A DNA stretch of 64,000 nucleotides from the NCBI GenBank assembly GCA_013368445.1, contig JAACJO010000036.1, positions 155,698-219,697 on the forward strand. Direction: 5' to 3'. This document shows positions 1 through 64,000 of this stretch, in pieces; position 1 is the stretch's first letter, and each line of letters starts with the position of its first letter. A program made the translations under genes and the position numbers. Below the pieces are notes generated by a model. The model saw only the letters and a program-made list of their open reading frames with translations, was not told the DNA's origin and did no database searches. This stretch comes from Leucocoprinus leucothites. Lineage: Eukaryota > Basidiomycota > Agaricomycetes > Agaricales > Agaricaceae.

Positions 1-155
1 ACGTTTTTGGGCGCTTATTTGGACCCTTGATCTTGCCCAAAACAAGCCAAATTGTCATGTGATCAGCATCTGGATTGAAGCCAGATCAAATCTGGATTTA
101 AAGTAATCCACCAGGAAGACTCTTCTCATTGGCGGATTAATCTGGCTTGATGCAG

Positions 156-876
156 TCAATGTTCAACTGCGTTCAAGATTACGTCCTGCGTATTGCTCGT
201 CACTATTGACAGTGGGGCGACGATAGCCGTATGATAGCGAGACTCACATGGATGCCAACATATATACCGTCGACGACTGCTACCAGGGAGAGCTACAAAA
301 AGCTGCCTGAGAGTCTGTTTTATTTCGAACGTTTCCAAGAGGGTACTCACGAACGCAAGGATCGCCGGCAGAATCCTCCACCGTGCCAACACCCACATTC
401 TCCAGCAATACACAATTTGCACGATACATGCAATTATAGCGTAGCAGAATGGCCCACCAATACTTGCGTAGTGGAGTTCTTGCATTGTTGATGGATTGCC
501 GAAATTGTATACAAACCAATAAAACATGTCTGCCATGGATATAAAGGTTTGAAAAGAGTCGAGAATGAATAGGATATGCACTGATCACGAGAGCCATTAA
601 AACGGTAATCTTAAACGGAATAGAACTCAAAGCACCTATGATCCGGAGCCAGCTTCTGTCCTTGCCGGAATTATTGACATACATAACTTATCTGAAGTGA
701 GACTTGGAGGTGAAAGCTTGTGGAATGGTAAAGACATACAGTATTGCATTGTTAAGATTCCGTATAGGAACCAGTCCAGGACAATACCAATTATCTGTCA
801 ATCACATCCCATGAAGGAAAAGGACACGGCCCTATTCAAACAGACTTACCGCTGGGCCCGTTCTACCAACACCCAT
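156..876 (-). pseudogene. DUF6534-like multi-span membrane protein, copy A, truncated
   Basis: Probable remnant of an Agaricomycete integral membrane protein of the DUF6534 type (family of unknown biochemical role, usually about seven membrane spans). Exons on the minus strand can be followed at 876-850, 794-740, 686-636, 580-351, 292-248 and 185-156, all with GT/AG borders and continuous phase. They start MGVGRTGPA, then a hydrophobic span with LDWFLYGILTMQY, then the family-like segment FYWFVYNFG and VQIVYCWRMWVL. Exons 2 to 5 have exactly the same lengths (55, 51, 230, 45 nt) as copy B at 4344-6069, so the two are paralogues. In the sixth exon an in-frame TGA (156-158) ends the protein after about 145 residues, and no later family exon was found before the window edge. 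Family assignment is from recalled sequence pattern, not a search. It could also be a short expressed variant. Confidence 0.6.
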
Positions 877-3463
877 GTCAGTATCACTAGAGTGTACTGA
901 ATAGCAACTACATCAACTCACATTAGCGGCGGAACGGTCGGTATTGATACTGAAGTGGACGCCATGTGTAGATTGCAGGCAGGGGGGAGGACAGTGGCAA
1001 AGGGGGAGAAGAACTGGCACACGCTTTATTCGATCCCCCGATGATCCCTGCTGGGACAAAAAGTCACCAAACACTGCATTTTGGCTTCGGCAGAGATGTA
1101 CTCTATTATTATAGGACTGAATAGTGGTTATGGCTTCCTTGGTTTCCCATACCCCGTGACGACATTCTCTCACACCTGATATTGATGAAAAGCCATATAA
1201 GTCGTAAATAACTTCGGTATGTGTGCCAGCTTATTACTCGAGCGATGTAACACGCCAGAAGCTGAAAGACGAGTGGTTCAAATTATAGTACGTTTTGAGA
1301 GTCTCAGTAGCAAAGACAATCAAATTCGAATGAAGGTATCACCCATATGATAGAACCCGACGCCAGAATACCGCAGTCATCAAAGTACGAATCCGGGATA
1401 GTAGAGAAACAAAGTTGGACAGCGCTACGACCAGGTCACGAGTCCAAGTGTATGGTTCTTCGATTGGATGTAGAACCTGGAATCCAGATGTCCAGTGGGG
1501 CAGACACTTGTGGCGACAATCGTGTAGTCTCGCCGTCATTGTGGCGGCGGCGCTTGGATGGACCCAACGAGCTAATCCCAATCTGGATTGCCGCCGTACT
1601 CCTTTTCTTTTTCTCGGGTTTATCGTCATTGATGTAGGGAAGCTAGTTAGGCTCAAAACCAATATAAAAATAAAAAATCAGATAGCTGCACATAAGCGCC
1701 GTAAGGTCTTGTGGTGAAGAAAAGTTTAGCACTGTTAGCGTTTGCCGTGTTGCGTTAAGCTCTGAATTCGGAGACCTAGATGGTTGTTGGTATAATGCCA
1801 GTGTTAATCAAATCGTTGAGAGGTCTGGGAGTTCGTCCTGTCTCGCTCTCTGTGCGTGTAACCAGCGTCATTGGGCCCGAGTCAAGATTGGATATAAGTA
1901 AAATGATGCGCCCGAAGGCTCTTTTTTAAACACTTTCCCGAGAAGCAGGATGGGGCACAACTCGCGGAAGACTGATTGATTGATAAGAATTGAGGAAGTA
2001 ATCCGACCCAGATCAAATGACGCCGGCATTAGAACCTGAGTTCATCAGAGGACAGCGGATGCTCGTTGTAGCGCCTTCAGACTCAGACATCCAACGCTGT
2101 AGGTTTCGGAGGAGGGAAAAGGCTGGGGACATATTGCGGCAAGAGTTGGACTACGTCCAGATGAGCAGTTTTGTCAGAAAAATTCTTTATCGAGGCTCGC
2201 ACCATCGAACTTGCAGCTCACGGACCTCCTGGCGAACACTACACTTCCACTCAAGCGAAGTCTCAACATCCGTTTTTGTGGTGATTGTAGGTGGAGCTGC
2301 CGACTAGGGTAGAGAAGGACTAGTATGAGTGAGTAGAGAAGGAAGCGAAGAGCTAACTCGGAATAGTAGCGAATGGGTATTTCCGAGTGCTCCGACTCAA
2401 TCGGATGGAATGTGATGTACATTTGTCCAGGTTACTCCTTCCTGCTATCGTGCTTGGGCATTGTTCATCGAGAAAAACGTTCCGCGATAGGTCTCAGCAG
2501 ATATAGTATATCCTGGTGCTCCTTCAATTCCTCGAGTCCGAGCAGTCCACTCGATACAGGCCGAATAGACAAGAATAGGGTGTGACTCTGCCAGTGTGAG
2601 CCATGCTCCATCAATTCCTCCTGGCATGCTTTCCACCAGGCTTCTCTGTTTCAGAAGGATCAAGAGCTTGTGCGCTCCATTGCCGAGGGCTTCTTTTCAC
2701 CCGATGAAGATTGCATTGGTCATGAAGGCTTGGAGAACTTGTCACGGCTAGATCATTATCACAGCCGAAGGGACTCTGACCCAAGCTTACTGAATCATAT
2801 TCAAGATAGTAAATAACTAGCAGAGCTAGAACGAAAAGGTCCTTCCACCGGCATTGCACCACTGCCGAATTTTTCGAATCATCATAAGCACCAATGAAAC
2901 CTAAAAGCCACATCTCTTCCCTTAACATCTCAAGCGCGGCCCCAGTGCCAGTATGCTTCCACACAATTAAACGAGCCCAAGCAGATCAGAGAGATGCACA
3001 ATCTTTCTGAGTAGTCGGCAGCCGAGTGTCGCCAGTACCCTGTATGCTGTCGCGGGGCCATTGCCATCACGTACCCAGCATAGTTGCATTCTCAACTTCT
3101 CAAATACTCAGTACATAGTTTCCGAGCCACTTATTTATTCTAAAAGATTAATTGGAAACCTGCCTTTCACCTTGCCCGAATCAAATTGGCATTATTCCAC
3201 CGGTGCGTCTTCGCGAACGCCAATCCTGGAGCAATTTATGAGCGTTCTACTAGTAGGCGGAACCCGTTCCATATCTTTGGTTGAATCCACTACGTTCTAT
3301 TTCATTACAGCTACTCTCTTGATCCTCTGTATAAAGCTCCTCACTATCTGTTGCTTGTCACCTGATTCCGAAGCCGAACCATTCTTTGTTTACGACAATA
3401 CATTGCGGTCATTAGTTCCGGCATCAGGAACATCCAGTAAACTTTCAGAGGTACTTTGTGGCC
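877..3463. other. Intergenic stretch without a recognised gene
   Basis: Between the two DUF6534-like copies. At about 1080-1160 the sequence resembles 6190-6250, which lies at the same distance upstream of copy B, so the local duplication included the promoter region. Open frames here (for example minus 2611-2964 and plus 3061-3534) are short, show no family motif, have no paired exons, and I do not support them as genes. Confidence 0.5.
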
Positions 3464-3785
3464 TTTTTAAAGGCTCAAAGGTACTTTTGGTGACTTTAAA
3501 AAGCTATGCCCTGACTTTGGAAAGTTTCATCTGACTTTAGAAAGTTTCGCTGTCTTTAGAGGAAAGTTTGCCCTAAAGGACTTTATAAAGTACATTCCAA
3601 AGTTTCGTAACCCTTTTTCCTTACATGTCTCTATGCGGGTACTGTCTGAAAATCTTGATCCCACCCGTTTCACATTTTCGCAAGTCAAAGAATTTGCCAA
3701 AGACATTGAAAGTCAAAGTTTCTCGGGAAGTCAAATTAAAGTCAGTGTGAAAGTCAAAGTCCATCAAAGTCAAAGTCATATTTTA
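3464..3785. repeat. Degenerate GACTTT / AAAGTC short repeats in opposite orientation
   Basis: From 3464 to about 3600 the words GACTTT and AAAGTTT/AAAGT recur at 10-25 nt spacing. From about 3685 to 3780 the complementary word AAAGTC recurs, at one point as a run of AAAGTCAAAGTC. The two halves together form an imperfect inverted array of about 320 bp. No terminal duplication or coding potential is visible. It may be a decayed MITE or simple low-complexity DNA. Confidence 0.45.
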
Positions 3786-4343
3786 CTGGATGTTCCTGAT
3801 GGGACGCTCTCTTACTTCATGTTCCATGTGTCCAACATCCCTCCATGCAGACCGTTATTAGCCTCAGGAAACTCAAATCGTTCCGGGTCATCCCAAGGGT
3901 TAACTTGCAGCAAGCTGTTTGAGGACGTCCGAGGAACCATTCTGTCTCGGCGATTACCTGCGTATTCACTTGCGCTCTTGTCCGACCTTGGAGATTCTTC
4001 TCAGGGTTGTCTTGGTTTACGAACAGGGAGACCTCTTTTCCGCGTATACTGGTCACAAAATAATCGGAATGGGACTGTCGAGACCAGGTTTGAATTGCAT
4101 AGTGCAACTATCATGATGCATCAAAACAATTTACAACGAAGGGCCTCCCGCCTGTATGAGTTTTTCGCTTGGTTATTGTCCTTGAGACCTGAAGTTGAGC
4201 CGCGCACAGCCGTATCCATTTTGTACTATAATGATATTTAAGAGTCCCATTTCAAAGAACTGCCAATGTTAATCCAATCCCGACTGATCGAAAGGGTAGT
4301 TATTCTACTGGGTCTGCAACTGAGAATGATCGCGTCCAGCTGC

Positions 4344-6069
4344 TTATACGATGTCACTCGAGAAGGATTCTATATCCTTTACGTCCTTCGTCCTGAAGCT
4401 GCCAGCCTGACCTGGTGCTGATTTCGAAAATCGAATCACAGAAACCTGCCCAGCACTTCGATCATGACCGACTCCGTCGATATCCTGGAAGCTGGTAGCT
4501 TGCCGCGGCAATGCGAAATCATTGCTCCGAGTGGTGGTTGTGAACGTTTCAACTCGAATCCCCTCGCGATGCTCGCTAGCGTTCCTACTACTCGAAGCTT
4601 CATGGTAGAGGCGTTGGTTGAGGAGCACCATGAAGCAATTGCTATACCTTAAAGTCCACCACAATGAGAAAGGGTATAAGGCAGGGGGCGCAATAATTCC
4701 CTTACATTTTCCCGAGATTATAGCCACTGAAATGCAAGTGGATCAGTGAGTAAGTCTTTGGATTACGTACAAGGAGAGATATATACATTACTAAAAATAG
4801 GTTGGTTTTCTGCAAACAGTCGATGAATTTGATTAATCTGGATTTGAAAACCACCATCAGAGAAGCTTACCGGAGGTGCTATTGATGGTACGAGGAACAT
4901 AGAGATGAGCACAATAGCCAGCACAGCTAATGAGTGATTGGGGTTTTGACTGAGCACCTACGACATACAACATTCTGTATCTTCATTTTTCACTCACTTG
5001 TTACCGCGTTTGTCTCTACTGTCAATACTAGGATCCGCTTCACGGCAGCCATTGTACTTTGACTTGTCTTCGTAGATTGAAATTTCAATAGCTAGTGTAG
5101 ACAAATATTGAGCAACACTCTGTCCTTGTGGACAATAAACATACCAGATAGGTCATTGAGCCAGCAATCAAGATATCAGTGACAGCAGTCAGAAATAGCC
5201 AGACCTAGAGGAGTATCAGTGTCATGCTCCTCGGTTCATAAACCGCACTAACGTCATCCATAATCCGGTCCACTGGCTGGACGGTGTGCGTGACGGCATC
5301 CTATTAGGACTTGTCAGTAACGCGAGGGCAAACAACGAGTATCGACCGCATCTAATAGCTCACATGAATGCCAACAAACATACCACTCGCGCAGCCCCCA
5401 AGAGCGAGCTATACGAAAGTAGCATCAATACCTACGAAGAACTTGACCCCAGAGAGAGTATTACGCACCAAAGCAGCGACTGCTGGTAAAACCCTCCACT
5501 TTCCTAACACCCATATTCTCCAGCAGTAAACGAGTTGCACAGTGAGAGCAATCACAGCGTCCAAGAATGGACCATCGATGCTCGCCAGGTTGAGTTGAAA
5601 CATCACAGATGTGTCTCCGAAGTTGTACACAAACCAATAAAAAACATCATCCATCATCATGATGGTTTGCACAGTGTCAACCAGGAATATGAAGTGCACT
5701 GGGTATCGATCTTAGTTTTTCCTGAACGGAATGCTGAGATTATTTGTACCTATTATTCGAAGGAATTTTCTATCTCTGCCGGCGTGATTGATATACATGA
5801 CTCCACTGGGCTTCAGAGATCGAAGGAGAACATTTAATGTGGTCAAGGACGTACAGTATTGCATGACCAGGATTCCATATAGCCACCAGTTTAGGGCAAC
5901 CCCAATCAGCTGTGACTCATCTCATGAATTGATGAAGGAAGAAACGCAGTCATATAATCTTACGGGTGGTCCAGTCCTGTTGAAACCTCATGTAAGGATG
6001 ACCTGAGAGTATATGAGGGGCAAGGATGACTTACGCTAGTGGCCCAACTTTTGTTGGAGCAGCGGCCAT
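4344..6069 (-). CDS. DUF6534-like multi-span membrane protein, copy B
   Basis: Minus-strand gene for a predicted multi-span membrane protein of the Agaricomycete DUF6534 type; role unknown. Exons read: 6069-6035 (MAAAPTKVGPLA), 5909-5855 (IGVALNWWLYGILVMQY), 5800-5750, 5698-5469 (FYWFVYNFG, then VQLVYCWRIWVL), 5408-5364 (LALGGCASGMFVGIH), 5300-5253, 5204-5145 (VWLFLTAVTDILIAG), 5091-5005 (Lys/Ser-rich cytosolic loop, then TVETNA), 4957-4871, then at least one 3' exon ending at 4344 with YSNCFMVLLNQRLY, matching the usual family end YSN...LN.R. Exons 2-5 have the same lengths as copy A. Oddity: exon 1 ends GC|GTAAGT, one base short of copy A's GCG|GTAAGT, so exon 1 and exon 2 are out of phase. 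Either the true start differs or the gene has just been broken. The order of the last two exons is uncertain. Confidence 0.65.
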
Positions 6070-8279
6070 GAATAGATCGTAGGGGTAGAGGTGAGAAGTA
6101 ACGCTGGAGCCAACCCGTCATTTATCTAATCCCGGTTTTGATGCTTGTCGGTACCTAGGTCAGAGGAAATCAGACGCAGATTTCAGCTGTCACATACGCT
6201 ATTATTAAAGGCGTGAGTAGTGGCTACGGCTTCCCCGAGTTCCCATAACCTGGAGTGACGTTGTCACTTAATCACCCAGTGATGGTGTTTCGGCGCTCTG
6301 CGTGGAACGGAGGCGCAATAGTGAGCCATTGACTACCTGGAACTCCAAAGTAATAATGGGATTGATCCCTCTGGTGCACGGTGTGAGAACGCGGGTGGTA
6401 TGGCAGCCCGTGACGCTCGTGGGTGATGGGTGCAATAATTTCGCTGGGAAACTTGACAGAAAAAGTCTAAGAAAGGACTTCGATTTGGCTTCCGTGCAAC
6501 GGAGTGATATCGCCAGTATGTTATCTTGTTTGCAAACGAGAAGAAAGCAAAAATCAATTAGTGAAGGGATGACTTTCTGTCTTGTGGAGGACCATTGAGA
6601 GGGTGTTGCCTTGCGTTCGGGTTGGGCGGATTGTATGGTGCTGATCGGTTGATACTACCGTCTGATTAGAAAATGGCTAAAAGTGTGGAAGGCCTCGTGA
6701 GATTGTCCATGATAGGTTATAGCGTTAGCCTCGGATACTCGGCTCACCAATCCAGCGTATACGGAGGCTATTAATGGGCGGCCATGTGACACTGAACGAC
6801 TGGGATCCCACTCTGATTCGACGGATTGTCACCCGGAGCATTGAATGATACATGTAAGAAGAAAATAGGTGCTGAAAGCCTGTGCCGAATGATACATTAC
6901 AACAGACCCGTTGATTGAACGGCGTTGGGACACTCGCGATGGATGCACTCTGAGGGCTTCGGACAAACAGGCGCCAAAAATTCTCTGATGCAGAACATAC
7001 TACATAGTTCTAATTCGGTGTTTCTTTTCTCGTCAAGTGAAACCTGTTTCGCGTGCTGTTCACTGCCAACCGAAACTTCAGTTTCTTCAGCGTCTGAATG
7101 GATTCATCTGTGTTGGAAATGAACGCAACATATCAGCGCGATAAATCGGAGGGGGAGGGGGAGGGGGTGGGAGCTGTTGCTTCGCTTCAACTCGGAAGCT
7201 GCACTCAGGACATAACAATGAGATCTGCCTTCTTTGATGAACGAACGTCTCTGGAATGATCATCAAGCTGAACAACAATCTGAGCTCAGGAAGCCAGATG
7301 TTAGCGTGTGTGCCTGAAAGCTCCTGAGATAGGTGTGTGTCCTGAGCTGGTGAGAATATTGAGAGGAAGAGTGGGTGTGCTGCGAAGGAAGTGGTATAGA
7401 AAGGACAGTCGCCAGTTATTGGCACAAGATCAAAGGAATTGAGAGGCTAGAAGGGAAAGAAATAAGCAAGATGTGGGCAGATGCGTAGGCTGCAAATAAC
7501 ACACCAGTAACTAGTAAATAACCGGTCAGTTGAGGCTGCTATTAATAGAGGCGATTACTACTTCAAGTGCGCAGTATCCATGGCGGCGTTACGTCAGAGT
7601 ACATTTGTCACGCTTCTATTTTTTCAATATTCACTGATACCGAATGCGAGCACCTGCGAGCACCCACCAAATCTCCGAGCGCCCATGTGCCGACTATGTT
7701 TATAAGTATCTGGATTTGTACACCAGCGTGGTCTCCGCTAACCAGTGAGATAGGTGAGAACAGTGGTGAACATGCGATCATTGAACCAAGACAAGAATTT
7801 ACCGAGGGTGTCCCGGGCCGAGCCCTGCCGAGCCTAGACCTGATCCAAATGTAAGGCTGCCTGATTCCTCGTGTCCATGAGCAACATCCCTTCCTTTGGC
7901 ATTTATCAACGTCTGAGTGGCTGCTCGTATCATGATTGACTCGGGGTTCTCAAGTGTGGATCCGAAGAGACTGCGTGTTGATCATGAAATACATTTCCTG
8001 TTCAGCCGCTTGGCCAGCAAAGAACGACTCAAGGTCGTCTTTCCTTGGGTATTTTGTGGCAATCAGTTGATATGGATAGGTATCCAGGGAATAAATTAAT
8101 GCTATGCAATGAATCTGACGGGAGATTGGGTTGGACGATGCTATGTAGGAACAGCTCACTATAAACGTCTCGTACATAAAGAAAGGTATATGCCAAACAT
8201 AGAATCATCCTAGTCTGCTCAATGCCAGATATTCCCGGCTCTCGTGATACAATATTGCTCTGTAGTAAATAATCTACTG
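6070..8279. other. Intergenic stretch; holds a G-rich tract
   Basis: No gene is supported. Several 60-110 codon open frames exist on both strands, none with family features or a plausible exon partner. The one notable object is the G-run tract at 7148-7172, listed separately. Confidence 0.5.
7148..7172 (+). other. G-run tract with G-quadruplex potential
   Basis: Runs of five Gs separated by single A or T residues occur back to back, three runs of GGGGG followed by TGGG. This satisfies the usual four-run pattern for an intramolecular G-quadruplex on the plus strand. It lies about 1 kb upstream of copy B's start and in no gene. Confidence 0.6.
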
Positions 8280-8782
8280 CTTATTTTTGAACCTCATCCG
8301 GGTCGTATAACTTGGTAAGGTCACCCTGATTTCATGTAACTATTAGACGCTCATTTATTCCAGGTGCCTTATTTGACTTCACGGTGAAACATAGTATTTT
8401 CTATTTATGGCCTTCAGTCAATTAAATGTAGCCAGCTTGCGTGCTTTGTCCGTTGCCGTACAGGCGTGTTTCTTAAGATGAAATAACACTCATCCTTGCT
8501 CTCTTCACAGTGGCTGGACACTGAGAAGTCTTGCAGCTCACTCAAATGATTTGAGTTTCCTCCAGCCAACGCAGTATCTTTTGTCTACACGGATAGCGAA
8601 GGCTCGCGAACCTGCTTCCCTCTGCGAGTAAACCGGAACCAGGGAGAGCCTATCCATATGGGTATTTTGGGGTATGAGCTAATTTTTTACATGCACGGAA
8701 AAGATCAATCGGAATACGGGCGCCCTTCCCTCAATAAATGGAGGAGAGTCAAGACAAGAATGTGCGTAAAATGGTGGGTTAG

Positions 8783-10111
8783 TCAGTACGCGTTGTAATA
8801 CGTGTTCCTGGGAAATAGTGGTACGGCAGACGTGATGTACCTCCCACCGTCAGTGGCAGGTGCAGATACTCCATTATTTGCGGGTGCGTATTGGTTATAG
8901 GTGCAAGGACCCAGCGGAGAGCATTGATGATGGGACTCGAAACCAGGGTCTAAGGCAGCACGATGCTTGGGTTGGAAATCTGAGCGGTCATCATGATAAT
9001 AGCCCCAAGTCTGGGATTCTTGCCCGAGCATGTGCGACTCTCGGTGTAATTGGATATGAGGATCAAATTTTTGAGTATAAGAGTTGACCGGGGGATAATT
9101 ATGATAAGCTCGGCGAGGGGTAGCTGGATGAGAGAGGTGTCGTGATTCCAGGTGTTGGTTTTTTGAAGGGAGGGGTGATTGTACCATCCTGCTTTCTTCG
9201 AACCAGGCAGGATAGGGCGTGTCGTCATTCATCTGGCGACGGTATACATCATAGCTGGGGTGACGCATGAAGTTAGGGGAGGCACTAGGTGTCTGGATTT
9301 CATATGAGTTTTGAGGCGGGACATGGTGCTTGGGTAATGCTGGGAACCGTGCCTGGGGCAACCTCACGGCACCGGCTGTGTCGGGACAGTTATACTGACG
9401 GGTAATGACAGGTTGGTATGGTGCTCGTGGTCCTACAACGGTCGGTGCAGGTAGAGGTGCAAGGGACGAGCTCCCGCCCACATCAGAAGTAGAGCTGTGT
9501 GAGGGTATGGCCTCAGTTTCCGGCCCGCTGGAAGGGGAGGAAATGCGATCACCGGAAGAGAACCAGGTCTCAGCATTAGAGAGTCGATCTATACCAGCGC
9601 TGGTTTCCTGGTGGACAAACCCATCTCTAGACGACTGTGAGGCACCTGAAGGGGGCGAGGTCTTTGCGTGAGGAAATTGGGCTGGCGAAGGAGGAGCGAC
9701 TGGATTGCGTATAAAAGATGGTTGAGCGAAGTGAGGATCGGCTCGTGGCTCCTTCAAACATTTGAGGATATAAGTATTTCTGCAGAAGAATAGTGACTGG
9801 CAACTCACCTCAAAGCTTAACCTAGTCGATTGTACGTGAGGTGATGTAGTCGAACTTTGGGTCTGGCAAGCCACTGTGGGATCTGTTGACTTCCTGAGCG
9901 CATGAATATAAATCTCCGACTTCTGACTAGATGAGCTGTTGTCTGTGGTGGATTTGGAGCTATCGACAGCTATGACGAAACGTGCCATCGCATCATAGCT
10001 CGAAGCTGAAGGTCGTCCTGAAAAATTGTAGTTGTGCTGATTTCCAGAGACGTGAGTAAAGGAGCTGTTAGAAATGACGAAATTGCTGGCGTTGGTGAAG
10101 CTGCCCGACAT
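8783..10111 (-). CDS. P1: motif plus disordered-tail family protein
   Basis: Predicted 423-residue cytosolic protein without membrane spans or signal peptide; function unknown. Exon 1 (10111-9809) carries the family N-terminal motif at about residues 4-30: F-T-N-A-S-N-F-V-I-S-N-S-S-F, then THVSGNQHNYNF. Exon 2 (9751-8783) is Pro/Ser/His/Tyr-rich. It contains WFEESRMVQSPLP near residue 284 and HRESHM near 336, both shared with P4 and P8, and ends in the aromatic tail RNTYYNAY. The intron (9808-9752, 57 nt) is phase 0 and happens to be open, so an uninterrupted frame also exists; the intron is supported by P4, where the homologous 67-nt intron is not a multiple of three. Start chosen at the ATG 54 nt downstream of a TATATAAAA box, although the frame is open further upstream. 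Paralogue of P4. Confidence 0.75.
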   Translation of the reverse strand: MSGSFTNASNFVISNSSFTHVSGNQHNYNFSGRPSASSYDAMARFVIAVDSSKSTTDNSSSSQKSEIYIHALRKSTDPTVACQTQSSTTSPHVQSTRLSFEVSCQSLFFCRNTYILKCLKEPRADPHFAQPSFIRNPVAPPSPAQFPHAKTSPPSGASQSSRDGFVHQETSAGIDRLSNAETWFSSGDRISSPSSGPETEAIPSHSSTSDVGGSSSLAPLPAPTVVGPRAPYQPVITRQYNCPDTAGAVRLPQARFPALPKHHVPPQNSYEIQTPSASPNFMRHPSYDVYRRQMNDDTPYPAWFEESRMVQSPLPSKNQHLESRHLSHPATPRRAYHNYPPVNSYTQKFDPHIQLHRESHMLGQESQTWGYYHDDRSDFQPKHRAALDPGFESHHQCSPLGPCTYNQYAPANNGVSAPATDGGRYITSAVPLFPRNTYYNAY

Positions 10112-10164
10112 GCTCGTTGTAGGAATGAGGGAAGAATGAGGTAGAATAGGCTTTAACAGCCATG

Positions 10165-10173
10165 TTTTATATA
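10165..10173 (-). promoter_or_regulatory. TATA-like box of P1
   Basis: Reads TATATAAAA on the minus strand, 54 nt before the P1 ATG. Similar A/T boxes stand at nearly the same distance in P4, P6, P7, P8, P10 and P11. Confidence 0.5.
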
Positions 10174-10689
10174 GATACCCAACCGCGTCCACGTGTACTC
10201 TGACTTTACCAACCCAATGCTGGAATCTTTTATGGCCAATACCTAGAGGATCTAGGAATAAGAACCTTTGAATACTGGCTTCCTTCAAGAATCCATCATT
10301 TTCGAAGGGCATGAGGCCTGAGGTGTGGGCAGAAGAATTGTTAGGTGGTATGCTTACCGAATATTCCATGGGTAAGAGCATTTCAAACCGGCTGGGCAGA
10401 TTGGACTCGGGGGAGGTTCGATTGATCTTGGTTACGCTGAAAGCCGTTTATTGGAAAATATCCCCCCAGATTTCCCGCGAAAAAATAGCCTGCTACGTGA
10501 TCAATCCTGTTGCTTGACTATTAGCGAGTCTCCGCAGTGCCTCGCGTACTCGTGGTCCCTACAGTATTGCTTTTGGGTGAAGGAAATTTGATGGCGATAA
10601 TCAAAGCAGTGACGCATTTCCCTTATCCGGACCACTGCAAGCTCTGCGCGTGATCCGGTGGCGAAGTTGACTCCAACCTCCAAGATGAA

Positions 10690-12470
10690 GCTTCAGGCCT
10701 CCAAGTACTTACTCCAATGCTTCCCTTAAAACGCGCCTACATGAATATCTTCCGCCCCTCAGACTCCCTGCCTTTTTGCGTAGTCCAAAACTGTGCCTCT
10801 CGTATTCGCATTCAAGTGAGGCTTGGACTTGGGAACTGGCTCCCATCTCGAAGGATCAATGACCAGGAACATGGGAAGCCAAGATACCAAAGCTCCCTCG
10901 GAGGTTTCGCTTCCAAGGCCTGTAGAGTTTAACTCGTGCTGGGACGGGAATTGGGGGACATTGGAGGATGTGGAGTGTATGTCAGGTCTTGAAAGGCAGG
11001 CTATTCCGACACTGGCGGATGGGTCCCAGTGAGCCACGCACCATAGGGGGTACGTTATATCTATGCTTGGATGTGAAATCAACGGCTCATTCTCCGAAGT
11101 TTCACGAGTTATCGTCGCTTATCATCTCGAACCGAACGCGAGTCTATTGCTCCGGGTATTATTGTGAAGGACCCCTGCGTCACCAAGGATTTGTGCCTCG
11201 CACTCCAAGCCACGCTTGCCAAGGGAAAATTTGGGAACTTCGAGGTTGTGAAGACCACGCAGCAGCGCTACCATCTTAATACGAATCCGTAGCTCCATCC
11301 AACGACAGTTTTCACCCTGAAGACTTCGATTATCCGTGACACTTTCCTATTAAGATGCCTGCCTAACACCTTGTCGAATACTCCAAGACGGGTTATGGAA
11401 CATGCCCCAGGCGCTCCCGAGTCTTCTACGCAGTTTCCGCATATGGCGTGCTCTTTGTCTAGACGAACTGTAGGTCATCCTGATGACTACAAAAGAGTTG
11501 TAGGCGCCTTCCCTCAGCGTCTCCTCGTGCCTCGTCTTGGAGCCGTTGATCTCACCAAGTCTGTCGAAGTCCTCTGCTCGTGCGAGTTTACTAGAGCGTA
11601 GTCATCCTGTGCTAGGATTCGGCCTCAAGCACTCCAGTACCCCACTGGCTTTGAAATGAACAGTAATCCGACTATGCGCGCACAATTTTCTCATCCAGAA
11701 ACGAAGGCTGATCCTAGTAACGAGGACCAGCTAGAAGCAGGCTGTGGCATACAGGCATGACCCGTGGGGGATGACCATCCAAGGTGTGGTGTTAACGCTC
11801 CATCTCTGTGGTCTTGTGCTGAGAAATTTCGTAGGGTCTTCGGTTGCAATAACCATGCGTTGGCACAAATGACTGTCAACCTTCAGAGAAGACGCTACGC
11901 AGAATGAGGATCACTTTTGTGCCTCACTCTGGCGTCCCTGTCTTCCCCGAGGTGGGGCTTTCGCTTCCACATTTCTGCCCTGTCACCGCTGCCACCTCTA
12001 GCCAAAAGCTGATACGCATATAAAGAGGGCCTCTAGTAGCTGGCCAAGTAGGTTAATGGAGAAGGGTGAAGAGTCAAGACATGATTCCTTTTGGGCGTGA
12101 TCGTTCAAATGGATGGAAAGGGAAGCAAACCGGCAGGGTGCGAAAAGAAGGCGGTATGACATCTCTTTTCCTGTTAAAGAGGGTGGCGTTGATGTGTATT
12201 CTTGTATACGTGAGTGTATCCTGCTAGGCTGCACATGATCGATTCATTGATGCTACATGAGAGAACAATCAGCTTTATGGATTGACGGATTGGGTGCAGA
12301 AGGCGTTAATAAATCAATCAGGTACAAGGTTGGCACGGTGGCTATCTTTTGCATGCAGCTATTGATGGGAGCGTCAGGTCCTTTGTTCTGCAACCTACAC
12401 TACACCAAGATTGGGTTACAGATCACTGTAGAACTGTCGGGATCAAAACCCTCATGACACTGTCATGTTT
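10690..12470. other. Conserved but broken region between P1 and P2
   Basis: This stretch aligns with about 31230-33010 in the second duplication copy. Parts keep similar protein frames in both copies, for example plus frames ending at 11032 and 31582 that share GTLED-[IV]-E and SGLER-x-AIPT, and a later piece sharing QATLAKxK-[FL]-G. No continuous gene with splice sites can be assembled in either copy, so this is either a decayed gene of unknown type or coincidental openness of recently duplicated DNA. It also holds a 15-bp palindrome (CATGACACTGTCATG at 12453-12467, again at 32997-33011). Confidence 0.35.
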
Positions 12471-12760
12471 CAAGAAGCACCAGCATAATAGATGAAAAGC
12501 GTATCAGCTGGGTGTTGGCGCAAGGCTGAAATGATCCCCCACTTCATGCCAGTGCACTCCCTCTGTGGTGCGGTCAATTTTCTACATGGTGCCCCAACGG
12601 AAATCGCCATCGGCCGCACATCATAGAGCAACCACATTGGCAAGGACTGCTTATTGTCAGGTTCAGATGCCTGGGAATATTTTGCAAGAATCCGAAAGCC
12701 GGCGTGCGTCTTATGAGCATTGGGTGGTTTCAACAGCGTCAGCGCTCGTTCGGGGGTCAC
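12470..12760 (-). pseudogene. Short conserved minus frame ending YYAGAS
   Basis: Minus-strand open frame whose last 25 or so codons are conserved in the other duplication copy (33014-33250): G-I-I-S-A-L-x-Q-H-P-A-D-T-L then FIYYAGAS and a stop in both. The segment resembles the beta strand before the catalytic histidine in fungal caspase-like (peptidase C14) proteins, which normally read Y-A-G-H-G, but the His-Gly is absent and no further caspase motif follows. I do not claim a functional protease; it may be a remnant or chance. Confidence 0.25.
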
Positions 12761-12886
12761 GATGACTCGAGCTGCCTCAAGGTGATCGCGTGGTCAATCT
12801 GATTACGCGCAAGAACGGCCGTTTAGATACCTAGTTGGATCCACTATACTTCCTTCTTAACCTCAACTCTATCCATACCCCGCCCA

Positions 12887-13885
12887 ATGCCGGAGGCACC
12901 TCGTTTCAACATTACCGGCAGCACCGTCACGTATGTTGCTGGGAATCAAACGAACTATAATTATGGCGATAGGAGCCCCCTTCCCCGCCACGATCCCCCT
13001 ACCAACTATGTTACAGAAGAATCTCAGCCACAGCCGTCAACTGAAGAAACACCTGGCGAAAACGGTTCTCGTTCTGAGGTACGACCAACCCTGTTACTCT
13101 GGGCATCGTTCTAGAGCTTAGTTTCCCTTCAGTTTTATGCAGGACCTCAGCCTCCCCAGCACCCCACCGGGCGACGACCTGCGAGCTCACAGCAACCACT
13201 TTCACAAAGTCAGCTGGGCCATGGTCTACATCAAAATACCCCGCCCCCATCCACCGCAACAAACTCGCCTGTTGCTCTCCAAACAACACCTATCCCCGCC
13301 CCACCGCTTTTCAATCGACACGGCTCCCCTCGGTCGCCGCCCTCAGCCCGATCACCCCCCCCTCCCTGGGCTGCTCCGTCAAGTATAGCGAGCACGCCCC
13401 AAGCAACAGTGTCTGAATCCTTCCACCCTCATCCCACGTCTTATACAGGGATGCCTATGCAGGCTCAAACTCCTTTTCCGCCTAGTTTCTTAGCGAACCG
13501 CAGTTGGCAAGGTCCACATGAAAACCGACCGAACCAAGGTTTTGACGCGGCTGAGGGCATTGAACATATGAACGGCTATCATGCGACTGAAGGCGGACAA
13601 TATGTGAACAACTATAGAAGCAATGGGACTGCGCAACCACCCCTCCCACCACGTCAACAGCCTCCATATGAACATTCAACGCCATACTACCACACCACTT
13701 CTCCCCAAGCCTCCGCTGCTCAACGCTCTCAATCTCAAGCCTACACGCCTCACAACCCACCTTATAATCCATACATGCCTCTACACGGCCAACATGATCC
13801 TCGTGCCCAAAACAATCAAGGCAGTGCAACAAGGCCGTTCCCAGCTCAGCCTGAACACAATTACAGACGCACACCCGACCAATGA
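12887..13885 (+). CDS. P2: motif plus disordered-tail family protein
   Basis: Predicted 314-residue protein, function unknown. Exon 1 (12887-13078) begins MPEAPRFNITGS and continues TVTYVAGNQTNYNYG, the family motif in a shorter N-terminal setting. Exon 2 (13133-13885) is rich in Pro, Gln, Ser and Tyr and includes WQGPHENRPNQ and EGGQYVNNY. The intron (13079-13132, GTACGA...TTCAG) is phase 0; a second AG ten bases later would give the wrong phase, and the same choice fits P5. First exon is exactly 192 nt in both P2 and P5. P2 is divergent from P1, about 2.8 kb apart, and convergent with the P3 fragment. Paralogue of P5. Confidence 0.75.
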
Positions 13886-14610
13886 CCGCAGTGTTTCGAA
13901 ATTACGCACTGTCCGACGCCTCTCAACAACCCTCTATACCAATAAGGTGGCAAGATACAAAGTGGTGTGCTAGAATGAGATTTCTCTCGCCTCGGATTTT
14001 TCTGCTCTACTCTTTTTCATTCTGCTCTTGTATTTGTATTATACCTTGGAGGCCCGTTATTCCTGATGTACAATAGCCATGTCGATACTATTGCTCGAGT
14101 TATGATCATGAAATACAACTTGGATTATTCAATATTACTATGAGCTATTCATTTTTAGGATAATGTCCACTGCTAATAAGCAGCCAATGGGGAACAAGGT
14201 TCCCAAAGGGTCCTCAGTTTTGGCACCATGTGAAGTTTGATCTGTAGGTAAATCTTCACTACATAAACGTCATACAACATCGGTCCGTCTCGCTCTCCAC
14301 AGGAATTTCTTCTATTGATTGTCCTACGATGATAATTAGCGTCAGAGAGAAAAATAAACGAGGGTGAATAGCAGACCGGAGGGCGAAACAAAGCACAGAG
14401 GACCCACACCCAACTGAAATATACACCGTTCAGTCTTCTTTAAGGATTATAAGGTTCGCTTCAGATATAACGAAGAAGCAAAAAAAAATACAAAAGAGCA
14501 GCCTATTGTCCCGGAGTGTAAACAGAAAAGAATCCAAGATAAAAGAGCGACGATCCTACGCTAGGAGCTTCTGAGTCATTCGCAGAAGTGAAGCAATATC
14601 CCGGTCACAG
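13886..14610. other. Shared 3' region of P2 and the P3 fragment
   Basis: Non-coding DNA between converging genes, conserved at 34432-35214 in the second copy, including the block CAGCCAATGGGGAACAA. No gene is supported. Confidence 0.5.
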
Positions 14611-14990
14611 TTAGAACAAGGGAGCCACGGCACCCGCTGCGGTGACAAGGACAGACTGGTAGAAGAAATCATGATTCCCAGAGTGGTAAACCGTATGAGG
14701 TGGGATCCCATTGGGGAGAGGCAGAGGCGTATAATCTTGGAATACAGCAGGGGCTTCCGTAGCCCAAGGAATTGGGTCCAGCCCCAGGGAACGGTGGTGA
14801 TTCCTGATATAGTTTTGGTCCTGACTGAACGGCTGCTCCCAGAGTAGACTATGTGAATGTCGTCGAAGTTGAGTGTGCCAGGGGTCAGGTACGGAGTGGC
14901 CCTGAATGAGGTAAAAGGCAGGAGGCGCTGAATCAGAAGAATCAGAATGATGATTCAAATCCCGCCACTGGGTGTAAAGACGAAAACGCG
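14611..14990 (-). pseudogene. P3: C-terminal fragment of a P6-like gene
   Basis: Minus-strand coding remnant matching the last third of P6: TQWRDLNHHSDSS, RRHSHSLLWEQ and the Pro-rich end all have counterparts in P6. The reading frame loses similarity at 14990, exactly where a TA-flanked MITE begins (14993). Neither the motif exon nor the first part of exon 2 could be found on the other side of the MITE (15744-16019), so the 5' part is missing. The end also differs from P6: the frame runs on for about 20 residues past the P6 stop. An ATG inside the MITE can open this frame, but that would not restore the family motif. Confidence 0.75.
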
Positions 14991-14992
14991 TA

Positions 14993-15743
14993 CAGTTGTC
15001 TCTGTGATAACCCATATTTGTAATAACCCATACCCTGCGATAACCCATTGGATGTGGGGTCTCCCGAGTTGGTTCACGGGTGTTTTGATGCAAAAACCCA
15101 TCACTCTGCACTAACCCGTAACCCATAGCCCGTGAGGGTAAAAAAACCCATAGCTCCGGGTACTAAATATAGTAATTGGACTCATTTGTAGCTCAACACC
15201 CGTGTGCTTGTCCTTCACCGGAGGTCAGATAACTAGAATTTGAATAGACATTATTTCACAAACAGTCTCTACATCCACTATACTCCCCACCAAACTACTC
15301 AAAATTCTTGAGAAGGGTCTCAAAAAACTTTAACGACCTCATTCCCACCAAACCCTTCTTCAGGACAGGCTCTGGGTCACAGGGTCAAAGGGTTGCCGAT
15401 GAGGACGCCAAACAGCTATTGGAAGCACCTTTACTCTTAATGAAGCACCTAGCAATACTTCCGGATCCTTTTACTTGCAAAATGGAGTAGATCCTTCATA
15501 GCTTCAACTGGAAACTGCGCTTGGAGGACTGGCGGAAAAGGTGAAGAATACACATCTTGAAGAGTATTTTATCCCTACATACCTCACATCCAGTGTGAAG
15601 TGACATGAAAAATGATCGAAGGAAATCGATTTTAATTGATTATTTTAATGGTATTTCTTTGATCTCTGTCATAACCCATACTCGGTCAAAACCCATAGCT
15701 CGGACCTTCTCCGAACTGCTATGGGTTATTACAGAGACAACTG
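14993..15743. mobile_element. MITE-like element 1, TA target site
   Basis: A 751-bp element with terminal inverted repeats of about 24 bp starting CAGTTGTCTCTGTGATAACC; the right end (15720-15743) is its reverse complement with one mismatch. It is flanked by TA on both sides (14991-14992 and 15744-15745), the signature of Tc1/mariner-type insertion. No transposase is encoded. The interior next to both ends repeats the word AACCCAT many times. It abuts the broken end of P3. Confidence 0.8.
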
Positions 15744-15857
15744 TATAAGGTAGAGTTCAAGTGCAAACGGGTCATCATGTGATGCGCAGCGTGACATATG
15801 GGCGGAAACATAGAATTGGAATCCCAGCAATTAGAAGCGGAGATAAACCAAATCAAG

Positions 15858-15903
15858 CTCCGAGGGACGACCAGGAATCCTTCTCCAAAGGATCCCTCGG
15901 AGC
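15858..15903. repeat. Perfect 11-bp inverted repeat
   Basis: GCTCCGAGGGA and its exact reverse complement TCCCTCGGAGC are separated by 24 nt. It lies between MITE 1 and the Copia element. It could form a hairpin; no function is evident. Confidence 0.6.
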
Positions 15904-16019
15904 CCGATTGAGAGTATAACAGTTTATTCGAGAGCAGATTCCAAATTTGTCAATTTAATGTCATTTTCTGCCATTTCTGTGACACGTTGACGCATTGAAG
16001 CGCAAATTACAGACCAGAG

Positions 16020-16390
16020 TGTCGGGATCGCAAACCCCTGCCGAGCCCTGTCTGCATAACCTCTGCATTATATCGGTATATTATATAAATGGTATCTAAG
16101 TTTCGTCTCGCTGTACTGACCGTATATTTTTCCTTGCATTTATTCATTGTTATATCAATGTACCCAAGCATGTTGTCTATGAGACAAGCTCTGTATTCAA
16201 TATTGTCCTATAAGTAGTGTACCAACATGTCCTGACACTTCAGTTCTCACGTCGAGATACTGAAGTGAGTTTGTTATCTAGTCTTTCTTACTTTTCTTAC
16301 TTATGCTAATCATATTTGTAGTATATATTTATCTTTCAGGTATTGACTATAGTTCTCACGTCGAGATACTGAATATATATTTATCTTTCA
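16020..16390 (+). repeat. Left LTR of the Copia element
   Basis: 371 bp. It holds an internal near-repeat of about 24 bp (TTCTCACGTCGAGATACTGAA occurs twice). It differs from the right LTR at about ten positions by eye, nine of them transitions and eight in a CpG/TpG/CpA context. Confidence 0.95.
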
Positions 16391-16451
16391 GGTTATGGGC
16401 CCCGCCCCATTGCATTGCTAAAGAAAGAAATTATCTATATTGAAGTTTACA

Positions 16452-19400
16452 ATGACTACCAATATGCTGTCCTCAGCAGTTCCGAAGTTGGATGTGTCTG
16501 GTAGTAACTGGGCGATATTCGCAATACGTTTCCAGACAGAGGTCCAAGGAAAGGATCTGTGGGGCCACTTTGATGGTAGTGAACCTCGCCCTGTAATCAG
16601 AGCTTCACCTTCTGCTAGTCAGACTACTGGATCCCAGTCCGGCGCCACTCCTTCTGCTCCTACTACACAACCCACTGCTACTGCCTCTGATGCTACTCCT
16701 GCAAACCCTGCCGCTTCGAGCACTGCCTCCACTCCTGCTACTGTTCCTGCCACACCCTTGCAGACTGCCATCCTTATGAGCACTCAGCCTACCCCCACTG
16801 TCACGACAACAGCATCTGCCATCCCTACTCAGCCTACACAGCCTGCCGTCACAGTCGAGATGGTCAAGAGTTGGGTCAAGAATGAAAAATTTGCTTGTGC
16901 CTTGCTCGCCCAACAACTTCCTGACTCTACCTTTTTGGTTGTATCTGGACAGCCAACCGTCAAAGAAATGTGGGCGGCCATAGTACAGGAATACACTTAC
17001 AAGAGTGCCTTCTCACAGGCACATCTTCGTTGTGACTTCATGTCCATGTGATGCCCTGATAAGGGTGATATTCGTATGTTCCTGAGTGAGCTTCACTGCC
17101 GTAAAGCCGAACTTGAAGCTGTCGGTGTCATCATTAATGATGATGATTACAGGAATGCAATAATACAATCCTTACCTCAGTGGCTTGCTTCATATGCTTC
17201 GAACCAGCTCTCTGCTGCCCGACTCCATAGCTCCCTCCAACACACCATAGATCCCGACATCTTGATCATCTTAATTAGTAATGAATGGGATAGAACACGC
17301 CCCGATCGATCCAGGGGTGGTGCCACTAAAGCCGAAAGTGATGATGCTTTGATGGTTGTGGGAAACAAGGGAGGGGGCAGTGGTGGAAACAATGGTGGCG
17401 GTGGAAAGTTCAGGGGAAAGGCGAAAAAGAAGGGGCCATGTTGGATTTGTGGCGGTGATCACTGGAAGAGAGAATGCCCTAAGAGAGGCACTAGTGAGAA
17501 GAAGGAGGGGGAGAAGGGAGGTAATGCACTTAGAAAGGGTGCCAGTGCCAATATTGTCACCAAAGACGATGACGATGACTGCTCCTTCATGGTAGAGGAG
17601 CTATCGGACTATGAGAGTGACTCGAGTTGGTCCGAACTCGAGGCTGATCACTTGAATAGTGTGTCGGAAAGTGATGAAGGGATCACAAGTGAGATTGATT
17701 TCGGATCAGATTTTGAAGAAGTCAATATTGCTGCAAATGAAGAGGTTGTCAGTGTCAGCGAATCCACTCAAACACGAGTCGAGGTGTTCGACTCAGGTGC
17801 AATGACTCACATTACTCCCTACCGTGATCATTTTTCCACCTTCAAATCCATTCCCCCTTGACCCTTGCATGCTGCAAATAAGAAAGCATTTGACGCTGTT
17901 GGAAAGGGTGAAGTCACTTTAGACCTACCAAATGGTGCCGCTTCATCTCAACTCCACCTGAGTGAAGTGTTGTATTCCCCTGAGGCTGGTTACACACTTG
18001 TATCCATTGGTCGGCTCAACGATGCCGGATTCTCCACCACTTTCGCGAACGGAAAGTGTGTCATCCGCGATGCAGGCGGCGCCCGAGTAGCTGAGATCCC
18101 AAGGAATGGGAAAGGCCTGTATAAACTAGTCAGAGAGGGTGCAGAGGAAGTGAATGTGGCGAGTGAACCACTCACCCTAGATATGCTCCATCGCCACTTG
18201 GGCCACATCGCTCCTGGAGCTGCTCAGAAACTTGTCCGTGACGGTCTAGTCACTGGCTTGAAGCTTGACGATGGAAGTGATACCGATTTCTTCTGTGAGT
18301 CTTGTGCCTATGCAAAGGCAACTCGGCTACCGATTTCCAAGTTTCATGAGGGTGAGCAGGCAGAAAAGTTTGGTGATGAAATCCATTCAGATGTCTGGGG
18401 ACCTGCACACACTGAAACAAAGAGGGGCAAATGTTATTATGTGACATTTATTGATGATTTTTCGAGGTGGACTCACGTTGATTTCCTCTCAAATAAATCT
18501 GACGTCTTCGAGTCATACTGCAACTTCGATGCATGGTGTGAAACTCAGTTCGGTGTGCATATCAAAGCCCTGCACTCAGACCGTGGTGGTGAATACACTA
18601 CGAACAAATTTCAGTCATACCTCAAATTCCGCAGCACGAAAACAAAGCTTACTGTGCATGATACACCCCAGCACAATGGCATTGCTGAATGCCGAAATCG
18701 AACCATCATCGAATGCACTCATGCCTTGTTACACGCCAGTCATTTGCCGAAGACACTGTGGGCAGAGGCAGTTGCCCATGTCATGTGGTTAATGAACCAA
18801 ACGGGCACGAAAGCGATAGAAGGACAAACGCCTTTTGAGGCATTGTACCATCAGAAGCCAGACTTGAGGGCAATACATGAGTGGGGAGAGGAGGTGTGGG
18901 TACACCAAGCCAGTGGCAACAAACTCGGTGGATGGGCAAAGAAGGGACGATGGGTGGGATATGACACAGAGAGCAACGGCTCTGGTGTGTATTTCCCAGA
19001 CACGGGCACTGTCAAAATTGAAAGAAACTTTTGTTTTGTCAATATGGGTTGCTCTGGGCTCGAGGGGGAGCACTTACCTGGGAACAAGCCTCGAAACGAC
19101 GGCCCATGGAACAGCAAACCTTCAACAAGCCATCCTGATACAACCCCTATCCCTCCAACTCCCTCCCCTGACGAAAAACCCGCTGAAACCAAGCCACACA
19201 AATCAAGTGCTGAGAACAATGATGTCAACCCCGGAGAAGTACCCTGCAATGACATTCCTCGAGCCAGAAGGACTCAGCGCATTAGAAATCCAAGTGCAAA
19301 AGCTCGGGTGATCCTTGAGGGGATGGCGGTGACATTAGCCGAGGAAATCGATTGGGTTGATGTCCATGTTCTTGCGGCAGATATTGAGGAGACAGAGGGG

Positions 19401-20969
19401 CTGGAGCCAGGAAGCCTGAGTGAGGCAAAGACAAGGGGTGACTGGGAATTGTGGAAGAAGGCGATGGAAGAAGAACTTACCATGCTGGGTGATGCCGGCA
19501 CGTGGGAACTCGTTGACCCGCCGATCGGAGTCAACATCGTTGGATCAAAGTGGGTGTTTAAAGCAAAGAAAGACGCTGCTGGCAACATTGTCTGCTACAA
19601 AGCAAGACTCGTTGCGCAAGGGTTCTCACAGGTCCCAGGTGTCGACTATTTTGACATGTTTGCACCTGTTGCACGCCTCTCATCCATCCGATCCGTACTT
19701 GCCATCGCTGCCGCCCATGATCTGGAGATCCATCAGATCAACATCAAAGGGGCCTACCTTAACGGGAAATTAAATGATGATGAGAACATTTACACATGGC
19801 AACCACCTGGCTTTGTCTCTTCCTCTCATCCTCATCGTGTATGCCGCCTCAAGAAGACCCTCTATGGCCTCAAGCAATCCGGGAGATGATGGTATCAACG
19901 TCTCTGCGAAATATTAATCAATAATCTGGGATTTTCACACTGTGAAGTTGACCAGAGTGTTTTCTTCAAGACCATCGCCCCCGACCTCATCATTATCCTT
20001 GTCCACATCGATGACTGCATGATTGTCATGTCAACTATCACGTTAATTGATTGGGTGAAGAATGGAGTGAAGCAATTCGTGGAGATTACGGACCTGGGGG
20101 AGATACATTGGTTGTTGGGCATTGAATTGAAATGGGATAGAGAACACGGTAAAATCTCACTTTCCCAATGTTCCTATATTGACGCTTCAATTTGCCGTTA
20201 CAGTTTCGAGGACGCGAAGCCTGTCAGCATGCCCATGGACCCATCAACTCGGCTAGCATCCACGCAATCGCCTCAAACAACCGCCCGAATTGCTCGAATG
20301 TCCAAACAACCCTATCAAGAGGCCATTGGCATGCTCATGTATGCTGCACTTGGAATGCAACCGGATATCGCATACGCAGTGCAGGTTCTCTCGAAATTTT
20401 CGAGAAATCCGGGGGAGGCACATTGGGAGGCGGTGAAACAAGTCTTCAGGTACCTGAAGGGGACTCAGGAGTATTGGTTGACATATGGAGGCATTGGAGA
20501 AGGCCTCGAGGGATTTACGGATGCAGATGGCAACATGGCAGAGGACCGCTGTGCTACATCAGGGTATGCCTTCATTATTAATGGCGGAGTGGTTTCTTGG
20601 AGTGCGAAGCAACAAGAAATTGTTACTCTTTCTACTACAGAGTCTGAATACGTTGCCGCAACACACGCCGCTAAGGAAGCCTTGTGGCTTTGTTCGCTTA
20701 TATCTCAAGTCTTCAATATCACGCTCCCCTCGACTACCATCTTTTCCGACAACCAATCTGCCATCGCACTTGCCAAGGACCACCAGTATCATGCTCGCAC
20801 CAAGCACATTGATATACGCTATCATTTTATTTGCTGGATCGTCGAAGAGGACAAGATTCGGCTTGTCTATTGCCCGACCAAAGATATGGTCGCAGACATC
20901 TTCACGAAGGCACTCGCATCGCCAAAAGTCAAGCATTTTGCTTGTGAACTCGGCCTCGTCAAGGTTTGA
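16452..20969 (+). pseudogene. Copia gag-pol polyprotein with three in-frame stops
   Basis: One reading frame of about 1500 codons, split by TGA at 17049, 17859 and 19887. Gag has a Ser/Thr/Ala/Pro-rich insert and a zinc knuckle C-W-I-C-x3-H-x4-C near 17439 (one residue shorter than the usual CCHC spacing). Then come the protease site FDSGA (about 17790), the integrase zinc region and core with the D, D, E residues in HSDVWGP, SDRGGEY and NGIAE, the reverse transcriptase with KARLVAQGFSQ and the IDD box, and RNase H (TESEYVA, KHIDIRYH). In reverse transcriptase motif A the usual catalytic aspartate is asparagine (QINIKGAYLNG, about 19739). All stops and this change fit C-to-T or G-to-A at CpG. 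The element cannot make its own polyprotein unless stops are read through. Confidence 0.9.
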
Positions 20970-20976
20970 GGGGGAG

Positions 20977-21347
20977 TGTCGGGATTGCAAACCCCTGCCA
21001 AGCCTTGTCTGCATAACCTCTGCATTATATCGGTATATTATATAAATGGTATCTAAGTTTTGTCTCGCCGTACTGACTGTATATTTTTCCTTGCATTTAT
21101 TCATTGTTATATCAATGTACCCGAGCATGTTGTCTACGAGACAAGCTCTGTATTCAATATTGTCCTATAAGTAGTGTACCAACATGTCCTGACACTTCAG
21201 TTCTCACGTCGAGATACTGAAGTGAGTTTGTTATCTAGTCTTTCTTACTTTTCTTACTTATGCTAATCATATTTGTAGTATATATTTATCTTTCAGGTCT
21301 TGACTATAGTTCTCGCGTCGAGATACTGAATATATATTTATCTTTCA
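20977..21347 (+). repeat. Right LTR of the Copia element
   Basis: 371 bp, same length as the left LTR, preceded by the polypurine tract and followed by the CAGAG target duplication. Confidence 0.95.
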
Positions 21348-21352
21348 CAGAG

Positions 21353-21924
21353 AATGTGTTGAAATGCCATGAAAGGCTCTCAAGTCCAAAAACCTTGGAG
21401 GTATACCAAATGATAGTACGGAATGCTGCTTCCTTCATCAGCTTCTGATGTTCTTGAGTAATGTGTTCAAGGTACTTAGCAAGTACTTGGTGATATTCCC
21501 CTGGAATCAATGAGAAGGTGAGCTGCAAACTTCCTGCCCGTCAATGATGACCTCGGAAATCTGAAACTCTAGAGTAGGTTTGCAGCCCGTGCATTGAGAT
21601 CCATGGATGCTTATTCAAAGGGCTTGGATGGAGCTCAGGCAGCTTGGGTTGCACGGGAATTTCATGTTGTTTTATTCTGGAAGCTATCCTGATATTTCAT
21701 TTCCTGATCTATCTACGTAGCTTATATTGCTCGATGAGCTTTTGATATAGCTTAGATACGTTGCGAGGTGTTGAATCAAGGGTCTTGACGCGGCTGCTTA
21801 ATGAGTCTCATGGCCGGTGTCACCTAGTGTCACAAATCACGTGATGACCCCGTTTGCATTTGAACTCTACCTTACAAGAGATGTTTGTTTGTTCACGAAA
21901 AGTTTGTTTATTTGAGGCGAAAGT
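21353..21924. other. Unannotated DNA between the Copia element and duplication copy 2
   Basis: No gene supported. It is the right-hand half of the sequence into which the Copia element inserted. Confidence 0.45.
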
Positions 21925-22289
21925 TATTTTTGAATTTAGTCCACGATGGCGCACCATCTAATACTGTCATATGTTGGTATTATGATGCCAACTCAAGTTC
22001 ATGTAACCATTAGACGCTCACTTACTCTAGGCGTCTTATTGTCATTCTGGAATTCTAAGCTTTTCTTTCGCTTTGTCGGACCAGATGTTTCTTGCGTCAG
22101 AGAATTTTCGATTGAGTCCAGTTTTTTGGTACTGACCATAGCTACTGCCAGAGCATCATTTTTTTGACTTTACAGTGAGGCCCAGTATTAATAAATTACC
22201 GGAAATCATGTGGGAAAAAATAGGTGCTGACTCAGATTTTGTCAAGCTTAGTCATAATTAGTAAGCTTCGGTGTCCCGTAATGTCAGTG

Positions 22290-22457
22290 TTTGTGAGCAT
22301 TTTGCGCATGCATGGGCGTCTCTCGAGTGCGTGGGCGCTTTTTTCGCATTTCAGCACAGGAGTGTCACTGATGTTTGTGAGCATTTTGCGCATGCGTGGG
22401 CGTCTTTCGAGTGCATGGGCGCTTCTTTCGCATTTCAGCACAGGAGTGTCACTGATG
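22290..22457 (+). repeat. 84-bp tandem duplication in the Helitron 5' region
   Basis: Two adjacent 84-bp units (22290-22373, 22374-22457) beginning TTTGTGAGCATTTTGCGCAT and differing at only about five positions. They lie about 100 bp inside the inferred left end, upstream of the transposase gene. Confidence 0.85.
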
Positions 22458-23145
22458 AAGTGGCACCCCCAGCCAGATGCTGTGTGTCCCATCAACTTTT
22501 GGCCTTATAATGCATGCTGGAGACTGCTGGGTGGCTGTGTGCCTCCATTCTTCCTTCCCCCATCTCTCTGTCTCTGTACATCTGTTTCTAAGCTAGAAAT
22601 TTCGCTTTGTGAGGTGTTTGAGGCTCTGAGTGGCCCTAAAGTGAGATTATTGAAGATAAGCATTAACCAAGTCTAATATATATCTATTTAGTCCATCAAC
22701 TATCAATTTCGCTTTTCTGGATTTTTCTACTGAGGCTCCTCCTGAGCTCTAGAGTGAGTAATTAATTAGTGACATATGTGTTGTTATTAGCTAATAATGA
22801 ATCTAGAGTGAGAGTGTGCTTAGTGTGTGGTTCCTGAGTGTACTTGGGGGAAAAGTGAAGATCAAGGTGAAGGGCAGTAAAGCTCCTATTCCCTGGCTTT
22901 CTCAATCAATTGAGTTGTTTGCCGGTTGCCTCTGGAGCCTCTTTCTGTCTGCAGTGTGCAGGGAGATTGGTTAGCACATCAAGAAATCCTAGAGGGGTTT
23001 AGCTAGCCCTTGACACTCTCCACTATCAACTGCTGCTGCTAACACCGATTTCTCATTTATTCAGCCTAAGTGGGCTTGGTAGCTATATATTGGGTTACTT
23101 TGCTTCTATTTTCAATCTTGCAGAGCTACTCCAGATTTTATTACT

Positions 23146-26100
23146 ATGTAAGTCACATCCAGATTTTAGTATCATAGGAGCCTATAACAAGAAATGCTAC
23201 TTATAGGAATCCGCCCCCTTCTCCTACTACTCCTGAGCAACAACGTCAAGTTGGACGTGCTGAGGAGTGTGAACAGCGCCAAATGACAAGTCCTGAGGCA
23301 CGCCGAGAACATATTGCAAATGAGAGACCACCACCACTTCCAGCATATTTACGTCCTAACTCACCTACCCCTGCTCCTCGGCAGCCTCCTAATCTTGGAC
23401 CTGTACTGGCCCTTCAAATTCCTCAACCCTATATCCCTCCTCATCTCAATGCACCTAGAGCACATCCTAACCCCCCAGCTCCTCCTGCCCAAATTCCCCC
23501 ACCAACTATATTACCTGCAGGCTGGGATAGACCACTTGAAAATGCACTCCCACAGAATATACCACCTGCTCCTGTTTTATACTATAGAGGAGGTAGGGGT
23601 AGGGGCAGAGGTAGGGGTAGAGGAGATCCTGCACCATTACCAGAGAATAATAGGTTGATTGTGCTAGAGCAGCAGCTAAGAAGAGAAGTTGAGGAAAGGG
23701 AGGAAGAACAAAGAGAGCATGCACAAAGGCTAAGAGAGGCTGAGGTGAGGTTAATTAGGGAACATGAGGAAGAGGAGCAGTATAGAAGAGAAGAGAATAT
23801 TAGGATAGCAGAGGCACATCAAAGGCTGTTGGAAGAGGAAAGAGTGAGACGAGAGAGAGTTGCACAAGAGCATGTTGAGTTACGAGAGCGACTTGAGGAG
23901 CAAGCTGAGCCAGAGCGTCTAGCAGCAATCAATCAAATAATAGAGCAATGGAGACTTGAGGATCCAGATGCTCTAGACTTTGATGGGCCCAATGAAGCTC
24001 AGGATGAAGAACTAGATCATCATATGGGACAGAATTTGGCTCAGGCACCTCAGGTCAGTGCTAAATTGATTATTTTTTGTTAATACTCAAATATAATTAG
24101 GAACAAAATGTTGAGAATTATAGAAATGGAAATAGAAATGAGGATAATCAGAGAGAGGTATGTATATGATTAGACATTCAGTGCATTTACTAATATATTT
24201 ATATATATATAAGTATGAAGAAAATGAGGAAGAAAATGAGGAGAACCAAGAGGAGAACCAAGAGGAGAATCAGAGAGAGGTATGAATATAATTTAGAGAT
24301 TTAATATATCTACTAATATTTGTTTCAGAATGAAGAGGCACCACCTCCTCCCCACAACCGACCACTTCCCCCTGCTGCTCAACCAATTGTTCAAGAGGAG
24401 GGCCCTGGCCTTCCTCATTACTTAGGCCCAATGAATGTGATCTGTGGACATTGCCAGGCTCTCCACTTTGACAGTGAGAAGCTGACAAGATCAACTCACC
24501 GTAACATCCTATTTGGCGTTTGTTGTTTGCAAGGGCAAATTGCATTACAACCATTCCATCCATTAGACCACAACGACACACTTAGTCAGTATATGAGGAG
24601 AATATGGCCAGAGTCACAGGAATTTTTTGATGATATCTGCCGCTACAATGCAACCTTTGCTATGACATCAGTGGGGGTCAAGATTGACCAATCTGTCACC
24701 TGTGGTACTGGCCCATACAGTTTCAAAATCCAGGGTGAACTTCACCATCTCATGGGAACTCTCTGCCATCCTGAAAATGAGAATCCCAGATATGCCCAGA
24801 TTTATGTTTATGAGCCAGAGGAGCAACTCCGATATTGTAGAGATAATAACCATCCAGATAACAATCATCCAGATGACAATCGCAGTGCCCTCAGTGATGC
24901 AGTGTTAGGAGAACTACAGGAGATGCTGCTTCGAACACATCCTTATACTGGGGTATATAAGCAGGCATTTGAGATCATGAGGGACAAGCCAGAACATGAA
25001 CAGGAGGGTCTCACTGTTAGGCTGCATGTTGACCGTCGGCAGGATCAGAGAGTATACAATGCTCCTACTGCCAATGAGATTGCTGTTATTGTGCCAGAGG
25101 CTGGGGTTGATCAAGCAAGGGATGAACGAGATATTGTATTGCGAGTACGTGGAGGAGGACTTCAACGGATTAGCCAATTAAATCCCTCATATTCTTCTCT
25201 CCACTATGTCCTCCTTTTTCCTTATGGAGAAGATGGCTGGCACCATAGAATTCCTATTCACCTCACTCCAGAACAACAAGAAATATTTGAGGCATTGGAA
25301 GGAGAAAGGTTGAGGAGAAGAAGAGAGAGAGATCTTGGAGATGAGGAAGATTTGGGTGGAGAGGAAGAGAGTCGACGAAAGGCTGCTAAAGCAAGATCTG
25401 GGAATGTGACTGAGCGGTGCTACCATGCTTACCGTTTCCATGTTAGGGGAGACCCACAACCACCACTTTTCTATGGTGGTAAGCTTTTTCAGCAATATGT
25501 TGTAGATGCATGGGCTCTCTGTGAACAAAACAAGCTCAACTGGATCAGGAATAACCAGAAGACCCTGAGAGCTGAGGTTTACCAAGGTCTTCAGGATATT
25601 GCAAGAGAGGATAGGGAGGATATTGTAAGGGAGGACAGGGAAGGAGAAGAGGGTCTTAGAGTTCTTGGCCAGAGAAGAATTCTGCCATCATCTCATATTG
25701 GAAGTCCACGACAAATGAACCAGCTTTTCCAGGATTGTATGGCCATTGTCAGGAAGTTTGGAAAACCAGATCTCTTTCTCACTATGACTGCAAATCCTAC
25801 ATGGCCAGAAATTGCTGATAACCTGTTAGAGGGGCAGGCAGCTGTGGACCGACCAGATATTGTGTCAAGAGTCTTTGAGCAGAAGAAGAACAGGTTGATA
25901 AAGGTGATTGAGGAAGGGTTCTTTGGTGGTATGGCAGCAAGAGTTCACACAATTGAATTCCAAAAACGTGGTCTTCCTCATGTTCATCTCCTCATCTATC
26001 TCATATGGGAAGACCGTATCCGGGATGCCAACTACATCGACTCTATGATTTCTGCTCAGCTTCCCGACCCAGACACTCATCCAGTCCTCTACAACAAAGT

Positions 26101-28851
26101 GACCAAGTATATGTTGCATGGTCCATGTGGGGCTGAAAATCCTACCGCAAAGTGTATGAAGGGTGGAAAGTGTAGCAAAGGATTTCCAAAGGACTTCCAA
26201 GGAAGGACAGATTGGAGTGAGAATGGGTATGCCAAATATGCCAGGCCTAACAATGGACGCACTTTTGTGAAGGGCTCGAAGACTTGGGACAATCGATGGG
26301 TTGTTTCTTACTGCCCAAAGCTACTTCTGGAGTTTGACTGCCACCTCAATGTGGAAGTCTGTGCTGATGAAGGTCCAGTCAAGTATCTTGCCAAGTACAT
26401 CTATAAGGGCCCTGATCGGACTACACTGGAGGTCACTGGGGGGAGGCAACCAAGAGATGAAATCAAGGAGTACCTGGATGCTCGATATGTTTCACCTCCT
26501 GAAGCAATCTGGCATCTCTTTGAATTTGGCATGCATGCAGAGAACCCATCTATTCAACGGCTTCCTGTCCACCTTCCTAACTGGCACTATGTTCACTTCC
26601 AAGAAGATGATGATGCAGCTGATGTTATGCAGAGGCAAAACATAGACAAGACTGCACTTACTGCTTGGTTTGACTACAACGATACCAATTGGGAGGATGA
26701 CATTGGATGCCGCACTACTCTCTATCAAGACTTCCCAGAACGTTATACATTTGATCAGAGGTCCAAGTCTTGGCATCCTAGAAGGGGTTGGCATCGTGTG
26801 ATTGGGAGGATGTATTTTGCTTCACCATCTCAGGGCGAGCAATTTTATCTTCGACTGCTCTTGACTGTGGCTGAGGGAGCTAGAGGATGGGAGGATCTAC
26901 GTACATGGCCAAGAGAGGGACCAGAGAGAACAGTATGGCCAACATTCAGGGAAGCATGTCAGGCTCGGGGGTTATTGCAAGATGATGGGGAGTGGTTACG
27001 GTGTCTGCAAGAGGCTATTGCAGCTCAACCAGGTCAAATGTGTCGGAGTTTGTTTGCAGTCATCCTTATCTTTGGGCCACCAACTCAGCCTGAGGAGCTT
27101 TGGCAAGCAGTTAGGGAAGGCATATGTGATGATCTTGAACACAAACTCTGCCATGAGTTTGCTCAGTACCAGGACATGGAGAATATTCCTGATGATGACT
27201 GATTTGACTATGGTCTCTATCTCATCGATAAACAGCTCACATATCATGGAAAACGGCTCTCTGATTTCCCCCCTATGCCCCTTCCTACACAAAACTGGGG
27301 AGATATTGCAGTAAATCCTCAATACGCAGCTGAAATAGCTTATAACCAAGTGGATATGCAGAGGATAGTGGATGAGAACAGGGAGAACTTCAATGATGAG
27401 CAAAGGGCTGTTTTTGATGCTGTAAAGGACTCTATTGACCACAACCATGGTCATATCTTTTTCATCCACAGTGCAGGTGGATGTGGGAAGACCTTTGTCT
27501 GCAACACCATTGCAGCTGAGGTTAGAAGGAGGGGGCAGATTGCATTGTGTGTTGCATCATCAGGCATTGCTGCTCTACTTTTGGTTGGAGGAAGGACAGC
27601 ACATTGGATGTTCAAAATTCCCATTCCTGCTGATGAGATTACCTTGGCCAAAATCACATCCAATCACAATATGGCTAAAGTCATTAAGGATACCAAAATC
27701 ATTATTTGGGATGAAGTTCCTATGCAGCACAAGTTTGCTGTAGAGTCAGTTGATAGGTGTATTCGAGACTTGCTTTCAGTAAGATCGGTTTTTTAACTTC
27801 TAAGACTATATTACTTACTATATATCAATAGAGTGAATTACCATTTGCTGGAATTACTGTGGTCTTTGGAGGAGACTTCCGTCAGACACTTCCTGTAGTT
27901 CCAAATGGAACTCGACAGGAGGTTGTTGCAGCTTCAATATGCAGGAGTGGTCGACTTTGGAGAAATATCAGGATCTTCCATCTTCGAACCAATATGCGAC
28001 TTGGGAACTCTCCAGAGGATAGACACCATGCAGAGTGGTTGCTAGAGATTGGAGCAGGTAATACTGTTGATATCAATGAGACAGTGGTAATCCCTCAGCA
28101 GATGATAGTGGATACCATTGAAGATCTCATTACCAAGCTCTATCCTCAGATTGGCAATCACCTCATAGCCAAGCAAGATGATTGGTTCTTGGATCGCACT
28201 ATTCTCTGCTCTAGGAATGATGAAGTGGACACTCTCAATGATCTCATCCTAGGGAAGTACAAGCCCAATGAAGCCAATGAAACTCATCTGCTAATGAGCA
28301 TGGACTCAATTGCAGCAGAGAATGACATGCACCAGATGTATCCCCCAGAGTATCTTCAACGGCTTAGTGCTGCTGGGCTTCCTCCTTCTCAACTTCGCCT
28401 CAAGATTGGTTGTCCTGTAATGCTTCTCAGGAACTTGGATCCAGAAGCAGGACTCTGTAATGGAACAAGAATGGTAGTATTGGGGATACAACAAAGGGTC
28501 CTCAAGTGTCGTATCATCAGTAGAGATCAGCGATTTTCTGGAAAGGAGGTGTTTATTCCAAGGATTGAGTTGACTCCAAATGCTGAGTCACTTGCAATTC
28601 CTCTGAAGCGTCGGCAGTTCCCAGTCCGGCTTGCATTTGCAATGACAATCAATAAGTCTCAAGGACAGTCTGTGAATAATGTAGGAATTAACCTGGAGAC
28701 TTCAGTGTTTTCACATGGACAGCTATATGTAGCACTCTCTCGATGTACTTCAGTATCTAGGACATTTGTTGTATTGCCTCAAGCTGCCCAGGAAAGTGGT
28801 AGGACAGTAAATGTAGTATACAAAGAAGTATTTAATGGTATTCAACTCTAA
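23146..28851 (+). CDS. Helitron RepHel transposase (one in-frame TGA)
   Basis: Rolling-circle replication initiator fused to a Pif1-type helicase, about 1813 codons. Exons: 23146-23147 plus 23207-24053 (Pro-rich start, then Arg/Glu coiled coil), 24101-24157, 24214-24279 (Glu/Asn-rich mini-exons), 24329-27778, 27832-28851; all junctions are GT/AG and phase 0 except the first, which falls inside the start codon (AT|G). The Helitron-like N domain has FGKPDLFLTMTANPTWPE, the histidine motif RGLPHVHLLIY and the tyrosine motif KYLAKYIYKGPDR (about 26382). The helicase has Walker A GGCGKT, IIWDEVPM, GGDFRQTLPV and TINKSQGQS with VALSRC at the end. One TGA at 27200-27202 interrupts the frame between the Rep and helicase parts; the same frame continues after it. 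A conservative start would be ATG 23283. Confidence 0.85.
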
Positions 28852-28892
28852 ATTAGATTGTATTCAAAACTCATATTTACCATTGCACCCAC

Positions 28893-28923
28893 CGAGTGCC
28901 GTAGGCACGCGAAGCAAAACTCG
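28893..28923 (+). repeat. Helitron 3' palindrome
   Basis: Outer arms CGAGT/ACTCG with an inner stem GTGCC/GGCAC, 42 nt after the RepHel stop codon. It marks the right end of the element. Confidence 0.6.
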
Positions 28924-29334
28924 TTTGCTATTTATGGCCTTCAGGTTAATTAAATGTAGCCCACTTGTGGGCTTTACCCGTTGTGGTACAAGCGTGTTTC
29001 TTGTGCCGAAAATAACGCCCATCCTTGCTCTATTCGAAGTGGCTCGATACTGAGAAGTCTTGCAGCTCACTCAAATGACTTAGTTACCTCCAACCAGCAC
29101 ACTATCTCTAACACCCTCTCTCCGCTTTTGTCTACACAGATAGCGAAGGCTCACGAACCTGCGTCCCTCCGTGAATAAACCGGAACCAGGGAGAGCCTAT
29201 CCATATGGGTATTTTGGTGTATGTACTATGAGCTAATTTTGTACATGCACGGAAAAGATCAATCGTAATGCGGGGGCCGTTCCCTCAATAAATGGAGGAG
29301 TCAAGCCAAGAATGTGTGTAAAATGGTGGGCTGA

Positions 29335-29529
29335 TCAATACGCATTGTAATACGTGTTACTGGGAAATGGTGGTACGGCAGACATAATGTACCTCCCACC
29401 GTCAGTAGCGGGTGCAGATACTCCGCTATTTGCAGGTGCGTATTGGTTATAGGCGCAAGGACCCAACGGAGCGCATTGGTGATGTGACTCAGAAACAGGG
29501 TCTGAGGCGGCGCGGTGCTTCGGCTGGTA
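29335..29529 (-). pseudogene. Former C-terminal end of P4
   Basis: Sixty-five codons in the P4 frame after its TAG, still open to a TGA at 29335 and closely matching P1 (SAVPPFPSNTYYNAY versus the P1 end). It shows that the TAG is a recent lesion. Confidence 0.7.
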
Positions 29530-30688
29530 CTACGACGAATGGTCATTATGATAATAGCTCCAGGTCTGGGATTCTTGCCAAAGCATATGTGATTCTCGAC
29601 GTAATTGGGCGTGAGGGTCAAAATTTTGAGTATAAGGGTTGGCTGGGGGATAACTGTGATAAGTTCGGCGAGGGGTAGCTGGATGAGACAGGTGTCGTGA
29701 TTCCAGCTGTTGGTTTTTTGGAGGAAGAGGTGATTGTACCATCTTGTTTTCTTCGAACCAGGCAGGATAGGGCATGCTATCACTCATCTGACGTCGGTGT
29801 GCATCATAGCTAGGGCGAGGCTTGGGATTGGAGTGGACACTGGGCGTCTGCGTCTCATATGGGTGTTGGGGCGGGGCGTGATGCTCGGGTGGTGGTGGGG
29901 GTTGTGCCTGGGTCGACCTCACGGCACCGACATTGTCACGACAGTTATACTGATGGCTAGAGACGGGTTGGGATGGTGCGCGCAGTCGTACATTGGTTGA
30001 TACACGTAGGGGTGCAGGGGATGAACTACTGCCGATACCAGAAGTAGTGCTGTGCGAGGGTATGGCCTCGGTTTCTGCCTCGCCGGAAGGGGAGGAAACG
30101 CGATAACGGGAAGGCAACCAGGTCTCAGTACGAGAGAGTCGATCTATACCAGCGTCGGATTCCTGTTGGATAAACCCATCTCTCGACGAATGTGGGGCAG
30201 GGACACTTGAAGGAGGCGAGGTCTTTGCACGAGAAAATTGGGCCGGCAAAGGAGGAGCAACTGGACGGCATATAAATGATGGTTGAGGGAGGTGCGAACC
30301 AGCTCGTGACTCCTACGAACATTTATGGATATAAGTGTTTCCGACAAACTGGCCGTAGAATAGTGCGTTGGCAACTCACCCCAAAGTTGGACCCGACCGA
30401 TTGTATATGAGATGATGTGGTTGAGCTTGAAGCCTGGGAAGCTGCTGTGGCATCCGTCGGCTTCCTCAGCTCATGAATGTAAACCTCGGACTGCTGACTG
30501 GATGAACTATTTTCTGTGGTATATTTGGAGTTATCGACAGCCAAGACGAAACGCGCCGCAGCATCATAACTTGAAGCTGAGGGTTGTCCTGAAAAATTGT
30601 AATTGTGCTGATTTCCAGAGACGTGAGTAAAGGTGCTGTTAGAAATGACGAAATGGCTAGCGTTGGCGAAGCTACCGGACATGCTCAT
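29530..30688 (-). CDS. P4: motif plus disordered-tail family protein, shortened
   Basis: Paralogue of P1. Exon 1 (30688-30380) starts MSMSGSFANAS and continues HFVISNSTF and THVSGNQHNYNF, the clearest form of the family motif. The 67-nt phase-0 intron uses GTGAGT and CGTAG. Exon 2 (30312-29530) is Pro/Ser/His-rich with WFEENKMVQSPLP and RRESHMLWQ. An in-frame TAG at 29530-29532 ends the protein at about 363 residues; the following frame down to 29335 still matches the P1 C-terminus, including the aromatic tail NTYYNAY, so roughly 65 residues were lost recently. Whether the shortened protein works is unknown. Start may also be the second ATG two codons on. Confidence 0.7.
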
Positions 30689-30735
30689 TGCAGGAACGAG
30701 GGAAGAATGAGGTGAACCAGGTTCTCAACAACCAA

Positions 30736-30745
30736 GTGTTTTAAA
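30736..30745 (-). promoter_or_regulatory. TATA-like box of P4
   Basis: Minus strand reads TATTTAAAAC about 50 nt before the P4 ATG, corresponding to the P1 box. Confidence 0.45.
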
Positions 30746-33440
30746 TAGGTGCCAGACCGTGTCCACGTGTGCCACCGATATTGCAAGTGTTTATGGCCAA
30801 TTCCTAGAGATTTTAGGTATAAGCGTCTTCAACCCCTGGTTCTTTCAAGGTCCATCCGAGTCTTTGACGGACTTGGATTCTGGGCTGTCCTTCTCGAACC
30901 TTCCTTAGGGTAAGGGCACTTTGTTTCGGCCGGGCAGATTTGAGGACTCGGCGAACACAATCTAAGTTACAGTGAGAAACGTTATACTGGAACCTCCCTC
31001 CAAATTACTCGCGCGAAAATAGCCTACTACATGATCGATCCTATCGCTTTCTTATTAGCGAGTTCCTGCAGTGATTCGTGTACTCCCGGTCCCCATAGTA
31101 TTCCGTTTGAACGTCCTTTGATGATGTCGGATAATCAACCAGTGACGGTTCCCTTATCTGGAGCGCGTGACTCGGGTGGCGACTAACTGGATTTTGACTC
31201 TAGCGCATTCTCTGAAGCTCCAAGCTTCGAGCATCGGGCTCCAGGCCCCCAAGTACTTACTCCAATACTTTCCCCAACACGCGTCTACACGAACACCTTC
31301 CGCCCCCCAGACTCCCAGTCTTTCTTGCATCATCTGGAACCATGCTCCTCGTATTCGCATTCAAGTGCGGCTCGGACTCGGGCTCTGCTCCCACCTCGAA
31401 GGATTAACGAACAAGAATCTGGGAAGCCAGGATATCAAGCTGCCTCTGAAGTCTTTGTTTCCAAGGCTTGTATAGAATTTAGCTCGCACCGGGACAGGAA
31501 TCGGGGGACACTGGAGGATATCGAGCGTGCGTCAGGGCTTGAACGATATGCTATTCCGACACAGGACGATAGGTCCCAGTGAGCCATGCAGCATAGGAGG
31601 TACGTGTTATTTGTATGCTGTGATGGAAAATTGGTAACTCATTCTCCGAAGTTTCACGAGTTACCGTTCCTTCCCACCTCGAACCGAACACGGGTCTGTT
31701 ACTCCAGAATTTCTCGTGAAGGTCCCTTGCGCCATCGGGAAATTGTGGCTCGTATTCCAAGCCACGCTTGCCAAGGAAAAACTCGGGGACTTCAAAGTTG
31801 TCAAGGCCACGCAGCATGCCTACCATATCGATGCGAAATCGTGGCTCCGCCCAAGGATGCTTTCACCCCGCAGACTTCGATTACCCTTTACCCCTTCTTA
31901 TCAAGATGTCTACCTAACACCCTGTCGAACACCCAAAGGTGGCTATAAGCAGTGACAATGGTCACGATGAATGCTCCAGGCAGGACGTGTCCCCAGGTGT
32001 TCCCGAGTTTTCTATGCAGCTTCCGTGTATGGCATGCTCTTTGTCCAGTCAAATCTGCCGGCCGCCCTGAAGCTATCAAAGAGTTGTAGGCGCCATCCCT
32101 CGGCGCCTATTCGCGCCTCATCCAGGAGTCGTTGATCTCGCCAAGTCTGTCGAAGTCCTCTGCTAGCGTGGGTTTACTGGAGCGTAGTCATCCTGTTCTG
32201 GGATTCGTCCTCGGGTGCTCTAGTTCCCCCTGACTTCGAGACGGACAGTCATCCGACTATGCGTGCACAATTTGCTTGCCCAGACATGAAGGCTGATTCT
32301 AGTAACGAGGGTCAACTAGAAGCAAGCTGTGGTATGGACAGGCATGACCTGCTGGGGATGACCATCCAAGATGTGGATTCAACGCTCCATCTTCCTGGTC
32401 ATGTGCTGAAGATATTTTCGTAGTGTCTTCGTTTGCAATAACGATACGTTGGCGCAAATGCTCAGAGAAGACGCTACGCAAAGCGAGGATCACTTTTGTG
32501 CCTCACTCTGGCGTCCCTATCTTCCCCGAAGTGCGGCTTTCGCCTCCAGCCGAGGCCAGTGTGCATTTCAAGAGGACATCTACTGGTTCTCCGAGTAGAC
32601 CAATAGAGATGAGTAAAGAGTGAAGGCATGGTTCCTCCCCGTGCGTGACAGTTCCAATGGAAAAGGAAACAAACCGGAAGGGTGCGAAAAGAAGGCGGTA
32701 TGTCATCTCTTGTCCTGTTGAAGCGGGTGGCGTTGATGTGTATTCTTGTATACGTGGGTGTATCCCGCCAGGCTGCACATGATCGATTCGTTGATGCTAC
32801 ATGAGAGAACAATCAGCTTTATGGATTGGCGAATTACGTGTAGAAGGCGTGCATGGATCAATCAGGTACAAGGTTGACTCTGCGGCTATTTTTTGTATGC
32901 AGCCACTGATGGAAGCGCCAGGTCCTTTGTTCTGCGACCTACACTACACCATGATTGGGTTATAGATAATGGTGGAACTGTCGGGATCAGAACCCTCATG
33001 ACACTGTCATGTTTCAAGAGGCACCAGCATAGTAGATGAAAAGCGTATCAGCAGGGTGTTGGTACAAGGCTGAAATGATCCCTTGATTTATCCCGATACC
33101 CTCCCTCCGGGGTGCAGTCGATTTTCTACATGACGCCCTGACAGAAATCGCCGTCAGCCGCACATCACGAAGCAACGACATTGGCAATGACTGCCTATTG
33201 CCAGGCTCAGGTGCCTGGGAATATCTTAGCGGGAATCCGAACGCCGGCATCCGTCTTTATGAGCTTTGGATGAATTAACAGCATCCGCGCTCGATTCCGG
33301 GATCACAATGACTCGAGCTGCCTCGGGGCTATCGCGTGGCTAATCCAGACCCATCTAACCAGGCGCAAGAGTCGTCGTTTGGACACCTAGTTGGATGCTA
33401 TACTTCCTTCTTAATCTCATCTCTATCCATACCTCGCCCA
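30746..33440. other. Region between divergent P4 and P5
   Basis: Copy 2 counterpart of 10175-12886. It contains the conserved broken frames described there (plus 31325-31582 and 31586-31948, minus 33014-33250) and the palindrome at 32997-33011. No complete gene can be assembled. Confidence 0.4.
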
Positions 33441-34431
33441 ATGCCGGAAGGACCTTCTTTCAAAATTACCGGCAGTACTGTCACGTATGTTGCTGGCGAT
33501 CAAATCAACCATAATCATGGCGGTGGGAACCCCCTTCCCCGCCACGAACCCCAGACCATCAACAATGCTGCAGAAGAATCCCAACCACAGCTATCAGCTG
33601 AAGAAACGCCTAGCGAAAGTTCTCGCTTTGAGGTATGACTCTCTGTCACGCTGGACATCGTTCTAGGGCTTAGTTCCCCTTCAGTTTTCTGCAAGACCTC
33701 AGCCTCCCCAGCACTCTACAGCGCGGCGACCTTCGAGCTCGCAGCAACCACCTTCACAAAGTCAGTTGGGCCATGGTCTACATCAAAGTAGTTCGCCCCC
33801 ATCCACTGCAACAAACCCGCCTGTTACTCTCCAAACAACTCCTAGCCCCGTGCCACCGCCCCTCGCTCAACATAGCTCCCCTCCGCCGCCACCCCCAGCC
33901 CGATCAACCCCCTCTGCCTGGGCTCCATCGAGTATAGCGAGCACGCCTCAAGCAACAGCGCCCCAACCTTTCCACCCTCATCCCACAGCGACGCCTGTGC
34001 AGGCTCGGCCACCTTTTCCGCCCACTTTCTCAATGAACCGCGGTTGGCAAGGACCATACGAAGACCGGCCGAACCAATACTTCGGCACGGCTGAGGGCAT
34101 TGAACAGAGGAACGGCTACCACGCGACTGAAGGCGGGCAGTACGCAAGCAGCTACAGAAACAGTGGGACCGTGCAATCACCCTTCTCACCACGCCAACAG
34201 CCTCCATATGAACATCCTGCTCAATACTACTACCGCACCACGTCTCCTCAAACCTACGCTGCTCAAAGCTCTCGATCTCAAGCATATACCCCTCACAACC
34301 GACCTTATAATTCATACGCTCCGCCTCCACACGGTCCACAAGATCCTCATGTCCAGAACAATCGAGGCAGTCCAACAGACCCGTTCCCCGCTCAACCTGA
34401 ACACCACTACAGGCGCACACCCGACCAATGA
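33441..34431 (+). CDS. P5: motif plus disordered-tail family protein
   Basis: Paralogue of P2, predicted 312 residues. Exon 1 (33441-33632, 192 nt) begins MPEGPSFKITGS then TVTYVAGDQINHNHG. The motif is weaker than in P2: the conserved Asn is Asp and the N-Y-N-Y end is N-H-N-H. Exon 2 (33685-34431) is Pro/Gln/Ser-rich, with WQGPYEDRPNQYF and EGGQYASSY matching P2. The intron is phase 0 with the same acceptor choice as P2. The longer upstream open frame (from 33336) is not used because the ATG at 33441 aligns with P2 and sits below a CTATACTT box about 45 nt upstream in both. Confidence 0.75.
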
Positions 34432-35214
34432 CTGCAGTGTTTCAAATTACGCGTTGTCCGATGCCTCCTCTCAACAACCCTCTCTACTCGAGTATACCAA
34501 TAGGGAGGGCTGGGATATAGAGCGGCGTCCTGGAACGAGATTTCTTTCACCTCAGATTTTGCTGCTCTATTTTTCGTTCTGTTCTTGTATATGCATTATA
34601 CCTTGGAGGTTCATTATTTCTAATGTAAAATAGCCATGCAGATGCCATTTCTCGAATTATGATCATGAAATACAGTTTGAGTTAATCAGTATCCCTACGA
34701 GTAATTCATTTTTAGGATAACACTCATTCTGATAAGCAGCCAATGGGGAACAATGCTCTCAAAGGGTCCTCAGTTTTGGCGCCAGGTGAAATTCGATCTG
34801 TAGGTAAATCCCAACTACATAAACGGCATATAATATCGGTCCAGCTCCACAGACGTTTCTTCTATTGATCATCCTATGATATCAGTTAGTGTCAGAGAGA
34901 AAAATAAACTGAGAGTGAATAGCAGATCGGAGAGTGAAACAAAGCACAGAGGGCCTACATCGAACTGCAATATACACCACTCAGTCTTCTTTAGGGATTA
35001 TAAGGTTCGCTTCAGACACATGTAACAAAGAAAGAAAAAAATACAAAAGAGCGAATTTCCCGGAGTAAAAACAGAAAGGGTTCAGAGATAAAAGACGTCG
35101 AAAGGAGTGACGATCCTACTGCTGGGAGCTTCCGAGTCAATTACAGAAGGGAAGCGATATCCCTGTCATAGCTAGGATAAGGGAGCCCACGGCACCCACC
35201 GCGACAAGGACAGA

Positions 35215-36294
35215 CTAGCGGAACAAATCATGCTCGGAGGGGTAAGCCGTGTAAGGTGGGCTCCCACCAGTGGGGGTCGGAGGTGTATTATCTTGGAATG
35301 CAGCAGGGGCTTCCATAGCCCAAGGAATTGGCTCCAGCCCAAAGGAGTGGTGATTCCTGGTATGGTCTTGCTCTGGACTGAATGGCTGCCCCCAGAGTAC
35401 ACTATGCGAATGTCGTCGAAGTTGATCATGCCGGGAGTCGGGTATGGAGTGTCCCTGGACGAGGTAAAATGCAGGAGACGCTGAATCGGAATGATGATTT
35501 GAATCCTGCCACTGGGTGTATTGGCGTGGCGGGACCTCGGGCACGTTGTGACTATATTCCTGGTGGTACGAGTGGGAACGAGCATCTCCTGTCCAAGGAT
35601 CGTGTGCACCGTTGATATCTAGATGTTCGGAGTTTTGAGGTGACGAGAACACTTCAGGTGATCCGTTTGGAGTATCTCCTTTGGCCACAAAGGTATATTG
35701 CGATGGGCTTGGGTGCTCTGAATAAGATTGAATAGGTGATGGTGTTTGCACAGGTGCTTGATGTGATACTACAGAAAATTTGCCCGGAGGCACCTCTGAG
35801 AGAGGACCGGGCCGATTCGAAGGCTGCGTTCTTGAAGAATAGCTTGAGGACGCATGTACAGTGACCCAAGGATCCACCAGTGGGACAGGGTTGGGTGAGA
35901 GAGGCGGCAGTGATATGTGAGTATCCGTTAGGGAGGTTACTTGATTCTGCAATGGACCGTTTCGGTGTCCATGGCCAGCCGGAGGTGTGTTGTGTAAGTC
36001 TCCTGTATTTGTTCCCGCAGGAGACTGCTGAGGGCCAGATTGCGGACGCTGAGCGACAATCAGTGCGTTAGGCTTGTATTCACCGTTGGACAGCTCAGTT
36101 CAGAAAAGAGTTCTTACTGGCGGACTCGAACCTATGTTTCCTTCCGACATCCGGTCGTCCGTTGGAATATTGTTAGGTGCATGTACCTTGCTGTGCTTGC
36201 CCCGTCCAGGTCCATAATTGTAGTTCACCTGATGTCCAGCAACGTAGGTGAAATCACTTCCTTGTATGTCGAACTGAGGGACGGCGGTTGCCAT
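35215..36294 (-). CDS. P6: motif plus disordered-tail family protein
   Basis: Predicted 336 residues, unknown function. Exon 1 (36294-36118) begins MATAVPQFDIQGSDF then TYVAGHQVNYNYGPG. Exon 2 (36048-35215) is Pro/Ser/Gln/His-rich and contains HNTPPAGHGHRN and RRHSHSVLWGQ near residue 269, the latter shared with P1, P4 and P8. The intron is phase 0 (GTAAGA...GCTCAG). The ATG at 36294 is preferred over one 33 codons upstream because it aligns with P2/P5 and follows an A/T box at 36338-36346. The 3' half lies in the segmental duplication, whose other copy is the P3 fragment. Gene is convergent with P5. Confidence 0.75.
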
Positions 36295-36346
36295 TCTGGG
36301 GGCGTGAGGCGAATTTTCTGATAACAGACTCCCTGGCTTAAAAGCG

Positions 36347-38068
36347 ATAGGAATACTTCTACAGCTTTTGTATCGGACATGGCTATACGGCAATTTGCAC
36401 GTGTTCAGGGCCTCGAATCTGTGTCTTCAGCAATATCCATAGTATTACAGCTTGCAGCCGCATATACCAAGTTCAAATGCCCTTAGCCCTGCGCGGTGCC
36501 CCGAAGCGTATATCACAGCTAAGGGTCTGCTCACACACAGCCATGGCATAGCCTCTCCTTGACTGAAGGGTGACACGTATCCTTTTAGGTTTGCGCTACT
36601 TATGAGAATTCGGTACCAGGAAATTGAGACAGACGCTTCGTCCTCGGTCACCCGCTAGGGTGTGGTCTATTACTCCTGAGGGTGTACATGAAGAGTTGGA
36701 GACGCAAAGGTATCAACAGCTTGATTGAATCATCACCCGTCTCCGTGAGTGCGAAGAAGTTTGACTGCATTGTCAGAGAAGCCGACGAGCATCAGAATAC
36801 ACTCCTATTTTAGTAGTTTCGCTGTGTTTCCCAGCAACATTTATGAGCCTTTGACAAGACAGCGACCATTACCTGTACATCAGGAACGCTGTTGGTGCGT
36901 AAGGCGCACTGAGATATGTTGTCCCGTAGTTTCTGAATGCAAAGAACAATAGGGGGTCCTAAGAGGCAAGCGCCGAGACGGAGTATGCCAGAGTACAATG
37001 CAGTGTATGGGTGGATGTACCAAACCGGCTGAAGGACTATGTGCTGCAGGACTGGCTCCTTTGACTAAGGAAACTCACACATGAGGTAGGGTCCGAGGCA
37101 ATTGTCGCGGTCAAACCATCCCAGATCCTGACAATATTTCCGGAGAGTCATCAGAATAGGGAATTCGGAGGTGAAACCTGATAAGTTATGTTGCTGTTAG
37201 GATGCATCCAATTGCTCATGAGATCATTCAAAAAAGCGAAGTATAGTATGTAAGTGGCGATACGGAGGGTTATGCGCCGTTGGGCATAGCCTGTACTGCC
37301 CTACGCCATTAGCATCTGGGAGCGAAGCGGCAGCGAGCGTGTAAACAAAATCTTTAAGCGATAAACACTTTTTTCTCCAAAGTCAGTACGGTGACGTCAT
37401 CGACTTCACCTGCCCTTCATGGAGTGCCTATTTCGATTCCTCCAGGTATCTCAAGAGTGTATCTCCTGGTATATTACTGTAGTATGCAACACTTGTGAAT
37501 AGGCTCCTAGGGACTTGAGCTACCAGGTTTGTATCTGTTACACACCACGAAATGCCAATTATTCTGTCAAAATCTATTTAAAGAGCTGTGAGCGGTAACC
37601 ATCAAGCCCTCAGTGAGCGCTGAACAGTCGCTAACCTAGTTCCGCAATGATGCTGAAGCGCTGGCTAGGAGGTACTAAGCTTGCTATCTAACAATGAAGC
37701 AACCTCACTAAATGCTGGACACCTGACACAACCCCGATCGAACCTACTGAACTTTGAAGGCACCGTACCGTCAATGCGCCTCTCCGGGTCTCCAGATAGG
37801 GGTTTTAGACCTTCACAATTTCAGTCTGGAAGAGAGTGGTCATGGCAAGTGCCTGCTATTTTGAGCCAAAGGGATTATTAAGGTAATTATCCATTCAATT
37901 TTTAACTTAAAAATACGTCAGAACATTGGCGCAGAGTGCCCGGATCACTACCTGTTAGGGGCGCTATGAGCATCCATGCGCTTGCTAATTCAACGTGTTA
38001 CCCCTGCAGTGTTGGTGGATCGCCCACAAAGATGAGTTGGGATACTGGTTTTTACAGCTATTTCCACG
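36347..38068. other. Intergenic stretch between divergent P6 and P7
   Basis: About 1.7 kb with no supported gene; open frames are short and featureless. Confidence 0.5.
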
Positions 38069-38074
38069 TATAAG
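38069..38074 (+). promoter_or_regulatory. TATA-like box of P7
   Basis: TATAAG, 54 nt upstream of the P7 ATG, the same spacing as in P1, P10 and P11. Confidence 0.45.
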
Positions 38075-38127
38075 ACCATTGGAGGCTGGCTCGATTGTAA
38101 CTGGCACACAAAACATCTCTATTCACC

Positions 38128-39075
38128 ATGCATTCAGTCAACTTCACAAACAGCAGTGTTTTCGTGATAAACAATAGTACTATCACTCATGTTTCCGGAA
38201 ACCAAGTCAACTATGATGTTTCCGTTAAATCCTCCTCTCGTACGACGAATTTCACTGCACCTCATCGACAGCAATACAACCCCGCACATGGCCCCACCAC
38301 CACCACAAGTTCTGGGCCTGCTTTTATACCAGAGTCCCATGCTCAGAAATCAGTCATTCCAGTTCGCGCTCAGCGAGATGACGAGGTGAGCACACTCTAA
38401 GCCGCTCCTGAATAAGGATGGTATATTAACTCGGGGGACTCTCAGGGACAACAAAACCAACTTCAGGTCTCTCGAACCTCTGGATCGCCTACGCGAGACA
38501 TCGCTCACCCTGTCGCCTCTGGAGCACAATCACTCGTTATTACTCAGTCTAGTTCATCGACCCCATCCAAGTCCACCCCTCCTCCGTCCCGCTGGACCTC
38601 TGCACTGAATATTGCCAATGAACACGGGCAATCCTGCCCTCATACATTCTCTGAAACCCAGTACCCCTGGGATAATAGCGTATACACCACACAAGCCCCA
38701 CTATCGCCTTCAACCGGATCCCAATATACCACCTCCCAAATGCCGTTTATCCCCGGTGTTACTGCTACTACGACAATAACAACAACAAACGAGGGGAGCA
38801 ACCCAAGTGATCGTCAGCACGAGAACATGATGATGCCTCACCACCCCTACTGGAGAGAAACAAGCTCAGTTGCACCACTGCCTCCTCGAAACTTCCACAG
38901 CCAGATGCACCACTCACAAGCTTCTGAATTCTATCATCCAAATCATTTTGAACAGCGTGACCAGCGGTTGTTCTTCCACCAGGAAGAGACTGCTCATTCT
39001 GCTATTAACGCTTCGAAAAACGCGTCCATAAATATTTGTCGTTGCCAACATACAGATCCGGGCTGTGCCCAATAA
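38128..39075 (+). CDS. P7: motif plus disordered-tail family protein
   Basis: Predicted 295 residues. Exon 1 (38128-38385) begins MHSVNFTNSSVFVINNS and continues TITHVSGNQVNYDV, the family motif with Ile in place of the second Phe. Exon 2 (38446-39075) is Ser/Thr/Pro-rich, His-rich near the end, and finishes with a small Cys-containing tail (CRCQHTDPGCAQ). The phase-0 intron is GTGAGC...CTCAG. Its second exon has no internal ATG until 38740, so the exon was placed by the splice sites and open frame. The MVQSPLP and RRESH motifs of P1/P4/P8 are not present. P7 converges with the dynein gene. Confidence 0.7.
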
Positions 39076-39651
39076 TCTGTTGCATTCCTACGTTATTCTT
39101 GCACAATGCAGCGAGGATGTCGAAATGCAGGGGAAGAGGGGAGGAGGAAAGGGGTAGCGTGTATTTTGGGAAAATCACGAGGCGATAGTGTGGTGTTCAT
39201 ATGTAGCTTTATCTTTTGATTCATTTCACAATCCTCGTCCCGAGCGTATGATACTTTTATACCAAAAACCGACCTTCTATTATACGCAATATAATATGCT
39301 TTAACGTATCAATCCACATCGAATAATTCACAAATAGCCCACACACAAATTCCAAAGGCATAATTACCGGCCCAATAACAACGGAGAAAGCCCGATGGGT
39401 AAACCTGGGGAGCGCAGTTGTTGCTCGCCACAGGAAGTGAGAGTAGGAGAGAGAAAGAGAGAAGAAAAAGGAAAGTGATTGCATAAAATAAACCGAACTA
39501 AAGGATATACACATAAGACGAGAACGAGCGACAGATCCAGAAAATGCATCACGACGAAAAAAAAGAGAGGCAAAGGAACCGTGTGGGGGGTATGTTACTA
39601 AGTACTCTACACCGAGAAGCAGAAAAAAAAACCATCCAAAAAAACACCACC
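39076..39651. other. 3' regions of P7 and dynein tail gene
   Basis: Converging 3' ends. A minus frame at 39257-39655 is hydrophobic and T-rich but does not continue dynein homology. Confidence 0.5.
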
Positions 39652-42600
39652 TCAAAACCTCCTCGACGCACCCACCAACCCCTCAATACTCTGATGCTCG
39701 AGATCATTCCTCGCCTTCAAAATCGACGCATGCATCTCCTTCATCGCATTCCCCAACTTCACCCCAAACCGACTCAATATATCCCTCTGCCACGAATCAT
39801 ACTTGGCATTCACCCGACTCTGCACCTGCTCATAATCAATCACGCACACCCCAAACGATTTCGACGTCTCGCTCGTGTCAAATGTCGATCGTGCTTTCTT
39901 AATCTCGATAAGGAGCTGTTGCCAGTGTAAAAGCGAGTCGCCGAGGCGGTTGAATACGTATTCGGCTTCGAGGTCCCACAAGGATTGGAATTGGAGCCAT
40001 TTGGCAACGTAGTCTTTGAGCTGTTGGACTTTGGTTTCGATGAGCTGGAAAGGTTTTTCAAGGGTGTTGTCGGTGAACCTTGTGAGCTATTCATAGAATT
40101 CCATCAGCGCCAATCATAGGCATCGAGATAATTATACGCACAAGAGACACGTATGTGACTTCAACCGCAGACGCTTTCTGCATCTGCAGCCCAATCTCAT
40201 ACCGCGAACTCTGGATTCTTCTTAGCCGACAAACAACACCTAACCAACCACATCAGCTTTCTTCATCACAGATAACACCTTCAGCTGACTCACCAAGCCA
40301 ATCATGCAACTGTTTAATCCACGTCGCCCTCGCATACTCAATCGGCGGATCCAAGAAAATAACCTGATTCTGAATCCTAATCTCATGCACAATGGGCTTA
40401 ACCACCATATGCGTCTCCATAAACTGGCCATCAACCACGTCAACATCTCACCCTCTCAGGGGAATAACAAAGAAAACACACACCTTTTCCTCCTTCACAC
40501 CTTTCCCCCCTCTCCTCTTCCCTCCCACACCCACACCACCTCCAACACCGACACCACCCACATCTCTCACGCCCTGCACAACAGGCCCTCCGGTCTCCCT
40601 CCTCATCGCCATCATCGTCGTCTCCCCATCTTCATTCTTATCAAACTCGGTACACCAAACTTGAATAATGGAGACTAAACGTTGAAGGAGAATGTCTTCT
40701 ATACGTTTGTCGAGTTCTGCTACCCAATTTTCGAGGTTCGCGTAGCCCTCTAAATTGAGTTTGTCGATCTAAAACATGAGGTAGGTGTGAGAATTGGAGC
40801 CTAGACGAAAGAGGGAGGGGGAGACGTACGGAGGCTTGGATCTTTCCTAGTAAATCCGAGAACGCTTCTGTGGTATACGAGCACGTCGCAAGATCATCCA
40901 CATTCCGTAGGATATCTTTATACAAGTCGATCACATTATTGGTTTTATCCTAGCGCCCGAAAACAAACAAACAAAACAGACTCAGCGCTTATAAAGAAGG
41001 TAAAATAAAGAAGGACAGTACCTGCAACACCGAAACCACACCCGCAAACTCTCTCACAAACTGTATATGTCTATTATCCCTCGCATCCGCAGAAGACACA
41101 TATCTCGCCGTGTCATACTGATTCACAAAATGATCCCACCGGATATTCATCCCTACAAAACACACACACAGACAAACCCCATGTCAGAAAAACACAGAAA
41201 CATCAATGAAGTATACACACCTCGACTTATCATTCTCTGCGCATCATTCCTATAATCCGCAACCAACCACTCAATTCCCCTATTCCTCTCCACCAAATCC
41301 AGCGTCTGCCCATACGTCCTCACAGTCTCCATCAAACTCACAGCATGGGGATACACCCTCTTCGCATCCTTCGCCATATTCGTCACTGCATGCGGTACAG
41401 AAAATCCCAACCATAACAAATTGCGAATTTCTTTGAAGAGCGTGATAATTTGAGGATCAAAGTTGACTGCGAGTTGCAGTTGCCAACCCCCGGCTCCCCC
41501 GGCTGTACCAGACGTGCCTGAGCCAAACCCGACTCCAATTCCGCTTCCTGAGGAAGCAGCAGTGGTGGAGGTAGCATTGGTGGTACCACTTGAGCCGGGG
41601 GCAGTTGCATTTCGAATCCGGACAATTTCGAATAACCGCCCATCAACACCCATATTCCGCCTATTGATATCCTGCATCCACGCATCGAAAACCAATTTCG
41701 TATCCAACTTTTTCCTGAACGCGAGCGACTCCTGTTGTAGCTTTTGCCCTTCGGCATACAGCTCCCAACCCTTGCCCAACACGTCTTCTACACGTTTCAT
41801 ATAAGTGTGCAGTTGCCTGTCGATCTGTTTAGCCCAGATGATGGCACCAGCAATAGGTGGTATGTCGCGCATTTGCGACATGTGATAGGCTTCGGAGGAG
41901 CGGTATTGGGTTTTGAATTTGTGGTGGAGGCGTTGAATGTCTTCTTTGACGCTGTCGATGAGTTGGGTTTGGTATTCTTGAATGGCACCACGGATCTAAA
42001 ATGAAACTGTATTAGAAATGGTGTATAGAGTAAAAAGAAAGAAAAATACCTTTGGACGAACGAATAATGCATTAAACTTCGAAAACACACGAAACATCTC
42101 ATTCGCATTTCGTGCCGTCCCAAGCCGATCTCTCAACCTCGCAATAATCTGATTCTCAACTCGTGAAACACGCTCATTATATGCGTTTTCTGCCGCAACC
42201 CAAATCTCCGTTCCCTCTAAGGAAAATAAAAGCCTCATCAGCCTCCAGAGACCAAGAGAAAAACAGCAACACTTACCAACCGAAACATCCAGCACATCAA
42301 TCCTCTTGACAACTTCATAAGCCTCCTTCACTTCCTCCTCCATATCCATCCCTCCAACGTCCCCAACGCCAGACCCAATAACACCAGCCGCAACACCCGC
42401 ACCCGCAAACACCATCGTCGTACCACCTAATCCCCTCGTCGGGCCCGTCATCACCGCCAACTGCTCATGTTGCTTCCTCCAATCCCTCAAATATCGACAC
42501 CTCTCCTGCAGCTTGGCATGCGCAGGAGAAATCTTGATCGGAATAAACTTTTCCGATCGTCGACGGGTGACTTCACGAGCGACATTGGTGAACTCTTTCA

Positions 42601-44020
42601 TTAGATCATCCCATGTTCGGAAGATGTTCATAGTTTGAGAGAGCAGACGTTCAAAGGTGTCGTAGGGTGTGTAAGGGAGTCGGTGAGAGGTGAGAATGCG
42701 GAGGAGTTGATCATTGAAGTCTCGGGAGATAGCTTCGACGAGTGGGAGAGCGCGACGGATGGGATAGGGTGAGAGTTTGAGTTTGCGGTTGATGTGCCCA
42801 AAAATGAGGTGTAAGCTTTCTTGGATCTTATCGAGATCCGTGGCGGAGAGGAGTTCGTTCAAGGGAAAGTCCTTCATGAGTTGGTTGTATTTGTGTACCA
42901 GGTCTGTTGCGTCTTTGAGACCTGTGTCGGCCATGAAACTGACAGTGGCGTGGAAGCGTTTGGCGTTCCGTAGACAGTCCATGACGACGTTGACCTGTTC
43001 TGAGCGGAGCTGATTCTCGATCCCTTCGAGGGCGCGTTCGAGGGAAAGCCAAAAGTTGATTTCTTGGGAGGCGGTTCCAGAGGAGACGTCGCGCGTGAGC
43101 TTGGTTACGGCTTGGATGGATTTGATCCATGAGTTGACGTGGGCGTGGAGGGTATTGAGGAAGGTAGAATCGTTGAGGAGCTTAGGGGGGATATGAGAGA
43201 TGTTTGGCCGGACGCCGGCTCCTTGTGCCTACGCATGTCAAGGTTAATATCCGAGGGACAGGGGGAGGTTTGACACACCTGTTCGACTGCTCGTTGAATC
43301 ATGGGGTGAATGACAAGATGTGTTTCAGGGATTTCGACGTTTTGCTGGAGGTGCAGTAGCGACAATTCGAGCTCGGCAAACTTTTTCTTCGTCATTGGAA
43401 TACCTGATAAAAACAAGTCAATTGAATGCTTCTATGCATGTCGCTGGTGACTGACCCATCTTCGTATCTCCACCATCCTTGCTTCCTCCCCGCGACCCTA
43501 CAAAGGCATCGAACCAGGGCTTGACACCCTGACTGACAACAGCGTGAAGACTCTCATAAGGCGTCTCGTCCCCTGCAAAGAGATTGAGGAAATGGAGCTG
43601 CGTCGCGAGAGGCACAAGGGGATCCAGAGTTGGGCTGCGCTTAATGAGAGCGAGCGTTGTAACATTTGAAGAATTGTATGTGAGATGCGGTGTGAGGTGG
43701 TACGTGTATGTCGGTGCCAATCCTTCCTCTGCAAAACTACAGTCAATATCAAAACATAAGCCTACGCCAAAATACACACCATCGGACTCGTCCTTTGTTT
43801 TCACAATATATATCACTCCCCCAGCTTCAGCTGCAAATCGGCCCACACGCTCGTCAAACTCGTCGTCAAAGAGCGTGTCGAGGTCCACAGGGTCGGCTCC
43901 TATCACTGGCGGTAACAATGCCAGGAGGTATTTGCGGAAAATCAGAGGGTCAAATACTGCTGAGGGTTCTACAGCAGTATCGCCGTTCATCGTCCCGTTC
44001 GTGTGTGTTGGCGGGTCCAT
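39652..44020 (-). CDS. dhc1: Cytoplasmic dynein heavy chain, N-terminal (tail) half
   Basis: Tail part of the minus-end microtubule motor that moves nuclei and vesicles. Eleven exons join without phase error: 44020-43456, 43403-43279, 43228-42277, 42216-42050, 41995-41221, 41152-41022, 40949-40830, 40768-40484, 40423-40294, 40239-40142, 40086-39652, giving 1260 residues (an optional 51-nt in-frame intron near 43790-43737 would make 1243). The N-terminus [13 protein letters not shown] leads into the DHC_N1 tail: [34 protein letters not shown], and [13 protein letters not shown] near the C-terminus. The frame ends just after LEHQSIEG with a stop, where normal heavy chains continue into linker and AAA motor (over 4000 residues in total). 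No motor sequence follows. In Ustilago maydis and Agaricomycetes the heavy chain is encoded by two separate genes, so this is most likely the tail gene, not a pseudogene. A Gly/Ser/Thr/Ala linker near 41500-41600 looks species-specific. Confidence 0.9.
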
Positions 44021-44434
44021 GAGGTGTTACTGGCGCAGTACACCGAAAAATAAGGAGTCCTTGGACGTCGTAGCGTGTCGTGAGAGGTGATGCGTGCGAG
44101 GGGGCTGATCGTCAGTAGTATATGCGCGTAGGCGCTGTTGTACACGATGAGAAAGAGGATTTGCTCGTCTTCGACCGCAGTGACCAGCTGCTCGCTTTCT
44201 CGTCGTCGTCTTCTTCTTCACAGAGTTGCTAAAGACGTGACCATTGATCACGTGGTGTCTGCTCCGGCCCGCGCTTGCGCTCACCAGCCCTGAGAACGCA
44301 CTTATGCACCCACCCATTGTCCAAGTTGACATATATGCTCATAATCGGTCGCAGCCGACTTCCTCTCAAATTTCCGAGGCTGCGGAGGCGGTGTTTTCTT
44401 TGCAAAGCCAATAAGGGACAAACAACACAGAGAT
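44021..44434. promoter_or_regulatory. Bidirectional promoter region, dynein tail and P8
   Basis: About 0.46 kb separates the divergent starts of the dynein tail gene and P8. It holds the P8 TATA box at its right end. No other gene is supported. Confidence 0.45.
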
Positions 44435-44442
44435 TATAAAAT
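44435..44442 (+). promoter_or_regulatory. TATA box of P8
   Basis: TATAAAAT. It is 50 nt before the ATG at 44485 but only 23 nt before the ATG at 44458, which supports the internal ATG as the start. Confidence 0.5.
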
Positions 44443-44484
44443 CCGTGCCGAAGGATCATGACTCCTCTTCATCCCCAAGCATCA

Positions 44485-46276
44485 ATGGTCGCCAGCTTTG
44501 AGCGCTCAAGCAACTTTTCCATCAACAACAGCTCGTTCACTCATGTCGCTGGTAGTCAGCACAACTACAACTTCCGAGGTCAACCTGACTTCGAGACGGT
44601 AGCGCAAGTCACAGGAGCCAATACCGGGTTAAATCGTTTACCTCCTCAAAATGTTCCTCCTGCTGTTGAATCTTCAAACGCACAAAGACTCGAAGACGCC
44701 CCTGATACACCGGGCAGTCATAGGGTGCGCGCCCTAATACTTCTACTCATCATTAGGTATTAATCTTTTTCTTTTTCTTCAGCCCCATGATCGTCAACGG
44801 CAATCCCGTACCTCGACCATGAATACAAATGACTCACCGCCGCCCGTTGCCGCTCGTCCTATCTCGAGCGACTCTCATCGCTCCACGATAGAGAGCCAGG
44901 TCGCTCCCCGCCTTCAGGAGTCTCAAGACACACTCTCCCCAACAGGACGTTCTACTCCGAGGATTCCCTTTGTACATCCAGGACCTCCACCCCCACTTCT
45001 AGTGGACCCCAGTCTACAGCGTTTACGGCTGCTGCAAAGGCTTGGAGAAGCTCCTCTCACTGATTCTCCTGCCTCTCCTGCGAGGTCTCCATCCCCACAA
45101 AATTCACCAAGCTCAGCGCTGTCCCCTCCTTTACGAGAAGCATCATTACCCGCAACAGGCGCAAATCAAACACACTCCCTTTATCCCCCACAAAGCGCCG
45201 GGTCTCAATACCCAGTGCGTTCAGCGACACCAGCACGCTTCAGCACGCTACCCACTCCCCCACCTTCCCGCTCCGCCGCCGAGACACCTCGACCTCCGGT
45301 TCCTCCTCGTCCACCCTCGCTAGCATTCACAGGAGGCTATCCTACCTCTCCTCCGATCAGAAATAGCACTTTGGATACCCTAATAAGCGTTCGCGCATCC
45401 CCTAGCGCTCGCGCATCCCCTAGCGCTGCACCGCCATCGCCCCCGAATTTGACACCGCCTACTGCTCCCGAGGAATTAGCAACAGCGCGTCATAGCCCAC
45501 CACGTGCGCCTTGGGAGTCGAATGCCGGTAGCGTTCCATTACCTTTGAGTCCTTCGAGTCCGATGATAGGTCGTCGCTCGGACAGCCTTGCAAGTAATGG
45601 AATTGGAAGACCTCTCCCGCCGGGTAATGCGTGGTTGGAGGGACAGAGGATGGTTCAAACTCCTCTTCCGAATATCCAGGAAAACACTTATCGTCCCTAC
45701 GATTTCCCTCCTACCCCTACCCCTCACCCTCATCCCTATGCTCATGCTCAGCCTCAGTACCACACGCCACCCTTCCGAGCGCACACAACCCCCACCCCCA
45801 CTCCTGCCCCTTCGTACCCTCACTCTCCCCCTTCCACCCCATACGCTCACCCGGCACCTGTAAACCAGGATATGTACGTTCAACGTATCCAAACTCACTC
45901 TTCCATCCGCCGCGAATCACACGATATACTCTGGGGCTCAAGTTCTGGACCTCCTGCCACACATACTCCTACACCTGCACCTGCACCTGCACCCGGACTC
46001 GCAGGTACACCTCCCATGCCCATGTCACCTCCAACGCAATTTCCTCGGCCCAATGACTTGAGCCCTTCCTATACCCCGCGACTTCAAGCTCCAGCCCCGG
46101 ATGCCTGGGTCCCGCAAATCGGTAGCCAATCTGGATTGAACATGAATGGAGGACGTCCTGGGCCTGGATACAGCCACTCGGAGCCTCAACCTCCTCAGCA
46201 GCAGCAACAGCAGCAGTGGGATTCTCGGGCTGGTGGAGTGTTGATGTCTGATTCGTTCTATTATCAGCCTTATTAA
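44485..46276 (+). CDS. P8: motif plus disordered-tail family protein, longest of the first group
   Basis: Predicted 577 residues. Exon 1 (44485-44724) begins MVASFERSSNFSINNSS then FTHVAGSQHNYNF, almost the P1/P4 motif. Exon 2 (44783-46276) is extremely Pro/Ser/Thr-rich, with WLEGQRMVQTPLPN near residue 364, RRESHDILWG near 456, a short CAG-coded Gln run (46195-46217) and the aromatic end DSFYYQPY, recalling the P1 end TYYNAY. The intron is phase 0. The ATG at 44485 was chosen because it aligns with family starts (M-x-x-S-F) and is 50 nt from the TATA box; an in-frame ATG at 44458 would add nine residues. It is divergent from dynein and is the only member of the N/S-motif group outside the duplication neighbourhood. 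Confidence 0.8.
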
Positions 46277-48956
46277 GTGGGTCATATGCCTGGTGTGTGG
46301 GATTTGAGGATCAAAAAAGCTCGTCGAAAAAGTTGAAAAAAAAATCTGAACTTTGGGTTCCCCTTGTTTGTTGTCGGAATTCGCCTTGTATTGTATTGTA
46401 TTGTGCTTTTGCTTTGCTTTCGTTCTCGCTTTCGTTTATGTTTCGGATATTCTTTTTGCTTTAGATCTTTTTCGTTGGTTTAAGTGTTGCGTTTTACTTT
46501 CTTTTTATTACTTTCCTCTCGAAAATGAGGAAGAACACTTATTGGGTTTCATTTGTTCGCCCTTCTGTATATATATTCACTTCTGTAGCTGTGTCTTCGT
46601 GTATTCTGTTCACCTCGCATAACATGTCTCTCATAGCCTTAATGTTCCAAAGAGTAGAAATACATCCGCATTTCCCCCACGTGTAAGCTACAGCCTCGCG
46701 CGTCTAGAACACGGGCTTAGAGAAGTGCTCAGTCATCTAAGCGTCAGTGCGGTCATTGACCTCGTGCTCTCCTTCTGCATCGCACACCGACATCATGAGA
46801 ACTGCAGTACCTCTCATGAAAACTTCGGAGAACAGCCTACGCGCTCAAAAGACAATAAAGCCTGTCATTCCTCGTGGTCGAGTGATTGATTGATCAACAG
46901 CACTTTTTATTCTTGACGCCTTGTCGTTGACGGTTATCAATATATTTGAACAGCACCGCCATACACTGCACATATTTATATCGTCCTTCTCCCGAGCTGG
47001 TACAATTTGAGAGGCAGAGGATCAGGTTCGTTGGCTACAAGGCGGGCTCGATGCTTCGTGAACACACGTTGTCCCTATGTAGACTATTTTGTATTTGAAT
47101 GATAGGTTAAGTAGCATACACACACACAGACCTGAAAATAAAATTCGCGCCTCGTTGTAGACTAGAGCCATCAAAAAAGTATCGCCTTTGACGGATTTAT
47201 ACACACGCCCACGTTGTTTTCTCTTAAATGTAGGCCGGTGGCGCACACAGCAAAGGGCTGGCATTGGCTTCACAGTTCTGTGGGAGTTGCCTGTCAGGCG
47301 CCTTCCTACTCTGTCAACGTCGCTTTACATATAGTGTTCTGACTTTCTGGGTAGGGGCCTGCCTTTCGATCTCCCTATTTCGAGTTGCCTGAGCGGGGGA
47401 CACACAAGGATACACAAGGTGACACATTGTGCATATGTAAGCGTACTCAATCGGAAATATCCGATAACTAGATAGTTCAACAAGGTTCATATTTTGATCC
47501 GCCTAACGAGCGTCTGACCACAGGCGTCTCCGTTTGCGGCGTTCACGACTCTGGCTTCAGCGTTTCGAGATCGCTCTCGTCATTGCTTGGCGCTCAATAT
47601 TCAATGCTCAACGTTACACTATGAGCTTTCCCCGACTTCCGTCCATCTTCCGAGTGGCTCATCAGTAACCTACATATTGCCCATTAATTCTGATCCAACC
47701 AAGCCTAGTAGTGTTTACCGGTGAGAATAGTTTGCTCATAAGAGTTTGATAAGAAGGGACCTTCTCTCACTCGTGTCTCTTTGGCTTCATTGCTCAATCG
47801 AATATGAACATTTGGGGATCAACGGGGATCACACTCGTGGAACGAATGTCAAGATTCATCGTTGTTTATCTAGGAAACTGAAATGCCCTTGACTGGAGCA
47901 GACACCACGACAACTGGAATTTGCCATGCTCTTGTCTTCGTACACTCGGGATGCCGTCCCATTTTTCCTCGACTCCGAAGGGGGCACAGCTTGATCGAAT
48001 TATTTAGCGTGCAAGAAGTCGATCAGCGGGACTTTACAATTGTAGTGTGGAAGTTAGTTCAGGGATGGACGTGCCAATGTGGCGCTTGGTCCCTCTCACT
48101 GAGCGGTGTCGAGCTTACGGCATGATGGACTAATTAAGCTATTTTTATCACCGCCCTTGCCTGTATTACACTGTTCACCACACAGCCCCCTGAACATATA
48201 CCTCCAAATGGTCGCGCACGCTTGTACTACGTCGACTTCTGATACATGGCAATTCTCCGGGAAATACTGTAATGGTCAAATGAGATCCGTGCCGATGCTC
48301 ATTTGTGTGTATTTCTCAGGCACAAAGAAACGTCGAAGTCGAGAAGATATTCATAGGAAGTTTGCTCATTCTCGATCCTGGCCAAGGCTGAACAGACAGG
48401 AGGCTACCTCGTCAGGAATGGTCGGACCGCGGTACAGAGCCATGGAGAACGTGGTTTGATATCATACCAGCGGTAGACATTTCATCGCTCTTGAGATCTT
48501 CTCGCATCCTGAACCCGGTGTCCTTGGAAATTTGAGAGAGAGAAGACGCGGAAAGCCAATATTCGCCACAAGTCGTAAACTTGTCGGTGCCTCATGCGCT
48601 TTGTAAGGCTAGTAGTAACTTCTATCTGGGAGAGCATTGGGCTATTACCTCCTCGTAGGCGCCGGGCTTGGGGGGATCAGACACAAAAGAGTTCTGTGAC
48701 AGCAAATTTGATGCGACGATCAGCGTTATCACTCCGTGTTATGAGCTTTGGTGTACAGCACATCGCCAAATTCCTCGCCCTTGCTGCATTTCATCGTTTA
48801 TGGCACTGACAAGTTTCGAAAGTAAGACTCTTCGCGCCTAGTTTCATTGGCATGTCAGTTGCCACGAGTCATGATGAATGCCTGAACAACTAGGAGCATT
48901 TTTTCACTTCAAAAGGGTCTCAACGAGAATGCGTATGCGCCCAACACCCAATTTTC
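46277..48956. other. Intergenic stretch between P8 and P9
   Basis: The first 350 bp are T-rich 3' flank of P8. The remaining 2.3 kb show no supported gene; the open frames near 47883-48125 and 48106-48459 have no partner exons or motifs. Confidence 0.5.
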
Positions 48957-50610
48957 ATGCCTTCCGTCAGTTTTCAAGGTGCCAAAAACTTCATTATTTC
49001 TGGGGGTAACTTTGGCGATGTTTCTGGGAATGTTGCCAACTACAATTTCGGCAGCGGGTTCGAGTTCACTCGGGTAGAGAATTATGCCGACTGTGTAGAT
49101 GCTCCAAGTGCAGATACGACACGTCATCTTCCCTCTCGTAGGAGGTATATGCAAGACCAACGCCGAAGTACGGAAAGCACGCCCCCTAAGCCCAGGATAG
49201 CTTCCGTCCCACACAGGTCGGATTCTGCCCCCGCCTCTCAGGCCATATTATGGCTGAGCTCACCACTGCATTCTCCAATCATACACGATAGGGCAATTGA
49301 TCAGCCCGACGGACCGTTTCCATCCTCCCCTACTAGTTCTACAGTCAGTTCGCTTATGGAATATTCAACCCCTCCTACCGAGCATGCCACTATTGCAGAC
49401 GTCACTCAGGTTGTTCAACAGCTTGACGACATCTCTATTGACTCTACTCCACCGATCGAGTCCTCAAGCTTGAATGGTCGTTCTATGCCGACTTCCCAAG
49501 ACGGCAGCTCGGAAATCTTGAATGAAGCGTTGGCCCATGTTCATGTGCAAACGCAGGAACAGCCTGCGGTACCTGACAACACTAGGAGGTCTGAGAACGA
49601 GGTAGGCACCTCCACCAAACTTCTATTCTGTACCCCGACCCTAACAACTCCTGTAGCCACCTCCGATGCCGCCTCGTGTCGTAGACACTGCCCGGATGAT
49701 AAGATCGGAACAGGTCAACCAGCCACCTCTGGTACAATCGCGTCCCAGCCGTCAAACGGAACCTAATAATATATTCCTTCAACCTACCCCTAATCACAAT
49801 CCGGTAGTGAATCCTCGAGGGCCACCTCCGCCAGTTCCTCCGCGTCCTGCGACGCTCTCCTTAACACCTATGGGTACCGTAGCTTTGGATGCGACCTCGG
49901 GGTTACAATTTTCCAACCAGCCCATCCCGCGCACTTCATCCCCAGTGTCAATGCAAGCAGCACAGGAAGATCCTGCTGCTCGCGTCCAACGACATGATAT
50001 GTCAGGGAAGAACGGTGCTGAAAACCATTCTGCTCCCGGTCTACAGCCATCCGGTTCCAATCCGCTGACAGCGGCACAGCGATGCTCAAATACTATGGTG
50101 GAGGAGCCTGCTACAACAGCGCCAGCGGGACTTGGTGATGCTCAAGATGATTCTGCTCCATTGGCCGGTACTCCTACCCTGTCAACAATTACAGAATTGT
50201 CTGCGACAGAGATAGCTTCTGATACCCAGCCTCACTGGACAGCCAATTCGATTGAAAGTTGGGTTGATAGTATTGGGGGTGGAGACGAAGGTTTACAGAG
50301 ACATGAAGAATGGAGGGTAAATTCCCAATCACCCTATACTCTCAAAGATTCGCAACATGCTTGCCGGAAAAGCCTTAATGTCGACCCAAGACAGCATCCC
50401 ACAGCATCCCACATTCCTAAAATTCCTTGTTATGGTCAGTACACTGATCGTTTTAGTAGCGGACTCTGGAGCATCCCTATGCAGCAATTTCCTGTTCATC
50501 ATCCGTATTTTGCGCCCTATTCTGTTTCTGGCTTCCCATTGAATCCATCCACATTGTACAGAGATCCTTACGGGGGACCTGTGTTTTTCGCGCCGTGGTC
50601 TGGTGTTTGA
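48957..50610 (+). CDS. P9: motif plus disordered-tail family protein, ISGGNF group
   Basis: Predicted 532 residues. Exon 1 (48957-49601) begins MPSVSFQGAKNFIISGGNF and continues GDVSGNVANYNFGSG; the rest of this exon is Ser/Thr/Pro-rich, longer than the first exons of P1-P8. Exon 2 (49657-50610) opens with PPPMPPR and is low in complexity until PHWTANSIESWVDSI near residue 406, a segment shared with P10. It ends with an aromatic and Gly/Pro-rich stretch (GGPVFFAPWSG). Intron phase 0 (GTAGGC...TGTAG). First gene of the head-to-tail plus-strand array P9-P12. Confidence 0.8.
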
Positions 50611-51339
50611 CAGTGATTAGCGCGGACTATAATTTATACGCTTCGAGTGTCGAGTCGCCGAAGTCGCCATCATCAGTCTCAAGACACATCTGTCCAGAAT
50701 ATTTTTAATGTATCTTTTCCTCAGCCTGAGAGTCCGAGAATCGATTGTGAATTGGTTAATTAGTTGGCAAGATTGTTTAGTCTTCACACTACGGTTATCA
50801 ATGAATATGAATGCCTACTGTGAACGAAAAAAATTGGAAAGTGCGGAAACACATTGAAGAGCTAAGCAAAGACTGAGTGGATGACGAGTCGGAGCAGTCA
50901 GGCTTTGATCGACGCGACTCAAACGACGATGGTAACGGACCAGAAGCAGCAACAACTTAACTGAACAAGTGAGTGGCACTGTTTGTTAACAAATTTGGAG
51001 GCCATTCGAAGCTGGGCCGTAAAGTAGAGTAAGGAGATGTATTCTTCTACGAAGGTCTTGGGCCGGCCCGAACAGCGAATCGGCGTTTTAGCTCGGGGGC
51101 CAGGCTGGTCGACGGGCCTGTTGGTAACAAAGTCACGGCGATGCGCGACAACAACACTGTACATCGTTATTCGCTTGAAGCATAGCCTATCATCATAATG
51201 GGAACGAGTTTTCGAGTCTGCCACACCTACGGCACCCTGACATAGCATCCGGCCATTGCCGGCACAGGATATCGCTTATAGGGTTTGACATGCTATTAAC
51301 TCTCATCGCATGAGGTCACAGCTTTTGCACTCCTCCTAC

Positions 51340-51346
51340 TTAAAAG
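51340..51346 (+). promoter_or_regulatory. TATA-like box of P10
   Basis: TTAAAAG, 50 nt upstream of the P10 ATG. Confidence 0.4.
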
Positions 51347-51389
51347 GGCCCCCCTATGAGCTCCCAAGTCACAATATTGCAGAACAGCA

Positions 51390-53121
51390 ATGCCTTCTCT
51401 CAGCTTCGAAGGAGCTAGCAATTTCACCATCTCTGGAGGAAATTTCAACGACGTCGACGGCAACGTGATCACATACAACTTTTCGAATGGACTGCAAGAT
51501 CTTCCACCTAATACTCTTGCGGCTCTCGCGCCACAGAATGTGCCCAACAAGACCGGAAATCGTCTCTCTCGTTCAGAGAGAAAGAAGCTAGCTGCACGGG
51601 AACAGATGGCGAGCCCTCTCCCTAGCGCTCACATTCAATCCGTTCCCTCGTCCGTCGCGCCGAGTTCACCACCCGCTATGGCTATGTCGCCTTCCTCACA
51701 TCCCTCTCGCTCCCAGAGGTCGACGCTGGCTGCCCCGCCGGTGTCGCCAGCCTTGGCTTACACTCCTTCTCCGGTTTCGGATTCTTCATTCGATTCCGGA
51801 TTTGAGAGGTATGACACACCAAGCCCTCGCTCTTCAAGGCATTCGACGCCCCCGACAGATATCGAAGAGCACCGGAACGTTGGCAGCTCTGGCGTTTCGG
51901 CGCCAGCCCACGAATTGGACCCAGATACCCTCACTCCACTCACCAACTCCCTGGGTCTTCAACGGTTTACGCCTGGCACAATATCTCAGACACTACCAAC
52001 GTTGCCGGAGGTGCCAACGCCTGTTCAAGCACCGACTCAAAATCTTTCACCTGCAACCGAGAGTCCAGCTGAATTTGGTCTCGAGGTACGGTATCATCAT
52101 ACCAATTCTCCATCACTCTTGACTAATTCGATATTCCTTGTAGCTTCGTCGCACCCCATCAGGGCCTCCTCCACCTCCACCGGCATCTACTCGCCCTGTA
52201 AGCCGTACTCCCCGCGTTCAAGCACTACCGGAACTAGTTCACCTGGAGCGTCGGGATCCCCTTGGACCACCCCCGCCCGTTCCACCTCGACCTGTGATGC
52301 TTTCACCTACCTGGACCAGCACAACTGCTCCCGTTGACACTCCATTCCGTCTTTCCCGCCCAATGTCCACTGCACCAACTACCCCAACTCAGGCACACCG
52401 TTCTGCTTCACCGGACTCGCAAGCTTTGGCTTCGATGGGACCTGTTACAGAACAGTCTGAGTTAGAAGATCCCGCCGTACGATTTGCTCGACTCCAATCA
52501 CAGAGGTCCCCTACAAAGGGATATGCTTCAGGGCTCAGTTCAAGCTCACGGGGCATGAGTAATGGGTATACTCCGTCGACTCCCAGTGCCATGTCTCGCC
52601 CTCCTCCTCCTCCTTCCGCCACTCGCCCGACCTCACTACCAGCATCATCAATTGTCACACCGTCGCCAAATTTAGCTCCTGACCAGGCCCTAGCTCCCAT
52701 TCCTCAATTTGCTGCCCCTCAAGCACCTCATTGGACACAACACTCCATATCTGGATGGGCAGGCGAAGTAAATGGTCGCGGGTTTGATTCAGATACACTA
52801 TCCTCAGGAGATAGCAGGAGTGTCCGACCTCCTACCTCACCCCCTCACCAACAGGGGTACCCATACGACGAGCAGCAGTACCACCATCAGCCTCCCGCGC
52901 AGCACCACTATCACAATGTAGGCTCACATAACCCGGCTTGGGGAGGCGCTCAGCCTCATGCGCATCAGCAGCCATTCGGATTCAATCAGGCTCCTAACCC
53001 TCCCTTCGCTCCCTTTCCTTTCAACAATCCGCCTCCTTTTACTCCTTTGGGTGTACCGTTTTTCAATGGTCCCGCCTTTGGTGGACCGGCTTTCGGTGGT
53101 GGATTTGCGTTTCCTGGATGA
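51390..53121 (+). CDS. P10: motif plus disordered-tail family protein, ISGGNF group
   Basis: Predicted 557 residues. Exon 1 (51390-52085) begins MPSLSFEGASNFTISGGNF, then NDVDGNVITYNF. Exon 2 (52144-53121) starts LRRTPSG followed by a proline run, carries FARLQSQR near 52490 (shared with P11 as FSRLQSHN) and PHWTQHSISGWAGEV near residue 425 (shared with P9). It ends with Phe/Pro/Gly repeats such as FGGPAFGGGFAFPG. Intron phase 0 (GTACGG...TTGTAG). The shared conserved blocks inside otherwise unalignable Pro/Ser sequence argue that the tails contain short functional motifs. Confidence 0.8.
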
Positions 53122-54930
53122 GATACTCGAATGTCCTTGCTCCTGACCTCATCCGTAGTATTGCTATCGAACTAAGACTTTTACACGTGCTAGCTATCGT
53201 TCTCATGCTTTGACGCAATTGCCTTATACCCGTGACCCTTTTCATTGAATGGAGATGGATCTGCATTCTGTCGAGTTGTTTTCTTCTTTATCGGTGTTTA
53301 TGTATGTATATCAGTACCTCAGCCACAAAAATGCATTATTTGGATACCCCAATAATGGTTCGACGTCACAGCTTACGGAAAATTAACATCGCATAGGCTA
53401 CACAGCCCAGATGCAACCCGATCATGCACAAACGCTGGACGTGACACAGCATACGTCTCCTTCTATTCCAATTACTTCCACATCGACCAGTCCTATCTTT
53501 CCGTAAGGCTCGTCGCCGATAATTCCAGGGGTCCAGATCATGTTACGAGTCGTTCGGCTCTATCGCAATTTTCGGGATTTTTCAGCCGACGTCGGGTTTA
53601 ATGGGATTCGGGCAAACAAATAATTTTTTGTCCAAACTCTTCAATCTCTCTCTTCTTCGGTATACATTCATGATCGCAAGGGTCCCGAGGCCGCAGTCGG
53701 CTTCTTCCCTGGATTTCCAGTGCCTACCTCTGCTACTTCAGGGACGACTACCGAGACATGCTCAGTAGAAGTATATTTCTGGCTCAATGGTAATTGAGGC
53801 TGTGCGTTGGCAATCCGTCGTCATCCATGCGGGACATGCTTCTTGGCAAGAACTCAGCTGTACTTGGTTCCATGAGCTTTTCGTGTTCCTGACGCTATGT
53901 ATCTCTCGAACCACTGCTTGACAACCATTTCGCACTGGTCTTAGCTGTCTCTATGCAATATGGATACGGTATGTCCCTCCGCCGGATAGTCCATGATGAA
54001 GTTGGCATAAATGGAATTTGACCTTTCTAGTGTCTTTTTCTGATGCAGCTCTGATGTTCCAATGCGTACTAGTACTACTTAGTGTCAAATGAAAGGAACA
54101 GATAATGGAAGATTTAATCACTTTTATCTAGGGCCAGCTACTCCCATCTCAAAAATCCAGCGTACGGATTCTTCGTCGTTTCGTTACGCCGGTACTATTC
54201 GGGTCTCTGCTTTTTGTCTATTGTACTCCATCGAAGCAACCCCGACTGTCACAAACGGGCTTCCCTCAGAACGGACTATGCCATACACATCATATTTTTT
54301 CCGCCTTGGTTCCATGATATGTGAGTCATAGCTTATTCTGCCTTGTTGAATCGCAGCCTTTAGGAGTCATGTTTGCCCAAAAGCTCATACCTTCGGGAGG
54401 GATTTTGCCCGAGATCAGCGCTTCATTCAACCATCTTAGTGTCCCCTTCCCTTCCCTGCTCCTTGATTGACATGTGTTACCTTCGCTGTTCAGATAACTT
54501 TCCATTTCCATGCAGTTTGCGCACGCATGTGACCTTTATTGGCGTCTAGAGATCTCTGACTCCCCGAGTCAACAACGTAATCTTCCTATCGATGATGGGA
54601 AGTTTCAATGTTGTCACTGAACCATGTCGGTCAATTGATATATTGACATGCGTAAAGGTCGTAGTCAAGAATAGACTCTCACTGGACCCTATCCTAGGAC
54701 CGACCGTACAGGATGCACCTGCTTTTTTTAGCTCGGACGCGGATTGTTCTCGCTCTCTAATCTGTGAATACACACAGGCTTTGGGGAAAAAGCGATGATC
54801 CACTACTCTTCGGGCTGTCCCCGTCAGTTGCTGTCAGAACATTGGCTATTATTTCATTCTTTCACTTTCCGAAAGCAGAAACGTCTTTTAGATACAATAC
54901 TCACTTGACGAAAGAAGTCAAAGGTACGAC
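53122..54930. other. Intergenic stretch between P10 and P11
   Basis: About 1.8 kb with no supported gene. Open frames on both strands around 54089-54803 are short and lack motifs. Confidence 0.5.
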
Positions 54931-54937
54931 TTATAAG
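54931..54937 (+). promoter_or_regulatory. TATA-like box of P11
   Basis: TTATAAG, 55 nt upstream of the P11 ATG. Confidence 0.45.
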
Positions 54938-54985
54938 TAGACATGGATTTGCTTTGGATTCCGCCCACTTGCTCCGTCAGAGATT

Positions 54986-56441
54986 ATGTCGGCTGATACT
55001 ACTATCATTTCGTTTGAAGGTGCTAAGGGTTTCGTTGTATCAGGTGGAAACTTCGGAACAGTTCGCGGGAATGTTACAACTGTCAACTCTGGTGCTTCTG
55101 GTTCAGTCTCACGTTCTCATGGACCAAAGCCAACATCACACTCCCAACCTGACTCGCACCAGGTCGGAGACCCCAACGGGAGGAGCTCAGCAACCAGTCA
55201 CCATGAGCCTCCCAATGGTAGTCGACGAACTCGGGCGCGCGCCTCCCGTGCACCACGCCGAGCGCCTAACCCCGGTGTCTCTGATGGTCAGGCCGCTCTG
55301 AGCGATGTCAATTATTCCAATAGAGCTGACTCTCCCGGCGATACGGGGCATACCATCTCAGCGGCCCACGATCTCAACTTGGCTACACCACCGCCTCCTC
55401 CACGACCACCTTCAATTCATCTCCCTCAATCCTCGTTGGAGGATTCATCGGCCGGAGTGGGCTGGATACGGACTAGCAACCAACAACAGCAGGACATCTT
55501 TGCTGCTCCACTCGATGCCTCCGAAATGCAAGATGTTCCTCGATTTCAAGTGAGCTCTATTAATTCTGTAGTATGTCTTTCGTGCTTACCTTTCTTGTCT
55601 ACAGGTTCCTGAGAGTTACATGCCCACCGTGAACTGGTCGACACAACCCGTCTTTTACGACAGGTCTGCCTATCGCAGTCAACAACTCACCACGTACGGC
55701 TCATACTATGGAGCCGCCGGATCGGCCTCGACCATCCACTGCCCTTCGTGGTCGTTCGATGGAGTAGGTCCAGCGTTATCATACCATACACCGTCAAATG
55801 CGATGGCCTACTCTAGTGGTAATGGCATTACGCCGCAGCCATGGGGAAGTGCCCAACCGTTTTTACCGGGTCAAAGACATTCTCGCCCCCTCCCTCCCAT
55901 CCCGCGCACACAGTCGACCTCGAATACCAATTCTTTTCAGGGTCATCCAATCGGTGTATCAAGTTTCTCGCCATACGCGTCCCATGCATCCCATGATTAC
56001 ACTGGTCACGTACCGCACCCGGTTCCACTCCAAAATCCATCACACTATTCTGCTCGTTCAACACATATCAACGAAGCAGGCTGGTTGTCTCCAGTTCATT
56101 ATACGAATGTCCCATACATGACTGTTGTACCAGAAGTCCCTTCTGGCCTCGAGACGGAAGATCATGCCGCTGTCTTTTCCCGACTTCAATCTCATAACAT
56201 GCTGTTGGAAGGGAACGCTTTGGGGCTCATTAGTCCAGCCCCAAGTAGAGACGCCATATATTATACACCTCAAATTTCTACTCCGCAAACACAAGCTCAT
56301 CTTCAGGATGCTGGAAAACACCAGAGTGGCAGTTTTCGGGGTGGAAGTAGTTCCATCTATGAGGGGACTAGAAGTTCCTACTCATGTTGTTCTCAAGCAT
56401 GCTGGTCTCCGCATTCGGGCCATCCGATGTATCACGTCTGA
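54986..56441 (+). CDS. P11: motif plus disordered-tail family protein, ISGGNF group
   Basis: Predicted 466 residues. Exon 1 (54986-55549) begins MSADTTIISFEGAKGF, then VVSGGNFGTVRGNVTT; the usual N-Y-N-F end is replaced by T-V-N-S, so the second half of the motif has drifted. Exon 2 (55605-56441) starts VPESYMPTVNW and is Ser/Pro/Tyr/His-rich. FSRLQSHN followed by NALGL near 56175-56220 matches P10. The C-terminus contains several Cys and His residues (SCCSQACW). Intron phase 0 (GTGAGC...TACAG). Confidence 0.75.
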
Positions 56442-57428
56442 GCGACAATCTCCAGGCCGCGTTTACCATCCATTAAAGGGCTCGAAGCCACCTCCTACCC
56501 CGGGAATGCGTTAAACCCTTGAGTTGTGTTGCACGCGCGGAATAATTTTACTTGTCTTCGTTCTTTCGCATGCCAGTTTGATCATAGTAGCACCATCGTC
56601 ACCCGTACTATACCAAGGTGTTGGATGTCCGAGTTGTTATTCCTTGTTTCTTTCTCCTTCCCGGGGATAGGACGGAACGATTAGGGCCTTATTGAATAGC
56701 TCGAGAGGATTGCCTCATGTCTTTCCAAATGCTTCCTCAGAGGAATCCACCCTTCGTCTACCAGTCAAACACCGCTTTTTTGTTTGATGAACCACGAACC
56801 TTCAGAACAGAACAGCATCGGCGCCCATCCCATTTGGGCGTAAAGTGTTATTTCCCTGTCAGAGTGTCGGTAGTCACCGGCAGTGCTCGCAGCCGGCTTC
56901 TACTATTAGTACTTTAAGGTACACCTATGTGTGGGTTTCTGAAACAAATCGATCATGACAACAATATCTTCATAAAGCGCTATAGATTTGATCGATGGCA
57001 CAACTCGCAAAGGAAAAGCTAAAAATATCAATTTGGGTACTTTCGCACGATCGGGTCTTTGCCCTGACATGGCTCTTCTGCTAATGCCCCTTCGCAACGA
57101 ATTATCCAACAACCCCGGCTGATGATGCTCTCCCTCAGCTCTCATTAACTCCTAAGTTCGAGCTTTGTCGGTCGCTCCTTCAGACGATGCTTACCGCTAC
57201 ACAGACTCTAGTGCTGAACAGCTATTCTGCCAGTGATACTCCGTAAGCTCTGAACGGGAGACTGTCAAGTCCTAACTGACTTTTCGAATAGCTCTTTAGC
57301 GGTATGCTGTTTTAAATCAGAAACCCAACGCAGGATTATCGACTATATGCACTGCCCAGATGATCGCGTATTAAGGACAAAAGGATGACCGGAGCAAGAC
57401 TACCGTTCATTCAGCCTTCGAACCCAGC
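56442..57428. other. Intergenic stretch between P11 and P12
   Basis: About 1 kb, no gene supported. An A/T box (GTATTAAGG) lies about 55-60 nt before the P12 ATG. Confidence 0.5.
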
Positions 57429-58829
57429 ATGCCTTCCATCGCGATATCGTTCAACGGGGCCAAGGACTTTGATATCTCAGGAGGGAACTTCGGCAAGGTT
57501 AGAGGTGATATCAAAACGGTCACTGTCAGCGATGCCCAATCACTCCCCTCAATCCTTGGCTCACCACTCCTAAACCGACAACGAGGTGGGAGAAGCAGAG
57601 CTTCCAGGCCCATCCCAAGGCCTACCCCAGCACGTTCCCGACGTTCTTCAGTGTTGAGTTCATCTTCCCATGATACACTTGTTGATCGCGAAAACGACAC
57701 CGGCGAAGAGTCGGACAATACCTCCCCTCCTTCCTCTGTAGACGTTCACCAGATTGATTCACTCGTTTCGTCCGTTTTTTCACCTGCGCGGCCTCCCTCA
57801 GAGTCATACGTCTTCCCCCCAGTAGTGGTGCCCCTACCCGGCCGGTCTTCCGTGCATCAATTGGCCCAGTCGATGTCTGACTCATCCCATGGCCTCCGAA
57901 CACTAGTTCAAAGCTGGACTGCGTCTTCCGCTGAGGTGCGATCCTTTCTTATTCCTGCTGTGACCTTGGTATGACTCACTTCCCCAATTCGATAGCCCCC
58001 TGGAACGCAACCCACACGCACATCAAGGCAATCCAGCCGGGCTCGCTCTTCCCTACATGCCTCTTCGCCGTTTATCAGACCCACCAATCCAGAACCATTT
58101 CAGGTTGCGGGAGCGCCACCGCCCTCTAGCACTCACACCAGTAGATCAGATTTAGCTTCTTCCACTCACTCTCGTCACACCATACCTCGTGATATACCAC
58201 GCCCTCTTCAAAACGTCCAGCATTCAGCCTCCAACCACAGTCGTACTCCTCGATCTGCTGTACTTGATCCGGGTGTTGGCCCTGCACCTATTATTACTCG
58301 GCTAACGTACGCTGAGATCCATTCTCGGCCTCTGCCACCGATTCCAGCCTCGTCTCATCAGATTTCCTCCACACCAGCTTCTCGAGTTCATCAACGTGGC
58401 ACCATTTACATCGCGGCGACTATCAATGGTGATGCTCCCCAGAGCGTCTACTCGTCCCCTCACGCGACCGTCAATCGTCACAACTGTTCGCTAACCGGAA
58501 GTCCATGTGGGTGTTCCTCGAGAGCGCCCACTATCCCGACCGTGCATTCTTCTCGTGGGCCGACAGTGGACTCACAATTCTACTATCGGCAACCCTCCTT
58601 TGATATGAGAAGTCCATATGCCATGGTACCATACACCGCCCCAATCCAAACAGCAGTCTGGTCCAGGGACCCTCGGGTTTACCATGGCTTTTGGCCTGGA
58701 CACTCTCAACCGACACAGCAATATCGTCAACAGATGCCGTATTCTGGTCCTGGCCCAAGTAGATATGGTGTTCCATATCAACACACCGTGGGATGGATGG
58801 GAGGTACAGGCTATGGTCAATTCCGGTGA
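57429..58829 (+). CDS. P12: motif plus disordered-tail family protein, ISGGNF group
   Basis: Predicted 446 residues. Exon 1 (57429-57935) begins MPSIAISFNGAKDFDISGG, then NFGKVRGDIKTVTV; as in P11 the Asn/Tyr end of the motif is lost. Exon 2 (57996-58829) starts PPGTQPTRTSRQ and ends with a Tyr/Gly/Pro-rich tail (GGTGYGQFR). The second exon lacks an early ATG and was placed by splice sites and open frame. Intron phase 0 (GTGCGA...GATAG). Last member of the array, 1.2 kb from the 3' end of the NLR, convergent with it. Confidence 0.75.
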
Positions 58830-59058
58830 TGATGGCTACGACTGCGGAGTTGCTCATGTGCACCGGTCACTGTAGAACGCCTTGTAGTCATACTCTGTAG
58901 ACTCGCCTTGGGCACTCTTTCCCGTATTGACTGTTCTACGAGCTGGACTAAACTGAAGACATTGCTATCCCCTATTTGACGACTGGTTATGAGTATAACA
59001 TTGGATGTTAAAGCTCTTTAGGATCTCCACTTGTTATTATTTATTTAAATTGAGAATA

Positions 59059-59541
59059 CAGTTGACTTTTTCATAATGCATAGCATCAGAGAGCCACAAA
59101 ACCTATGCATAATGTCATTTATTCACTATCAAATATAAGCGCCTATGAGCGCTCATTGAGCGATAGTGACATTGACTTGTGACATAACAGTGTAACAGGA
59201 TTACATGAACATATCAAGCGCTGGTTGCTTTTGTATTTTGCGACATAACCCATTACCATGTGAGCTCCAAACCCACGGAGACGGCCAACCAGGCCAAGAG
59301 TATCATTCTAAGTGTTATTTGCTTCCAGTAGAGCTACCATTCTCCACAATTGCATATGAAATGGCACCTTAAATGATGATAGGTCCTGGATCTAGTAGTG
59401 CATAACCCCAAATTAATGCTATGCATTATGCAATATGAAGATTTTTTGCATAACCCGGGTTCCCTTCATCGGTGAGGGCAAAATTTGATGCATTATGAAA
59501 ATTATGCAAGTCGAGTGTATGCATTATGAGCAAGTCAACTG
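59059..59541. mobile_element. MITE-like element 2, TA target site
   Basis: A 483-bp element with terminal inverted repeats of about 22-24 bp: CAGTTGACTTTTTCATAATG at the left and the reverse complement of CAGTTGACTTGCTCATAATG at the right. It is flanked by TA at 59057-59058 and 59542-59543. No coding capacity. The CAGTTG ends match MITE 1, suggesting the same transposase family, although the interiors differ. Confidence 0.75.
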
Positions 59542-59543
59542 TA

Positions 59544-60015
59544 TACACTATATATTTGATTAACAGATGTACAATGGGCTACCTGGAGTGATTAATAGTC
59601 TCCCAGTTCTGGTGAGATGAATTCAAGCATTGGTGGGGTTTCTATGGATTGCACTACCAAGAGCATAAAGCATCTATCAAAAGGGAAGCCTTACAGAGGT
59701 TGCCGAAGTGAGGAAATCAGATGGATGGTCAAGTCTAAATTAGATCTCAACTTGAAGGGATGTTATAAAATAATTATATCACAGACGATCAAGGATTGAA
59801 ATGATTATCACTATCAAATGTTAATGTATGAATTCCTACTAGACCTGAGGAAAAGAGATGAAATCCATGAAAGAAATCCTGAAAAATTCCAAACAGACAC
59901 CAAAAAGTCAAACATCATAACATGCATACTAAAAATCAGAAGAGATTGTTGAACTCAAGCCATCTATGTCACTATCCCTGATGCCACTTCCCCACCCTTG
60001 TCACAAATTGCAGTC
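59544..60015. other. Intergenic, 3' flank of the NLR gene
   Basis: A/T-rich DNA without a supported gene. Confidence 0.45.
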
Positions 60016-62408
60016 TCAGCGCCTTTTTGCACCACAGAAACATTTACCTTCGGACAGCTGAGGTAAAGCAATTAGAACCACCAGGGCAATAATAAGGCAA
60101 ACATTTACTTACATTTTGATTGTTCCCGAGCTGAAAGCCATAGCTCCACTGGTCAGGGACTGTTTCATTCACTCCATGCCCCAAAATCCAGATATTCTTA
60201 GTATTTGTGCACCCTGAGATCGGACACTTGGCACTTCGAATGATCTTGTCACATAATTCAGCTGGGAGCTGTCAACACCAGCCATATGAATGATAATCCA
60301 AGGAAACAAATGAGAATTTAAACTTACATTGTTTCTTACTGAGGAAGCAAGAACTGGCCACCTGGTAGTGAACTCTGTCAACTTGAGCATTTTCCCGAAG
60401 GGGAGTTCTGCAAGAGACATAGCAGCCTGGGAATCAAGGGGATGCTCGGATACACCACAAAGTGCCCAAAACAAATATAAAACATATTGATAGTGAATGG
60501 GACATGATACACCTTCTGGGAGAACAGTACCTGAGGGAAACACAATGTGTGAGGAATCTGCAAGTGGTGCGGTGCTTGGTCAGGGCGGGGAACACTAGAG
60601 GTTCAGGAAATATAGTACCTGTACTGCGAGAGCAGACTTCATGCAGCCACTCCAGAAGCTCCCTTCGCCACCCAATCAAGAAGTCACCACAGATACATAG
60701 CTCCCTGGAACGCTGAGGATCCTTCATGAAATCGAGGAATGATGCATGGTAGAAGTTTATGTGCATAGATTCAAGATCAGAGCTTTGGAGCTCCATGACT
60801 GACTGGATGGAAGCACAGGCACGGCGGAGCTGCTCTTCAGAAAGGCGGAGGACTTTGGAAATAGGGGCTAGCCCCCGATGGCGTGTAGAATAAACTAGGA
60901 GAATCTTTCGGACTGTTGTCCTGAGCTTCAGTGGGACTCGCTGCATGATGAGAGTATAGAAAAAGTCCATCTCTGCCAACGGGTTATCCTCGCCAACCTT
61001 AGCAGAGATGTCCTTTGCGAACTCGAGTACAGCCCGCAACTGGTCATTGGGGCCATAAGAGTTGTCGTCCTTGATGAAACGAACTATGGCCCACACATAG
61101 ATCCAAAGCCCAGCACCACGCTTAACAAGAACGTCAAGCGTCTCATCCGATGGCCACGACTCGGGAAGGCCGTGATCCTCACGGATCTTCTTGAACTCGT
61201 CAGTCAGGTATAGTAGGATCTCGTGATCGATTGCGTGAGATACGGGGAGTTCGATGCGAGAACAGAAAGGAGATACAGGGGTGGAATTCATGGTCCGGAT
61301 GATAGGGTCTTCGGGGCGGCTAGTGATGAACCAACGAAATGGCGTTGTACGATTGTGAGCGGAAGCCGCGATGATCCTGATAATTTCGCACTGCTCTGCC
61401 GTTCCACGGCACTCATCCAGTCCATCAATGATCACAACACGACCATCAAGACCGCTCCCTGCAGTGTCAACCTTACGAAGGGGATGAACGACCAAATGTT
61501 CAAACTGCGTTGACAGCGACACCGTTGTAAGAGCGGGGTCTTCAGCCATGAGCTTATCAACAACTTCCCGAAATGAGGGGCATTTGGTAGCAACTTGATA
61601 TGCGATGGAGGTAAAGACGCGTCGAGGGTCGTCGCGATCCACGTTTAAACGGGAGAAGAAGAGGGTGGCAGCGAGTTTATTTATGGGCGCCAGGACCTCG
61701 GCACAACTCTGCGCGATAGCTGTCTTGCCTACGCCGAATGGACCGCGCATCCAGAGGATGGACTCTTGGCGATCTGACTCTCCTACCGCCCACTTGGTGG
61801 TGAGGTCGATGTAGTCATTTCGAGTGCCAAGGTGGCATTTTGGGGGTGGGTAGCGAGCGCTCGAGTTGTAGAACGTATCTGGCATTGAGTAGTCAAAGAG
61901 GTGTTTGAGGCCTATTCACGACGTGAGATCAGTGGTCCAGCCCGAGGGCAATATAGAGCTCACCAAGGCCCGCAGGGGAGGCATCAATGAACTGAGAATG
62001 GCTGATAGTAAAGTCATGTGCTTGATTGAACGCTCCATTTCCTCGAAAATGCAGCGGCAGTGTTGAAGAGGATGGGATGGATGACAGGACGGCTGGTGAC
62101 GACGTAGAAGGCCTGCGGTTCGGAAACACTGGATCAGGAAGCGCCAGAGTTGGGACTGTGGAAGGAGGCGCTAGGATCGCAGGCCGGGAAGCGGCAGGCG
62201 TGTGGACATAAAGTTGAGGAAATGAAGTAAGACGTTGGAGAGGGAAAGGGGTAGGAGGTGAAGAAACAGATTGCTCCCGTGGCAGAGGAGTAGCAAGTCG
62301 AACGGACGGAGGTTGAGGAGCAGGATCTTCGGGCTGGGTGGAACCTGTAGCCTGATCAGGGTAGGGAGAGTGCCCAGCGATAAGCCTGTGAGAGCGGCTC
62401 GCAGACAT
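60016..62408 (-). CDS. NACHT-domain NLR protein with Pro/Ser-rich N-terminus
   Basis: STAND-class NTPase of the fungal NLR type, presumed cytosolic sensor in non-self recognition or regulated cell death. Exons: 62408-61964, 61911-60619, 60530-60328, 60268-60113, 60057-60016; phases agree, 712 residues. Exon 1 encodes about 120 Pro/Ser-rich residues and ends with FNQAHDFTISHSQFIDAS, related to the P-family motif. Exon 2 begins with ARYPPPKCH and holds the NACHT: Walker A GPFGVGKTA, Walker B VVIIDGLDEC, sensor WFITSRPED, then a winged-helix-like region. The C-terminus has KCPISGCTNTKNIWILGHG and a final Cys pair (GKCFCGAKRR), a familiar end in Agaricomycete NACHT proteins. No ankyrin, WD40 or TPR repeats are present. 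A longer frame upstream opens only with GTG, so ATG 62408 was chosen. Target and effector are unknown. Confidence 0.85.
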
Positions 62409-62779
62409 TGCGTGTGGGGTATGGACTGGCGGTTGCAGGAGAGGGTGGAAGGAGGAAGACAGCAAAGGGGAAGCGAGTTCTATACGTTGGCTGTTCCATG
62501 CGTCCACGAGGCTGACTATCGTGGGGCGCCAATCTCATCGAAGTTAGCACATGTGGTGGCCAATGATTCGATGCCTGATGGAGAGAAGCGTTTCAACTGG
62601 AGAACTGAGCCATGAAAGCGATGGACGTACAAGGTGTACCGATACATTCCTGCCTTGTACTCCCACATGAAACTTTTCCCTCTTCTCAGAAACCGATTTA
62701 ATGGGCGTCAGCAAATGTAGACCAGCCTTGGGCTTGGCTCAGCGACGTCCCGAATCGTTGATGATGTGACAATCACTAC

Positions 62780-63807
62780 ATCACCGTAACCCAATCAAAC
62801 GCGTCTCAAAATATCCCTCCATCACCTACGCCTTCACCCTGTAGTTCCGATCCCGACTCTGACGGTCCTGGAGCCCTATTACTCTCATCGTCCAAGAAGA
62901 TTGCTCAAAAACAAAATGCTGAAGGCAAAAGCACTCGCTCGAGAAAAGACAAAGCTGAAGACCTGGCAAAAAACCAGAAATTGAAACAACGCGCCACGAA
63001 GAACAAGAAGGGAAAGGTTATAGAGGGCGACGTCGATATGGTGAAGGACCAGGTTTTGGATGATGTAGGAGCCAGGATGTTCGGGCTATGCAGGGTGCTG
63101 CAGTTGAAGCAAGCGAGGATGACGAGGATGAGGTCCTTACAGGATTTAAGGAGGACTCCAGCTTTGACGGCGGCGCGATGGATGAAAACGAAATCAGAGC
63201 CGAGTCAGATGATAATGAGGAAGACGAAGACGAAGAAATGGGGCCGTACGAGGAACAGGACAACGAAGACGACGATATGGACTCCGACACAACTCGGAAC
63301 CGATACCAGTAACGAAAATCAGCTCCACCAAAAACGCCATCCAACTACCTCCCCGATGAGGTCTTCAAAGCCGCTTTCTCTCAGACGCAATTCCCACAGC
63401 CGCGTTCAAAGAAAAACGTATCCTCGCAGAAAGAGCAGAAGAAGTGGAAGCGCACCTCATCTACACGAAACGATGTTATCGTCAGGTGTGTTTCAGTCAT
63501 CCTTCACACTTGTAGGCTTCTAACAATATTTTGTACCATAGATTCAAAGTAATCCAGACGTTAGCATCGACAGCAAGACTTGTATCGTCCCGAGCAGCTG
63601 TACCCTCCGCACACATCAACAGCTTCCTCGATCGCAGCCTCGCTCTCAAAGGCCGAAGGTCGATTTCCGGTAAGGGCTGGGAACACAGACCTGGTGAGCG
63701 CGTCCCTGACACCTTTTCGAACCATAGCTGATATACATCTGTGAGTAGGAAATATTGGGATCCTATGACAAAATCGACCGGCGGCGCATTTTGTTCGGAG
63801 TCGTTAA
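62780..63807 (+). pseudogene. UTP16/BUD21-like ribosome biogenesis protein, decayed
   Basis: Resembles the small U3 snoRNP-associated protein Utp16/Bud21 needed for 18S rRNA maturation in the nucleolus. Recognisable parts: a Lys/Arg/Glu-rich first half, an acidic stretch at 63088-63312 in another frame, LPDEVFKAAFSQ near 63345, then after a good intron (63486-63540) FLDRSLALKGRR and GKGWEHRP, and after a second intron NIGIL-stop-QNRPAAHFVRSR ending at TAA 63805. Lesions: at least two frame changes (about 63075-63090 and 63310-63345), an in-frame TGA at 63766 where Arg or Lys is usual, and no start codon found upstream. Family call is from recalled pattern. A functional copy is expected elsewhere in the genome. 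Confidence 0.6.
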
Positions 63808-64000
63808 TAATACACTTTCTTACTTTTACCAGGCATTACGCATGTCAGATCCCTCTCAGACGAGTAATTATGATAGCTTGAAATTGATATATTATTATCC
63901 ACTTAGAAATTCGCGCATCGAGTACCAGTACGAACTAGATCAATGCAAGACAAACATGTATCCGAGCACAAGATCTAGTAACAATACCCCCAACCAACCC
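63808..64000. other. Window end, nothing recognised
   Basis: A/T-rich DNA without a supported feature. Confidence 0.4.

Follow-up and report, generated by a model that had tools for sequence, protein, structure and literature searches.

What do the members of a clustered family of motif-bearing genes encode when they lie beside an NLR gene in a mushroom genome? In the window, the whole 64,000-nucleotide stretch of Leucocoprinus leucothites DNA analysed here, eleven neighbouring genes (P1, P2 and P4–P12) encode a short N-terminal motif followed by a Pro/Ser/Thr-rich tail, and the array adjoins a NACHT NLR. In the sections of the published motif survey used here, HRAM-like N-terminal motifs are carried by many agaricomycete NLRs, for which virtually no co-localised effector partner was found: in the general survey the agaricomycete NLR motifs had no match in the C-terminus of any neighbour or effector (PMC9815663 Table 1), and special searches gave a few pairs, none of them adjacent (PMC9815663). 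As far as those sections describe it, the survey looked at the N-termini of NLRs and at the C-termini of effectors or neighbours, and not at N-terminal motifs of non-NLR neighbours (PMC9815663).

Eleven neighbouring genes share an N-terminal motif

The preliminary description had placed a motif in each of eleven genes; all eleven were found at those positions, and all 11 genes continue into Pro/Ser/Thr-rich tails (Table 1). It had also named a score no better than that of shuffled sequence as grounds for refutation. When each gene was scored with an HMM from which it had been left out, none of 1000 shuffles equalled the real score in any of the 11 genes, with real scores of 26.8–57.8 bits against 6.8–13.5 bits for the best shuffle. 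The motif sits at the extreme N-terminus in 11/11 proteins. Its F, V and G are invariant and its I nearly so, and the G[ND] pair is present in nine of the eleven genes, being replaced by GH in P6 and GS in P8.

An intron in phase 0 after the motif exon is common to the array genes. A scan identified it as a GT-AG intron in nine genes, while those of P1 and P5, also phase 0, were placed to match the introns of P4 and P2, of which they are duplicates; in the duplicate-identity, dS, pN/pS and Pfam runs these two junctions were a few bases off, affecting 1–3 codons. The P10 gene model agrees letter for letter with NCBI D9756_010650. An in-frame stop in P4 makes its product shorter than that of P1. 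In P8, a second in-frame ATG nine codons downstream may be the start.

Table 1. Features of the locus, in window positions unless a contig is named
Feature	Position	Strand	Description
P1	8783..10111	-	motif and probably disordered tail; exons 10111-9809, 9751-8783
P2	12887..13885	+	motif and Pro-rich tail; intron 13079-13150
P3	14611..15162	-	P6-like tail fragment; motif not found
P4	29235..30688	-	P1 duplicate; intron 30379-30313; interval extends to position of P1's end
P5	33441..34431	+	P2 duplicate; intron 33633-33702, by analogy with P2
P6	35215..36294	-	motif gene; intron 36117-36049
P7	38128..39075	+	motif gene; intron 38386-38445
P8	44458..46276	+	motif gene; intron 44725-44782
P9	48957..50610	+	motif gene; intron 49602-49656
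P10	51390..53121	+	motif gene; intron 52086-52143
P11	54986..56441	+	motif gene; intron 55550-55604
P12	57429..58829	+	motif gene; intron 57936-57995
NLR	60434..62408	-	NACHT (NPHP3_N/NACHT); exons 62408-61964, 61911-60434
NLR copies near P11-like pieces	C23:116284-117597, C23:198804-200111		

The first half of the motif resembles NLR N-terminal motifs of the same genome

The window NLR begins with about 125 Pro/Ser-rich residues, followed by FNQAHDFTISHSQFIDAS and then NACHT; the motif that it thus bears upstream of NACHT is like that of the array in its first half only. The pattern of this first half lies just upstream of NACHT in 55 of 60 NLR loci, against 13 of at most 60 in an antisense control. 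The pattern was picked after viewing examples, the count took in 60 of the genome's NACHT matches, of which there are at least 87, and the control, from which strands with a P-loop-like pattern were excluded, was matched only roughly. An HMM built from 52 NLR peptides elsewhere in the genome (59 unique peptides minus seven removed by a hand-made off-position list and a length rule) gave its six highest ranks among 2037 window fragments to the window NLR, P4, P1, P10, P9 and P8, the last with an E-value of 0.09, and placed P12 17th; P2, P5 and P6 were absent from its best 30 matches. The G[ND]xxxY half is largely missing from the NLRs of the genome and mostly confined to the array. Judged by sequence, the array motif resembles the N-terminal motif of the genome's NLRs in its first half.

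The preliminary description called the family undescribed-looking and linked it to fungal amyloid signalling motifs. A meta-family of agaricomycete NLR motifs (NLR05/08/22/29/44) has been published as HRAM-like and amyloid-like; the sections consulted describe it as usually lying at the extreme N-terminus, with a 25-residue core, three hydrophobic residues and a G[DN] pair (PMC9815663). The array motif, with its spaced hydrophobics followed by a G[DN] pair, fits this description, the comparison being one of description, not of profiles. Given this published meta-family and the resemblance to the genome's own NLR motifs, the motif as such is probably not previously undescribed, and the suggested link to fungal NLR signalling motifs gains from both. 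Array and family are alike, as far as the survey sections show, in their Agaricomycetes host and N-terminal site, and the window NLR carries its related motif upstream of NACHT as family members do; the array genes, in contrast, lack NACHT and NB-ARC. The part of the novelty claim that stands concerns the arrangement: a motif joined to a probably disordered tail without NACHT or known effector domain, arrayed beside a motif NLR, was not found in the parts of the literature searched. What is new here is the clustering of probably disordered, NLR-less motif carriers next to a motif NLR.

Nor does the motif appear to be part of a known globular domain, which would have counted against the preliminary description: the best Pfam E-value for the 11 motif segments was 0.077 and the best PDB E-value 1.6. 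Among the matches listed by word-limited protein-database searches, which covered at most about 8000 candidates and in one case 3, L. leucothites was the only species. Self-assembly, also proposed in the preliminary description, stays a candidate property; a test of beta-amphipathicity (beta-moment) of the motif was null (p = 0.31), and its AlphaFold2 monomer model was of low confidence and uninformative.

At least 87 NACHT matches in a 47 Mb genome mean that about 13% of random 70-kb stretches hold one, so an NLR neighbour is not rare. Association of the array with NLRs extends beyond the window, since decayed P11-tail-like pieces at C23:121716-122062 and C23:202412-202600 lie 4.1 and 2.3 kb from two further NLR copies on contig C23 (Table 1). 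At three other loci picked out by an initial pattern search (L001, L002 and L004), no motif gene was seen on the plus strand, the strand covered.

The tails are probably disordered and partly related

The array tails are probably disordered, as originally proposed: their composition and the absence of any Pfam match above the cut-off in all 11 proteins (one sub-threshold match, WxL in P9, E 0.07) support this, as do, weakly, low-confidence AlphaFold2 models. Neither NACHT nor a known effector domain was found by Pfam in the 11 proteins. The view that the tails are otherwise unrelated modules did not survive comparison. P1/P4 and P2/P5 are duplicates, 67–69% identical, and a similarity comparison, run with composition correction and SEG off and therefore with inflated weak E-values, detected tail segments common to P9/P10 and to P1/P4/P8.

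Pooled pN/pS was 0.39 for motifs and 0.51 for tails, with no measurable difference in constraint (Fisher p = 0.80). Strict P.[VLIMA]PPR sites occur six times in the tails against 0.24 expected, and [RK]PLPP sites three times against 0.05 expected. The excess of SH3-type sites is weak, since the loose PxxPxR count of 11 is within what shuffled sequences give (mean 6.7, maximum 16) and shuffling takes no account of local proline runs.

A second copy of the locus differs in narrow blocks

A second, collinear copy of the locus is present on contig C23, and we infer that it and the window copy (C36) are allelic. The two are near-identical in the left flank (~100%), P2, P10 and P12 and strongly diverged in P8, the 5′ halves of P9 and P11, part of P6 and the NLR, with narrow blocks of divergence over P8, the 5′ ends of P9 and P11, and the NLR. 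The dS values range from 0.0045 (P2), 0.009 (P10 and P12), 0.015 (P7) and 0.018 (P5) to 0.14 in the moderately diverged P6 and 0.30 in P8, whose copies are 76.5% identical; P1 was excluded because its reading frames differ towards the end of the C23 copy, which inflates its dS. The P10 protein is identical in both copies, pS over the first 200 codons of P9 is 0.22–0.31, and exon 1 of P11 is 79% identical. The C23 copies of P8 and P9 are identical to NCBI D9756_010648 and D9756_010649, respectively. A search for the mating-type domain PF12737 as a test for a dikaryon gave no match, and the controls also lacked one.

Identity between the window NLR and the NLR at the corresponding place on C23, for which the first of two possible splice sites lying six bases apart was used, is 78%, while another C23 NLR is 82% identical to the window NLR over 438 aa and dozens are at 70–76%. 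With other NLRs this close, the divergence of the NLR was dropped as proof of balancing selection; it may reflect paralogue turnover.

Strongly diverged putative alleles within an otherwise similar region, as at het loci, are seen at P8, the 5′ parts of P9 and P11, and part of P6. Narrow, strong allelic divergence also marks ascomycete het loci under balancing selection, such as hetA–hetE of Aspergillus fumigatus, and in some cases involves NLRs (PMC11138114); here, in contrast, there are two haplotypes with other gene content, and the locus is known from sequence alone. The divergence could instead have arisen between duplicates, through introgression or ectopic gene conversion in patches, and we hold this as a tentative but real possibility. 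It would accord with the NLR identities above and with a decayed P7–dynein–P8 copy on contig C13, in which exon 1 of P8 is C36-like and the start of exon 2 C23-like. No close donor was found, however, for the first exons of P9 and P11: apart from the two copies themselves, the only matches of P9 are P10 (39%) and 36 residues of P11, and those of P11 are confined to short pieces (38–57%). The narrowness of the blocks, spread across several genes next to a ~100% identical left flank, also speaks against it.

Discussion

We propose, with a probability of roughly 0.45, that the products of the eleven genes serve agaricomycete motif-bearing NLRs as NLR-less partners, either adaptors or scaffolds. 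An activated NLR would oligomerise via NACHT, and its motifs would nucleate a beta-type assembly that the array proteins would enter through their N-terminal motif; the tails of these proteins, several of which carry sites of SH3-ligand type (PxxPPR or RPLPP), would gather downstream partners, and diverged members would confer specificity, possibly for self/non-self recognition. This is favoured by the top ranks given by the NLR-trained HMM, the 55/60 pattern, the phase-0 intron, constraint, the strict SH3-type sites, the divergence blocks and the P11-like pieces near NLRs. It is weakened by the failure to recover P2, P5 and P6, the near-absence of the G[ND]xxxY half from NLRs, the lack of an effector domain, the null beta-moment result, a motif no more constrained than the tails, the commonness of NLR neighbours and the lack of outside relatives among the matches listed.

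Several of these points would equally suit an N-terminus of a generic kind, low in complexity or condensate-forming, that is functionally unconnected with NLRs and adjoins one by chance: the number of NACHT matches, the array-confined half, the beta-moment result and the three genes missed among the best 30 matches. We regard this as unlikely, as the NLR-trained model ranks five array genes among its top six window fragments, leave-out scores far exceed those of shuffles and P11-like pieces lie close to two further NLR copies. Array proteins might also have a regulatory role, binding NLR motifs as decoys or dominant negatives and thereby preventing assembly instead of relaying a signal. Their related motif, their lack of an effector domain (0/11) and its N-terminal site, as in NLRs and not C-terminal as in the known effectors of the survey sections used here (PMC9815663), would suit such a role, but long, constrained tails with some interaction-type sites would be superfluous for a pure cap, and we consider it improbable.

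The proposed NLR partners recall HET-S-type and other ascomycete HRAM, PP, sigma and PUASM receptor-effector pairs, in which, in the sections cited, a short motif is common to an NLR and non-NLR neighbours (PMC9815663); here the motifs of the adjacent NLR and the array are alike in their first half only. HET-S-type effectors combine a cell-death domain with a C-terminal motif; in all 11 array proteins, by contrast, a single motif is N-terminal and the remainder has no Pfam domain above the cut-off, and there are eleven carriers. We read the locus as an NLR-linked partner cluster that is possibly an allorecognition locus. That it is a basidiomycete allorecognition locus of new design, with a motif NLR, a polymorphic, NLR-less disordered array joining its assembly by an N-terminal amyloid-type motif, and P8, P9 and P11 alleles under long-term balancing selection, is a more doubtful proposal.

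On that proposal, the array would provide one class of the partners so far missing for agaricomycete NLR motifs. The array genes are concrete candidate partners for NLRs with HRAM-like motifs. The part of the literature consulted describes basidiomycete somatic incompatibility as poorly understood and current models of it as derived from ascomycetes (PMC8229728). One locus here combines a short motif, a neighbouring NLR and copies that have diverged, which makes the questions of NLR partners and of incompatibility both testable in one mushroom species.

The array motif and the tails

The genome is 47 Mb in size and assembled in 110 contigs; the window belongs to one of these, C36, and its right edge is the end of that contig (219,697 bases). 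All eleven array genes (P1, P2 and P4-P12), which the preliminary description had reported as carrying an N-terminal motif, were found where it had placed them, and the gene model of P10 is identical along all 557 residues to the Leucocoprinus leucothites protein D9756_010650. By intron scan, a phase-0 GT-AG intron past the motif-coding exon was the top or joint-top candidate in nine of the eleven genes; the introns of P1 and P5, set by analogy with their duplicates, are phase 0 as well. In the alignment of the eleven motifs F, V and G are invariant, I is nearly so, and G[ND] occurs in nine. Using a leave-out model, from which the held-out gene and its near-duplicate had been removed, we found that the real score was matched by none of 1000 shuffles for each of the 11 genes. 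The motif is genuine and exceeds mere Asn/Ser composition. Duplicates and subfamilies are visible within the array, with P1/P4 being 69%, P2/P5 67% and P9/P10 27% identical over their length. P1-P2-P3 (8369-16019) and P4-P5-P6 (29049-35520) form an apparent three-gene block duplication, with about 78% similarity by cross-copy alignment. P3, a P6-like tail fragment, yielded no motif exon.

The tails contain 10-22% Pro, 11-18% Ser and 13-22% order-promoting residues, and none of the eleven proteins had a Pfam match over the cut-off. AlphaFold2 gave P10 alone a mean pLDDT of 40.6 with two short low-confidence helices, and P9 residues 1-60, modelled on an 11-sequence alignment, a mean pLDDT of 56.9, DSSP giving no output; since both alignments are shallow, these models are weak evidence. 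With two paralogue pairs and four allele pairs taken together, pN/pS was 0.51 for tails and 0.39 for motifs, a difference that is not significant; the tails are coding and under constraint. Strict SH3-type sites number six, spread over five genes (0.24 expected), and [RK]PLPP sites three (0.05 expected), while the 11 loose PxxPxR sites are a number that shuffles also reach (mean 6.7, maximum 16). Judged against shuffles that do not preserve local proline runs, this excess of SH3-type sites is suggestive only.

Relation to NLR motifs

The array adjoins a NACHT protein, the window NLR, whose Pro/Ser-rich N-terminus closes with FNQAHDFTISHSQFIDAS, shortly upstream of NACHT. A search of the genome for NACHT gave at least 87 matches above the cut-off, the window NLR not being among the matches listed. 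We examined the DNA upstream of 60 of these, using a short motif pattern chosen after examples had been seen, and on the NACHT strand the pattern fell within the span expected for it at 55 of 60 loci, versus 13 of at most 60 on the antisense strand. A model trained on 52 of these upstream peptides, none from the window, was then scanned against 2037 six-frame window fragments. The first six were the window NLR, P4, P1, P10, P9 (E 0.017) and P8 (E 0.09), followed lower down by P7 (9th), P11 (10th) and P12 (17th); P2, P5 and P6 fell outside the best 30 of the 2037. Therefore, the motifs of the array and of the NLRs resemble each other in the first half, and the G[ND]xxxY half occurs mostly in the array. 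In the window NLR and at four other NLR loci (L046, L053, L071 and L073) a long Pro/Ser-rich, array-tail-like stretch precedes the motif. The window NLR subfamily is strongly expanded genome-wide, with dozens of copies that are 70-82% identical; stops occur in many of the matched stretches, some of them perhaps just the gene's own end.

A further, unlinked motif gene with Pro/Ser-rich sequence downstream lies on C11 (L066, C11:1665557-1668634, E 0.005). Pieces resembling the P11 exon-1 tail (38-57% identity, with stops) lie at C23:121716-122062, 4.1 kb from an NLR copy (C23:116284-117597), and at C23:202412-202600, 2.3 kb from another (C23:198804-200111); array-type genes therefore once adjoined NLRs elsewhere too. 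A decayed dynein copy with stops (C13:69283-76579) is accompanied by P7- and P8-like pieces.

Wojciechowski et al. (2022, PMC9815663) describe five overlapping agaricomycete motifs, NLR05/08/22/29/44, which usually sit at the extreme end of NLRs; the array motif matches them by published description, rather than by profile comparison. As described there, the Gymnopus luxurians version has a 25-residue core with three hydrophobic residues and a G[DN] pair, and the group is proposed to be a basidiomycete variety of HRAM. Table 1 of that paper gives zero matches to these motifs in neighbour and effector C-termini, its special searches report a few non-adjacent pairs in Moniliophthora roreri, Fibularhizoctonia and Sphaerobolus, and its authors leave room for partner motifs outside the C-terminus (PMC9815663). 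The array family had looked undescribed, and the literature searched, mainly the accessible text of open-licence papers, yielded no description of disordered motif carriers lacking an NLR.

A second copy of the locus

With the P9 motif as query, a genome search revealed a second array on contig C23, collinear with the window. C23:29267-73500 aligns with the window except for two large insertions present in C36 only, presumably Copia retrotransposon-like and Helitron-like judging from their ORFs, and smaller gaps. The gene between P7 and P8, which we take to be dynein-heavy-chain-like (N-terminal part), gave no Pfam match for one exon.

Features of the window identified in this analysis
Feature	Window position	Strand	Basis
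C36-only insertion, absent from C23	16020-21347		cross-copy alignment
C36-only insertion, absent from C23	22190-28923		cross-copy alignment
Dynein-like gene inside array	39500-44026	minus	identity presumed
Window NLR (NACHT protein)	60434-62408	minus	NPHP3_N E 4.9e-24, NACHT E 1.3e-6

Dynein is generally single-copy. Because C36 and C23 overlap end to start and the tested dynein exons are open on both, we infer that they represent two haplotypes of a dikaryon. Their left flank (window 162-8500) is about 100% identical, and median divergence in 200-bp windows is 1.5%. Window positions 1-161 and 3422-3801 hold dispersed repeats, of which several contigs carry close copies. Those 200-bp windows over 6% form blocks of 0.2-3.2 kb, diverged by 8.5-16%, which cover all of P8, the 5′ ends of P9 and P11, part of P6, and the NLR; further blocks are one of 0.2 kb beyond P8 and others upstream of P4 and in the P6-P7 interval. 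The C23 copies of P8 and P9 are identical to the listed proteins D9756_010648 and D9756_010649. Synonymous divergence (dS) reaches 0.30 in P8 and 0.34 in the NLR, and pS is 0.22-0.31 in the first 200 codons of P9. The dS is low in P2 (0.0045), P10 and P12 (0.009), P7 (0.015), P5 (0.018) and P4 (0.024), and intermediate in two dynein exons (0.065-0.068).

Possible balancing selection or turnover, and the proposed role of the array

This pattern fits old alleles under balancing selection, their footprint narrowed by recombination, and the narrow blocks recall the footprints reported at het genes of Aspergillus fumigatus (PMC11138114). However, the window NLR is 78% identical to its positional C23 counterpart and 82% identical, over 438 residues, to another C23 copy; since it belongs to a large, similar family and the non-positional copy is closer, its divergence may reflect turnover. 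The decayed P8 copy on C13 has a C36-like exon 1 and a C23-like start of exon 2: either both allele lineages predate the duplication or the C13 copy took part in conversion. Genome searches found no close third copy of the first exon of P9 (composite query) or P11. Balancing selection thus has its best support at P9 and P11, and is possible at P8.

As to what the array does, the main rivals are that its proteins are decoys, or that the motif is a low-complexity N-terminus without relation to NLRs; the shuffle results and the ranking by the NLR-trained model speak against the latter. The data show that the motifs are related in their first half, that the array is linked to an NLR, that its genes are constrained and that some of them are diverged between the copies. 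Most likely, the array proteins undergo NLR-templated assembly. Activated NLRs would display clustered motifs, these would template the assembly of array proteins, and the tails would serve as scaffolds; assembly, partner binding and outcome are what we infer for this family.
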